NCBI GenBank assembly: GCA_030698625.1
Contig: JAUYMS010000047.1
Span: 76,210-119,864, forward strand
Reading direction: 5' to 3'
DNA length: 43,655 nucleotides
From: Candidatus Omnitrophota bacterium
GTDB taxonomy: Bacteria > Omnitrophota > Omnitrophia > Omnitrophales > Aquincolibacteriaceae
In this document: positions 1 to 43,655 of the stretch, in pieces
How the letters are laid out: the number at the start of each line of letters is the position of its first letter
Position numbering within the stretch: position 1 is the stretch's first letter
The notes under the pieces: model-generated
Databases searched by the model: none
The model's input: only the letters and a program-made list of their open reading frames with translations
What the model was told of the DNA's origin: nothing
Position numbers and translations under genes: made by a program

Positions 1-3000
1 CGAACTGATTTAGTGACACCTTCCTGCCGCTCCCAGGTACTGTTGGCGGTAAGTGTCGGCATCCAGTTGTGGACGTAATTCTCTCCGCCGACCCCATTGT
101 GAACACGGCCGTACCGGCTCGGCGCTTTTTCCTGCTGCTCCTCGTCGACATCCGCACCGAATAACTGCCTAACAAAATCGACGGGACGAGTCCCTTGAGG
201 GCCGCTACGTTCGGCTTGTTGAATGCCGCCAAAGGGTGAAGCGTGTCCGGTTCGGACTGGGCGATGCCGTTGCTCTGCGCCGCTCGCCCCGCCTGACTCG
301 GTTTCCGCAACACCGCGCCCGTCGGTCACTGAAGGCGTCGTCCTTTGTTCCGACGGCACTGTGATATTTTGTGTCCCCTGCGGCGGGGCTTGCCGCACGG
401 GCTCTTGCCGCTCGGGGGCCGCAACCGTCGGCGCGTCGACTACTTGCTGTTGCGTAGCCTCAGGCTCGCTCTCTTCGGCTTGCTCGGCTCCGCTCCGGCT
501 CTCTGCGCGGTCCTCTTCCAACTGCCTGACCCATTCAGCCTGTTCCTTTTGATCGGCCGCTTGCTTAGCTGCTTTCCGGTCCGCACGCGCTCTTTCCCGC
601 TTAACTTGCCCCACCAAGAGATCTTCCACTTCCGAGCGCTGTTCATTGACGTAATCCCGCACATCGATCTGCCGCGAATAGGGTTTTCCATCGCCGCGCC
701 AATCCCCTTCGATCGCCAAGCGCCTCACCGGTTGCAAATACACGTGCAACTCACCCGAATCACCGGGAACGACTCCATACTCTAGCGCGGGTTTAAACCC
801 GGCGTACCCAAAGAGTGCGGCAGCCACATCGTTGGCTGTTCCGGACGACAGAACGATTTTGCCCGCGCCGGTACCTGCCAGACGGCCATGGCGAATCTGA
901 GCGGCCCGGGCCGCATCGGCAATGCTGTCGTAAGTTTGGTCCCGGTACCCCTTAAAATTAACGGCCCCTTGATTCTCCGTAGCGCTTTCGTCGAAGACGG
1001 CATTTTCGGCAAGAAACCTCAGCACGACTTCGAGTTTTTCCGCGTCCGTTGAAGCCTGATCAATGTCTTGTGCGAGCGAAGGGAAATACACAGCTACGGC
1101 ATCGATTTCATTCTGCGGAAACAGCGGTGTGGTGCCGTACTGCTTTATATCCACGTCATCGTAATAAGCAATCCGCGTAACGACGGTCACTGTCACCGTA
1201 TAACTGTGCGCGTGGGGCGTGAGGTAAAAGGCGATGTTGTCACCGGCCCTTTCCCAAAACGCCTCGTCCATCGGTCTCAATTCGCCGGTAGCAGGGTCTT
1301 CGACATAAGCCTCTACGGATTCAATTTCGCCCGAATGATAAGTTGGCAGCGGAAAATTCTCGGTGCCGCTCACGACGTAGGGAATAGTGACTTCCGTGCG
1401 TTGTTGCGTCAGCGGAGCCCTATGAGACCGGCCATGTCTGCCCGACCCTCTTCGCGCCGTCGTATCCTCCGAACCCCTTGTCTCGATACGCGACCGTGTC
1501 CATTGATTGTCCGGACCTCGCTGATCGAAGGCGACAATCAAAGGTTCACCGGCGATGGCGTTTTTCACACTGCCGTAATTGACTATGCTCGCGGATCCAA
1601 GTAGGTCGTTGACTCCCGCACCGTTAACATTACGATCCAAAGTGACGTAGTCCGTGCTCAGAGGTTCGCCGGTTTCAAGGGTGGCACCCAAACTGCGGAG
1701 TGGCAAATGCGATGAAACCACCGGCCTGGGATTGGAGGCCTGCGGCCCTGTATTTTCGGGGAGTTCGACGGACGGCGCCGTTTCGCTTCGTGAGGGAATC
1801 GTTACGACCTGCGGTCCGGCAAGTTCCTGCTCTGCCTTGTCGAGATCTTCAAAGGTAAGGACGAGATATCTTCCGAGTTCTTCGGCTAGGCGAATTCGAT
1901 CGGTCTGGTCCAGCCCCAGCCGCTCTCCGTATAATTTCATTTGCTGGTGCACCCCGGCCTCACTTAACCCAAGACGATCCGCGATCGCCTTCTCGACGAT
2001 CTTGACGTCTCTTTCAGCAAATTTCCTGACGAAGTCCGATTCCGCCTCAGATTTCGCCACAACCTCAGGAGACCTCACCTCGGGCTCTACAACTACGATA
2101 GGCGCGGGTTCGCGCACCGGAGCAGTCGTGCCGCGATTGAGGAAGGTCGGCAGCACCATCGCGACCAAGAGAGATACGATACCGACCGTGCGTATGACGG
2201 CGGGACGAATACGGCCGAGACCCGTAATATTTAGAAACCATCTCAGAAACCACGCTGCAAAACTCACACGCACCGGTTTTGGTTTTCGTTCCGTCAAGTC
2301 CGCATTGCTAAATCTCTTACTCAGTTCGGCATTGAGCCCCGCCAGCGGTTCCTTAAACCATGTTCTGTTTCCGGTCTGGCGCTTGTAGACCTCGCCGTCC
2401 ACAAGCACAATGGGTTTACCATCGAGCGTTATCCAGGTTGCGGCAACACCTAATTGGCCCGGAAACCCCCATGCATTTCCCTCTGTGCCGGTCACATACA
2501 CCGGCACCTTCTTCAACGCACTGTTGTCACCGGCAAAGGCGGCCAACTCAGCGCCCTCCAGCCTGCGTAACCTCGGACGCACTGCGTTGAATTCAAAGTC
2601 ATAAATATCCTCATCAATCGGGAGAAATGCCTCACTGTCAAACACGGACCAGCCGTGATCGGGCATGCCCTCGCTTGAAAGCGTGTTCGGAACCAACACC
2701 ATCCCTTCCACCTGCCCCTCTCGAAGAAGCGCTCGAAGCAGCCCCTTCGTGCGCTCTCTTAGGTAGCCTATAAGATCCAGCCCCGGCTGCTCCTTTTGCT
2801 TATGACGAATGTAAACAGCGAGTGAATTCAAAATTGCAACGCGTTGGCGCACAAACTCGCGTTTTGCGGCGGGGTCTTCAATCTTTGAAAGCTCTTCGGT
2901 GAAATCAGCCGGTAATTTCGGCGCAAGCCGGTCGATAACGCTCCGAATCCCCTGAACCACCGCTTCGTCGATCCGGAATTTATCGGCAGAGTTCGGGATA

Positions 3001-5816
3001 TCGCGCCCCGTCGGAAAATCGAGAATCAGTTCTTCCGCCAAGTTGAGACGTTCAGTCTCTCCATGTTGTGACTCTTCGATAAGGTGGCCGCCGACAAACC
3101 CTTCGGTTCGTGTCGTACGCCCGATTTCGCGCGAGGCATAAAGCTTCGTCTCCTCAACACGTGCGGGCGTCGTCTTGCGGGCCCTCGCACGCTCTTCCTT
3201 GAGCTTGCCGGATTGAAGCAGGAATTCTTCGAGCGCTTCGGTAAGCGTCATTCCATAGCCTTCATCTTGCACGACATACCGGTCGGGGCGAAGTTTGATC
3301 GTGACCCCGTTGGTCGCGTACACCGTATTACCGCCTTCCTTGCCGAAATAGACGTAATTCTCCGGGTGGTTAACTTCAGTGACGGTTCGCGCGCCATTCA
3401 CCTTCGTATCGACAGTCACGGGCCCGAGCGTGTTCACACGCAAGCGGGCTGAGATGTCTGCTGCGCGGCGATTGACGTCCTGCGGCGCAACGACTGTCAG
3501 GCGTTGTCCGTGATCAAAACCAAATTTTTCCGCAGGGATCAACTGATACCGGACCACATAAGACCCGCCCTGCTTCCAGAAAATAAACCGGATGCCGGGT
3601 TCGCCTGCGGGCGTTCCGATCTTGCGCGTATCGAGCACGGCATAATCTTCAGGCCGCTTCAATTCGATCAGAAACTGAAGCGAGCCCAGGCTGAGAAATC
3701 CCGACTGTTCCCCCGGAGAAATGCCGCGTGCTTCATCCCCGTACGTTGTCCAGTCGAGGGAGTTTTTCACCTGGCCGTGAAGCGCGACGTCCTGATTGGC
3801 CTGCATACTGATCGTGGCGGTTCGCTTACTCACCACATCATCAAAAGGAGTTCCGCTAAAGGCCTTCTTTGCGAGGGCGTCAAAGGCGTTCGATCCGTAC
3901 CCTTCATAGTTCTCACCCGTTTCCCGCAACCTCTCGATGACTTTCATGAATTTTCCGAGGTCATAACCTTTTAGTTTGAGTTCGAAGGGACTGGAACGAA
4001 GTTCGGAGCGCTCATCGCTTTCGGCAGCCTCTTCTTCATTCAAACCCTGCAGCGCCTGGCCCGGACCGATTAACAAACCCGCGGCATCCCGGACAACCCG
4101 AGCAATGACGTCGCGGAACCCGCGTTGGTGAAAGTCTCCGTCGCGCCAGTGCATCCCCGGCGCCGGTTGGCGCCCCGGGTTCGAATTCGTCACGGCATCA
4201 TCACGAGGCCCGAGCTTCTCTTTTAACATGACCTGGTTCACGTAGTTGTCATGCGGTTCGATGTAATTCATGCGGGGAATGATGCTGACAAAGGAGAGCC
4301 CTTCTTCTTTCATACGCGCAAGCAACCCATCCGTGTGAAAGCCGCCGGTGATGAGAACCGCCCGCTCGACACCGGATGTCTCCAGCTGGCGCATCATATG
4401 CCCCATCATGATCTCTTCCCGTTTCTCGGCGAGCTCGTAAAAGCGAAGGGCTTCCTCGAAAACTTTGTCGATGCCTTCATGAGGCACAGTCTCAACTCGG
4501 GCCGAAAACACGGAAGGCTTAAAGCTATCTGCCCTCTCGCGGACCAGTCCGTAATCATCCCTGCGAAGTTCGAGGTGGAGGAGCTTCGTCAGCACATAAT
4601 GATCGCGATAAAGACCGATGAGCTCACGTTCTTCCGACGATTCGATCAGCGCGTTTGTCACAGCATCACTGGCAACGCGAATTTCTTCATAGAGCGCCTG
4701 ACCGTCAAGCTCCTGGGTCATGATCCACTTGGCGAACACGAACCCAAGATAGTTGTAGGGCTCCCAATCGAATTTCCTGGTCGCCGCTTCTTCATAGAAC
4801 ACCTCAAGAAAACCACGCAGGTCCTTCGGCATGCGGTCGGCCCTGCTCCCAAAGAGCTCGTCGAGCACGGCCATCATGGCTTCGCGGTTTGTCCGGCTAA
4901 TACGGGCTGACGCCAGCCAAGCACGCAGCTTGTTCGCTTCCATCTCGGCTTCCCCCTTGAAACCGAGATCATCGAGCTTGCGCTCGGTGATCGCCAGTTT
5001 GAAGTAGCGAACAAGCTGCGGATATCTGAGTTGGTGGCGGGAGTCACTAAGATCGAGACGTAAATACTCTTTTGTGTATTTCTGAAGCACTTCGATGCGC
5101 GCTAAGACATCGGCATATGAATCCAGGTAAATCAGCCACTCCTTGACGAAGGCGCGCAGCCGCTCGTTCAACTGCGTGGAGGCCACTGCTTCAATGCGCA
5201 TCTTTAATTTTTCCAGAAAGAGGTCGCTCGTATCCTTGTGCGCGTAAACGCGGCGGAAGCTGATAAGGTTATCAAAGTAGAGCTTTTGAGACTCGATCCC
5301 GTAGGTGCGCACCTCGGAACGGTTTTTCAGCAGAAAGATTTCCGGGCCGCCGATCTTGCCATCCTTGAGCAGCTCTTCGGCGATCTTTTCGTTAACAGAA
5401 TCATCTTCAAAAAAACGAAGCAGGTCCGGCGACACCTGCCCGGGTAATCCGCCCTCAACGAAAAGCGTGCGAATATCTGCTTCGCGGTACAGATGGTCGA
5501 GCAGGTCATAGATGCTGCGCTGCGCACTGAGCTGCCCGTGAGCGTCCTGCAGATACACGATCGTTTTACCGGACTCACCTACGAAGAAATCATCGATAAT
5601 GCCGAGGTGCTCCGGGACGCTGAAGGGCGCTTTCTGCGGAACAAAGGCAGGCTCTTTGACGGCGCTGCGAACGGAGGCGCCGCCGACAGAGACGGATACC
5701 GGCGCAGTGGTTGCGGCGTAACCGCTCGAGGGCGTCAGGAGCATGCAGACAGCGACACCCGCCGCTATCACGCGCTCGAACCTTGTAAATTTTCTGTCCT
5801 TCTTATTACGCCCCAT
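1..5816 (-). CDS. Giant secreted multidomain protein, truncated by the left window edge
   Basis: The frame opens at ATG 5816 and has no stop down to base 3, giving at least 1,938 codons; the 3' end lies outside the window. An AAAGGA Shine-Dalgarno lies about 15 nt upstream. Residues 1-35 are a signal peptide (basic start, hydrophobic core VIAAGVAVCMLL). Residues about 55-540 form a ChaN/TraB-like domain with QDAHGQLSAQ near the start and ITGGFH ending at His494, homologous to the head of the giant protein at 20104-36963. RSELR follows at 603-607. The middle contains an isolated DEGYGM (from Asp851) and one membrane helix at about 1207-1227. Residues about 1640-1700 look like a transglutaminase-type fold (TANDVAAALFGYAGF at 1660, His1691) but lack the catalytic Cys. 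The rest is a charged helical stretch and a Gln/Pro-rich tail. Function is unknown; the ORF itself is certain, the domain names are tentative. Confidence 0.85.
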   Translation of the reverse strand, partial: MGRNKKDRKFTRFERVIAAGVAVCMLLTPSSGYAATTAPVSVSVGGASVRSAVKEPAFVPQKAPFSVPEHLGIIDDFFVGESGKTIVYLQDAHGQLSAQRSIYDLLDHLYREADIRTLFVEGGLPGQVSPDLLRFFEDDSVNEKIAEELLKDGKIGGPEIFLLKNRSEVRTYGIESQKLYFDNLISFRRVYAHKDTSDLFLEKLKMRIEAVASTQLNERLRAFVKEWLIYLDSYADVLARIEVLQKYTKEYLRLDLSDSRHQLRYPQLVRYFKLAITERKLDDLGFKGEAEMEANKLRAWLASARISRTNREAMMAVLDELFGSRADRMPKDLRGFLEVFYEEAATRKFDWEPYNYLGFVFAKWIMTQELDGQALYEEIRVASDAVTNALIESSEERELIGLYRDHYVLTKLLHLELRRDDYGLVRERADSFKPSVFSARVETVPHEGIDKVFEEALRFYELAEKREEIMMGHMMRQLETSGVERAVLITGGFHTDGLLARMKEEGLSFVSIIPRMNYIEPHDNYVNQVMLKEKLGPRDDAVTNSNPGRQPAPGMHWRDGDFHQRGFRDVIARVVRDAAGLLIGPGQALQGLNEEEAAESDERSELRSSPFELKLKGYDLGKFMKVIERLRETGENYEGYGSNAFDALAKKAFSGTPFDDVVSKRTATISMQANQDVALHGQVKNSLDWTTYGDEARGISPGEQSGFLSLGSLQFLIELKRPEDYAVLDTRKIGTPAGEPGIRFIFWKQGGSYVVRYQLIPAEKFGFDHGQRLTVVAPQDVNRRAADISARLRVNTLGPVTVDTKVNGARTVTEVNHPENYVYFGKEGGNTVYATNGVTIKLRPDRYVVQDEGYGMTLTEALEEFLLQSGKLKEERARARKTTPARVEETKLYASREIGRTTRTEGFVGGHLIEESQHGETERLNLAEELILDFPTGRDIPNSADKFRIDEAVVQGIRSVIDRLAPKLPADFTEELSKIEDPAAKREFVRQRVAILNSLAVYIRHKQKEQPGLDLIGYLRERTKGLLRALLREGQVEGMVLVPNTLSSEGMPDHGWSVFDSEAFLPIDEDIYDFEFNAVRPRLRRLEGAELAAFAGDNSALKKVPVYVTGTEGNAWGFPGQLGVAATWITLDGKPIVLVDGEVYKRQTGNRTWFKEPLAGLNAELSKRFSNADLTERKPKPVRVSFAAWFLRWFLNITGLGRIRPAVIRTVGIVSLLVAMVLPTFLNRGTTAPVREPAPIVVVEPEVRSPEVVAKSEAESDFVRKFAERDVKIVEKAIADRLGLSEAGVHQQMKLYGERLGLDQTDRIRLAEELGRYLVLTFEDLDKAEQELAGPQVVTIPSRSETAPSVELPENTGPQASNPRPVVSSHLPLRSLGATLETGEPLSTDYVTLDRNVNGAGVNDLLGSASIVNYGSVKNAIAGEPLIVAFDQRGPDNQWTRSRIETRGSEDTTARRGSGRHGRSHRAPLTQQRTEVTIPYVVSGTENFPLPTYHSGEIESVEAYVEDPATGELRPMDEAFWERAGDNIAFYLTPHAHSYTVTVTVVTRIAYYDDVDIKQYGTTPLFPQNEIDAVAVYFPSLAQDIDQASTDAEKLEVVLRFLAENAVFDESATENQGAVNFKGYRDQTYDSIADAARAAQIRHGRLAGTGAGKIVLSSGTANDVAAALFGYAGFKPALEYGVVPGDSGELHVYLQPVRRLAIEGDWRGDGKPYSRQIDVRDYVNEQRSEVEDLLVGQVKRERARADRKAAKQAADQKEQAEWVRQLEEDRAESRSGAEQAEESEPEATQQQVVDAPTVAAPERQEPVRQAPPQGTQNITVPSEQRTTPSVTDGRGVAETESGGASGAEQRHRPVRTGHASPFGGIQQAERSGPQGTRPVDFVRQLFGADVDEEQQEKAPSRYGRVHNGVGGENYVHNWMPTLTANSTWERQEGVTKSV
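3996..4010 (-). repeat. RSELR linker motif, left giant protein (residues 603-607)
   Basis: Encoded by CGC TCC GAA CTT CGT and preceded by Asp-Glu. It sits about 110 residues after the GGFH end of the ChaN-like head, at the junction to the next domain. The same pentapeptide occurs six times in the giant protein at 20104-36963. Confidence 0.8.
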
Positions 5817-5877
5817 AGATTTAGGATTCTTTCCTTTCAAAATCGTCCTTTTTTAAAGTACGCCTAAGTATTAATAA

Positions 5878-5906
5878 AGTATAACTTGCTATAAATTAGC
5901 TCACAA
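5878..5906 (-). promoter_or_regulatory. Sigma70-type promoter of the left giant gene
   Basis: On the minus strand TTGTGA (5906-5901), a 17-nt spacer and TATACT (5883-5878) make a good -35/-10 pair. Transcription would start near 5871, about 55 nt before ATG 5816. The rest of the gap 5817-6115 is AT-rich with no ORF or RNA gene that I recognise. Confidence 0.6.
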
Positions 5907-6115
5907 ATGGTAGGCTCGAGGACACATAAAATGACACAATAAAACATAGATATGCTAGCCCTTGAGCCCTATTAACCGTATAGCCTGCCGACAATCCGGC
6001 AATTCCATAGGCAGGCCTCAGGCAAAATGTTAAGATTCACACTCAACGCCCTAAAACGATAGGCCGATAATAAGTCTCGATAACCCCTTTAACCCAAGTC
6101 GGAGGATTTAGAACA

Positions 6116-6406
6116 ATGAAAAAGATGCTAGCGCTCATGCTTATTCTATTTACAGTATTCGCGTTTTTACCCACGTCAGCTTTTGCGGATAATACGGCCA
6201 CCCACGGTGAGATCACCGGCAAATCCGTGGTGGCAGGTCTCTGCTCCTTGATTATTTGGCCCGGGATCGGTCAGTACGTAAATGATCAGGAAACGAAGAA
6301 GAACTGGACGCACGCGATCGTAGGACTCATTCCCCCGTTTCGTCTCTGGTCGGGCTGGGACGCATTGATTCAACGTAACGGCGGCCGTTGGGACGGCAAG
6401 ATTTGA
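6116..6406 (+). CDS. Small secreted protein, 96 aa
   Basis: ATG 6116 follows a strong GGAGGA Shine-Dalgarno at 6101. Residues 1-24 are a clear signal peptide ending in SAFA. The mature part has a hydrophobic segment around residues 35-55 (LCSLIIWPGIGQYVND) and a second one with PPFRLWSGWDAL; the first resembles small 'GIGQ' inner-membrane or periplasmic proteins but I cannot name a family. The TGA stop overlaps a TTG start of the next gene (TTTGA), so the three small exported proteins 6116-7069 and the GlpD-like gene behind them form one operon and are probably translationally coupled. Confidence 0.85.
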   Translation: MKKMLALMLILFTVFAFLPTSAFADNTATHGEITGKSVVAGLCSLIIWPGIGQYVNDQETKKNWTHAIVGLIPPFRLWSGWDALIQRNGGRWDGKI

Positions 6407-6735
6407 GGATTCCCCTTTTAATTTTGTGTCTGATGTTTTTGTGCGCGGGCTCTCTACGCGCAGAGTTAATGCCGAGTCCGTGGACGCAGGAAGAAATCTA
6501 CACCGATAAGATCACCCACAAACTCGGTTTTGGGTTCTTCAACGCGCTGAACGGATGGACGGGAATTTTCTTTGAACCGATTCGCGAGGAAAATATCACG
6601 ACCGGTCTCTTGAAAGGCTGCGCCTACGCTGTCGCAAACACGTTGGGCGGCGCGCTTCAGATGCTGACCTTCCCGATCCCCTTTGATATTCCGCTCCCTG
6701 ACGGAGGCGTACACTTTGACGCAATCAACAAGTAA
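6403..6735 (+). CDS. Exosortase-associated TIGR04073-type secreted protein
   Basis: I place the start at TTG 6403, which overlaps the upstream stop (TTGA); TTG 6388 in the same frame is the alternative. From 6403 the protein is 110 aa with a signal peptide (RIPLLILCLMFLCAGSLRA). The mature part carries DKITHKLGFGFFNALNGW, then ITTGLLKGCAYAV and a terminal TFPIPFDIP. This is the layout of the TIGR04073 family (putative exosortase system-associated proteins, about 100-130 aa). The next gene is a diverged paralogue with the same TFPIP ending. The molecular function of the family is not known, and no exosortase or PEP-CTERM gene is visible in this window. Confidence 0.75.
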   Translation: MRIPLLILCLMFLCAGSLRAELMPSPWTQEEIYTDKITHKLGFGFFNALNGWTGIFFEPIREENITTGLLKGCAYAVANTLGGALQMLTFPIPFDIPLPDGGVHFDAINK

Positions 6736-7069
6736 CAAGTTTCGCGGTTTTGCACTGACCATTGCCGTGCTCGGCATGATCATGACGGGCACGCCGGCGG
6801 CGCAGGCATCCCCCTGGGCCGAAAACGAAGGTTATTGGGCAAAAACCGGCGGCAAACTGAGGTTCGGTTTACAACACACCCTTTTTTCATGGCTTGCCCC
6901 ATGGCCCGAAGCCCATGATCCGCGCTACGCGACTCAGTGGGAAGGTTTCTGCACCGGCATTGCCAAGACCGTTGTCTACACGGCGAGCGGTATCCTTCAG
7001 CTCGCAACTTTCCCCATTCCTATCGATTTCCCCGATATCGGTCAGGGGTTGCACATCCCAGAACAGTAG
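6716..7069 (+). CDS. Second TIGR04073-like secreted protein
   Basis: The frame is open from 6683, but TTG 6716 has GGAGG nine bases upstream (6703-6707) and gives a clean signal peptide (FALTIAVLGMIMTGTPAAQA), so I prefer it. The coding region then overlaps the 3' end of the previous gene by 20 nt. The mature protein (GGKLRFGLQHTLFSW, then FCTGIAKTVVYTASGILQLATFPIPIDFP) is a paralogue of the preceding protein. Its TAG stop is eight bases before the GlpD-like start. A role at the cell envelope is likely from the signal peptide and family, but nothing more specific can be said. Confidence 0.7.
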   Translation: MTQSTSNKFRGFALTIAVLGMIMTGTPAAQASPWAENEGYWAKTGGKLRFGLQHTLFSWLAPWPEAHDPRYATQWEGFCTGIAKTVVYTASGILQLATFPIPIDFPDIGQGLHIPEQ

Positions 7070-7077
7070 GCAGCAGC

Positions 7078-8325
7078 TTGGACTCCCAACATGACACCGT
7101 TTATGACATTGCCATAATCGGCGGCGGAATTGCCGGCGCGGGCATTGCCCGAGATGCCTCACTCAGAGGCATCAGCGTTATTCTATTCGAGCAGGCGACT
7201 TTCGGCTCGGGCACCAGTTGCAAAACATCCAAACTCATTCACGGCGGTATCCGCTATCTCGAAACCGCATGGCATGCCCTTAAACGACTTCAACTCGGGG
7301 AATTCTGGAAAAATTTCAGATTTGTCTTTCTGGCTCTCCGGGAAACACACATTCTCGAACGCATCGCGCCTGAGTTAGTACGCCCCATCCCCCTGGTCAT
7401 ACCTATCTACAAAAAAGGCGGCCGCAACAAGAACGCCGTCATCTTTGGTTCCATGCTTTACGGACTCATGGCAAATTGCAGCGGCGGAGGCCGCTTTCCA
7501 AAAGTCATGTGGAACAAGGAGCAGGTCCTAGCCTTGGTACCGAACCTCAACCCAAACGGCTTGGTGGGCGGCGTACTCATTTGGGATCACACAACCGATG
7601 ATCAAAGGCTCGTGCAGGTAACAGCGGCCTCTGCCGTAGAAAACGGGGCCAAGACGCTAGAGCAGGCGCGCGTGGTGGAATACGGCTACCGCGAAGATCT
7701 GGAGCGGTATGTCATTACGATTGAGCAAAACGGCGGAGAAGAGAAATACCAGGCGCGGAAGCTAATCAACGCAACCGGGCCGTGGGTCGACCACTTTCGC
7801 CGTCTGACCGGCGAGCACAGGGAAGACTTCCTGGCACCGGTGGCGGGCTCACATATCGAGGTGAAAAAGTTTACCGACTACTCCGTCATCCTCGAAGCAC
7901 AGGATGGCCGTGTGTTCTTTGTGATTAACCGCCACGAGATTGCACGTGTGGGAACGACCGAATGGTTTCAAAATGATCCGGAAGGCACTAAGACTCCGCA
8001 AAGTGATGTGAATTATCTTCTGCGCGCACTCCGCGCACACTTTCCGGAGATGGCATTTAGCGACACCGATATCCTCAGCCGTGACACCGGCATTCGCCCT
8101 CTTGCCCGAAGCAGCAAGACGGCCTCACCAAGCGACATATCAAGGGAACACGAGATTCGGCTGGGACCTTCGGGGGTACTTCATATCCTCGGGGTCAAGT
8201 TGACCGACCACCGGCGCGCTTCCGAGGAAATTGTCGACACTCTTATCCCCGAAATACGCTCCTGGAAGCCCGAAGTCAAAAAACACACACTGACCCGGAA
8301 AACAAAACTGCAAAAGTCAGCTTAA
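7078..8325 (+). CDS. Glycerol-3-phosphate dehydrogenase-like FAD oxidoreductase (GlpD family)
   Basis: GlpD-type enzymes oxidise sn-glycerol 3-phosphate to dihydroxyacetone phosphate at the membrane and pass electrons to quinone. The FAD-binding GxGxxG is IIGGGIAGAG at residues 13-22, followed by a GlpD-like SGTSCKTSKLIHGGIRYLE block (about residues 44-62), INATGPWVD and GIRPLA. The frame is open upstream to 6937, but that part antisenses nothing useful and reads through the preceding gene; TTG 7078 just after the upstream stop puts FAD motif residue 15 where expected. At 415 aa it is shorter than typical GlpD (about 500 aa) and lacks most of the C-terminal helical domain. Last gene of the plus-strand operon; its stop overlaps the convergent 8322-8660 gene by 4 nt. 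Confidence 0.82.
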   Translation: MDSQHDTVYDIAIIGGGIAGAGIARDASLRGISVILFEQATFGSGTSCKTSKLIHGGIRYLETAWHALKRLQLGEFWKNFRFVFLALRETHILERIAPELVRPIPLVIPIYKKGGRNKNAVIFGSMLYGLMANCSGGGRFPKVMWNKEQVLALVPNLNPNGLVGGVLIWDHTTDDQRLVQVTAASAVENGAKTLEQARVVEYGYREDLERYVITIEQNGGEEKYQARKLINATGPWVDHFRRLTGEHREDFLAPVAGSHIEVKKFTDYSVILEAQDGRVFFVINRHEIARVGTTEWFQNDPEGTKTPQSDVNYLLRALRAHFPEMAFSDTDILSRDTGIRPLARSSKTASPSDISREHEIRLGPSGVLHILGVKLTDHRRASEEIVDTLIPEIRSWKPEVKKHTLTRKTKLQKSA

Positions 8326-8660
8326 TCTTTTTTCTTCGCCATCACGGCGATATCCTCTTCGAGATCCGCCAGTTCACGGTTAATCTCGGAAAAACTCCCT
8401 TCCACAAATGCCGCAAGCGTCCCGTTCAACTCAGTGACTGCCTTCCTTTTCTCTTCCACGCTGTTAACCAACGCGCCGACGCGCTCGACGACATCGTCAA
8501 TCTCCGTCTTATTCAGCGCGACTTCACTCTCGCTTGAACGCGGCGCCGTTACCCGGCCCCACAAAGCCATCGCGATGACCGTCACGACGGCTACGACAGT
8601 AAGCACAATAACGCCTGTCTTCACATCCTTCTTCTTCGCCATTACCTTCTCCTTCGTCAT
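8322..8660 (-). CDS. Small single-pass membrane protein with coiled coil
   Basis: 112 aa from ATG 8660 with AAGGAG seven bases upstream. A basic N-terminus (KAKKKDVK-like) precedes one membrane helix (about residues 17-34, VIVLTVVAVVTVIAMALW). The remaining 75 residues are polar, heptad-like and helical (VVERVGALVNSVEEKRKAV). The hexapeptide MAKKKD occurs both near the N-terminus (residues 7-12) and as the last six residues. I do not recognise a family. It is the last gene of the long minus-strand run that starts at citrate synthase. Confidence 0.7.
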   Translation of the reverse strand: MTKEKVMAKKKDVKTGVIVLTVVAVVTVIAMALWGRVTAPRSSESEVALNKTEIDDVVERVGALVNSVEEKRKAVTELNGTLAAFVEGSFSEINRELADLEEDIAVMAKKKD

Positions 8661-8716
8661 TGCCGACTCCTTACGTTAGTCGATAACATAACACACATAG
8701 GGCGTCGGTCTCTACT

Positions 8717-9229
8717 TTAAGCGCGGAAGAACTCAACAATCCTATACCCCATAATAAGATAGATGCACACGGCAATAAGCAGTTTTGCGAATATGGAGCC
8801 GATGCGGCCGATGAGGCCGCCGACGCCGGCCTTAATCGCCTGCCCCAGATCCTTGCGGACAAGGAGTTCTACGAGAACGGCTCCGAGGAAGATTCCGAGA
8901 AAGGTTCCGGGGATGGCTCCAATTCCAAAGAAGAGTGCCCCGACTCCGGCTCCGACGATGCCTCCGATGATTGCGCCTACGACGGCGCCATTGGACGCGC
9001 CGAGTTTCTTGGCACCGATCACAACGGCAACGTATTCCAGTACTTCGCCGACTGCATAGAGAACGGCGATCAGACTCAGGGTAATGACATCAAAGATGGC
9101 GAAGTCCGTCATGAAAGCAAACGCCAACGCGCCCATCAAGATGAAGAACGTGCCGAAAGAGGTGAAAAAGATTCCGAAGAACCCGATAAGGCTAAAGAGA
9201 ATTAAGACGGCAAATGCGGCGTATTCCAC
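8717..9229 (-). CDS. DUF456 family membrane protein
   Basis: 170 aa. GTG start at 9229 overlaps the TAG of the upstream protease gene (TAGTG), so the two are translationally coupled. Four or so membrane helices; the diagnostic Gly-rich core (GAIIGGIVGAGVGALFFGIGAIPGTF in segments, then GIFLGAVLVELL) matches DUF456 (PF04306), integral membrane proteins of unknown function. Neighbours are likewise envelope proteins (M48 protease, DUF4139, DUF4126). Confidence 0.8.
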   Translation of the reverse strand: MEYAAFAVLILFSLIGFFGIFFTSFGTFFILMGALAFAFMTDFAIFDVITLSLIAVLYAVGEVLEYVAVVIGAKKLGASNGAVVGAIIGGIVGAGVGALFFGIGAIPGTFLGIFLGAVLVELLVRKDLGQAIKAGVGGLIGRIGSIFAKLLIAVCIYLIMGYRIVEFFRA

Positions 9230-10077
9230 TAGAGGCGCGACGCACTCGGGTCGACGCTAATACTCGCATGAGCCAGCGCTTTGAGCCGCGCTATCCTGTC
9301 GGGAGTCGGAGGATGTGATTGAAAAAACGGGATACTTCCCCCGCCGCTCGAAAGCTTCGCCAGCTTCTCAAGAAACCGGACCAGCCCATGACTTTCATAA
9401 TGCGTACGCCGCGTCAGGTAATAGCCGATGGAGTCGGCCTCGTATTCGTCGCTTCTTCCGTACTTGGTGAGGAGCCCCTTGCCCGCAAGGGAAGCGGCCA
9501 TTTGCTGAATCGCACCGGGATCCCCTTTTGCAGAAAGCATCTGCCCGATATACTGAAGACCATACGCCCTTGAAATAGATTTCGCCGGATGCCGCTCATA
9601 GGCATGCCCTACTTCGTGCGCAATGACGCCCGCAAGCTCGTCAGGACTATCGACAAAATTGAGCAGCCCGGTATGCACGTAAATAGAACCGCCGGGGATG
9701 GTAAACGCATTAGGCGCGGCGTCTTCGACCACGTAAAATTTATAATCAAAGTCGCGGCGCGGCAGGACATTGACTAACTCCTGACCGATAGCTTTTACAA
9801 TGCCGTTCATCCCGGCATTGTCGCTGATTTTCATTTCCTGCGCGATTGACTGCGCGATATTATTCCCGAGAGCAATCTCCTGGTCGAGAGGCACGATATT
9901 GAAGTCGTTGACCAACGGGGTAATATAGGCGCAACCCGACATCCCCACAAAAAGAAAAACCGAAAATCCAATGAGGATCGCCAAGAGGACAAGCTTGAAG
10001 AGACGCGTCACGATAAATTTCAGCACGACGAGCGCACCAATCAGAATGAGAATGCCAAGAAAGAGACTTTGGTCCAA
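9229..10077 (-). CDS. M48 family membrane-anchored zinc metalloprotease
   Basis: 282 aa. N-terminal hydrophobic segments (about residues 5-19 and 28-46) are followed by a possible lipidated Cys (SGC at 47-49). The catalytic HEVGH zinc motif is at 154-158 and the third ligand lies in DEYEADSIG at about 210-218, as in the M48/BepA-like peptidases that degrade or help assemble envelope proteins. NAFTIPGGSIYVHTGLL is the usual M48 strand ahead of HExxH, and SHPPTPDRI near the C-terminus is also a family hallmark. Only 3 nt separate it from the DUF4139 gene upstream and it overlaps DUF456 downstream. Confidence 0.92.
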   Translation of the reverse strand: MDQSLFLGILILIGALVVLKFIVTRLFKLVLLAILIGFSVFLFVGMSGCAYITPLVNDFNIVPLDQEIALGNNIAQSIAQEMKISDNAGMNGIVKAIGQELVNVLPRRDFDYKFYVVEDAAPNAFTIPGGSIYVHTGLLNFVDSPDELAGVIAHEVGHAYERHPAKSISRAYGLQYIGQMLSAKGDPGAIQQMAASLAGKGLLTKYGRSDEYEADSIGYYLTRRTHYESHGLVRFLEKLAKLSSGGGSIPFFQSHPPTPDRIARLKALAHASISVDPSASRL

Positions 10078-10080
10078 GGA

Positions 10081-11505
10081 TTATAGTCCTACGCGTACGC
10101 GGTATCGTACTTTGACTTCGCCATTCTGAGGCACGGATACCGGGAATTTGAGTGTGAAGGCGTCTGTCTTTTCATAAGGATGAGAGTTTGAAACAAGCGA
10201 CCAGTTGCCGCTCATGCGTTCCATCACGACGACATCAGCGCTTTCCTTCTTATGATTGTTGAGTGTGATTTCCCACTCGGATTCCGTCATTTTAGTCGTT
10301 AGTTTCTGAAAATCCGTCTGTCTCTTTTTAGCGATCACATCAAAAGACCGTCCCACTTGGAGTTTCACTTCTTCGTCTTTGGGGGTGGGCGCAATCTGCG
10401 ATTCGCCGATAAACTCTTGATTCCCTTGAGCATCACGGGCATAGACCCGCATGACACCGCCCGGCAGCGGAACACCGAGGCCGTTCTCTTTGCTGTTCCT
10501 AAATTTTAAGTGCACCTGCACCGGCTCTTTCTGTTCCTCATCGGCTGCGGCACCCTGGTAATAGCCCTGCGCCCCGACCACACGGCGTTCCTTTGTAACA
10601 CCGACCCCATCGCCTTCAAAGAGAAGCAGCTGCTTGCTCTCGTTGTTCTTAATGGAAGTCCGGCGATCGAGATTGTAGACGTGATACTCGAATAGATCCT
10701 CTTCCTCGAACTGTGACTCCATCGCGACCCCGGAGAAGGCCATGCCACGCGCCTGCATCGCAACTGCCTTGTGCGCCAAAGAAGTGCGCTGAACATCCCC
10801 GGCCACGAATTTGATGCGGGCATTCTCATAGGCTGTTCCGCTTTGATTATCCAGTGTCACCCACGCCGAAAGTTTGGCAGGTTGATTGTCCTCACCCAGC
10901 ACCAGGACATAATCGGTCTTCCAACTTATATTGGTCGTGAGGTAGGAAAGTTCGAGATCGCGGCGCTGACCGCTTTTGATCTCGTAATTCCAAATCAGGG
11001 TCGGCTCCGTGATGAGATCAACAGGAACTCCGGGCAGTACTTGCGTGCCGGGATGCCCGATAAATATTTCCTCCCCTATTTGATAAATGGGGCCGTTTGT
11101 CGAAAGCAGAATCGCCTCCACGGTTTCTTTGCGGTCCTGGAATTCGTTCCAATCGACAATCTTGATCTTCTTGCCCACATACTTCTCAAGCAGTACCCCC
11201 GGCCCTACTAGATCGTAGGCAAAGTTTTGTTCCAAGATACGGAAGTCTCCGCCCGATGAGGCAGCCCTCACGTTCACGCTTTCGGGAATAAGGCTCGCAG
11301 CCACACCGGCCCAATGCAGCTCTCCCCCATTCACATCCAACACAGGAGAGCGAGTCTCCTTGACGAATGCCAGATTGTTGTTGTACACGGTTACTTCGAC
11401 CGAAGTTTGGTCACCGAGAGGACTCTTGTTAACGGCCTCGGCCGTCCCGCTAAAAGCAACATTGAATAGCATGCCGAATAGAATAAGAATCATTGCCTTC
11501 TTCAT
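10081..11505 (-). CDS. Secreted DUF4139 domain protein
   Basis: 474 aa with a signal peptide (residues 1-24, ILILFGMLFNVAFSGTAEA). The family signature is visible: VTVYNNNLAFVKETR near the N-terminus, then LELSYLTTNISWKTDYVL and LSAWVTLDNQSGTAYENA, and a beta-rich C-terminus ending KVRYRVRVGL. DUF4139 (PF13598) proteins are predicted extracytoplasmic beta-sandwich proteins without an assigned activity. The ATG overlaps the stop of the DUF4126 gene (ATGA at 11502-11505). Confidence 0.88.
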   Translation of the reverse strand: MKKAMILILFGMLFNVAFSGTAEAVNKSPLGDQTSVEVTVYNNNLAFVKETRSPVLDVNGGELHWAGVAASLIPESVNVRAASSGGDFRILEQNFAYDLVGPGVLLEKYVGKKIKIVDWNEFQDRKETVEAILLSTNGPIYQIGEEIFIGHPGTQVLPGVPVDLITEPTLIWNYEIKSGQRRDLELSYLTTNISWKTDYVLVLGEDNQPAKLSAWVTLDNQSGTAYENARIKFVAGDVQRTSLAHKAVAMQARGMAFSGVAMESQFEEEDLFEYHVYNLDRRTSIKNNESKQLLLFEGDGVGVTKERRVVGAQGYYQGAAADEEQKEPVQVHLKFRNSKENGLGVPLPGGVMRVYARDAQGNQEFIGESQIAPTPKDEEVKLQVGRSFDVIAKKRQTDFQKLTTKMTESEWEITLNNHKKESADVVVMERMSGNWSLVSNSHPYEKTDAFTLKFPVSVPQNGEVKVRYRVRVGL

Positions 11506-12101
11506 AGTTGAGCTGCCTTTCTCTTAAATAAAAAAATGAATATCTTTTTGAAAAAACGGAATAGTTTCGGGAGCAGCCAAATTGAAAGTCCGAAAAAAAG
11601 TATAACCAGCACAGCTATGACAACCGGGTGCTTGATGATGAGCCAGATTGAGCCCAGCACGCAGGCGTCCTCGGCCAAGCTTGCGGCCGTGTTGCTGAAT
11701 GGCTCGGGTGAAGCATTAATGGCAACGCGGCTACTCGCCTTCATCATATGCGCATCAAGGGCCACGGCACCGCCCATAATGGCGGTGGCGGTTTGCGCGA
11801 AGGCATTAGCGTCGGCCGCAGCGAGGTAAGCCAAGGCTGCGCCGCCGATCGGCCGAATGGCGGTGTGAACTGCGTCCCAGGCAGAGTCCACGTAAGGCAC
11901 CTTATCCGCTACGAATTCGATGATGTAGAGTATGAGGGCCGCCGCGATCACGATGGGGTCCGCGAGCACTTCCAATTCACCCGGAAGAGCGATCCAGGCC
12001 ATGCGGTGGGCTAGACCTAGACCGGCCATGGTGAGGTAAAGATTAATGCCCGAGGCCCATGTAGAACCTAAGAGGAGCCCGTAATACGCTAAAAGTTCCA
12101 T
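11502..12101 (-). CDS. DUF4126 family membrane protein
   Basis: 199 aa, multi-pass membrane protein. Matches DUF4126 by SGINLYLTMAGLGLAHR near the start, EFVADKVPYVDSAWDAVHT and IRPIGGAALAYLA. The end of the protein is hydrophobic then strongly basic (KLFRFFKKIFIFLFKRK). Function is not established for the family. It is stop-start coupled to the DUF4139 gene. Confidence 0.85.
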   Translation of the reverse strand: MELLAYYGLLLGSTWASGINLYLTMAGLGLAHRMAWIALPGELEVLADPIVIAAALILYIIEFVADKVPYVDSAWDAVHTAIRPIGGAALAYLAAADANAFAQTATAIMGGAVALDAHMMKASSRVAINASPEPFSNTAASLAEDACVLGSIWLIIKHPVVIAVLVILFFGLSIWLLPKLFRFFKKIFIFLFKRKAAQL

Positions 12102-12121
12102 ACATCCCTATAGACGGAAAG

Positions 12122-12170
12122 CGTCTGAGGAAAATTCAGGCCTTCTCCTAGAGTATGGGAGCCTCAGACG
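12122..12170. other. Inverted repeat around the 3' end of the 12148-12489 gene
   Basis: CGTCTGAGG at 12122-12130 and CCTCAGACG at 12162-12170 are perfect complements separated by 31 nt, spanning the stop codon. No U-run follows on the minus strand, so an intrinsic terminator is not convincing; an mRNA-stabilising hairpin between two operon segments is possible. Confidence 0.4.
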
Positions 12171-12489
12171 GAGCGTCGCTCGGTATATCCTTCGGGGCAT
12201 CGGAAATCACCTGTTTAGCGGCATCGGATACTTTCGATTCCGCCTGCTGGACAGTTGCCGGACCGGCAAGCTTGAAGCGCTCGGCCCGCCGCTGGGCGAT
12301 AATGACCTTCCTGTCCTCGGGCGATTTTCCCAGAGTGACAAACCAGTCACCTGCTTGGTCGAACCAGTTCTCCTGAAAGCTTGTTTCCACTCCAGCCGCG
12401 GGGCTCAGTCCCGCCGCACTTTCAATCGCAAACCCAGTTCCAACACTTGCAAGACAAACCATCATCGTCACTAAGATAAGCTTCTTCAT
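12148..12489 (-). CDS. Small secreted protein, 113 aa
   Basis: ATG 12489 is preceded by AAGGAGAAG. Signal peptide at residues 1-22 (LILVTMMVCLASVGTGFA). The mature part contains ENWFDQAGDWFVTLGKSPEDRKVIIAQRRAER and a low-complexity C-terminal tail rich in Asp/Ala/Pro (SDAPKDIPSDAPSEAPIL). The central piece suggests a short amphipathic helix; no family recognised. Lies between the single-pass protein and DUF4126 in the minus-strand run. Confidence 0.75.
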   Translation of the reverse strand: MKKLILVTMMVCLASVGTGFAIESAAGLSPAAGVETSFQENWFDQAGDWFVTLGKSPEDRKVIIAQRRAERFKLAGPATVQQAESKVSDAAKQVISDAPKDIPSDAPSEAPIL

Positions 12490-12506
12490 ATTTAACTTCT
12501 CCTTGT

Positions 12507-12692
12507 TTATGCTCCGCTTTGCCCGGTGCTGTCGCTGGCAGTTCCTCCGCCTTCAGCGCCGCCCTTTTTCCCACCGCCCTTACTTATCCGCAAATAGGCA
12601 ACGATAAAAAAAGCCAGAAGGAGCAGCACCCCGATGGCGAGGACGCCACCGCCCATGTTCTCGAGCTGCTCCAAAATTTTTTCTATACTCAT
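12507..12692 (-). CDS. Small single-pass membrane protein, 61 aa
   Basis: ATG 12692 lies five bases after the citrate synthase stop and has no separate strong Shine-Dalgarno, so it is probably coupled to gltA. One membrane helix (about residues 15-33, GVLAIGVLLLLAFFIVAYL) and a Gly/Lys/Ser-rich cytoplasmic or periplasmic tail (SKGGGKKGGAEGGG). No family recognised. Confidence 0.65.
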   Translation of the reverse strand: MSIEKILEQLENMGGGVLAIGVLLLLAFFIVAYLRISKGGGKKGGAEGGGTASDSTGQSGA

Positions 12693-12697
12693 GGGAT

Positions 12698-14011
12698 TTA
12701 CCGCTTGTTGATAGGAACGTAAAGCCGCTTTTCGGAACCCGTATAGATCTGCCGCGGACGGTTGATCCTGAGGCCAGGCGTATCAAACATTTCCTTCCAC
12801 TGTGCGATCCAGCCCGGCATACGGCCGATGGCAAACATGACCGTGAACATGTTGACCGGAATCCCGATCGCTCTCAAGATAATGCCGCTGTAGAAGTCGA
12901 CATTCGGGTATAGTTTGCGCTCGATAAAGTACTCATCTTTGAGCGCCACTTCTTCAAGCTGCCGAGCAATATCTAACAGCGGCGTTGAAAGACCCAATGC
13001 CTTAAGCACCTTCGCGGACTGACTCTTCAAGATCGTAGCGCGGGGATCAAAGTTCTTGTAAACCCGGTGTCCGAATCCCATGAGACGGACACCCGGCTCT
13101 TTATCCTTGACGCGCTGGATAAAGCCGGCGACATCGCCTCCCCGGTCAACAATACCGCTGAGCATTTCAATCACGGCCTGGTTCGCACCGCCGTGCAAGG
13201 GGCCCCACAAGGCGCAAATGCCGGCTGAAATCGAGGCATACAGATTGGCCTGACTCGAACCCACCATACGAACCGTCGACGTACTGCAGTTCTGCTCGTG
13301 GTCGGCATGCAGGATCAGAATCATTTCCAGCGCTTTGGCGACATCGGGGTTTACTTGATAAGGCTCGGCAGGCACTGCAAACATCATATTCAGAAAGTTT
13401 TCGACATAGCCCAATTTATTCAAAGGGCCGATAAAGGGGTGGCCGATCGACTTCTTGTACGAAAACGCGGCAACCGTGCTTACCTTGGAAAGGAGCCGGC
13501 TGATATTGTTGTCGATATGCTCGGGGGCATTCTCAAGACAGTCCGGATAGTAACTCGATAACGAGCATATCATCGACGATAGAATCGACATGGGATGAGA
13601 CGTCGCAGGATAACCGTTAAAAAAACGCTTCATATCCTCGTGAATCATGGATTCTTGAGATATGGCGTCGGAGAATGTTTCGAGTTCACTCTCGGAAGGA
13701 AGATGCCCATAAATCAGAAGATACGTAACTTCCAGAAAACTGGACTTTTCGGCCAACTCTTCAATGGGATAACCCCGATACCTGAGGATCCCTTTTTCCC
13801 CGTCAATATAAGTAATGGCGCTCTCGCAGGATCCTGTGTTCCCATAGCCGGGGTCGAAAGCGATATAGGAGGTTTCGGCTCGCAGTTTTGTGATATCCAC
13901 TGCATGCTCCCCTTCGCTCCCCTTAAATACAGGTAATTTCACTGTGTTGCCGTCAGCGAGCCTGAGTTCGGCTTCACCAACGCTCTCGATCGTATTATTG
14001 CTTTTCGTCAT
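12698..14011 (-). CDS. gltA: Citrate synthase, type I
   Basis: Condenses acetyl-CoA and oxaloacetate to citrate, the entry step of the TCA cycle. 437 aa from ATG 14011, which has GGAGAAGGAGAG just upstream; the frame is open to 14089 but those codons contain the leader. Catalytic and signature blocks are present: DPGYGNTGSCESAITYIDG (N-terminal type I feature), HADHEQNCSTSTVR, GPLHGGANQAVIEML with the first catalytic His, GFGHRVYKNFDPRA with the second, and VDFYSGI with the catalytic Asp. Length is typical (about 430 aa). It heads the minus-strand run of envelope genes but has no metabolic neighbour in the window. Confidence 0.96.
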   Translation of the reverse strand: MTKSNNTIESVGEAELRLADGNTVKLPVFKGSEGEHAVDITKLRAETSYIAFDPGYGNTGSCESAITYIDGEKGILRYRGYPIEELAEKSSFLEVTYLLIYGHLPSESELETFSDAISQESMIHEDMKRFFNGYPATSHPMSILSSMICSLSSYYPDCLENAPEHIDNNISRLLSKVSTVAAFSYKKSIGHPFIGPLNKLGYVENFLNMMFAVPAEPYQVNPDVAKALEMILILHADHEQNCSTSTVRMVGSSQANLYASISAGICALWGPLHGGANQAVIEMLSGIVDRGGDVAGFIQRVKDKEPGVRLMGFGHRVYKNFDPRATILKSQSAKVLKALGLSTPLLDIARQLEEVALKDEYFIERKLYPNVDFYSGIILRAIGIPVNMFTVMFAIGRMPGWIAQWKEMFDTPGLRINRPRQIYTGSEKRLYVPINKR

Positions 14012-14041
14012 GGCGCACTCTCCTTCTCCTAGTGGGGTTAC

Positions 14042-14047
14042 ATTATA
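14042..14047 (-). promoter_or_regulatory. Probable -10 box for gltA
   Basis: A perfect TATAAT on the minus strand inside an AT-rich run (TATATATAATG), placing the transcript start about 25 nt before ATG 14011. No convincing -35 hexamer is seen 16-18 nt upstream, so this is tentative. Confidence 0.4.
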
Positions 14048-14106
14048 TATAGAGGATAGCCATGAGTCGCCTCCTTTTTCAAGGGGCACCCCTGCGGGAA
14101 GGGGTT

Positions 14107-14526
14107 TTAGGGAAGATAATACGGAAGTGAGGGTATACTACGGGCAATTCGGACCTGCTGCCGGCGAATTTTGTTCTCTTCTTCGATCTCCAGGAGCATG
14201 CGTTTCTTCTGCCAGTAGGCGATCAGGGCTGCAAGGCTGATAATCTCGAAAACCGTCATGAGCGTCAGCGCACCGCGTCGATGCCTCTTTTGTTCCACTT
14301 CCATCTTCTTAAACGCGGCATCGATCTGCCGGTCATTCATAATGCGCGACTCGGCATCCACATACACGCCATTCTCGATCTTTTCGTACTGAGCGATCTC
14401 TTCGGTAAGCGACCAGGTCGTTAACGCGCTCGAGAACAATACGGCAACCAAAGCGCTTAGTGCGAGCCAGAGGATCCCGACCTGAGTCACACGCATTCTT
14501 GCCTTCCCCAAGTGGATTGTTTTCAT
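14107..14526 (-). CDS. Small membrane protein with two helices, 139 aa
   Basis: Two membrane helices (about residues 17-38 and 87-104) flank a 45-residue polar loop (DAESRIMNDRQIDAAFKKMEVEQKRHRR); the C-terminal part is basic and helical (KKRMLLEIEEENKIRRQQVR). ATG 14526 overlaps the original stop of the broken GspE gene (ATGA), so it was the next gene of that operon. No family recognised. The gene itself looks intact. Confidence 0.7.
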   Translation of the reverse strand: MKTIHLGKARMRVTQVGILWLALSALVAVLFSSALTTWSLTEEIAQYEKIENGVYVDAESRIMNDRQIDAAFKKMEVEQKRHRRGALTLMTVFEIISLAALIAYWQKKRMLLEIEEENKIRRQQVRIARSIPSLPYYLP

Positions 14527-16090
14527 ACTAATGTCGCCTTCGGCAGCAGCGAGCCCATGAGCTCCGCTTCTAACATCGGCGCCACCTTTTCGATTTCATC
14601 CAACGACGTTATGCCTTCGGCAACCTTTTCTACTGCGGCTTCGGAGTGTGTTCCTTACGGCAGCCTTCGCAGATCCTTCTAACGAGGCGTTGTGCGACGA
14701 TCGTCACAAGCGATGACGAAATAAGGTAGGGCTCCAGACCGATGTCGACTAACCGCGTTACTGCCGCGATAGAGCTGTTCGTATGCAGGGTAGAGAAAAC
14801 CAGGTGGCCGGTCAGCGAGGAACGGAAAGCAATATCTGCCGTGTCGCGGTCACGGATTTCCCCCACCAAAATCACGTTCGGATCCTGCCGCAAAATGCTC
14901 CTGAGTGACGTTGCAAAGGTTACATTCTTGCCCGGGTTGATCTGGATCTGATTAATACCGTCAATTAAGTATTCTATGGGGCCTTCGATACTCACGATGT
15001 TGTCGACATTCGTGCCCTTTATATAATTTAGTGCGGCATAGAGGGTGGAGGTCTTACCCGAACCCGTCGGCCCCGTAATCAGCACCATGCCCTGCGGTTG
15101 ACTAAAGGTTTCGATCAATCAAGCGCTCTCTGCCGGGGCAAGTCCGATCTTGTGGAGTTCGACACGCGCTTCGCGGGTATCCAGCAGCCGAATCACGATC
15201 TTCTCTCCATAGAAGGTCGGCGAAATCACCACGCGCAAATCCACTTTACGATCATCTACCAAAATCGCCGCGCGGCCGTCTTGCGCCTTACGCATCTCCG
15301 CGATATCGAGCTCGGCAAGAATCTTTATACGTGCCGATAGCGCCGGCCTCAGCATGGCGGGCACCTGCATGATCGGGCGCAGTGAGCCGTCGACGCGAAA
15401 GCGCACTTGAACGAATTTTGATTGCGGCTCAATATGAATATCACTCGCCCGCAGCTTAATCGCATTACTCAGGATAAGATTCACGAGCTTCACGACCACC
15501 GAACTTTCGTTACACAAGTTCTCGATATCCAAAAAATCTCTACGGTGATCGTGATCCTTAGTCATCTCAATCTTCGCTTCATCGATGAGATTGTCCAGCG
15601 ACACACGCACGATCTCGTCAAAACGGTAGTATTTATCAATACAGTCGCCAATTTGAGGACGAGGGCAATAAACGGGCCGAACACGCATTCCGGTTAAGGC
15701 GCGCACATCATCCAGATCATTTAAGTTAAGCGGATTGGAGGTTGCAATAACCAGTTCGCCGTCTTCTTCTCGCATCGGGAAAACGGCATAGCGCTTCGCG
15801 ATATCGTAGGAAAGCAGTTCGGTTGCGGAGGGGTCGATGTCTTCTGTCGAAAACTCTGCATAGGCAACCCCATAAGCCCTCGACGCAGTCCTCATCACAT
15901 CCTCTTCGGCCACGAGGTTGAGCTCGACCAGGATCTCGGGAAGCATTTTTTTCGGTTCGAGGCGCCGATACCTTTCGGCTGATCGGATCTGATCCGGTGT
16001 TATTCGATTCTCATGGGTAAGTCTAGAAATTACTGTCTGCAAAGCGGATTCCCCTTGTCTAACTACATGCACATGTAACGCAGGAAGCAT
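14523..16090 (-). pseudogene. Broken GspE/PilB-type secretion/pilus ATPase
   Basis: Part 1 (16090-15119, up to 323 aa; TTG 16042 with AAGGGGAA upstream is a better start than ATG 16090) holds the GspE N-domain and the start of the ATPase (ASDIHIEPQ, RVDGSLRPI). It ends at an in-frame TGA (15121-15119). Part 2 continues in the same frame from the very next codon: Walker [13 protein letters not shown], Walker [17 protein letters not shown] and the [12 protein letters not shown] box. It then stops at 14630 after [13 protein letters not shown]. The genuine GspE tail (VAEGITSLDEIEKVAPML) follows in another frame, 14636-14523. About 80 residues, including the second CxxC and the GRxG...E region, are missing. 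This is one nonsense change plus one frame-shifting deletion in a gene for type II secretion or type IV pilus assembly. Confidence 0.85.
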
Positions 16091-16376
16091 GCCAGGTATG
16101 AGGTAAATGATGACGATTCTTAGCCTATGGCCGTGGCTAACATTCGTTACTGAGTAGGACCGACCCAGACAGTTATCGCATTCGATGGACGAAAAATCTT
16201 TTCAAAAGATCCGTGGGGAGATCGCTGTGGCAATCCGCTATAGCATCCTATAGCATGGGAAAGTGAATCTTATATACGGCTAATTTAAGGGAGCGGACAG
16301 CTAAATAGACACGGCTGTTCATATTTTAAGTCATTTTGGTGAATTATCACAACGGATTCGTTGAAATTCAGCGACC

Positions 16377-16964
16377 CTATGCGATCTTGGTCAACGTATT
16401 TTGATCCGTGTGGTGGAAGAGCTGGTTCTGACCATGGATCTGAAGCTGGGTATCCTCGTCGTAGCTAAAACTGCCGTCATTATTAATGGCAATTTTGACG
16501 ACGTATCGCACCGTCTTAAAGGCCATGTCGAGAAAAGGATTCGAGGTAATTCCATAGGTCTGCGAGCCAGCCTCAGCCACCAACTCATACTGCTTGGCAT
16601 CAGGCTCAACCTTGCCGCCTGCATTAACTGTGACGCCCCGCGGCACCAAAAAACTGCGGAGGGCTTGTTTGTCTTTGGGGTCCCAAAGCCAATACCCCAA
16701 CTCCTCATGAAAAGGATCTTCCTGCCCTAGCGGCCAAGCCGTCATCCGGTAACGCAACGCGTAGAGCAACTGCGGTCCGTTGACTACCGGGCCAAAAGGC
16801 TCAAAGACAATTTTTTCACGATACTTTGTTTGAACCTGCCCGTCCTTCGCAGCTGACACGTCTAACCCTTTATCCTCTTCCCATGCACCCGCCAAATGTG
16901 AGAAAGGACCAAGGTTCTTTGCGACATCCGGATCAACTGCGTCAGCCTTATCAAAAACATCCAT
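16377..16964 (-). CDS. Heme-binding beta-barrel (nitrobindin/FABP-like) protein
   Basis: 195 aa from ATG 16964 with GGGGAG upstream; the open frame extends to 17033 into the SPFH gene but lacks a ribosome site there. Beta-rich protein with LGPFSHLAGAWEEDKG (degenerate GxWxGxG), YREKIVFEPFGP, ELGYWLWDP and the C-terminal FHHTDQNTLTKI, matching the THAP4/nitrobindin heme-binding domain family (PF08768, formerly DUF1794). Nitrobindins bind heme through a C-terminal His; a His pair is present here. Whether heme is bound cannot be seen. It follows the SPFH gene by 13 nt. The gap 16091-16376 upstream of its 3' end has only short repeats (CTATAGCAT twice at about 16239-16257). Confidence 0.75.
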   Translation of the reverse strand: MDVFDKADAVDPDVAKNLGPFSHLAGAWEEDKGLDVSAAKDGQVQTKYREKIVFEPFGPVVNGPQLLYALRYRMTAWPLGQEDPFHEELGYWLWDPKDKQALRSFLVPRGVTVNAGGKVEPDAKQYELVAEAGSQTYGITSNPFLDMAFKTVRYVVKIAINNDGSFSYDEDTQLQIHGQNQLFHHTDQNTLTKIA

Positions 16965-16977
16965 TGAGTTTCTCCCC

Positions 16978-17859
16978 TTATACGACTTCTGACTTAGAAC
17001 CGTTATTGAAAGGCGCGAGCCCCGCCAAATCACCCACGATATTAATCAGCTGTGCGTTAGCCGGCACAATCACCTTGGTATTATCTTCGAGAGCCGTCTC
17101 TACGGTCTGAAGCCGCTTCAACAGCTGCGCATTCCCTATAAAATACTTGTTCGCGGATTCATTGACAAGGCGTATGGCTTCGGCTTCCCCTTCGGCCTGC
17201 AAAATGCGCGCTTGTTTTACGCCCTCCGCACGCTTGATGGCTGAGCGTTTTGCACCGTCGGCCTCGGTTTCGACGGCCGTCGCATAATCCACGGCAGCGA
17301 CTTTCTCGTTTTCGGCCTTCACGATCTTATTCATGGTTTCTTGCACATCTTTGGGCGGATCGATTTGCTTCAGCTCGGTACGCACAATAACAATACCCCA
17401 CGTCTGCGTTTCTTGGATCAAGACCTTATGGAGCTCGCTGTTGATGCGGCCGCGCTCGCTGTTGGCTGATTTTAGAGTGAGCGTACCGATAATGTTTCTG
17501 AGCGTCGTGCGCGCCAGGTTCACGATCTGGTATTGCACGCGATTCACTCTATACTGTGAATGTTTGACGCTCTCTTCATCGTCGTTAATCTTGAAATACA
17601 CCTGCGCATCCACCGAAGCATTCAGGTTATCGTCGGTGATGATTTCCTGCGGCTCGGCGTCGATCATCTGCTCCGTAATATTGATCTGGTACATTTGATC
17701 AACCGCGGGAATGATCCAGTGGAAGCCCGGCTGGGCAAACTTCTTATACTTACCGAAGCGCTCGACGAGCCCCCGGTGAGTTGGCCGCACGATCCTGATT
17801 CCTGAAAAGAAAAGAATAGCGAGTGCTACGCAGAGTGCAGTTCCTACTGAAAAGCCCAT
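16978..17859 (-). CDS. SPFH/stomatin-like membrane scaffold protein
   Basis: 293 aa from ATG 17859 with AGGAGG upstream. One N-terminal membrane helix (residues 4-20), then the SPFH/band 7 domain (GLVERFGKYKKFAQPGFHWIIP, TDDNLNASVDAQVYFKI) and a helical, Ala/Glu-rich C-terminal part (ADGAKRSAIKRAEGVKQARI). This is the layout of the stomatin/QmcA group, which oligomerise in the membrane and organise or protect membrane proteases. There is no NfeD gene next to it. Confidence 0.93.
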   Translation of the reverse strand: MGFSVGTALCVALAILFFSGIRIVRPTHRGLVERFGKYKKFAQPGFHWIIPAVDQMYQINITEQMIDAEPQEIITDDNLNASVDAQVYFKINDDEESVKHSQYRVNRVQYQIVNLARTTLRNIIGTLTLKSANSERGRINSELHKVLIQETQTWGIVIVRTELKQIDPPKDVQETMNKIVKAENEKVAAVDYATAVETEADGAKRSAIKRAEGVKQARILQAEGEAEAIRLVNESANKYFIGNAQLLKRLQTVETALEDNTKVIVPANAQLINIVGDLAGLAPFNNGSKSEVV

Positions 17860-17897
17860 AACAGCCTCCTATATCACGAGTGAATTGGGTTCGTATT

Positions 17898-19442
17898 TTA
17901 CCACCCTGTCGGCATGTAATCCTTCAGAAATTTCCCCCAAACGTGGTTTCCCGAATTCAGGCCATCAAAGATCGGGTCCAAAAGCCGGGCCGCCCCGTCG
18001 ACAATATCGAGCGGCGGCTCAAAATCGTGCTCCGCTTTCTTTGCCCGTGTAAAATCAGCCGGGTCCTCGTCGGTAATCCAGCCCGTGTCTACGGCATTCA
18101 TATAAATACCGCTCTTGGCATAGTCGGGAGACGAGGTCACCGTCATCATATTGAGAGCGGCTTTGGCCATGTTCGTGTGGGGATGCTTGTCTGTCTTCGT
18201 GTATCTCGTAAACTTCCCTTCCATGGCCGAAGCGTTCACGATGTACTGCTCACCTGTAGGATTCCGAAGCATAAGGGCTTTAAGTTTCGATGCCAGGATG
18301 AAAGGGGCCACGGCATTCACAAGATGCACTTCAAGCATCTCGGGGGTCGATACGTCGGCAAGCGTGAGACGCCATGTGTTGATGGCACGGAGGTCCACCT
18401 GTTGCAGATCGGCGTCCAGTCTACCGTCCGGGAAAATTTCCAGTTCATGCTGGACATCATTGTCAAAGTCGTAAGGGATCATGGAAAGCCGCGCCGATTC
18501 ACTGATGCCGACATCCGAGCTATTGCCCGGCCATGTCTTGAGCAAAGTATTTTCGAGTTTCTGTTCGTCTGAGGAGAAGTGACCGCCGAGCAGCACTTGT
18601 TTGCATGTTTCATGCGCTGCTAGAAGCGGCCGTAACTCCGGGGGCAGCTCACTGACCGGTGTCGCTTCCCACTCCATCAAATGGCGGTAAAAGCCCGGGG
18701 GCTTACGCACGGTCTGCGCCGCATTATTCACCAGCGCATCAAGTCTCTTTTCCGTATTCAAAAGATAACGTGCAAACATCTCCACGCTCGGCGAATGACG
18801 CAAATCCAACCCGTGAATCTGCAGCCGGTCCTTCCACTCGCCAAAATCCTGTTCGCGGCTGAACCGCAGGGCGGCATCTTGGGGAAATCGGGTGCTGACC
18901 AACGTACGCGCACCGGCACGCAACAATTTGAGCGCCGTCTGAAAACCGATCTTCACTCTCCCGCCGGTCACCAGCGCTGTTTGTCCTTCCATCGAAGCTG
19001 TCTGAAAACGTTTGTTATAGTTCAGGTCACCGCAGGCGCCGCACATATAGTCATAAAAAAAATGCACGCGTGTATACGCAACCTTACACACGTAGCAGTT
19101 CTGAGCCTTCTTGAATTCTTTGACGGCGTGCTTTGGGGCCTCAAGCTGTGCGGGCGCGTTAAAGACGGGCGCCCGGCGAACCGTACGAATGGCCGTATTG
19201 TTACGGAGGTCACGGTCATGCTGATTGCGCCTCTTACGGCGGAGTTTGCGTGCCATACGAGTGCGGATGCGATTCTGTTGGATAGTGGGGCGGCCAACCT
19301 CCCCTGCGGCCTTCATAAGACGGACGCGATCGGAATGACTTACAGTCGCCAGGAAAGCCGGATTTCGGCTAAGCTCTTCGAGGGTACGGAGACATACCTG
19401 AAAGCCTTCAGGTGATAGAGTTGCTTTGATATCTTCGCTCAT
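17898..19442 (-). CDS. SDR-family protein with Cys-rich N-terminal extension
   Basis: The frame opens at 19496, but ATG 19442 is preceded at seven bases by TATAAT on the minus strand, so I take 19442 as a (leaderless) start: 514 aa. Residues about 30-95 are basic; then CYVCK...CGACGDLNYNKR forms a four-Cys putative zinc site just before the Rossmann start VTGGRVKIGFQTALKLLRAGA. NNAAQ is present. The expected catalytic YxxxK reads TNMAK in HPHTNMAKAALNMM, i.e. Thr in place of Tyr, so activity may differ from classical SDR enzymes. I recall similar long SDRs with this HPHTNMAK block in bacteria and eukaryotes, but substrate is unknown. Divergent from the START-domain gene. Confidence 0.8.
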   Translation of the reverse strand: MSEDIKATLSPEGFQVCLRTLEELSRNPAFLATVSHSDRVRLMKAAGEVGRPTIQQNRIRTRMARKLRRKRRNQHDRDLRNNTAIRTVRRAPVFNAPAQLEAPKHAVKEFKKAQNCYVCKVAYTRVHFFYDYMCGACGDLNYNKRFQTASMEGQTALVTGGRVKIGFQTALKLLRAGARTLVSTRFPQDAALRFSREQDFGEWKDRLQIHGLDLRHSPSVEMFARYLLNTEKRLDALVNNAAQTVRKPPGFYRHLMEWEATPVSELPPELRPLLAAHETCKQVLLGGHFSSDEQKLENTLLKTWPGNSSDVGISESARLSMIPYDFDNDVQHELEIFPDGRLDADLQQVDLRAINTWRLTLADVSTPEMLEVHLVNAVAPFILASKLKALMLRNPTGEQYIVNASAMEGKFTRYTKTDKHPHTNMAKAALNMMTVTSSPDYAKSGIYMNAVDTGWITDEDPADFTRAKKAEHDFEPPLDIVDGAARLLDPIFDGLNSGNHVWGKFLKDYMPTGW

Positions 19443-19449
19443 TCGCGCC

Positions 19450-19474
19450 ATTATACTCCATTTTGCTGTATAAT
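19450..19474. promoter_or_regulatory. Two divergent -10 boxes between the SDR and START-domain genes
   Basis: TATAAT on the plus strand (19469-19474) lies 10 nt before ATG 19485; TATAAT on the minus strand (19455-19450) lies 7 nt before ATG 19442. Both spacings put transcription at or within a few bases of the start codon. No good -35 hexamers are seen; the two promoters would overlap and compete. Confidence 0.45.
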
Positions 19475-19484
19475 GCGCAAGCTC

Positions 19485-20123
19485 ATGCGAACGCATACGT
19501 TAGCACTACTTATTATCCTCTTTGCGGCCGCGGCTCAGCCTGCGATGGCCGCCGACAGCTCCTGGGAGCTCGTCAAACGCGAAGGCGCCGTCTCACTCTA
19601 CTCAAGACCGGACCCTGACACCAAGTTCAACGCCTATAAGGGCGCAGCGCTCTTTGAGGCTCCCATTGAAACGGTTTACGCTGCATTCCTCGGGCCCGAA
19701 ATTGCCCAGCAGTGGATGTTTCAGCTTGAGACCATCCAGGCCTTGCCTGCCCCGAGCGACGTTGAGCGTTATTATATGCAATGGGACCTTCCGTGGCCCA
19801 TACCGGACGGGGATGTCGTCGCTGACATGAGCCGGGATTTCGACGAGGCAAACCGAACCTGGATACTCTGGTTTCTCAAACAGGACATTGAGTTTAAGGG
19901 AGGTTCGGGGTCGAAGCGCTTGGACGGCTTCAAGTGTGTCTGGCGTCTGAGTGCCATGGGAAATAATCAAACGCTTGTGGAATTCGGGTTAACGATAGTA
20001 CCCGGCGGGTCGTTCCCCCACTGGGCCGTCAACTACTGGAACCGTATCTTCACGATCAATAATGTCCAAGAATTGCTGAATTTTCTTTCCGAAGAAAAAG
20101 CGGTTACGCAGACACCTCAATAA
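19485..20123 (+). CDS. Secreted START/SRPBCC-type lipid-binding protein
   Basis: 212 aa from ATG 19485; ATG 19473 in the same frame lies inside the TATAAT box and is unlikely. Signal peptide (HTLALLIILFAAAAQPAMA). The mature protein starts WELVKREGAVSLYSRPD and has PIETVYAAFLGPEIAQQWM, YYMQWDLPWPIPDGDVV and a C-terminal helix, typical of StAR-related lipid-transfer (START) domains that hold a lipid in a helix-grip cavity. Its 3' end overlaps the convergent giant gene by 20 nt. Confidence 0.85.
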   Translation: MRTHTLALLIILFAAAAQPAMAADSSWELVKREGAVSLYSRPDPDTKFNAYKGAALFEAPIETVYAAFLGPEIAQQWMFQLETIQALPAPSDVERYYMQWDLPWPIPDGDVVADMSRDFDEANRTWILWFLKQDIEFKGGSGSKRLDGFKCVWRLSAMGNNQTLVEFGLTIVPGGSFPHWAVNYWNRIFTINNVQELLNFLSEEKAVTQTPQ

Positions 20124-23100
20124 GCCCCCGGTTCACCAACACCTCATCGATATAGCTCGCCAAAGCCACGGCAAAGCCCCCGGCGACCGCATGTGCACCC
20201 GGCACGATATTCTGGAGCGAGGATTCAAGCAGGCGGATGCGTTCAGCCCGATTCGGCACATTGCGAATCAGCGAGGCCGCCTTCAAGAGACCCGGAACCA
20301 AAAATCCGACAGCGGCCAAGTCTTCGTCACTGACCTCATCGGGGTTCAGGATAAACCGCACAGCGGCGGCGGGCAGTGAAGCGGTGTGAGCGGCCGAAGA
20401 AAGCGCAACCACACCGTAATGATGCCTTTCGATATGCCGCTCTAAGTCGCCGGGAGACACAACTTCGATGAGCTCAGCCAGTCTCGAAGCGCTCAGAAAG
20501 CGCTCGGCGTCAAACCGCTCCATCACACTCAAACCATTGTGTTTATTTCGCAGCGCATCAGCCGCCCTATCCAGCAGTTCCCGCGTTCCGGCAAAACCCA
20601 CTAGCGGTTGAGGTGCGAAACTTCCCGCCGACACATTATCCAGGCTCTTCAGCAGCACATAAAGCGCTCTCGGGTTACGGTCTATCAGAGGGTTGAGCCA
20701 AGCGGCGTCGAGAAGCACCTGTCCGGTATCCGCAGCGGCGGCCTCTTGCAAACGTGATTTCCATTTAGCCGTCGGACGAATCCGCCCCGTGCCGAAAGCC
20801 CTAACAAGCGCGCTCTCCGGACGCGTGCGCACAATACCGGCTTTTTCCGCATATGCGGCGCGCCCCAGTAACCCACTGAGCATCTTGACCAGAACCGCGG
20901 TTCCGAGTTCCTCGAAACGCAGCGGCAATGTCTGGGCCCGATACTTCTGAAAAACAGTAACCGTATCAACCCGGAGCTCTGAACGGTCGGCTCCCAGTCC
21001 GTCGAGGTGGTCTTTAAGTATACGTTCTGTCTTGCGGGTATAGCCGATTGTGTCGGGCGGCTGTATCAGGTTGGCCGGTCCGCGGATCGGTGCGCCGACA
21101 TTGACGACATCAAGCTCCGGGAGAACCAGCAGTTTATACCCCTGGCCTTCTGCTTCAAAGTTGTCTTCAAAAAAGACCATCTGACTAATTTCAAAGCCCT
21201 GTTTTATCAGATCATGCACACCATCAATCTTTCCCGGGTTCTCCTTCGCCAGAACAAGCACACGCCCGTCACCGATGTGAACCTGGAAGTCGTCAATACC
21301 GGCTTCGCGCAGACGTTCGCTGGCTTTGGCCTGCAGGATACGCAGCTTCCAGTTGTCGAGCTTATTGAGCTGATTGATCGAATAATCCAGATTCGGAGAG
21401 TAAAGGATGACGGCTTCTCGCCGACTGATCTTACGTGCATCAAACTCAGCCAATGACGCAAACGGCGCGTGAAAGCCAAGTCGGTCAGACTCTTCCGCAT
21501 CTAACTCCTGAAGGATCCGAATCGCAGCTTCAATATTGCGATTGTCCTTAAGACTAAGAATCCTGCCTTCCCTGTGTTCTTCGTAGTATGGCAAATCCTC
21601 ATCAGCCGTAATCTTGCCATCGGGCGATTGTGAAAACGCATACTTATGCGCGGAACCAAGTGAAAATAACTTTAAACGACTCAATGAGCGCGGATTAAAG
21701 CGCGGGTGCTCAAAAATATTTTCCAGAAAACCGAGCCCCATACCCTTCTCGAGCCCATCGAGACCCTCCGGGCCAAGGAACCGCAGTGTGTTGAGCTCCA
21801 CAATTTTGTCCGCATTCAACAAACCGACGATCAATCCCACCATTTCCTCAGAAATCGTGCCGTGCATCGGAATCAGCGTGTCATCAACATCAAAGATAAA
21901 GACGCGCTTATTTTTAAGCGCCTCTGCAATCTCAACCCAAGACTTAATGGCAGGCAGCGTGCTCGGTTCGATCCTTTTGGTGTCATGCACCACGAACTCA
22001 CTGCCGTGGATGCCTCGAATCACGCCGGCTTCAGCGTTAAGCTTGAGCGGCAACCTCGCAAGCAGTGATCTCGCTTCGAAAACAGCCGAGGTCCGGTGAC
22101 TGCTCCGTGCGAGCTTCGATGCCACGGCTAACGAGCCGCCAAACCCACTCAGCACCTCAGCCACCTCTTCCAAGCGGCCTCGCTCCAGGTCCGGAACAGA
22201 CCCCAAATATTCTCCTAAAAATCCCAGATCTTTACGGACCTGATCCATCGCGACGACATTGGAGCTATGAATCCCCTGTTCGATAAGAAAAGACTGGAGT
22301 TCTCTGCGGAGCGGGCTCGCGTCCAGATCCTCATAAAGCGGGGCGATCAAGCGCGCGAGCGAGCGCTTCATCACGGGCGGTATGCGAGGGCCAAAGTTTT
22401 GATCCCGTGTCGCCCAGAGGAGTTGCCGCGTCGTTCTTACGGCTTCGACCGCGCCTGATTGTGTCCAGCGCATCATCACCAGATGGAGGCCGAAGACACG
22501 CATCTGGTCGGCATTCATAAAGCCGGAGATTTCGCCGCTCGATAGAAGCCTAACAATCTCCTTAACAACCGCTTCGTAGAATATCTCGGGTCTCTTGCTC
22601 AAAAAATCAATCGCGCGCGCACGGCCGACCGGCCCTGTTCCCAACATGCGCTTCAATACAGAAAAATCGGTATCCGGTGATAGCTCCGAACCGAAGGCCG
22701 CGACTTCATCTTCAAGCCCCGGCACCGAGAGGAGGTTCCGCCAATAGCTTTCTGACATACCCGCCGAGCCTTCCCGCCAAACGGCCGAGATTTTGCCGTT
22801 GATAATATCTACCATTTTTTCGTCAACTAAACTCTTCAGAGCTGTCAGGAACGACTCCTTTTCTGATTCGTCTACGCGGATCATCGTTGCTGACTCACGA
22901 TGCACACGGTCAATTTCCCGAATCCACCGCAGGACTTCCGCTGAAAACCGCCGCTCGGCAAGCTCCGCAGAAAATATCTCCGCATCCGCGATACGCGACC
23001 GATTCTGCTGCGGTTGACCATTCAATAATGCCAACAGCTCCGTTAATTGCTCTGAATCGAGCTCATCCTCGGAAAGGAGCCATTTGATCCGCGCCACATG

Positions 23101-26100
23101 CTTCCTCAGCAGCAAATGTACCGGGTTCTCACCGGCAGCAACGATATCCGTGAAGGAGCGGAACGTTCTGTCCTTATAGATAGAGACATACGGCATACGG
23201 TCACGGCCTTCTTCTGCCCAGACAGTTCGCATATCTTCGCTTGAAATCAGACTCGGCGGCTTGACATTATACCCTTCAACTTTCATCTCCGACCCGGCCA
23301 GCCATGAATGGAGGTTCTCCTGCAGAGGCATCAACTGTTCCTGGGTGAGCCCATCCACCACGATAAAGTTCGAATCAAAGTCACTCTGCGCTAAGGTCAG
23401 TCCCATCGTCAGTGAATTGGGCATCGAGAGAATTTCGGTGACGGCCGCAGCCGGGTTAATCTTTTTAATCTCTTCATCCAAACGGATCGTCGCGTACTTA
23501 AGCGCGGCGAACGCGTTGTCGGTATGATTGATTTGTTTGATCGCCTCTTGTGCCGTGTACTTCTGCAATGAGAGAACCGGGATACCTAACTCGCGCTTGA
23601 GCCGGCTGCTGCCGACATATCTTGTGTTTTCAATCATACTGACGGAAGCGAGCACATGAATACCCTTCTCGTGCAATGAAGCGACCATTCTCCGCTGTTC
23701 TTCACCGTCGGTCAGCTCCCCCGTCACTAAAATAATACCGTCACCCGCAGTCAGCCCGTGAAAGGTCATGGCGTAGCCATTCGCCCCGATATAATCCACC
23801 GTTTGTGCATCGGACTCGATCGGTGCAGGCCGGTTGCTCGCGGTCATGAGCGGAAGATGGGTTGCATCCGCAATCGCCGCGGCTCCATACAGCCCTGAGG
23901 TTGTAGGCCCGGCAACATAGAGCGTCTTTCCCTGGGCATAATAGGATCGCCGCAAATTCGCAAGCTTTCCCAATTCGCTTTCTAATGCCGCCTGTGCATT
24001 TTTCCCCGCGCTTCGAAATTGTTCCGGCGTAAGAGGCACCGACATACCCCGAAAAGCGTGATCGGTCCACACGGTCTCTTTGGTATCAGCGACCGGATAA
24101 TGACGAATCGCCGCATCAAAAGGCACTACTGCACCATCTGCCGGCGCATTCCAAACCCGCACGGCTTCGCCGAAGGGCGCGTGACCTGGCTCCGTTGCAT
24201 TCACCGCCTCCAGGAACACATACGGAAAGGTTTCTGAGGCGAGACGCTCAAGGGCTTCCGGCGAGGTCCGAAGAACAATTCCGGCCGAGGCAAGTTCTGC
24301 GCGGCCGGTTTCCAACATTTGGCGAATATTCTGCATGACGCGTCCCGTCGTCGCTTCATCGTCGACATACAGGATGCGGCTGCCGGGCGGAACAACGGCG
24401 CGCGATTCAAATTCAGGGCTGCTTTGCAGCATATGCGGCTCCGCCATCGTAAGGCGGTTCGCACCGCCGGCCAGCGCAGAATCAAAGGCCCCAAACTTCA
24501 ACTTTGTCAGTGTCAATAACGGAAGTTCCAGTTCGCGTGCGGTCAGCAGACCGGGAAGAAGCCCTGCATTATATTTGCCCATGACATAGTCAAGCGCCTC
24601 GGTTCCACCCTCAGCACGTAAGGCTTCGATGACTGCATGCATCACGCTTGCCGCCGCGGCGACTGAGATCGGGTGATCGCTTCCGGTCACCGGAACCGCT
24701 TTCTTCAGTCCGTTGGAGTGAGGAATCTCAGCCGGCCTAAATTGAGGGTAAAAAAAGCGGTTCATGGGAAGGATCTTTCCTTCGCTGAGAAAGAGCCGTT
24801 TCTCTTCACCCGTAATCACCTCGCCGCTGGCCTTTCCCAAGATGGAGCGAAGAACCCAATCGGGATTTAAACTGTGGACCGCATTTGCTTCACGCCTGTA
24901 CGCCTCCGCGGCGTTGTCGTCAACGGTGAATTCGGGCAGCGCACGACGCACATCATCAATCGTGTAACTTCCGGGAGTAGTCGTCCTTAGTTCCGATCGG
25001 TCGCCTTCTTTTCTGGGCGCTTCGATGTGGGTAAGTGCCCTGTGCGCCGCCCGGACAATCTTTTCGGGTGAGATGCGCAGGTCCAGCTCCCTGCCGATCG
25101 TCACCGTCCGCATCGTGGCGGGATCGTCAAAACGCACGTCTAAAACCTTCACCTCCGCGCCCGGCATTTGCCACACGCCTGCCTCTCCGGTCGGCACAAG
25201 CGATGCAAGGACCGGTACGAGGATATTCCTTTCGGCATAGGCCTCCCGGATGACATCCGCGATGACCAACTCGAAATCGTGCCGGGCATCAGGGTCCTCT
25301 TTAAGGTAATTGTGATAGACCACGTTGTAGTAAATGAGGCCCGTGAGATTCGGCAACCCCTCTGCCAGGCCGGCATAGTCGGCGGTATCGGATTCCAACA
25401 CAGCACCTTCCAGCAGCTTAACGGCGGTAAAGGTATGAAACCTCTCCACGACGAAACGCTTAAACTGCTGCGGGTCAAAACCGCGGATGCGCTTTCCTAG
25501 TGCCAATGCCAGTGCGTTGAAATCAGGACGGAATAACTCGGGATTAAACCTTGTTCGTTGTTCGGGGTCAACTTCATAGACGACACTATAATAATTCGCC
25601 TGATTCAGAACGGCTTCCTGCCGGAGCTCTTCTGAGTCGGAGTCGTTTTGGTAAAGCATGACGTAATTTTTATAAATCTCGAAAAAGACCTGGTTGAGAA
25701 AGGGCATGACCTCACGGGCCTTTGTGTATTTATTCCAAAATTCATCAAACCGCTCGAGCGAAGCCTCCGTATCGGAATCGACCGCCTTCGCGAGAAAGCC
25801 GTAGGCATCGCGGTACTGGCGCACGACTTCGGACCGCACACCGGCTTCTCCCTGCGCCGCCCAGTCGAGACGAGCCCCCGCACGATCGACCGCCTCGAGG
25901 TACGCGCGCCCGAATCCCAAATAATCCATCCAATTCGAGGTGCGGTTCACAGCACCTGTGGTGTACGGAGCTTTGAAGACAAGATAGTAATCCTCAGGTG
26001 CGGCGTCCGCGGGAACATTACGGCGCATTTGCAGATTTTTCCAATGCTCATGCACGAGGCTGCTCACGCGCCCGCCTACAACCGGCGTGGTGTAGACAGC

Positions 26101-29100
26101 GGGGCCGACAGCGCGCACCGAGGTATAAACTTCCTTTTCGGCCGAGGCGAGCATGTCATTCTTGCCGAGTGTCATGTGTATCAAGTGAAGATTCCCTGCT
26201 TCGTCTGTCTCGAACAGCCGGCCGTCGGTGAGCAGGCTGCCCATGGCGGCTTCGGCGGAATCCCGCTTCATGAAAGCCAGTTCCCGCTCGTAGACATCCG
26301 GGCTTTGATCGTTCCACGAATAGTCGAGCAGATACGGAAGTGTGTGCAGGTTCAGTGCTTGGCCCATGTCCATATGTTTCGTTATTTCAAGAACGGCCGC
26401 CGCCGCGAGCCGCACCGAGCCGGTTAGATAGCGGATGTCCTGCGCTGCAACCCGAGCATTCTCTCCCGTTTGCTCCGGCATGAGAAGCACATCCACATTC
26501 CCGAATGCGCCGGAAATCAGGGTGGGTTCCGAAACCTCGGGTGAGACCGTGCCCACGACCGCCCTCGCAAGGCGCGCATGCACGGAAGGATAACTCGCCG
26601 CCGCAACGCCATTTTCCGGCGCATCGTCCGCACTAAACAGACCCAGCAAAACCCTCACTGCTTCTTCCTGCGACTGCGCCCTCAGTTCGGAGCGGTCTGT
26701 CTCCACGAGCGCACGGACATGGCCGATCATCGATTCTGCCCGCGGTTCACCGATAGCCGGCGTATCCGCCAAGCGTTTGCGGAGCGCTTCCAGCATTTCG
26801 TCCGGATCGGCTCCCGATTCGGAACGGATCTCAAGCAGCGTTGAGGCTGCGAACGCTTCGAGCATCAACAAAGTTCCCGCTTCGTTTTTGTTCTCAAGAT
26901 TCAGGGCGCCATCAATTTCCCCGGGGCCTACATACACGCGTAAAGACCGGCCCGCCTCAAGGAGAGGCCCGTCAATGCCGCTAGGCAGAACATAGTCACC
27001 CGCCACCATGGTGCGATCGGGATCAAGTTTCTCGCCGTCAAAAAGCGGCACATCAAAAACTGCGGCTTTGGTCACCGGCGCAATCTTGAAGAACTGACCT
27101 TTTGCACCGCCGTTGGACACAAAAGAGTAATGAAAGACATCGTTGGGCAGTTCCGCCCTGACGGCCTCGGCTTCGCTCAATGCTTCTGCCCCTGTAATTC
27201 CTTTTTTGTAGTACACAGAGTGCGGCGGCCGGCCGATGTCGAGCTCATGCCAGCCGCGGCGCGTCATAATGTCATGCAAAAGGTCGAGGAATGACTGCGG
27301 AAATTTCGGGTAATCATGCGGACGATCATTCAGATAGGCTACCGTATCGTTAAACACCGCAAAATTTGGCCCGGCCCTGATGGGCACAGGATTGACCGCC
27401 GTATCCAGCGCCTGATCATGAAAGCGGTCATAAGAAGCACCCGTGGTGACCACTATCTTCTTGCCCTGTTCCATGAGCCAGTTCAGCCAGAAGGCGTGCT
27501 CCGGATTTACCACATGACTGCGGCTTGAGCTGGCATCATTCATCGTACCGTCCCAATCCGTTGCAAGCGCATCAACGGATCGACCCTGTTGACGCGCCGC
27601 TTCCAGGCCGTCAAAGAGGAGCTTACGGTCACGAGTGGCCGCTGCCGCTTCTGATGGTACTACACCGGGCTCAACGGAACCTTTGCGAACAAGCCCGAGA
27701 TCGGAGACAACCTTCGCGCCCCGCTCTGCCGAACGCTTTCTAAAATCCCGGCTCTGACCCACGAGGTGGGCCGTCACCCTCTCCCGAATTCGATCATCGG
27801 AAATCTGCGCAAATACTTTCCCAAGATGAGTCGTGATGTTTTGCATCACCATCGGCGGAATGCGCGCCTCGCGATCGTGCTCCAGAAGATTTTCCAGCAC
27901 CCAAGTGAGCGCGGCGTCCGGAGACGCGTCTGAAAACCGCATCCAACGGAATAGAAGCTTGATCATCATATCGACCCTTGTCTGCTCACGCCCAAAAAAG
28001 GCTTCGAGCGCTTCGGCGGCCTCACCGTCAACGTCGAGCAACTTTAAGATTTTACCGCGAATACGCGGCGCAAGCTCCTGTTCGCGGGTTTCGGCAAGTT
28101 CCAGGGCGGCTGCCACAGAGAAGGCGTCTCCGTCACCAAAGGCGTCAATTAAGCGATTTTGCTGGGCCCGGTTCAGCGTTTCATTCCCTTGCCAGGACCG
28201 AAGAATAATTTCCATCAAATAGGGCGAAAATCGCCAATCCCATTTTTTCAGTTCAAACGTTCTCGGTTTATTGCTTGCAAGCCGGCCGCTTAGCACCGCT
28301 GACTCGGGCAGATTGGCGAGCCACTCTCGGTCGAGATCGTTTAACTCCTGCTCATAGCCTACGATCTCAGCCTGCTCGGTCCAGAAGCGGTCGGAGAATC
28401 GCGTGCTGTGATGACGCCACACCGGGATCAGCTTTCCGTTCCAGACCCGGATCATCGCTTTGGCCAGGAGCTCACGCAGGACCGGCACCATTTCCGCTTT
28501 GTTCTCCTCACCGAATTCAAATGACCGCTTCCCTGCGGTGTATTCCGCCTCGAAACGACGCACCCAGTTGAGGGCTGCGTCACTCAAGTACGCTGTCTCA
28601 CGAGGTTCGTCAAGCAGGCGTTTCAAAGCCTGAAGGCGCGGCGAGCTTCGCACATCGCGGCCGCGGCTCGCCAAGAGTGTCTCCACATCCTCACGCCGCA
28701 TTTCTCCCTCCGTCAGAAACCAACGAATACGCGCGATCTGCTTGCGTGAGACGCCGCGAACGACTTTGATCTTGTTTCGAATGAGCTCCTCCTGGCTGAG
28801 GAACCGGCCGTTTTCGTAAACCCGGACCAGCGGCAGGCTTTCCAACTCGTAACTTTTGACTGCCGCATCTTCATGCCATGTCGATATCAGGCGCGGAGCT
28901 TTTTCATTAAGACCGTCCAAGGCGGCCGCGCCGACGCTGATCCAGCGGCCGAAAGGCTCCTGGAATTGAGCAAGCTCATGCTCACTCACGCCTTCGACAA
29001 ACACATAGGCCTCGTCAAAGTCGCTGCCCTGAATCATGGTGTGCGTGGTGAACGAACTCGGGAGCATGCGAATCTCGCGCACATGGGCGTCAGGATTTAG

Positions 29101-32100
29101 TTTCCTGACCTCGTCCTCCAGCCGCATGACCGCATACTTTAGGGAATCGTGGATACTCTTCGTTGCGTTCCACCGCCGCATGTCGGGCGAAATAAAGTTA
29201 CCCTTCCGCAGAGAGCGGGCCGGCACTCCGGTCTCAGCTTCGATTCTTTCGCGGCCCCCATAGAGCGCGCTTTCGATCACGCTGATAGAACCGAGCACTT
29301 CCACCCCTTTGTCGCGCAAGGCGTGAATGATGCGCACCTGTTCTTCGCCGTCAAAAAGCTCACCGGAGACAAGCACGACTGCGTCACCTGCCGTGAGCCC
29401 GAAGAGCGAATAGGCGTAACCGTCGAGAGAGATGTAATTGACGACATCCGAGATATCCATCTCGGCGTACCCCTTTGGCTCGGGGCGATTCATGGCGCCG
29501 ATGAGCGGTAAGCGCGTCTGGCGTGCGGCCGGGACTGCGGCCAATATGCCGCTCGGCGTTGTCCCCGCTAAAAAGAGCGTCCTGCCCTTCCCGTAATAAG
29601 CCCTGCGCCTCTCTCCGATATCACCGATCAGATTTCTGATCTCGCGCCGGATGGCGGCACCGGCCTGACGCGCAAGCTCCGGTGAGAGCGGCATCGTCAA
29701 GCCGCGGAACGGATGGTCCGTAAAAAGGCGCCCGTCCTCGGCGGGATACTCGTTGATCGGCATCCCGGAAAGATCCGCATCAGCGTCGCTTACAGTCATT
29801 GCGACCGCCGGAATCGCCTGCTCAAACGGCACAACCGTCGGTACATCGCGATCGGCCCCAGCGATAATTTCCGGTTTCAATGAATCTATGTGCACATACG
29901 GCAGTCCCGATTCGAGGAAGCGCTCCTCGGCTTCAGGCGATGATTGCACCACAACTCCCACACCGATTGTTTGAATCGCAAAATCTGCCAACTTTTCGGC
30001 CAGATTCTGCCCGACTCTTCCGGTGGTGCTCTCATCATCGAGAAACAGGATCCGCGTTCTTGGCTGCACATAAGCATTGGAGTAATACTCCGGATTGTCG
30101 ATCGGCATATGCGGTTCCTCGATACGAAGCAGTCGGCTATGATCCGGCACAAGGAACGGGTAGGGCATTTTTGTGAGCGTAAGCATCGGGACGTCGAGTT
30201 GACCGGATGCGATGGCTGCCAGCACCAGGCCGCCGGTGTATTTCCCCATCACGCTAAGGTCGGTGGTGTCGTCAAGATTCACTCCGCGTTCGCGAAGTTT
30301 TTCAATAAGGGCTTGAGCTATCGATTCTGAAATGACCGTCGACACGGGATGATTGCTTGAGGTAATGCGCACGGCTTTCTTCATGCGGTTCGAATGCGGG
30401 ATATCGGCCGGCCGCATATGAGGCCGATAAAGGATGGTCTCCGGCCGCAGCTTCCCTTCGTATAAGAAAAGGTCGGCCTCCAAATCGCTCACCTGCTCCC
30501 TCGATGTTTTTCCCAACACGCCGCGTAAAATCCAGTCTAAGTTATCCGAGCCCAGAGCGGCGGCCTCGCGGCTGACTATCTCGCGACTCACAGGATTAAG
30601 CCGACTCTCATCGATACTGCGAAGCTCCGAGCGTGTGTCGCGGGCACGGAGTATCCTCAAAAACCGCTCAGGTCCGGTCTCAGGTACGGGCGACGCCTCC
30701 AGTTGAAGAATGTCCGGTGTGCCTTGCGTGGGAGGCGAGATCGAGACCACGCTCAACCCCGGGATTTCGCCGAGCGTGCGGTTAATGCTGTTTCCTCCAA
30801 ATTTACCCCCGATAAAAACAATATCGCCTATGGCAAAACCCTTTTCCTGCAGATCAAATATCGCGTCATCGTGCTGGTTATTCTCCTTTGAAAGGAAAAC
30901 ACCCCGCTCCCGATGGAGGCGGGGAATCAACGGCACAGTTCCGGTGCCGGCGGGATCACGCGCGTACTCATCCAGAATCAGCCGGCCGAGAATCCGGATC
31001 TTCCAGTTTGCGACGGCCGCAAAGCCGCCCTTGATGCGGTTCGGAAAATATTGAATTCCAAAATCATCGCGCTCCACTTGCTCACGCATGAAGTCCTGCA
31101 CCGTAAAGTCGCCGTGCGCAAGATCAAAGCGCTCATAGTTCTCGCGATGGATTTTGAGCAGTACGCGGTCTACGCGTGCCAGAGACAATTGTTCTGCCGG
31201 AGTGAAGACCTTATGTCTGCCGCGGCCTTGCGTGTAAGCGTGATCTTCAACCGGAATGTATGTTCCTCTCGAGTCCGCTGATTCCGAAAAAACGATCTTA
31301 CTGGAAGAGGCGCTCGCATAAACGATCACTTGCGGCAGCATGTCCTTGGTAAACTCCGCATGGGCAAACAGATCCTTGACGATTCCCAGGTTTTGGCCGG
31401 GCTCCAGAGTCGCGAAATCCTCGACACGAAGGTGACGCAGGGTAATAAAGGCCAGGGTCTTCCCTTCTTTCAGAAGTTCCATAAGGGCATCAATCATCTC
31501 AGGCATGACCGCATCTTGACCCGTGACCGCGTCATCGAGCGCCAATGCAAAGACGTTCTTATCTTTCAGATGGAGGGTGATTTCTTCGGCTGTGCGGGTC
31601 TTGACGGGAACATTTGCCCTAAATTTTCCGTCGGGCCCCTTGGCAAAACGAATGCCTGCGAGCCCCGGATGCCGGAGGCTGATTTCGCTTGTTTTATCGT
31701 CGATTTCAACTGAAGAATCCATAAGCATGCCGTGCGCTGCTGTGCGCAGCTCTAAGTCGGCCAAGTCATTGCTTGCGATGTTAATGAGTTTTTCGATGGA
31801 CTGCCCGTACAGATCGTCGAGTACCCCGCTGATCTCGTCGATATAATCCGCCGCATTTTCCGGCAGCGACTCGATATACTCCTCGAGAAATTCCAGCTCT
31901 TTCGGCTCGTCACCGATTTCCGTGAACTCCTTAGTGTCCTGCTGGGTCTTCAAAAAGCGCAATGCATCTTCCAGTTCATCAGGTCTTAGCGAATCGATAA
32001 AAGCAGTCCGCCCGATTGCTATCGGGACGACCATCATGAGCCGTCCGCCCTTGTGACCGATCGATTCTTTGATGCCCTGCCATGCCTCAACCGGGTCCAG

Positions 32101-35100
32101 GGCCGGGTGGTAGAAAGGCTGCCCGAGCTTGTGATGGAGATTTAGAATGCGCGTAAAATCTTCCACCGAGAGCATTCCCCGCTCACGGGCAATATAGGCC
32201 GACATCAGGACATCTATGGCTACGGCCTCACCATGCCGTAATTCAAACCCCGTCATGGCCTCAAATTTATGCGCGAGAACATGGCCGAAATCGACATGCC
32301 TCATAAGATTGTTCTCAAAAAAGTCGAGCCGCAGATGCCAGAGCAGTTCCATCGCCGCATCACGCACGAACTTCGTACGCTCGGTCTTTGACATGCGTTT
32401 GATAAAATCAGTGCCGTATTCTTCGAGCGTTTCGAAGAGACCGGGGTTCGAGACCATCGCAATCTTGATCACCTCTGCCGTCCCTCCCCGAACCTCGCGC
32501 AGCGGCAAAGACTCGAGAAAGCGCGCGTCGGTGATCGAAGCAAAGGGCGGATAGAAAGCCCCGACGAAGTTCTTGGCGCCGCGATAGTCAATGCCTACCT
32601 TCACGCCGACAGCGGCGTCCACCTGTCCAAGAAAGGTGGTGGGAATACGAATGTATTTCACTTTGCGCCGGTATTGGGCCGCCACCATGCCGACCATATC
32701 CATGACTGCCCCGCCTCCGATCACGACAAATATTCCGTTTCGGTCAAAACCGCGATCCTGCGCATAGTCGGTCAGCTCGCGCACGGCATCCGGATTCTTA
32801 ATATTCTCGCCCCCTTCATAAACCTGGATTTCACCCTTCATGTGAATGCCGTGGGCCTCGACATATTTTTCAATTTCGGCGCGCACACCTAGATTTTCCG
32901 CCACGAACTTTTCGGTAACGAATATGACATTGTTGCTACTGAGGAGATCCGCCAATATGGGATTCTGCGGGTCGAAGGCATTCTCGGTAAAATAGTCGCG
33001 GTACTGAATGTCGTTGGGCGCACGGGCTTCAACCGCCTCAACCCCTCTTTCATCGGTCCTCACCTCGACGTACCCGCCATCATAGGGTCGCTCAGGCTCG
33101 GTCTGGTTTGGGTTGAATCCGAGCAGACCCGCTCCGCGAAGACCGTTTTCGCCGTCAAGCTCGCCGAGCACGAACATATCCTGAAGCTCCTCACGCGTAT
33201 AACCGTAGACACCCCGCTCTGAAAGCTTATCAATGACGGCGTCGAGATAGGTTTGACCTAGGCTCTCGGCAACGCCTCCCATGAAAATAATTTTGTCCGG
33301 CGCGTTTGCCAAGATATAGGGATTGAGGACGCGGACAAAATAGCGGATCGATTCACGCAGAACGGCCCAGGCGAATTCATCGCCTGCCTGCACTCCTGCC
33401 GCGATATATTCCGTTAAATCGTCCCCCTTTATCCCTTGTATGTCTGTCTTAAGGCCGTCAATCGCAGCTTTAACTGATGATTTGTTATATAGGGCCTTTG
33501 TCCTCTTTCTCCTTGCCATACGCCGCGCCAGATTGGCGATACCGCGACCGGAGCCGTAGGCATTCAGCTCACCCTTGACGCCTTCTTCCTGAATCGCATC
33601 GCGACTGTCGTCGACGACGGTGTGCCCGATTTCTCCGGCACGACCGGCCTTATCGATGATGACTTCGCCCTTGCCGATATCGAATAGCTTTGTACCAATG
33701 CCGCTGCTGACCGTAATGAGGCCCAAGGTTTGCAAACCCGCAAAGCGCGGATCTCGGCCATAGCGATAGACCGCCGCCGTCAAGTCGTTGACCGCCCGCA
33801 CCGGCAATCCGAAATAATCTTCAAGGTCACGGTTCTTAATGAGATTTTTTTCAGGCCCCCAAATCACTGCCGATTCCGCAAAGTTGCCTTCCTCATCCGT
33901 GGGCCCGGCGAAGCCTATGGAGATCTGCTTCACATCGGGATGGAGCGCCATTAGGCGATCCACCTCTTGTTTCAATCGCTCAAGCCATATCCGCTGCATC
34001 TCGGCAATGGGTTTGCCCGCGACGGTCGCAATTTTATAACTTGGGGTATCGTACGTCACCCTATCGGTGATCTTCTCGCCATCCCAAAGCCCCACACGCG
34101 TATGAGTTCCGCCGGCGTCGACTACAATGACCGGTCCGCCTTCAGCCTTAGGACGCAAATTCCGTTCATATCGCATATCATCGATTTGATTGCGCACGCC
34201 CGTCTCGGGATGCGTAAAGCTCCGCTCGCCCAACATGCGCCTGGACCATGACGGGTCCTGTTTGTTGGCAGGCTGCATTTCACCTTTAAAAGTCACCGTT
34301 CCCGTACCTTCCGGGGCATGCTTTTTAATCAATCCCCAGATCTCATCGGTGTCCGTCACCGTACCACTGGCGAGGTCGACGATTTTTTCGGGGCCGGGTT
34401 CGAGCGTAGAACCGGCGGCAAATAAAATCTCTGCGACGTCCTGGACATAGACATAATCACGCTCTTCAGCCTTCTCGGTGACATGCTTACCATCGAGGCG
34501 AGCCGCGATCATTCGCTGCACCTTGCGGCCTGACTGATGACCCGGGCCGTACACATTTGAAATACGCACGGCGAGAGGGTTTTTCAACCGGCTCCGTTCG
34601 AGGTACATCTCCGCCAGCCTCTTGCCCAATTCATAGGGATACGCATTCTTCGGCATCGGAAAACGTTTTAGGATGTCGGCGTTCAGTTCTTCGAGCGCCT
34701 CGTTGTAGTCGGCCGAATCAAGGAAAACTTCCTGCTTCCTCGTTTCGATGTGCGCAAGCACCTTTTCCAGCCAAGCCGTCACGTCAGCATCCTCCAAGAT
34801 TTCGTAGACACGCTGTGTCGACGCAAAGATAAATCGCGGCTCCGTCGCTGCTTCCTCCGCCCAGACCATCAGGCCGAGAGCCGCCAAGCCATTCACTTTG
34901 AAATTTTCGGGGTAACTCTCCTCACCCTTTCCAAGCCCCACAATTCCGGCCAAGTGATAAAACGTATTCGCATTCTCCAAGAGTTGCTTCATGCGATCGC
35001 GATCCATAAAATCCGCCTCCACGTAAGAGTCCGCCGAGAATGACCGGCCCGCGCGCTTTTCCAGTTCAGCCCGCGACTCCGGCGAACGAATGACCGCGCG

Positions 35101-36963
35101 ACTGAGGTCATATTGCGAATTAAGGTATCGAAACAGCGTCGCTCCGACATCACCGCTCGCACCCGTCACCGCGGGGCCCGCGCTTTGGCTTGTAATCCTC
35201 AGTTCGGACCGCACGGCGGCATAGCGTTTTCCGAGTGCGCTCTGTCTGAATGCTGCCCGCAGTGCCGGACTTGAACCGACACGGTTAACGGCCCGCATAA
35301 CCTCTTTTGTCACAGCCTGCTCATCGATCCCGAGGCCGCGCAGTTCAGAACGATCCGCCGAGATGAAGAAAGGACTTTCGTAGGTCTCGCGGCTTAGATC
35401 CCCGGACCGATACTTAAGGAGCGACTCTTGATAAACAGCCTGGCCGTTGAATTCTGTGATATGCGGCGCAATCAGGGCGTAGTTAAAACCCGCGGCCGTA
35501 AAATGATCTGCCAGAGGCCCGGCGTGGAAACCGCCAGAAATGACGACGGCCTGTTTCGCCCCCGTTTTTTGCAGGCGTGTCTTGATGTTCGCGATCATCC
35601 AATGGTCACGCTCTTTGGTACCGCGATAAAATGCGAGCGCCCTTTCGTAAATCTCATTGATCTCGTCAAGATGCTCAAAGCGCATATCGCGCACCCGGCC
35701 TTCGCGGTTGAGCTCAAGAAAGCGGCCGGCCAGCGTACGCGGTTGCAGATGTTCCTCTGCCCCTATAATGCGATCGTAATCGCTGGGCGTGAGTTCTAAG
35801 GCAAAGAGCTTTCGCACCAACCCGTAGTCGCGAAGCAGGGCCAAAAGGGCACGTTCCTGATCCGTCTCTGCCAGGGCATCACCGAGTCGTCCGGCCAGTT
35901 CATCAATTTCTTTAAAAAGGCGGCCGGCTTTAAGTTCACTGCGCAGGATCACATGGCCGATGAAACGATTAAGATTCGGGAAATCATCATAAGAAAATTC
36001 AGGGCCGAGCTCGGCGGCCATCGCTTCGATGAGAAGGCCCGTTTCCGGGTCGGGCAGGTCATCACGGACAACGGCCTGATCGAGAAGGACGGCAATTTCA
36101 TCATAGAGCGCGGGCAACAGCTTCCCTCTCACTTTACTCAGAAAACGGTCGCGCTCTGCACGGAAAGCGGAATAATCGACTTCATCCTGTAAGTGAACCA
36201 GGCGGTAGAACCGGAACAGCATCGGCCAATCGATCTGCCAGACGGCATCGCCCAAATCCAGGCCGAGGACATCTTTGGCTTCTTCGCGGAGATGTTTGAG
36301 ATAATCTTCCAGAGGAATTGTCCCCCGCGCATACCCGGTTTCAGTCTCAAGAAAGCGCCGCAACAGCACCGGCAGCAGGGTCGTTTCAAGGCGCTTGATT
36401 TGAGTTTGCATCTCGGCCAGAAAGGACTCATGCTTTTGCTCCGCTAACAATACATCGCGAAAGGCTTCGCCGCTCGCGCGATAGGCCGGTGCATTTTCAA
36501 TACCATAAGCCGCGGCGTCGGGCTCTTCAGAAAGAAATAATTCAACACCTTTTACGAGCGCCTTCTGTGTCAGTAATTCGAGGGCCGTCATTGTCGGCTT
36601 GGCGTGACCGGGGAAAAGCCGCAGCAATTCGGAATCGAGTTTCACGGCACTCCCCTCGACCAAAACCGTACTGACACCGCGGACATCGTGAAGGTGATGC
36701 AGAATCGCCTGAATATGCTTTTGGGCCTGGAAATTTCCGTGCGCGGTTTGGATGTGATAAATAACCGGATCGGACTTCGTTGACGAAATGATTTTTTCGA
36801 TGCGCCCGAGACCGGCCGGGAGCGCTAAAAGGAACGCATCAGGCGCCCTAAGAGGTGTGGGCTTCGAGACAAACGTGTACGCGGCTTGCGCAGGAATGAC
36901 CTGCTGAAAGATGAAAAGAAATGCCGTAAATAGCGCAATAATTCGGTGCTTTTGTGTGCCCAT
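20104..36963 (-). CDS. Giant 5,619-aa secreted-type multienzyme protein with RSELR linkers
   Basis: One uninterrupted frame from ATG 36963 (GAGGGG two to three bases upstream, rather close) to TGA... at 20104; roughly 0.6 MDa. Order: signal peptide 1-27 (IIALFTAFLFIFQQVIPAQA); ChaN/TraB-like head about 50-520; RSELR 538 and 585; extended SDR about 595-930; ROK kinase about 943-1275; sugar-phosphate cyclase about 1317-1665; degenerate HAD about 1780-2095; RSELR 2111; PRTase-like pair about 2130-2620; helical region; HAD (DWDGT) about 3110-3390; RSELR 3424; unrecognised block; RSELR 3989; second PRTase pair about 4010-4490; helical region; HAD (DVDDT) about 4995-5315; RSELR 5327; C-terminal helical domain. 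It carries cytosolic-type kinase and NAD enzymes behind a signal peptide, which is odd. Domain calls vary in strength; each is listed separately. No clear promoter was found in 36964-37148. Confidence 0.95.
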   Translation of the reverse strand: MGTQKHRIIALFTAFLFIFQQVIPAQAAYTFVSKPTPLRAPDAFLLALPAGLGRIEKIISSTKSDPVIYHIQTAHGNFQAQKHIQAILHHLHDVRGVSTVLVEGSAVKLDSELLRLFPGHAKPTMTALELLTQKALVKGVELFLSEEPDAAAYGIENAPAYRASGEAFRDVLLAEQKHESFLAEMQTQIKRLETTLLPVLLRRFLETETGYARGTIPLEDYLKHLREEAKDVLGLDLGDAVWQIDWPMLFRFYRLVHLQDEVDYSAFRAERDRFLSKVRGKLLPALYDEIAVLLDQAVVRDDLPDPETGLLIEAMAAELGPEFSYDDFPNLNRFIGHVILRSELKAGRLFKEIDELAGRLGDALAETDQERALLALLRDYGLVRKLFALELTPSDYDRIIGAEEHLQPRTLAGRFLELNREGRVRDMRFEHLDEINEIYERALAFYRGTKERDHWMIANIKTRLQKTGAKQAVVISGGFHAGPLADHFTAAGFNYALIAPHITEFNGQAVYQESLLKYRSGDLSRETYESPFFISADRSELRGLGIDEQAVTKEVMRAVNRVGSSPALRAAFRQSALGKRYAAVRSELRITSQSAGPAVTGASGDVGATLFRYLNSQYDLSRAVIRSPESRAELEKRAGRSFSADSYVEADFMDRDRMKQLLENANTFYHLAGIVGLGKGEESYPENFKVNGLAALGLMVWAEEAATEPRFIFASTQRVYEILEDADVTAWLEKVLAHIETRKQEVFLDSADYNEALEELNADILKRFPMPKNAYPYELGKRLAEMYLERSRLKNPLAVRISNVYGPGHQSGRKVQRMIAARLDGKHVTEKAEERDYVYVQDVAEILFAAGSTLEPGPEKIVDLASGTVTDTDEIWGLIKKHAPEGTGTVTFKGEMQPANKQDPSWSRRMLGERSFTHPETGVRNQIDDMRYERNLRPKAEGGPVIVVDAGGTHTRVGLWDGEKITDRVTYDTPSYKIATVAGKPIAEMQRIWLERLKQEVDRLMALHPDVKQISIGFAGPTDEEGNFAESAVIWGPEKNLIKNRDLEDYFGLPVRAVNDLTAAVYRYGRDPRFAGLQTLGLITVSSGIGTKLFDIGKGEVIIDKAGRAGEIGHTVVDDSRDAIQEEGVKGELNAYGSGRGIANLARRMARRKRTKALYNKSSVKAAIDGLKTDIQGIKGDDLTEYIAAGVQAGDEFAWAVLRESIRYFVRVLNPYILANAPDKIIFMGGVAESLGQTYLDAVIDKLSERGVYGYTREELQDMFVLGELDGENGLRGAGLLGFNPNQTEPERPYDGGYVEVRTDERGVEAVEARAPNDIQYRDYFTENAFDPQNPILADLLSSNNVIFVTEKFVAENLGVRAEIEKYVEAHGIHMKGEIQVYEGGENIKNPDAVRELTDYAQDRGFDRNGIFVVIGGGAVMDMVGMVAAQYRRKVKYIRIPTTFLGQVDAAVGVKVGIDYRGAKNFVGAFYPPFASITDARFLESLPLREVRGGTAEVIKIAMVSNPGLFETLEEYGTDFIKRMSKTERTKFVRDAAMELLWHLRLDFFENNLMRHVDFGHVLAHKFEAMTGFELRHGEAVAIDVLMSAYIARERGMLSVEDFTRILNLHHKLGQPFYHPALDPVEAWQGIKESIGHKGGRLMMVVPIAIGRTAFIDSLRPDELEDALRFLKTQQDTKEFTEIGDEPKELEFLEEYIESLPENAADYIDEISGVLDDLYGQSIEKLINIASNDLADLELRTAAHGMLMDSSVEIDDKTSEISLRHPGLAGIRFAKGPDGKFRANVPVKTRTAEEITLHLKDKNVFALALDDAVTGQDAVMPEMIDALMELLKEGKTLAFITLRHLRVEDFATLEPGQNLGIVKDLFAHAEFTKDMLPQVIVYASASSSKIVFSESADSRGTYIPVEDHAYTQGRGRHKVFTPAEQLSLARVDRVLLKIHRENYERFDLAHGDFTVQDFMREQVERDDFGIQYFPNRIKGGFAAVANWKIRILGRLILDEYARDPAGTGTVPLIPRLHRERGVFLSKENNQHDDAIFDLQEKGFAIGDIVFIGGKFGGNSINRTLGEIPGLSVVSISPPTQGTPDILQLEASPVPETGPERFLRILRARDTRSELRSIDESRLNPVSREIVSREAAALGSDNLDWILRGVLGKTSREQVSDLEADLFLYEGKLRPETILYRPHMRPADIPHSNRMKKAVRITSSNHPVSTVISESIAQALIEKLRERGVNLDDTTDLSVMGKYTGGLVLAAIASGQLDVPMLTLTKMPYPFLVPDHSRLLRIEEPHMPIDNPEYYSNAYVQPRTRILFLDDESTTGRVGQNLAEKLADFAIQTIGVGVVVQSSPEAEERFLESGLPYVHIDSLKPEIIAGADRDVPTVVPFEQAIPAVAMTVSDADADLSGMPINEYPAEDGRLFTDHPFRGLTMPLSPELARQAGAAIRREIRNLIGDIGERRRAYYGKGRTLFLAGTTPSGILAAVPAARQTRLPLIGAMNRPEPKGYAEMDISDVVNYISLDGYAYSLFGLTAGDAVVLVSGELFDGEEQVRIIHALRDKGVEVLGSISVIESALYGGRERIEAETGVPARSLRKGNFISPDMRRWNATKSIHDSLKYAVMRLEDEVRKLNPDAHVREIRMLPSSFTTHTMIQGSDFDEAYVFVEGVSEHELAQFQEPFGRWISVGAAALDGLNEKAPRLISTWHEDAAVKSYELESLPLVRVYENGRFLSQEELIRNKIKVVRGVSRKQIARIRWFLTEGEMRREDVETLLASRGRDVRSSPRLQALKRLLDEPRETAYLSDAALNWVRRFEAEYTAGKRSFEFGEENKAEMVPVLRELLAKAMIRVWNGKLIPVWRHHSTRFSDRFWTEQAEIVGYEQELNDLDREWLANLPESAVLSGRLASNKPRTFELKKWDWRFSPYLMEIILRSWQGNETLNRAQQNRLIDAFGDGDAFSVAAALELAETREQELAPRIRGKILKLLDVDGEAAEALEAFFGREQTRVDMMIKLLFRWMRFSDASPDAALTWVLENLLEHDREARIPPMVMQNITTHLGKVFAQISDDRIRERVTAHLVGQSRDFRKRSAERGAKVVSDLGLVRKGSVEPGVVPSEAAAATRDRKLLFDGLEAARQQGRSVDALATDWDGTMNDASSSRSHVVNPEHAFWLNWLMEQGKKIVVTTGASYDRFHDQALDTAVNPVPIRAGPNFAVFNDTVAYLNDRPHDYPKFPQSFLDLLHDIMTRRGWHELDIGRPPHSVYYKKGITGAEALSEAEAVRAELPNDVFHYSFVSNGGAKGQFFKIAPVTKAAVFDVPLFDGEKLDPDRTMVAGDYVLPSGIDGPLLEAGRSLRVYVGPGEIDGALNLENKNEAGTLLMLEAFAASTLLEIRSESGADPDEMLEALRKRLADTPAIGEPRAESMIGHVRALVETDRSELRAQSQEEAVRVLLGLFSADDAPENGVAAASYPSVHARLARAVVGTVSPEVSEPTLISGAFGNVDVLLMPEQTGENARVAAQDIRYLTGSVRLAAAAVLEITKHMDMGQALNLHTLPYLLDYSWNDQSPDVYERELAFMKRDSAEAAMGSLLTDGRLFETDEAGNLHLIHMTLGKNDMLASAEKEVYTSVRAVGPAVYTTPVVGGRVSSLVHEHWKNLQMRRNVPADAAPEDYYLVFKAPYTTGAVNRTSNWMDYLGFGRAYLEAVDRAGARLDWAAQGEAGVRSEVVRQYRDAYGFLAKAVDSDTEASLERFDEFWNKYTKAREVMPFLNQVFFEIYKNYVMLYQNDSDSEELRQEAVLNQANYYSVVYEVDPEQRTRFNPELFRPDFNALALALGKRIRGFDPQQFKRFVVERFHTFTAVKLLEGAVLESDTADYAGLAEGLPNLTGLIYYNVVYHNYLKEDPDARHDFELVIADVIREAYAERNILVPVLASLVPTGEAGVWQMPGAEVKVLDVRFDDPATMRTVTIGRELDLRISPEKIVRAAHRALTHIEAPRKEGDRSELRTTTPGSYTIDDVRRALPEFTVDDNAAEAYRREANAVHSLNPDWVLRSILGKASGEVITGEEKRLFLSEGKILPMNRFFYPQFRPAEIPHSNGLKKAVPVTGSDHPISVAAAASVMHAVIEALRAEGGTEALDYVMGKYNAGLLPGLLTARELELPLLTLTKLKFGAFDSALAGGANRLTMAEPHMLQSSPEFESRAVVPPGSRILYVDDEATTGRVMQNIRQMLETGRAELASAGIVLRTSPEALERLASETFPYVFLEAVNATEPGHAPFGEAVRVWNAPADGAVVPFDAAIRHYPVADTKETVWTDHAFRGMSVPLTPEQFRSAGKNAQAALESELGKLANLRRSYYAQGKTLYVAGPTTSGLYGAAAIADATHLPLMTASNRPAPIESDAQTVDYIGANGYAMTFHGLTAGDGIILVTGELTDGEEQRRMVASLHEKGIHVLASVSMIENTRYVGSSRLKRELGIPVLSLQKYTAQEAIKQINHTDNAFAALKYATIRLDEEIKKINPAAAVTEILSMPNSLTMGLTLAQSDFDSNFIVVDGLTQEQLMPLQENLHSWLAGSEMKVEGYNVKPPSLISSEDMRTVWAEEGRDRMPYVSIYKDRTFRSFTDIVAAGENPVHLLLRKHVARIKWLLSEDELDSEQLTELLALLNGQPQQNRSRIADAEIFSAELAERRFSAEVLRWIREIDRVHRESATMIRVDESEKESFLTALKSLVDEKMVDIINGKISAVWREGSAGMSESYWRNLLSVPGLEDEVAAFGSELSPDTDFSVLKRMLGTGPVGRARAIDFLSKRPEIFYEAVVKEIVRLLSSGEISGFMNADQMRVFGLHLVMMRWTQSGAVEAVRTTRQLLWATRDQNFGPRIPPVMKRSLARLIAPLYEDLDASPLRRELQSFLIEQGIHSSNVVAMDQVRKDLGFLGEYLGSVPDLERGRLEEVAEVLSGFGGSLAVASKLARSSHRTSAVFEARSLLARLPLKLNAEAGVIRGIHGSEFVVHDTKRIEPSTLPAIKSWVEIAEALKNKRVFIFDVDDTLIPMHGTISEEMVGLIVGLLNADKIVELNTLRFLGPEGLDGLEKGMGLGFLENIFEHPRFNPRSLSRLKLFSLGSAHKYAFSQSPDGKITADEDLPYYEEHREGRILSLKDNRNIEAAIRILQELDAEESDRLGFHAPFASLAEFDARKISRREAVILYSPNLDYSINQLNKLDNWKLRILQAKASERLREAGIDDFQVHIGDGRVLVLAKENPGKIDGVHDLIKQGFEISQMVFFEDNFEAEGQGYKLLVLPELDVVNVGAPIRGPANLIQPPDTIGYTRKTERILKDHLDGLGADRSELRVDTVTVFQKYRAQTLPLRFEELGTAVLVKMLSGLLGRAAYAEKAGIVRTRPESALVRAFGTGRIRPTAKWKSRLQEAAAADTGQVLLDAAWLNPLIDRNPRALYVLLKSLDNVSAGSFAPQPLVGFAGTRELLDRAADALRNKHNGLSVMERFDAERFLSASRLAELIEVVSPGDLERHIERHHYGVVALSSAAHTASLPAAAVRFILNPDEVSDEDLAAVGFLVPGLLKAASLIRNVPNRAERIRLLESSLQNIVPGAHAVAGGFAVALASYIDEVLVNRGLIEVSA
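20107..20970 (-). other. Domain: C-terminal helical domain of the giant protein
   Basis: Residues about 5332-5619, directly after the last RSELR. Helical, Ala/Leu-rich (AVLVKMLSGLLGRAAYAEK, VVALSSAAHTASLPAAAVRF). No family recognised. Confidence 0.4.
20971..20985 (-). repeat. RSELR motif 6 (residues 5327-5331)
   Basis: CGT TCA GAG CTC CGG, preceded by Ala-Asp. Separates the last HAD domain from the C-terminal domain. Confidence 0.85.
21019..21981 (-). other. Domain: HAD-fold domain with intact DVDDT
   Basis: Residues about 4995-5315. VFIFDVDDTLIPMHG gives the nucleophile at Asp5025 and the acid/base at Asp5027; QMVFFEDNFEAEG is the likely late acidic motif. Paralogous to the dead copy at 1780-2095. 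It closes the second PRTase module. Confidence 0.65.
23494..24936 (-). other. Domain: phosphoribosyltransferase-like pair, copy 2
   Basis: Residues about 4010-4490. Paralogue of copy 1: NPDWVLRSILGK, RPAEIPHSN, MAEPHML, ILYVDDEATTGR (Asp4201, Asp4202), LYVAGPTTSGLYGAA and TGELTDGEEQ (4414-4423). The spacing between the two loops (about 213 residues) is close to copy 1 (about 224). Confidence 0.5.
24985..24999 (-). repeat. RSELR motif 5 (residues 3989-3993)
   Basis: CGA TCG GAA CTA AGG, preceded by Gly-Asp. Separates the unrecognised block from PRTase module 2. Confidence 0.85.
25009..26676 (-). other. Region: unrecognised block between RSELR 3424 and 3989
   Basis: Residues about 3430-3985. 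Contains FGNVDVLLMPEQ, LHLIHMTLGKND, APYTTGAVNRTSNWMDYLGFG and a long helical, aromatic-rich part (FDEFWNKYTKAREVM, QVFFEIYKNYVMLYQ). Bounded exactly by two RSELR motifs. I recognise no family. Confidence 0.4.
26680..26694 (-). repeat. RSELR motif 4 (residues 3424-3428)
   Basis: CGC TCC GAA CTG AGG, preceded by Thr-Asp. Separates the DWDGT HAD domain from the unrecognised block. Confidence 0.85.
26794..27636 (-). other. Domain: HAD phosphatase with intact DxDGT
   Basis: Residues about 3110-3390. DALATDWDGTMND places the nucleophile at Asp3136 and the second Asp at 3138; KKIVVTTGASYDRF is motif II; TMVAGDYVLPSGIDGPLL is the late acidic/GD motif. Resembles Cof/sucrose-phosphatase-type HAD-IIB enzymes, which dephosphorylate sugar phosphates. 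Confidence 0.75.
27679..29046 (-). other. Region: helical segment of module 1
   Basis: Residues about 2640-3095. Predicted mostly helical by composition; GVSRKQIARIRWFL and RIPPMVMQNI have clear counterparts in the second module (RKHVARIKWLL, RIPPVMKRSL). No catalytic motif seen; HEAT-like scaffold possible. Confidence 0.4.
29104..30576 (-). other. Domain: phosphoribosyltransferase-like pair, copy 1
   Basis: Residues about 2130-2620. LDWILRGVLGK, RPADIPHSN, RIEEPHMP and a PRPP-loop-like LFLDDESTTGR (Asp2309, Asp2310) resemble PRTase_2 (PF15609) proteins of Ter operons. A second Rossmann-like part follows (LFLAGTTPSGILAA, SGELFDGEEQ at 2533-2542) that may equal the TRSP domain. GSDFDEAYVFVEG downstream recalls a nucleotidyltransferase motif, weakly. 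Confidence 0.5.
30619..30633 (-). repeat. RSELR motif 3 (residues 2111-2115)
   Basis: CGC TCG GAG CTT CGC, preceded by Asp-Thr. Separates the dead HAD domain from PRTase module 1. Confidence 0.85.
30679..31626 (-). other. Domain: degenerate HAD-fold domain
   Basis: Residues about 1780-2095. Paralogue of the HAD domain at 4995-5315: KDKNVFALALDDAVTG corresponds to KNKRVFIFDVDDTLIP, so Ala1808 stands where the nucleophile Asp should be. NWKIRILGR versus NWKLRILQA and GDIVFIGGKFGGN versus SQMVFFEDNFEAEG align, and the late acidic motif is also lost here. Probably not a phosphatase; a scaffold or regulatory role is possible. Confidence 0.6.
31969..33015 (-). other. Domain: sugar-phosphate cyclase (EEVS/dehydroquinate synthase superfamily)
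   Basis: Residues about 1317-1665. NAD motifs GGENIKN (1384-1390) and VIGGGAVMDM (Gly1416-1418); IPTTFLGQVDAAVGVKVG and KNFVGAFYPP; metal ligands in GGTAEVIKIAM (Glu), DFGHVLAHKFE (His) and LRHGEAVAID (His). The VGVKxG and GAFYPP wording is closer to what I know of 2-epi-5-epi-valiolone synthases than to AroB (VGGKTG, GAFYQP). Substrate call is inference. Confidence 0.75.
33139..34137 (-). other. Domain: ROK-family sugar kinase
   Basis: Residues about 943-1275. ATP phosphate motif VDAGGTHTRVG (Asp949), sugar-binding IGFAGPTDEEG, AVNDLTAAVY with the catalytic Asp, SSGIGTK, and the EIGH motif (Glu1111-His1114). The usual CxCGxxGCxE zinc loop that follows is replaced by a Cys-free EEGVKGELNAYGSG. 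ROK members include glucokinases and the C7-cyclitol kinases of the acarbose and validamycin pathways. Confidence 0.85.
34174..35181 (-). other. Domain: extended SDR (NAD-dependent epimerase/dehydratase)
   Basis: Residues about 595-930. NAD(P)-binding VTGASGDVGATL (Gly601-Gly607), NTFYHLAG, FIFASTQRVYE and the catalytic YELGK (Tyr777, Lys781), then RISNVYGPG. All hallmarks of the extended SDR family acting on nucleotide sugars or related polyols are intact. It lies directly in front of the ROK kinase with no RSELR between them. Confidence 0.88.
35197..35211 (-). repeat. RSELR motif 2 (residues 585-589)
   Basis: CGG TCC GAA CTG AGG, preceded by Ala-Val. Ten residues before the SDR glycine motif. 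Confidence 0.85.
35338..35352 (-). repeat. RSELR motif 1 (residues 538-542)
   Basis: CGT TCT GAA CTG CGC, preceded by Ala-Asp. Ends the ChaN-like head. Confidence 0.85.
35404..36882 (-). other. Domain: ChaN/TraB-like head of the giant protein
   Basis: Residues about 28-520. Begins IEKIISSTKSDPVIYHIQTAHGNFQAQ in pieces (AH...AQ motif), then STVLVEGS and AAYGIENAPAY, and ends AVVISGGFHAG (His480), ALIAPHITEF. The left giant protein has the same order of motifs (GGFH at 494). The pattern resembles the ChaN/TraB(TIKI)-like superfamily of putative metal- or heme-binding or protease-like domains. No function can be assigned. Confidence 0.5.
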
Positions 36964-37148
36964 CGCCCCTCATGAACTCAGCCATAAAATTTGTGCTAAC
37001 TTGTTGGCTCATAAAGGCTACCATCCATTCGGGGGTTCTTCAATTGAGGGGAATTTGCTAACTAGCACGGGCTAACACGGCTAAACAGAGCCGACCATTT
37101 GTTAATAACTCTGCTGCTGATTCTGCTGATTTTCATGCTCCTGCTACG

Positions 37149-38015
37149 TTAGGCGACGATATTCAGGGAAAGGGTGTCTGAGGACTTCTCTTTGGGGACC
37201 ACATAGGGCTGACGCCAAGACACGGCGTGTCTTTTTTCACTCTCATCTTCCAGGTCCAGCTTCCACAAAATGCGTACAGACACGTCATACGCCGGCCCTG
37301 TTAATTCTGAGGTATCGAATTCAAAATTGAGGCGGCCCGTATCCGGCAGAATACATTCATTCTCGACGCGATGCCCGCCGTGGTCTGTAAGCCGGGCCTT
37401 AACGGTGAACTCGAGAGACGAGAAGACCGGGTGCATGCCGACCCTTATCCGGAAATCTTCGATACTCCGGGACTCTTCATTGATCGCGATCTGCAGTACC
37501 GCGTCGACAATGCTGTATTCCATAAATACGCCAAACCACTTCTGCTTCGCGGCTTCGATTTCGGGGAAGATCCGTTTAAGATCACGCCGCAGCATCTCGG
37601 CCTGCCTTAGCTGCTCGTTACGAATCCATTCCATTTCACTGCGGATTGAGGAGACGGAGATCTCCTCCTGCCACTCTGCCAGCGACAAATCCGCATTTCT
37701 ATACATGACTTCAATATCGCGCAGTACCTCAAGCTCCCATTCAGCCGCCGTGCCGTTGGCGTCGCGGTCCCACGACAGACTCACATAATCCGCAAGATTC
37801 CGAAGTTGCGTAATCTTCGCCTTCAGAAGAAGCAGGCGATGCTCCCCCGGCGACCATTTAGGGCGAATCAACACGGGCTCGGGCTTTTCATGGGCTTGCT
37901 CTACAGCGAGAGGGGCCGGATCGGCCAGGAATTCAGCAGAATGCGCGCGAGGGGCATACTGATTTAATGCCAGGAAGAATACGAAAATTAAACCCAGACT
38001 CTTTGGATAACTCAT
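37149..38015 (-). CDS. Secreted protein of unknown function, 288 aa
   Basis: Signal peptide at residues 1-26 (SLGLIFVFFLALNQYAPRAHS). The middle is helical and charged (HRLLLLKAKITQLRNLADYV, EWIRNEQLRQAEMLRRDLKR), the C-terminal half beta-rich (SLEFTVKARLTDHGG, AYDVSVRILWKLD). No family recognised. It lies 185 nt upstream of the giant gene in the same orientation; the intervening sequence has no ORF and no clear terminator. Confidence 0.75.
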   Translation of the reverse strand: MSYPKSLGLIFVFFLALNQYAPRAHSAEFLADPAPLAVEQAHEKPEPVLIRPKWSPGEHRLLLLKAKITQLRNLADYVSLSWDRDANGTAAEWELEVLRDIEVMYRNADLSLAEWQEEISVSSIRSEMEWIRNEQLRQAEMLRRDLKRIFPEIEAAKQKWFGVFMEYSIVDAVLQIAINEESRSIEDFRIRVGMHPVFSSLEFTVKARLTDHGGHRVENECILPDTGRLNFEFDTSELTGPAYDVSVRILWKLDLEDESEKRHAVSWRQPYVVPKEKSSDTLSLNIVA

Positions 38016-38043
38016 AGCAGGGTTTAATTAACGGACTAATTCG

Positions 38044-38646
38044 CTAAAAGATTAACCGCAAAAAGAATTGCTCCAGAATATCGTGGGCCCTGACAAGCAC
38101 CGGCTCACCGTCGCCAGTGAGTATCGCCTCAAAATAGAGAGCGCGCAGCCGTGCAAGACCCAGCCGGGCCTTTTCAACATCTTTATATTTGGCGGCCGGC
38201 AGAAGGCTCAGCTGCCCGGCGGGCACACCGAGGAGTGCATCCCCGAGTATGATGACTCCGCGCTCACGCAGATAAAACGCACTTTCCCCCCGAGACTTCT
38301 GATCCGGCAAATGGAGCACTTCGATATCGCAGGCGAGCTTGTCACCCTCACGAAAGGTATGATCGGGCTTTTCTTTTAAAAGGGGCGCGTCTTCCTCGTG
38401 GATCCAGATCGGAACCGACAAATCCCGGCGTAAATCATAGGCCATTCTCTCATGGTCTTTATTGCTCAGGTAGATCGCCTCAAACGGCCCTCTCGCCTTC
38501 AGCTCTTTGTATTCCTTCTCCGGCAATCTGACCGGGTCAATGAGCACTTGCGCATTCTCGCCCTGCACTAAGGTCCCGTTAAAATTGTAGCCCTTCTCTT
38601 CAGACAACGCCGACCAAGTCCATATTCCTTTGACAATCTCTTTCAT
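38044..38646 (-). CDS. MBL-fold protein without the canonical metal site
   Basis: 200 aa, ATG 38646 four bases after the nucleotidyltransferase stop. The fold order is that of metallo-beta-lactamase-like proteins (GYNFNGTLVQGENAQVLIDP, then AIYLSNKDHERMAYDL, GDKLACDIEVLHLPD, GVIILGDALLG, TGDGEPVL). The usual THxHxDH is replaced by LSNKDHER and the later His positions are changed, so a dinuclear zinc site is unlikely. I recall a related group with an LTNRxHxR wording. Its co-transcription with the HTH/nucleotidyltransferase pair may be incidental. Confidence 0.65.
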   Translation of the reverse strand: MKEIVKGIWTWSALSEEKGYNFNGTLVQGENAQVLIDPVRLPEKEYKELKARGPFEAIYLSNKDHERMAYDLRRDLSVPIWIHEEDAPLLKEKPDHTFREGDKLACDIEVLHLPDQKSRGESAFYLRERGVIILGDALLGVPAGQLSLLPAAKYKDVEKARLGLARLRALYFEAILTGDGEPVLVRAHDILEQFFLRLIF

Positions 38647-38650
38647 ACAA

Positions 38651-39238
38651 TCACCAATCCTTTAAAAGTTTTTTCACATCAGTGCTCTTACCCCACAACT
38701 GCCTGCCGTAAGTTTGCACAAAAATCATTACGTTTCTTCGAAATTGGCCGAGCCTGAGCGATATTCGGCTACGGTCCATCGCGAGTGCCCACAGGCGAAT
38801 CAGAGGGCCGGCCCTCAGCTTCTTTGATTTGATAATCTTCAGCATATCCTTAACGTCCAGATCCAGAAACCGCACCATCTTACCGATGGTCCAGTATGCC
38901 GGCGCCATCGTCTTAATGTTGATCTTACCGATACGCTTATATCGCCGGGCCTTCTTTCTGTAATCCAAATAACTGATCATGGACCATCCGCTAATATCCT
39001 CTGAATAGTTCACCGCGACACCCGCATCCTTACGAGCGCTTTCGATGGCCTCTACGAGAGCCCGCCGGACTTCGGGCGTTCTTCGCGTACGCAGTCGGAT
39101 CTCAAAATCAATATCCATGCTCGGCCGCACGTGGCCCATCAATGAAGCCGCGCCCGCACCGGTTAATATCACATCGGCCGCGCGGTCAAGATGCGCGTCC
39201 AGCCTCTTAAAAAAACGATCGATCTGCACGGGTTTCAC
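38651..39238 (-). CDS. Nucleotidyltransferase-fold protein, probable toxin partner (AbiEii-like)
   Basis: 195 aa from GTG 39238, which overlaps the HTH gene stop (GTGA) and has GAGGG just upstream; the open frame to 39322 reads through the HTH gene. LTGAGAASLMGHVRPSMDIDFEI gives the nucleotidyltransferase pattern G-x12-D-x-D with Asp42 and Asp44; a basic helical C-terminus follows (YRKKARRYKRIGKINIK). Gene order antitoxin-like HTH then NTase, with a 4-nt overlap, is the arrangement of AbiE/MenAT-type and related toxin-antitoxin pairs. Toxicity is inferred only. Confidence 0.65.
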   Translation of the reverse strand: MKPVQIDRFFKRLDAHLDRAADVILTGAGAASLMGHVRPSMDIDFEIRLRTRRTPEVRRALVEAIESARKDAGVAVNYSEDISGWSMISYLDYRKKARRYKRIGKINIKTMAPAYWTIGKMVRFLDLDVKDMLKIIKSKKLRAGPLIRLWALAMDRSRISLRLGQFRRNVMIFVQTYGRQLWGKSTDVKKLLKDW

Positions 39239-39702
39239 GCTGCCCTCGATTGTGCGTCGCGCACACGAGCCACGATGCTCTCGATATCGGACCCACTCAA
39301 TATTTGCCTCAACCTCAGCCACGCCGGATACAACTCACGGACCCCCGAGGCACCCGGTTTCTTACCAGGCATGATTTTCTTAAACAAGTCTGCCAGGGCC
39401 GCATCCTCTTTGGTCTTGGCCTTTTTCCGGCCGATGATAGCTGTGGCCAGCGCCTCGATACGCGGCCGGCTCAACTTCACACCCGCCGGTTCTGCGCATT
39501 CCTCTTCCTGACGAAACAACTCGCTCATGCGCACCCCCAGAGCACCGCAGATTCGCCTTAGCGTCGAAACCATGACATCCCTCTTACCTTTCTCAAAGTT
39601 TGAGAGATTCGGCTGAGGGATCCCGGCCTGAAGGGCCAGCTCTCGCTGTGTCAGACCCGCGGTTACCCGCATCATGAAGACCATTTGCCCGGTATGCAAC
39701 AT
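39235..39702 (-). CDS. XRE-family helix-turn-helix regulator, probable antitoxin
   Basis: 155 aa. HTH at residues about 17-41 (LTQRELALQAGIPQPNLSNFEKG) in an XRE/Cro-CI domain reaching about residue 65, followed by a C-terminal extension (RIEALATAIIGRKKAK, LYPAWLRLRQIL). No Shine-Dalgarno precedes ATG 39702; the promoter puts the transcript start at or next to the ATG, so a leaderless message is likely. Probably represses its own operon through the palindrome at 39708-39731. Confidence 0.82.
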   Translation of the reverse strand: MLHTGQMVFMMRVTAGLTQRELALQAGIPQPNLSNFEKGKRDVMVSTLRRICGALGVRMSELFRQEEECAEPAGVKLSRPRIEALATAIIGRKKAKTKEDAALADLFKKIMPGKKPGASGVRELYPAWLRLRQILSGSDIESIVARVRDAQSRAA

Positions 39703-39707
39703 ACTAG

Positions 39708-39737
39708 AAATATAGCATATATGCTATATTTAGTCAA
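39708..39737 (-). promoter_or_regulatory. Promoter with nested 24-bp palindromic operator
   Basis: Minus strand: TTGACT (39737-39732), 17-nt spacer, TATATT (39714-39709). The perfect 24-bp palindrome with half-site AAATATAGCATA occupies 39708-39731, filling the spacer and covering the -10, ideal for repression by a dimeric XRE regulator. ATG 39702 lies 6 nt after the -10. Confidence 0.75.
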
Positions 39738-39762
39738 CACCCCAAAATCATGAATCCTTACT

Positions 39763-40941
39763 CTATCTCGGTTGTTTGGCCAGTTTTTTCAGTTCTTTGG
39801 CCGTGGAGGGCTTATCGAAGTTTATCGCGGCCTTCAGCAGAAACGGGGCAAACTCGTAGTACTCCTGCAAGACATAGGGCTCCAAATACGTCAGGAAGAT
39901 TCGGCGCTGTGTTCGGTCTTTGGCATCCGCCGCCGATTCCAGGAACAGATCCACTGCATTCTTCCAGAACATACCCTTCCACTGCGAGAAGAAGGCTTGC
40001 GCTTCAATGTTGGCGTCATGGGTGAATGTTTGGGCCGTACGCAAGGAGCCTCCCATAAGATAATTAATCTCGACGGCAAAGGTCGTGCGCCTCAAGCCCG
40101 TGGGTGTCGGCAGTGTCTCGGCCGTATAGCCGATCTCGGCCAAGCGGTAACGGTCGACATTGTTCTCGGCTAATGCGGACAGCAGAAAACGCGAGCGGCC
40201 TCTGTAAACCGGTACCGTCCTGTCCTTGCCCTCAAAGTCGGCCAAGCCGAATTTCAGACCCTCTTTATATTCATAGCCTTCGCGACGTACGTCCTTTGGC
40301 TCGCCGGCCCGCAAAGCCGCCGCAGCCGGCGGCGCGGTTCGCTCACCCCCGCCGGTGACCGTGGCCGCTAGTTTTCCCTCTTGTGCACGCAGTTGCTCGA
40401 CAAGGCGCGGGGTCTCTTTCAGAATACCTTGGGCATAGCGGCCGGCAAAACCGCTAACCGCTTCGGCAAAATCCTCACCGTGAGTCGCCTTGAGATTTTC
40501 AGCCTCGCCTGACACGAGGTCGGCAAATCGCGCGCTGAAGGATTCCGCGGTTTTCGGAGCCACGGTTCCGGCCCCGCCAAGCGGCAAGTTAAGTTCAGTT
40601 TTCACCCTGCTGCTCGTGTCATCAGAATGACGCATGCCGAGTGAGACCTCAACTTTGTCGCCCCGCACCACGATCTCGGCATCAAAAAAACCAATGTCAT
40701 ACCGACTCGCCGAAGCGGGTTCGCTCCCGCTGACGTCGGCAGTTACGGCGGCCACCCCGCTCGCTACAAATTCACGCAGGCCCGCCGGAGAACCGGCCAG
40801 GCCCTCGGTCGTCCTGGCCGGCCGCACTTCGGTCTGCCATTGATAAGGGCCGCTTGTCACTTTGATATTCCTCATGGCTTCGGCCTGAGCCGCAGCACCC
40901 ACGAGCATCAAACACGCAACCAACATTATGATCTTTTTCAT
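39763..40941 (-). CDS. Secreted protein of unknown function, 392 aa
   Basis: Signal peptide at residues 1-22 (IIMLVACLMLVGAAAQAEA). A beta-rich N-terminal half (GPYQWQTEVRPARTTEG, FDAEIVVRGDKVEVSLGMRH), an Ala-rich middle and a C-terminal helical part with aromatic residues (FFSQWKGMFWKNAVDLFLES, YLEPYVLQEYYEFAPFLL). No family recognised. A ribosome site (AAGGAG) precedes ATG 40941. Confidence 0.75.
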   Translation of the reverse strand: MKKIIMLVACLMLVGAAAQAEAMRNIKVTSGPYQWQTEVRPARTTEGLAGSPAGLREFVASGVAAVTADVSGSEPASASRYDIGFFDAEIVVRGDKVEVSLGMRHSDDTSSRVKTELNLPLGGAGTVAPKTAESFSARFADLVSGEAENLKATHGEDFAEAVSGFAGRYAQGILKETPRLVEQLRAQEGKLAATVTGGGERTAPPAAAALRAGEPKDVRREGYEYKEGLKFGLADFEGKDRTVPVYRGRSRFLLSALAENNVDRYRLAEIGYTAETLPTPTGLRRTTFAVEINYLMGGSLRTAQTFTHDANIEAQAFFSQWKGMFWKNAVDLFLESAADAKDRTQRRIFLTYLEPYVLQEYYEFAPFLLKAAINFDKPSTAKELKKLAKQPR

Positions 40942-40968
40942 TGTTTACTCCTTTTTGAAGTTCTTTGA

Positions 40969-41388
40969 TTATGAAGTGTGCTCATGGAATCTCTGTTGTA
41001 AAATTTCGGAAAAGGCACGGCATACGTCAATCATGGTAAGAATCCCCACCAACTTATCGTGCTGCACCACGAGAACGGACCCGTAGTGATGATCTGCCAT
41101 CTCATCGAGCACCTCATGGAGCTTATGCTCGGGGCCCACTTGGTAGGGGTGCTGATGGCATATGTCCGCGACCTTAGCCGAATCAGGATTCGATCCGATG
41201 ATCCCCAAAGCTGCCTTGATGTCGCGGTCTGAGATAATGCCCAACAGCTTTCCGTCATGCATGACAGGAAGATGACGAATTTTAAGGTCTTTCATAATCC
41301 TATCGGCATCCTCAAGACTCCTCGTGCTCTCGATCACCGCGGGTTCGGTGGTCATATACTTTCGGATGGTTGGCTCCGCTTTACTCAT
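40969..41388 (-). CDS. Tandem CBS-domain protein
   Basis: 139 aa; AAGGAG upstream and ATG overlapping the PHP gene stop (ATGA). Two CBS domains: RKYMTTEPAVIESTRSLEDADRIM...HLPVMHDGKLLGIISDRDI and the second with HKLHEVLDEMADHHYGSVLVVQ...LVGILTMIDV. Stand-alone CBS pairs bind adenine nucleotides and sense energy state; no fused catalytic domain here. Confidence 0.93.
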   Translation of the reverse strand: MSKAEPTIRKYMTTEPAVIESTRSLEDADRIMKDLKIRHLPVMHDGKLLGIISDRDIKAALGIIGSNPDSAKVADICHQHPYQVGPEHKLHEVLDEMADHHYGSVLVVQHDKLVGILTMIDVCRAFSEILQQRFHEHTS

Positions 41389-42503
41389 GCGATCTCCTTG
41401 GGATTAATCCCTTCATAATAGACAGGTTGTGTCCACGCCATGTGATTCACTCCGCCGTCTGCCCGGACGCGCACATAGACATCCTCTTCGCGGGCAGTGT
41501 ACGAACCGCGTGTGCCGCTTACGGATTTTACCACTTTGTTGCCGTGGCTGATAAATTTTATGGTGTAGGTCCTCTTGGGTTCCGGGGCAATCTCGACGGT
41601 GACCTCACCCTCGGCGGTGACCGAAAGCTCCTTAAAGATAATGCCCGTGGTCGCGTAGAAGTCACCGTTCTCCAGGGACTCCTTCAATGCGGGCCAGGAC
41701 AGCTCTCTAGCGCGCACATAGATCCACCCGCCTCCGGCTAATGCCCCACTCCCGCTAAAATGATGGGCGTCGTCTACAGCGATGCCGTAATACCGCTTTC
41801 CTTCATCGAGCGCTTGAGACCAGCGATATTCCGCTGAGCCCCGTGTCGGCATGCGGTATGTTGTCGAGATACCGGTGAGGGGCACTTTCTTCCATTTGGA
41901 ATAGACCGAATACATCCCGTCCACATTAGCATTCCATATCTCGATAAAGCGAACCCCCTTCGCCTGCACCAGATGTTCGACATCAAAAGACATGACCGGG
42001 TGACAGAGAACCGCTAGGCCTCCCTGCGCGTTGATAGCGTCGACGACCCCTTCTATCACTTTTAACTCCTGAGACAATAAAGAAAATCCAAGCGCCCGCG
42101 GCTCGTTGAGACCCTTCGTGCGGAAGTGCTCCGTCACGTATTCCGTCACCTCGTCTGCCATGAGTTCGAGGCCGGAGGGAATCTCCCCCGACACATTAAG
42201 GGCCGTGATATGAATCATACCGCTTGTCACTTCCTGCCCCGGGATGACGAGTAAGCGACGGCCGTCTTTTTCAACGATGCCTCTGATGCTCGCAACCACG
42301 TTATGATCTGTAATGGCCAAGAAATCATATTCGTGTTCCAAGTACCACCGGATCACATCCGCAGGAGATGCGTCGCCGTCGGAACGGTTTGTATGAGCGT
42401 GGAGATTGCCCTTAAACCAGCGGAGCTCTTCGGCCTGTAGCGGGCAGCCAAAGGCAAAGAGCAACAGAAGGACGATAGGCAGGCTGCGGCAATACTTCAA
42501 CAT
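41385..42503 (-). CDS. Secreted PHP-domain metallohydrolase (CehA/McbA-like)
   Basis: 372 aa with signal peptide (VLLLLFAFGCPLQA). PHP motifs are intact: GNLHAHTNRSDG (His35, His37), FLAITDHNVV, GQEVTSG, LCHPVMSFD and VDDAHHF. The family hydrolyses phosphate or amide/ester bonds using a trinuclear metal site; the secreted form with a short C-terminal beta domain is the CehA/McbA-like group. Substrate unknown. Followed directly by the CBS gene. Confidence 0.85.
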   Translation of the reverse strand: MLKYCRSLPIVLLLLFAFGCPLQAEELRWFKGNLHAHTNRSDGDASPADVIRWYLEHEYDFLAITDHNVVASIRGIVEKDGRRLLVIPGQEVTSGMIHITALNVSGEIPSGLELMADEVTEYVTEHFRTKGLNEPRALGFSLLSQELKVIEGVVDAINAQGGLAVLCHPVMSFDVEHLVQAKGVRFIEIWNANVDGMYSVYSKWKKVPLTGISTTYRMPTRGSAEYRWSQALDEGKRYYGIAVDDAHHFSGSGALAGGGWIYVRARELSWPALKESLENGDFYATTGIIFKELSVTAEGEVTVEIAPEPKRTYTIKFISHGNKVVKSVSGTRGSYTAREEDVYVRVRADGGVNHMAWTQPVYYEGINPKEIA

Positions 42504-42516
42504 GCGGTCTTACTTA

Positions 42517-42801
42517 TTAGGACTCGGTGCCCGAAGGAACGGCAGAGGAGAATTGCTTCCCGCTAAAGGAACACTTCTTACCGAAAAGTCCCTTTCCATA
42601 GCCGTGCTTGGCACAACAGGCAGATACCCCGTATTTAATAGCCACAGCCGTATGACAAAGCGCACCTGCGGCTGCAAGCGCGATCATGAAGATAGAAATA
42701 ATCCTGCCAAGCCGCCTCGTATTCTTCTTCGTAGTCTTAGAAGCTTCCACATAAATCTTGAACCCGAACCCCAATGCAATAAGCAAAATTCCTGTCGCCA
42801 T
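42517..42801 (-). CDS. Small membrane protein with C-terminal Cys cluster, 94 aa
   Basis: ATG 42801 has GGAGG seven bases upstream; the GTG two codons earlier is too close to it. Two membrane helices (about residues 3-18 and 33-54) and a tail with CCAKHGYGKGLFGKKCSFSG (three Cys). No family recognised. It lies 13 nt before the PHP gene and probably starts that operon. Confidence 0.65.
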   Translation of the reverse strand: MATGILLIALGFGFKIYVEASKTTKKNTRRLGRIISIFMIALAAAGALCHTAVAIKYGVSACCAKHGYGKGLFGKKCSFSGKQFSSAVPSGTES

Positions 42802-42869
42802 TGGCACACCTCCGCTTGATTTTAGTATGTTGTTAGTATCGGCCTTAAGCTAAAAGTCTCCAGCGCCCT

Positions 42870-43019
42870 CTAGGTCTCCCCGCGGAGGCAAGGCGCGTAC
42901 TTTTTGTCATGCAGTAGAATATGATGTTGCAGCCACAACGTCAAGAAATCGAGCAATTCGATAGAAACCCCCGGAGCATCCTGATCGCTGAACCGTTTGT
43001 CCCACTCCACGAATTCCAT
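42870..43019 (-). pseudogene. Hemerythrin remnant with central deletion, 49 codons
   Basis: ATG 43019 with AGAGGAAG upstream encodes MEFVEWDKRFSD, the N-terminal hemerythrin signature, joined directly to DFLTLWLQHHILLHDKKY, the C-terminal signature with the HxxxxD ligand pair. The middle (roughly 80 residues with the HxxxE and HxxxH ligands) is missing. Either a decayed gene or, less likely, a deliberately small protein. Confidence 0.6.
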
Positions 43020-43062
43020 AGCTTCCTCTCTTTCTCCGGCGATGATGGTAGATTAATAGCAT

Positions 43063-43082
43063 AAAAATATCGGGCTATTTTT
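43063..43082. promoter_or_regulatory. Inverted repeat in the divergent intergenic region
   Basis: AAAAATA at 43063-43069 and TATTTTT at 43076-43082 are complementary arms with a six-base centre, in the 150-nt gap between the hemerythrin remnant and the plus-strand gene. Operator-like, but in an AT-rich tract. Confidence 0.3.
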
Positions 43083-43172
43083 CCATAAACGGATATGCTT
43101 ATCTTATTATGTGTTAATCTTATAGTAGGAGAAGGGAGAAGGCAACCAGGACAAGAGGAAGGCAGGTGTGCC

Positions 43173-43505
43173 ATGGACGAGAAAAGGTTCGACCAACACA
43201 CGCGCCGCAAGTTGGCTGTTCAGGCCGAGTGTTCATGTCCCGAATGCGGTAGGCTATGTGGGGCAGACGGAGAAACGAGTCTCATTACGCGCCTCGGCCT
43301 CGTAGAGGGGGGCATTTTGGAGCAGCTGGAGCAACAGCACACGACGACGCTCCATGAGCTCATTCACAAAATGGAGCATCAGCCCTGTATTGTCTCCATG
43401 GGGCTCGGCTCCCTGATCCGGTCAGGGCTCATCTACTGCGAGGAAATCGGCGAAGAGCTGATCATTCAACGCGGGAGAAAAACTCCGGCAGCCTCGACGC
43501 CGTAA
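43173..43505 (+). CDS. Small Cys-rich protein with winged-helix-like C-terminus
   Basis: 110 aa from ATG 43173, with GGAAGGCAGG upstream; the frame is open from 43095 but the earlier codons overlap the promoter region. CSCPECGRLCG (about residues 20-30) is a likely metal-binding Cys cluster. The C-terminal half (TTTLHELIHKMEHQPCIVSMGLGSLIRSGLIYCEEI in pieces) reads like a winged helix. I do not recognise a family. The remaining 150 nt to the right edge hold no clear gene. Confidence 0.6.
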   Translation: MDEKRFDQHTRRKLAVQAECSCPECGRLCGADGETSLITRLGLVEGGILEQLEQQHTTTLHELIHKMEHQPCIVSMGLGSLIRSGLIYCEEIGEELIIQRGRKTPAASTP

Positions 43506-43624
43506 GTGCGGGTGGCGGCTTGTGATTGAGGAAGGGAATGATACCCCAGCTCTTCAACTTCTCGGGCAACCTGGGAAAGTGGCCGGCGGTCTGAGATGTG
43601 ACCAGCCGGGAGTTTTTGTACCAC
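43466..43624 (-). CDS. Doubtful small ORF at the right edge
   Basis: An open frame (GTG 43624, 52 codons) with a protein-like composition (RPLSQVAREVEELGYHSLPQ) antisense to the last 40 nt of the preceding gene. No ribosome site at a proper distance and an upstream in-frame stop near 43645. It may be a fragment of something cut by the edge or chance. Confidence 0.15.
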   Translation of the reverse strand: MVQKLPAGHISDRRPLSQVAREVEELGYHSLPQSQAATRTYGVEAAGVFLPR

Positions 43625-43655
43625 CTTCCATGCTAATGAAACTCATCCCGCGAGT

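Follow-up and report, generated by a model that had tools for sequence, protein, structure and literature searches.

The pentapeptide RSELR, together with the variant words that stand in its place in related lineages, marks the boundaries between modules of giant proteins throughout the genome of a Candidatus Omnitrophota bacterium and throughout its order. An earlier note, made from the DNA letters alone, had counted seven copies in two giant proteins and had suggested a protease or docking site that cuts or organizes a polyprotein. The observation is far larger than first noted: it is genome-wide and recurs with variants across the order, and the notion of a motif confined to the source genome was rejected in favor of a family- and order-level feature.

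RSELR in the giants of the window

The window, i.e., the whole stretch of 43,655 nucleotides that was analyzed, corresponds to C35:76210-119864 of the source genome (G000; 3.52 Mb, 50 contigs). It harbors a giant of 5,619 aa (ORF at 20104-36963, minus strand) and, to its left, a giant ORF of 1,946 aa which is open at the window edge. The features of the two proteins, all on the minus strand, are as follows.

36883..36963, minus: predicted signal peptide of the larger giant, with basic n-region, hydrophobic core and AQA (sequence)
35413..36882, minus: N-terminal domain of the 5,619-aa giant, divergent Tiki/ChaN/EreA-like, with invariant H, E, R and GGxH (alignment, AF2, profile/fold search)
35338..35352, minus: RSELR at residue 538, directly after the N-terminal domain (sequence; AF2 N-domain model)
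35197..35211, minus: RSELR at residue 585, the epimerase domain following 10 residues further on (sequence, Pfam)
34393..35169, minus: NAD-dependent epimerase-like cargo module (sequence search)
33121..34128, minus: ROK sugar-kinase-like cargo module (sequence search)
31927..33033, minus: 3-dehydroquinate-synthase-like cargo module (sequence search)
30619..30633, minus: RSELR at residue 2111, preceding phosphoribosyltransferase-like module copy 1 (sequence)
28924..30618, minus: phosphoribosyltransferase-like cargo module, copy 1 (sequence search)
27328..27567, minus: HAD-IIB-like cargo segment, weak match (sequence search)
26680..26694, minus: RSELR at residue 3424 (sequence)
24985..24999, minus: RSELR at residue 3989, preceding phosphoribosyltransferase-like module copy 2 (sequence)
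23284..24984, minus: second copy of the phosphoribosyltransferase-like cargo module, sharing 42% identity with the first (sequence search)
20971..20985, minus: RSELR at residue 5327, followed by the final 288 residues (sequence)
20107..20970, minus: C-terminal segment past the last RSELR, ending ...LIEVSA-COOH (conserved tail; sequence)
4161..5711, minus: N-terminal domain of the left giant, same family (sequence homology)
3996..4010, minus: RSELR at residue 611 of the left giant (sequence)

The six positions in the larger protein, as well as the codon diversity of the seven copies, agree with those reported earlier; the copy in the left giant lies at residue 611 if counted from the TTG start (5840), which equals the previously given 603 from an ATG eight codons downstream. 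Composition predicts 0.023 copies for both giants taken together, and the only other pentamer present more than twice is DRSEL (4 copies), overlapping RSELR itself. The preceding Asp seen in four of the seven window copies turned out to be merely a mild bias genome-wide (26 of 170). The placement at domain junctions stood insofar as none of the six copies in the 5,619-aa protein falls in a Pfam domain; at the same time, RSELR is not found at every junction, since the epimerase, ROK, DHQ-synthase-like and later modules (585-2111) are joined without it. The AF2 confidence of the N-terminal domain (N-domain) falls from residue ~520, the copies at 538 and 585 follow, and the epimerase starts at 599; both copies of the phosphoribosyltransferase-like module likewise start shortly after an RSELR. 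An AF2 model of the latter module, built from two sequences, reached a pLDDT of 37.5 and was discarded. Elsewhere in the window, a Peptidase_M48 gene adjoins a DUF4139 gene (9229-10077 and 10081-11505) ~8.6 kb from the giant.

Strictness, placement and lineage forms of the word

Searched over the whole source genome, the DNA pattern coding for RSELR, CGNTCNGARCTNCG, gave 147 matches versus 8 for the reversed control. Giants were collected by translating stretches of the source genome and of its relatives; the source-genome set (116,416 aa) holds 164 copies versus 0.34 expected. The bearers are nearly all huge ORFs predicted to be exported, with up to 18 internal copies in one giant. The word is strict: its one-letter neighbors occur at about chance level in the same giants, position 2 of R.ELR is Ser in 164 of 164 cases, and the near-cognate R-x-E-L-R, which was among five patterns examined, has 0 copies outside the motif versus 7.4 expected (P 0.003, the lowest among 36 permuted patterns).

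As proposed earlier, RSELR is a protein-level motif and not a DNA repeat: the 152 copies compared are encoded by 118 different 15-mers, and their flanking DNA is unrelated (29-31% identity). A DNA repeat or palindromic element inserted in frame is ruled out by this codon and flank diversity, and the word is under extreme purifying selection as a protein. The codons of Glu3, Leu4 and Arg5 are near the usage of the same genes. Those of the first two positions depart from it, AGY making up 3% of Ser2 codons versus 40% expected and AGR 5% of Arg1 codons versus 20%. In all RSExR lineages, Ser2 is almost solely TCN (AGY 0-14% versus 33-46% in other Arg-Ser pairs); the AxSLG separator displays a similar bias (Ser3 AGY 84% versus 34%). 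Since no single change leads from TCN to AGY serines without a non-serine step, we infer that the RSELR copies descended by duplication from a TCN ancestor, never through non-serine states, and the bias of Ser2 would be a fossil of this spread by copying.

The placement between modules was assessed on 91 giants with 773 separators from all lineages, using 1,000 simulations. Only 13 of the 773 lie within BLAST-homologous blocks versus 129 +/- 10 by chance (simulation minimum 102); beyond residue 800, the count is 5 of 641 versus 67 by chance. Among five giants with Pfam matches, none of 60 separators falls in a domain (4.7 expected). The shared N-domain contains 2 separators in 28,777 residues, and in 40 of the 55 giants having both features the first separator comes 40-220 residues past the GGFH motif. 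The separators lie in disorder-prone linkers, with the peak of disorder propensity no more than 10 residues away. Spacing varies from 5 to >3,000 residues without regularity and includes double separators 5-18 residues apart (e.g., RSELREAGTAMRSELR, and RAELRRAELR in G041), separators 5 residues from the C-terminus (RSELRNAKSA, RSELRIAYAA) and, in family f6, separators 25-80 residues after the signal peptide, followed directly in two proteins by a lipoprotein-signal-like segment. In giants of G011, G041, G006 and G037, the linkers between close separators harbor peptides encoded by repeats (e.g., RSEQRQVARxFAVxxQ, LTLTLSPEGRGMGEG), which would suggest that such linkers tolerate repeats.

Blind k-mer discovery in the giants of relatives showed that sister lineages and families place other words at the same joints. 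RSELR itself is used in the source genome, G015, G031, G035 and mostly in G011; RSE[V/M/L/A/T/I]R in other genomes of the source genome's family; R[A/S]E[V/A]R in G028 and G033; AxSLG in G039 (69 versus 1.4 expected) and G038; GxSLG in G030 (42 versus 0.5 expected); and LSDxR in G042. No word was detected by this approach in giants of G048, G053 and G029. The words of different families are mutually exclusive. Searched in the 47 genomes of the order, the DNA pattern coding for RSE[LVMIF]R shows strong enrichment through most of f1, f6 and f8 as well as in f3 (e.g., 232 versus 22 in the control for G000, 265 versus 18 for G004). It stays close to the control in the families f4, f5 and f7; where a word could be identified in their giants, it is xSLG. 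Giants with [A/G]xSLG and LSDxR words bear the same N-domain (G039, G038, G032, G030, G042; loci L123, L124, L129, L132, L143-L155).

Common architecture of the giants

Signal-peptide-like N-termini are a general trait of the separator giants. Cysteine beyond residue 60 amounts to 0.02% in the source-genome giants versus 0.9% in its other proteins. The 5,619-aa giant has 0 Cys, giants nearly free of cysteine also occur in G011, G031 and G035, and those of G030 and G048 have normal cysteine. Ala is the last residue in 52 of 59 complete giants, which share a pattern of ~22 residues ending in (I/L/F)Ax(A/S/M)A-COOH. This tail is present in the window (20107-20200) and recurs in giants from numerous genomes of the order; no common domain was found ahead of it, the similarity being limited to the last ~22 residues. 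Among three stand-alone N-domain proteins without a separator, a number too small for a conclusion, two lack the tail and one ends in LRGA.

The N-domain is homologous among 15 five-prime-complete giants of G000 and G011. Of 58 relatives, 54 carry it, among them every one of the 47 genomes of the order, and at least 20 copies per genome are common. It occurs in G048 and G053, where the separator search gave none, and also in Elusimicrobia and Auribacterota (GTDB contigs, four query sequences); no separators were seen in the Elusimicrobia N-domain proteins, whose flanks were too short to judge. Its invariant positions (A47 H48, Q54, E76, G127, E325, R425, G450 G451 and H453) suggest an enzyme or a metal site. 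The N-domain may be related to the Tiki/ChaN/EreA superfamily: PF04187 (Haem-binding/Tiki/ChaN family) matches 10 of 38 members, with E 2e-4 at best, though not the window protein, and the AF2 model of the domain (pLDDT 88.8) has weak EreC and ChaN matches among solved folds (EreC: prob 0.69, TM 0.22, E 0.19). It differs from this superfamily by large helical insertions and a TM-score of ~0.2, and none of its fold matches is significant (E > 0.05). PMC6254334 deals with a Tiki/EreA-like effector.

The description of the cargo as metabolic enzymes proved too narrow. Other giants carry metallophosphatase, ELFV dehydrogenase, permuted enolase, 2-hydroxyacid dehydrogenase, histidine phosphatase, NUDIX, AAA helicase-like, methyltransferase, HATPase and kinase-like ATPase modules along with many membrane segments or modules and lipoprotein-like modules. 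In a 10,303-aa giant (L042, G000:C13), the C-terminal domain of enolase stands ahead of its N-terminal domain at residues 4496-4999, an apparent circular permutation within one inter-separator piece. Internal lipoprotein-signal-like segments with a lipobox Cys were noticed at L062:8426-12970 and L267:5840-9379 (G031), in G011 (L051) and in G039 (L147), twice shortly after RSELR; their host proteins are otherwise nearly cysteine-free. Some membrane modules in giants of G000:C25, G000:C13 and G025 (L046, L042, L136) carry HExxH-like motifs and resemble M50 site-2 proteases. Delivery of the cargo into a host or prey cell would be speculative.

Processing, docking and other readings

We give about an even chance to the reading that an exported polyprotein is processed at RSELR by a cut behind the second Arg, and that the site is specific to the lineage. 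The giants, exported and modular, would then carry a short separator read by a dedicated factor, and RSELR would be the form which this separator takes in the source lineage. The giant would leave the cell via its predicted signal peptide, fold module by module and be cut between RSELR and a following [A/S/T][D/E], yielding pieces of roughly 100-1,500 residues. More tentatively, the candidate for the enzyme would be the Tiki/ChaN-like domain that the giants share at their N-termini, and their conserved C-terminal AA tail could serve this system as a recognition tag.

Cleavage after Arg5 is favored by the downstream preference RSELR-[A/S/T]-[D/E]: in the source genome, A/S/T make up 60% of the residues at +1 versus 21% (p 6e-29) and D/E 39% of those at +2 versus 15% (p 4e-14). 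The bias at +1 recurs, in a weaker form, in G011, f6 and other f1 genomes. This preference fits a cut after Arg5, and the bias could partly reflect linker or helix-start composition. Cleavage is also favored by the close pairs, by the sites 5 residues from C-termini, by the f6 sites soon after the signal peptide and by the lack of RxELR near-cognates elsewhere; the switching of the word by lineage, its strictness and its placement between modules favor a processing site as well. The numerous junctions that have no separator, such as those of 585-2111 in the window protein, speak against it.

The properties of the motif are consistent with the protease half of the earlier protease-or-docking suggestion; a dedicated protease with a matching distribution was not found, and docking is the other half. 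None of the families C11, C14, S1, S8 and S41 tracks the motif. As universal processors, C11 (0 of 58 genomes), C14 (3 of 58) and S8 (14 of 58) were rejected, as was S1, absent from the motif-rich G011, G013 and G037. S41, considered also as a tail-specific reader of the AA tail, is lacking in G000, G005, G006, G011, G012, G013, G025 and G033, and was rejected in both roles. The sole candidate present in every genome of the order is the N-domain, with a wider spread than the motif. We consider rather unlikely, as a whole, a bacterial polyprotein economy with tens of exported giants per genome, in which a five-letter word would be cut by the N-domain in cis or trans, word and specificity would have co-switched several times within the order (RSExR, RAEVR, [A/G]xSLG, LSDxR), and the C-terminal AA tag would mark the substrates.

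The main rival of cleavage is docking or anchoring, a possible explanation, if one on the less probable side: a surface or periplasmic protein would bind the separators in the linkers and hold or order the intact giant, the partner co-evolving by lineage. A strict short motif in exposed linkers, its many copies per protein, the lineage-specific versions of the word, the membrane modules of some giants and the failure to find a co-distributed protease all suit such a role. It is harder to reconcile with sites 5-11 residues apart, which separate domains are unlikely to bind simultaneously, with a flank preference that is mostly downstream, and with sites that tether nothing, whether 5 residues short of a C-terminus or behind a brief stretch following the signal peptide. 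A signal for secretion, folding or chaperones, pausing or ratcheting export or recruiting a chaperone at the joints without any cut, seems improbable. The exported, cysteine-free, modular nature of the giants, the location of the motif at joints and the conserved C-terminal tail would agree with it, but the irregular spacing and the separators at the extreme C-terminus speak against it.

It is very improbable that the word is a non-functional trace of recombination or of an insertion sequence left at the joints by module shuffling at the DNA level. The codon classes of Ser2 and Arg1 do show descent by copying, and repeat-like insertions are present between close separators in some relatives; however, a DNA site would not preserve a protein word while its bases drift, as they have in the diverse 15-mers, the ordinary codons at positions 3-5 and the unrelated flanks. 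The motif does sit in linkers, as an inert linker preference or chance would have it, but both chance and linker composition are rejected by the count of 164 versus 0.34; given also that variants are scarce and that sister families have words of their own, this last explanation is of negligible probability.

The largest bacterial genes known include the giant ORFs of Omnitrophota, and the separator code shows at which points their products are meant to be split or held. It unites the giants into one system of signal peptide, N-domain, separator, C-terminal tail and absence of cysteine, and offers a direct test by terminal proteomics. Cleaved or not, the giants are divided by the separators into pieces fit for annotation, modeling and expression. 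If cleavage is true, this would be a large-scale bacterial polyprotein strategy, undescribed in the literature searched, whose specificity has switched repeatedly.

The separators have the look of punctuation marks at which an exported polyprotein would be cut, and no described bacterial counterpart of such a code was found. A search on the motif and on bacterial and Omnitrophota polyproteins, largely confined to open-access papers, returned nothing relevant, the letters RSELR occurring only in three unrelated alginate-lyase papers. The giant Omnitrophota ORFs of PMC10066038, from the same phylum, are very large and poorly annotated, with membrane helices, and one codes for 39,678 aa; a term search of that paper gave no mention of polyproteins, signal peptides or the cysteine content of the giants, and no sign of a separator motif. 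LPXTG/sortase and PEP-CTERM/exosortase systems likewise rely on a short, exact word shared by many otherwise unrelated exported proteins within a genome; theirs, however, is a single C-terminal motif with a membrane helix, whereas RSELR is internal, repeated and without a helix, and a C-terminal sorting signal of this type is ruled out by its up to 18 internal copies per protein. Autoprocessing multi-effector MARTX proteins are also giant exported multi-module proteins with release at inter-module sites; the cargo here, by contrast, resembles ordinary enzymes and membrane proteins, and no homology is claimed. With viral polyproteins and eukaryotic prohormones, the giants share a strict short inter-module site, a small residue after the putative cut and a specificity that changes with lineage; unlike them, they are encoded by bacterial chromosomal genes of ~2,000-16,000 codons, are exported and number tens per genome.

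Follow-up and report, generated by a model that had tools for sequence, protein, structure and literature searches.

Results

A Giant ORF with Four Domains between Two RSELR Copies

The window, by which we mean the whole 43,655-nucleotide stretch of DNA analyzed here, carries on its minus strand an ORF of 5,619 amino acids (20104..36963) with a fairly uniform GC3 over its domains. Residues 1-537 (35353..36963) begin with a Sec-signal-like stretch, which is followed by a conserved domain. Further along the protein, two copies of the pentapeptide RSELR, at residues 585-589 (35197..35211) and 2111-2115 (30619..30633), form the left and right borders of a segment of several domains, all encoded on the minus strand. 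These are, in order, an extended SDR of the NAD-dependent epimerase/dehydratase family (residues 590-941; 34141..35196; Pfam PF01370, E 8e-24, about residues 599-857), a ROK kinase of the cyclitol-kinase type (residues 942-1281; 33121..34140; Pfam PF00480, E 5e-18, about 946-1281), a sugar-phosphate cyclase (SPC; residues 1302-1666; 31966..33060; Pfam DHQ_synthase, 1.5e-33, about 1383-1492, and DHQS_C, 6e-23, about 1494-1626) and a HAD-like domain, HAD1 (residues 1682-2110; 30634..31920), recognized by comparison with a paralogue within the same protein. The Pfam coordinates were converted from searched pieces of the giant ORF and are approximate.

The first three domains together take up residues 595-1665 (31969-35181, minus strand), and their motifs are intact. 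A preliminary description of this DNA had placed an SDR, a ROK kinase and a cyclase next to each other in one ORF, with no RSELR between them. Both points hold: Pfam recognizes all three, and there is no further RSELR from residue 585 up to residue 2111. The delimited segment (residues 585-2110) extends past the cyclase, however, and the HAD-like domain is a fourth member that had been omitted. HAD1 shares 27% identity with its paralogue at residues 4941-5326 but lacks the nucleophile Asp (FALALDD versus FIFDVDDT in the paralogue), and judging from this sequence it is probably non-catalytic. Elsewhere in the ORF (23044-30633) there is an internal duplication, in which residues 2111-2780 match residues 3989-4640 with 37% identity over 661 amino acids; the duplicated units are phosphoribosyltransferase-like and contain the loops LDDESTTG and VDDEATTG.

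RSELR and Other Giant ORFs

In the window giant, RSELR is found at residues 538, 585, 2111, 3424, 3989 and 5327. Over all ORFs examined it occurs 135 times in 115,626 residues (0.21 expected), and its codons vary synonymously from copy to copy, which rules out a site acting at the DNA level. Enrichment together with varied codons points to a selected peptide motif, and we conclude that RSELR is a real peptide motif. It may possibly be a processing site. Relatives have the forms RSEMR, RSEVR, RAELR and RAEMR. Literature searches on RSELR and on Omnitrophota polyproteins found nothing relevant.

A subgroup of giants has the same N- and C-terminal domains as the window protein around a different middle part. 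The C-terminal domain (residues 5327-5619; 20107-20985) is common to three other giants (two from C43 and one from C9). Two more large RSELR ORFs, at 3-5840 of the window and at C35:67893-76535, are on the same strand, and the first of them has the same N-terminal domain. A giant ORF of the relative G010 (L130:1769-12625) contains ribulose-phosphate 3-epimerase, HAD and ROK domains. Another giant of the same genome (C26) and giants of the relatives G017 and G037 each contain a module flanked by RSE[LM]R that holds an SPC on its own, without SDR or ROK. The window also encodes a type II/IV secretion ATPase (MshEN and T2SSE; 14630-16090), which is interrupted by an in-frame stop codon, giving two ORFs (323 and 162 amino acids) with the Walker A motif in the second.

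The N-Terminal Domain and Export

The N-terminal domain (residues 1-537) has 60 matches in its own 3.5 Mb genome, mostly in ORFs that run to thousands of residues, the longest having 14,273 amino acids. The alignment shows invariant AH, EG and GGFH motifs. Pfam gives weak matches to DUF5694, ChaN and Erythro_esteras, and a search of the domain profile against solved structures returned nothing significant; from its sequence, the domain is probably TIKI/ChaN/EreA-like. AlphaFold models of this domain and of the cyclase are of low confidence (pLDDT 48 and 38, respectively), with shallow alignments.

By hydropathy, the complete giants examined start with a basic and then hydrophobic, signal-like stretch, and the window giant is apparently exported. 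Such a start is hard to square with enzymes that depend on NAD+ or ATP. It is possible, although we consider it doubtful, that the enzyme-like domains are the cargo of an exported giant. In that case they would not carry out this chemistry in the cytosol of the producer, but would act in another place or have a binding or structural function. Besides the signal-like start, the lost nucleophile of HAD1 and the occurrence of giants with common terminal domains around variable middle modules would fit with cargo. On the other hand, export is itself a prediction from the sequence, and the motifs of SDR, ROK and SPC are all intact, which suggests selection for catalysis. A cargo role is compatible with the domain identities that we assign below, and the two readings are not exclusive.

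The ROK Kinase Resembles Kinases of Cyclase Clusters

The ROK domain contains the motifs DAGGT, NDLTAA and GEIGH, and the CxCG zinc motif is absent. A ROK gene lies directly beside an annotated sedoheptulose 7-phosphate (S7P) cyclase gene in S. clavuligerus, R. rhizogenes and A. vitis, and about 9 kb from one, within the same cluster, in Streptomyces NBC_00467. When the window ROK is compared with a plasmid collection, the top score belongs to the cyclase-cluster ROK of NBC_00467 (32%, E 1e-30), and the top four rows also include those from the A. vitis and R. rhizogenes clusters. A tree built from 21 ROKs joins the window ROK to the four cluster ROKs (83/80; 98/96 including a Croceicoccus ROK) and separates it from the ordinary ROKs of relatives as well as from four that belong to other giants. 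There is no cyclase within 9 kb of the Croceicoccus ROK. A search at E 1e-20 through 49 genomes of the class gave no second genome with this ROK.

In acarbose synthesis, the ROK-like AcbM is an EEV 7-kinase, phosphorylating the product of the cyclase AcbC (PMC9200736). Together with this precedent, the grouping with four S7P-cluster ROKs supports, at the level of sequence, the earlier suggestion that the ROK domain is a cyclitol kinase. Furthermore, the window domains take the same relative position in the cyclase and ROK trees, beside {NBC_00467, (S. clavuligerus, R. rhizogenes, A. vitis)}, which suggests joint inheritance. The two thus have the appearance of a cyclitol synthase-kinase pair that was inherited together.

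The SDR and the Status of the Trio

The SDR has the TGxxGxxG motif at residues 600-607 and YPYELGK at residues 775-781, where YxxxK is kept, and is an extended SDR of the nucleotide-sugar epimerase type. A comparison with the SDRs of two cyclitol clusters gives no significant match (E 0.6 or worse), and the nearest kin found is the SDR of the C43 giant in the same genome (2e-16). The SDR had been proposed as a member of the cyclitol pathway; the lack of a specific relation to the two cluster SDRs and the kinship with the C43 giant go against this. In the C43 giant (L069:9722-14248), an RSELR-delimited segment holds a ROK and then an SDR, the reverse of the order in the window, and this ROK is of a different kind from the window ROK.

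The proposed equivalence of the three domains to the core enzymes of acarbose/validamycin-type synthesis therefore has support for the ROK-SPC pair and none for the SDR, and no further pathway gene was recognized nearby: neither a nucleotidyltransferase nor a glycosyltransferase or aminotransferase of a pseudosugar pathway could be recognized near the giant ORF. As a conserved unit the trio is rejected over the genomes covered (49 of the class for the ROK, 384 of the phylum for the cyclase), being found in one genome only, with the SPC alone in other giants. Cyclases as strong as the window SPC occur in three of 384 genomes of the phylum, all inside giants. By the sequence comparisons above, two of the three domains form a firm pair, and the membership of the SDR is uncertain.

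The Cyclase Is Probably Nearest to EEVS and DDGS

The SPC has what characterizes its superfamily, namely the N- and C-terminal Pfam domains of DHQ_synthase and the Glu/His/His metal ligands; all three ligands are present, as had been noted (E1497, H1561, H1577). Its best solved relatives are ValA (4P53; E 3.9e-53) and the DDGS of A. variabilis (9e-46), and the best DHQS follows at 6e-38. A tree of 41 SPCs places it as the sister of a group made up of EEVS, DDGS and a Streptomyces S7P cyclase (89/85; 91/88 in a second tree with six rows removed), and its exact place is unsure because of a long end branch (1.9-2.1). Two pocket sites, D1558 and H1637, have the Asp and His of EEVS, where DDGS has Ala and Thr; we take these sites to be Asp281 and His360 of ValA. 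Four residues after the metal His, all aligned EEVS and DDGS sequences have Pro, but the window SPC has His (H1565), and His is also found there in EboD and AroB.

The resemblance to EboD goes further. By pairwise identity the closest sequence is an EboD of Chitinophaga (38-39%), which sits in a complete ebo operon, and the best NCBIfam model is PRK06203 (272.6 bits, under the cut-off of 333), a model that scores EboD far above its cut-off. The SPCs of C26, G017 and G037 form their own clade, sister to EboD, in the 41-SPC tree. The window cyclase might accordingly be an EboD-like or other uncharacterized SPC, which would make a cyclitol other than 2-epi-5-epi-valiolone in an unknown pathway. 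The AU test does not reject a clade that unites the window SPC with both EboD and the SPCs of the other giants (p = 0.30; 0.23 in a smaller tree), and the His at the EEVS-Pro site fits as well. However, a clade with EboD alone (p 0.027) or with the three other giants' SPCs (p 0.017) is rejected, the ROK partner points toward EEVS-type clusters, and searches of the genome for EboC and EboE, run without a positive control, gave no match. On balance we find an EboD-like identity unlikely and prefer the one close to EEVS. A search for relatives in phages gave none that is close, the best being 27-34% identical and weaker than ValA.

The AroB sequences form a separate side of the tree (100/99), and a clade of AroB with the window SPC is rejected (AU p = 0.003). 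Counting from the metal His, AroB has Arg at -7 and Asn at -3, neither of which is kept in the window SPC. Its Arg is at -6 and its residue at -3 is Asp, as in EEVS, and the DKK motif of AroB is replaced by H-K-G-G, again as EEVS in kind. An ordinary AroB is encoded elsewhere in the genome, so that aromatic synthesis does not need the window domain; a third SPC is part of another giant ORF, 9,808 amino acids long. The tree, the AU test and the missing Arg, Asn and DKK residues rule out AroB as the identity of the SPC, and a dehydroquinate synthase with unrelated neighbors is a very improbable reading, even though automatic models name the domain 3-dehydroquinate synthase and it has the GAFYPP wording.

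These results let the preliminary assignment to EEVS stand in part. Its author had regarded a place within genuine AroB as the outcome that would speak against it, and the tree puts the cyclase outside AroB and nearest to EEVS and DDGS; what does not carry over is the assignment to EEVS proper, in view of the long branch, the His for Pro and the surviving placement on the EboD side. Likewise, the suggested inspection of the active site yields the Asp and His of EEVS and none of the AroB residues, but also a His where EEVS has Pro. The two motifs cited as wording of EEVS and not of AroB differ in value. VGVKxG is found in EboD and some EEVS-type sequences and not in AroB, and so serves in part. 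GAFYPP does not, since it occurs in ordinary AroB (L001 of the same genome, and also L045 and L050) and in none of the aligned EEVS.

Discussion

Acarbose, validamycin and natural sunscreens are made by pathways that open with a sedoheptulose-7-phosphate cyclase, an enzyme known from separate genes within clusters. With moderate confidence, we read residues 585-2110 as one section, bordered by RSELR, of a giant polyprotein built from modules, and this section as containing an EEVS-type cyclitol synthase-kinase pair. The cyclase would most likely convert sedoheptulose 7-phosphate, or a very similar carboxylate-free ketose phosphate, into a valiolone-type C7 cyclitol with loss of the phosphate, and the ROK domain would re-phosphorylate the cyclitol, as AcbC and then AcbM do in acarbose synthesis. 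The SDR may oxidize, reduce or epimerize a related sugar or cyclitol, and that it takes part in the same pathway is no more than a guess. For the window giant we infer the substrate, the product, the coupling of the domains and the processing at RSELR.

It is tempting to speculate that an exported RSELR polyprotein carries or releases a C7-cyclitol synthase-kinase section that works outside the producer, for instance in a host or prey cell as the supplier of sedoheptulose 7-phosphate, NAD+ and ATP; we consider this quite improbable. If the synthase-kinase reading is true, the union of a cyclase and a cyclitol kinase in a single giant protein, apparently exported and from an uncultured lineage, would be a new setting for this chemistry, and the poorly understood giant ORFs would gain concrete enzymatic content and a regular separator motif.

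Four known systems may be compared with the window giant. The available portion of a report on giant ORFs in Omnitrophota (PMC10066038) likewise describes many very long ORFs that are proposed to be exported, but does not mention RSELR separators or SDR-ROK-SPC sections; the many giant ORFs seen here recall those, and the organism is possibly of a like kind. The SPC modules of C26, G017 and G037 also lie in giant ORFs bearing RSE[LM]R motifs, whereas their SPC stands alone and belongs to the clade of their own that is sister to EboD. EboD, the SPC of the ebo operon (PMC5133447), has the highest identity to the window SPC and has in common with it VGVKxG and the His at the EEVS-Pro site. In contrast to EboD, the window SPC is accompanied by a ROK and an SDR and falls outside the EboD clade in the best trees, and EboC and EboE were not found in its genome.

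The fourth system is that of the acarbose/validamycin-type clusters, which combine EEVS (ValA/AcbC) and a ROK cyclitol kinase (AcbM/ValC). The window cyclase lies outside AroB and has the EEVS-type Asp and His, the ROK is of the same subgroup, and the two adjoin each other, with the ROK first and the cyclase second, as in S. clavuligerus. Unlike these clusters, the window giant has no downstream pseudosugar genes that could be recognized beside it, its SDR is of another kind, its SPC has His for Pro, and the pair is fused in one modular polypeptide of 5,619 amino acids.
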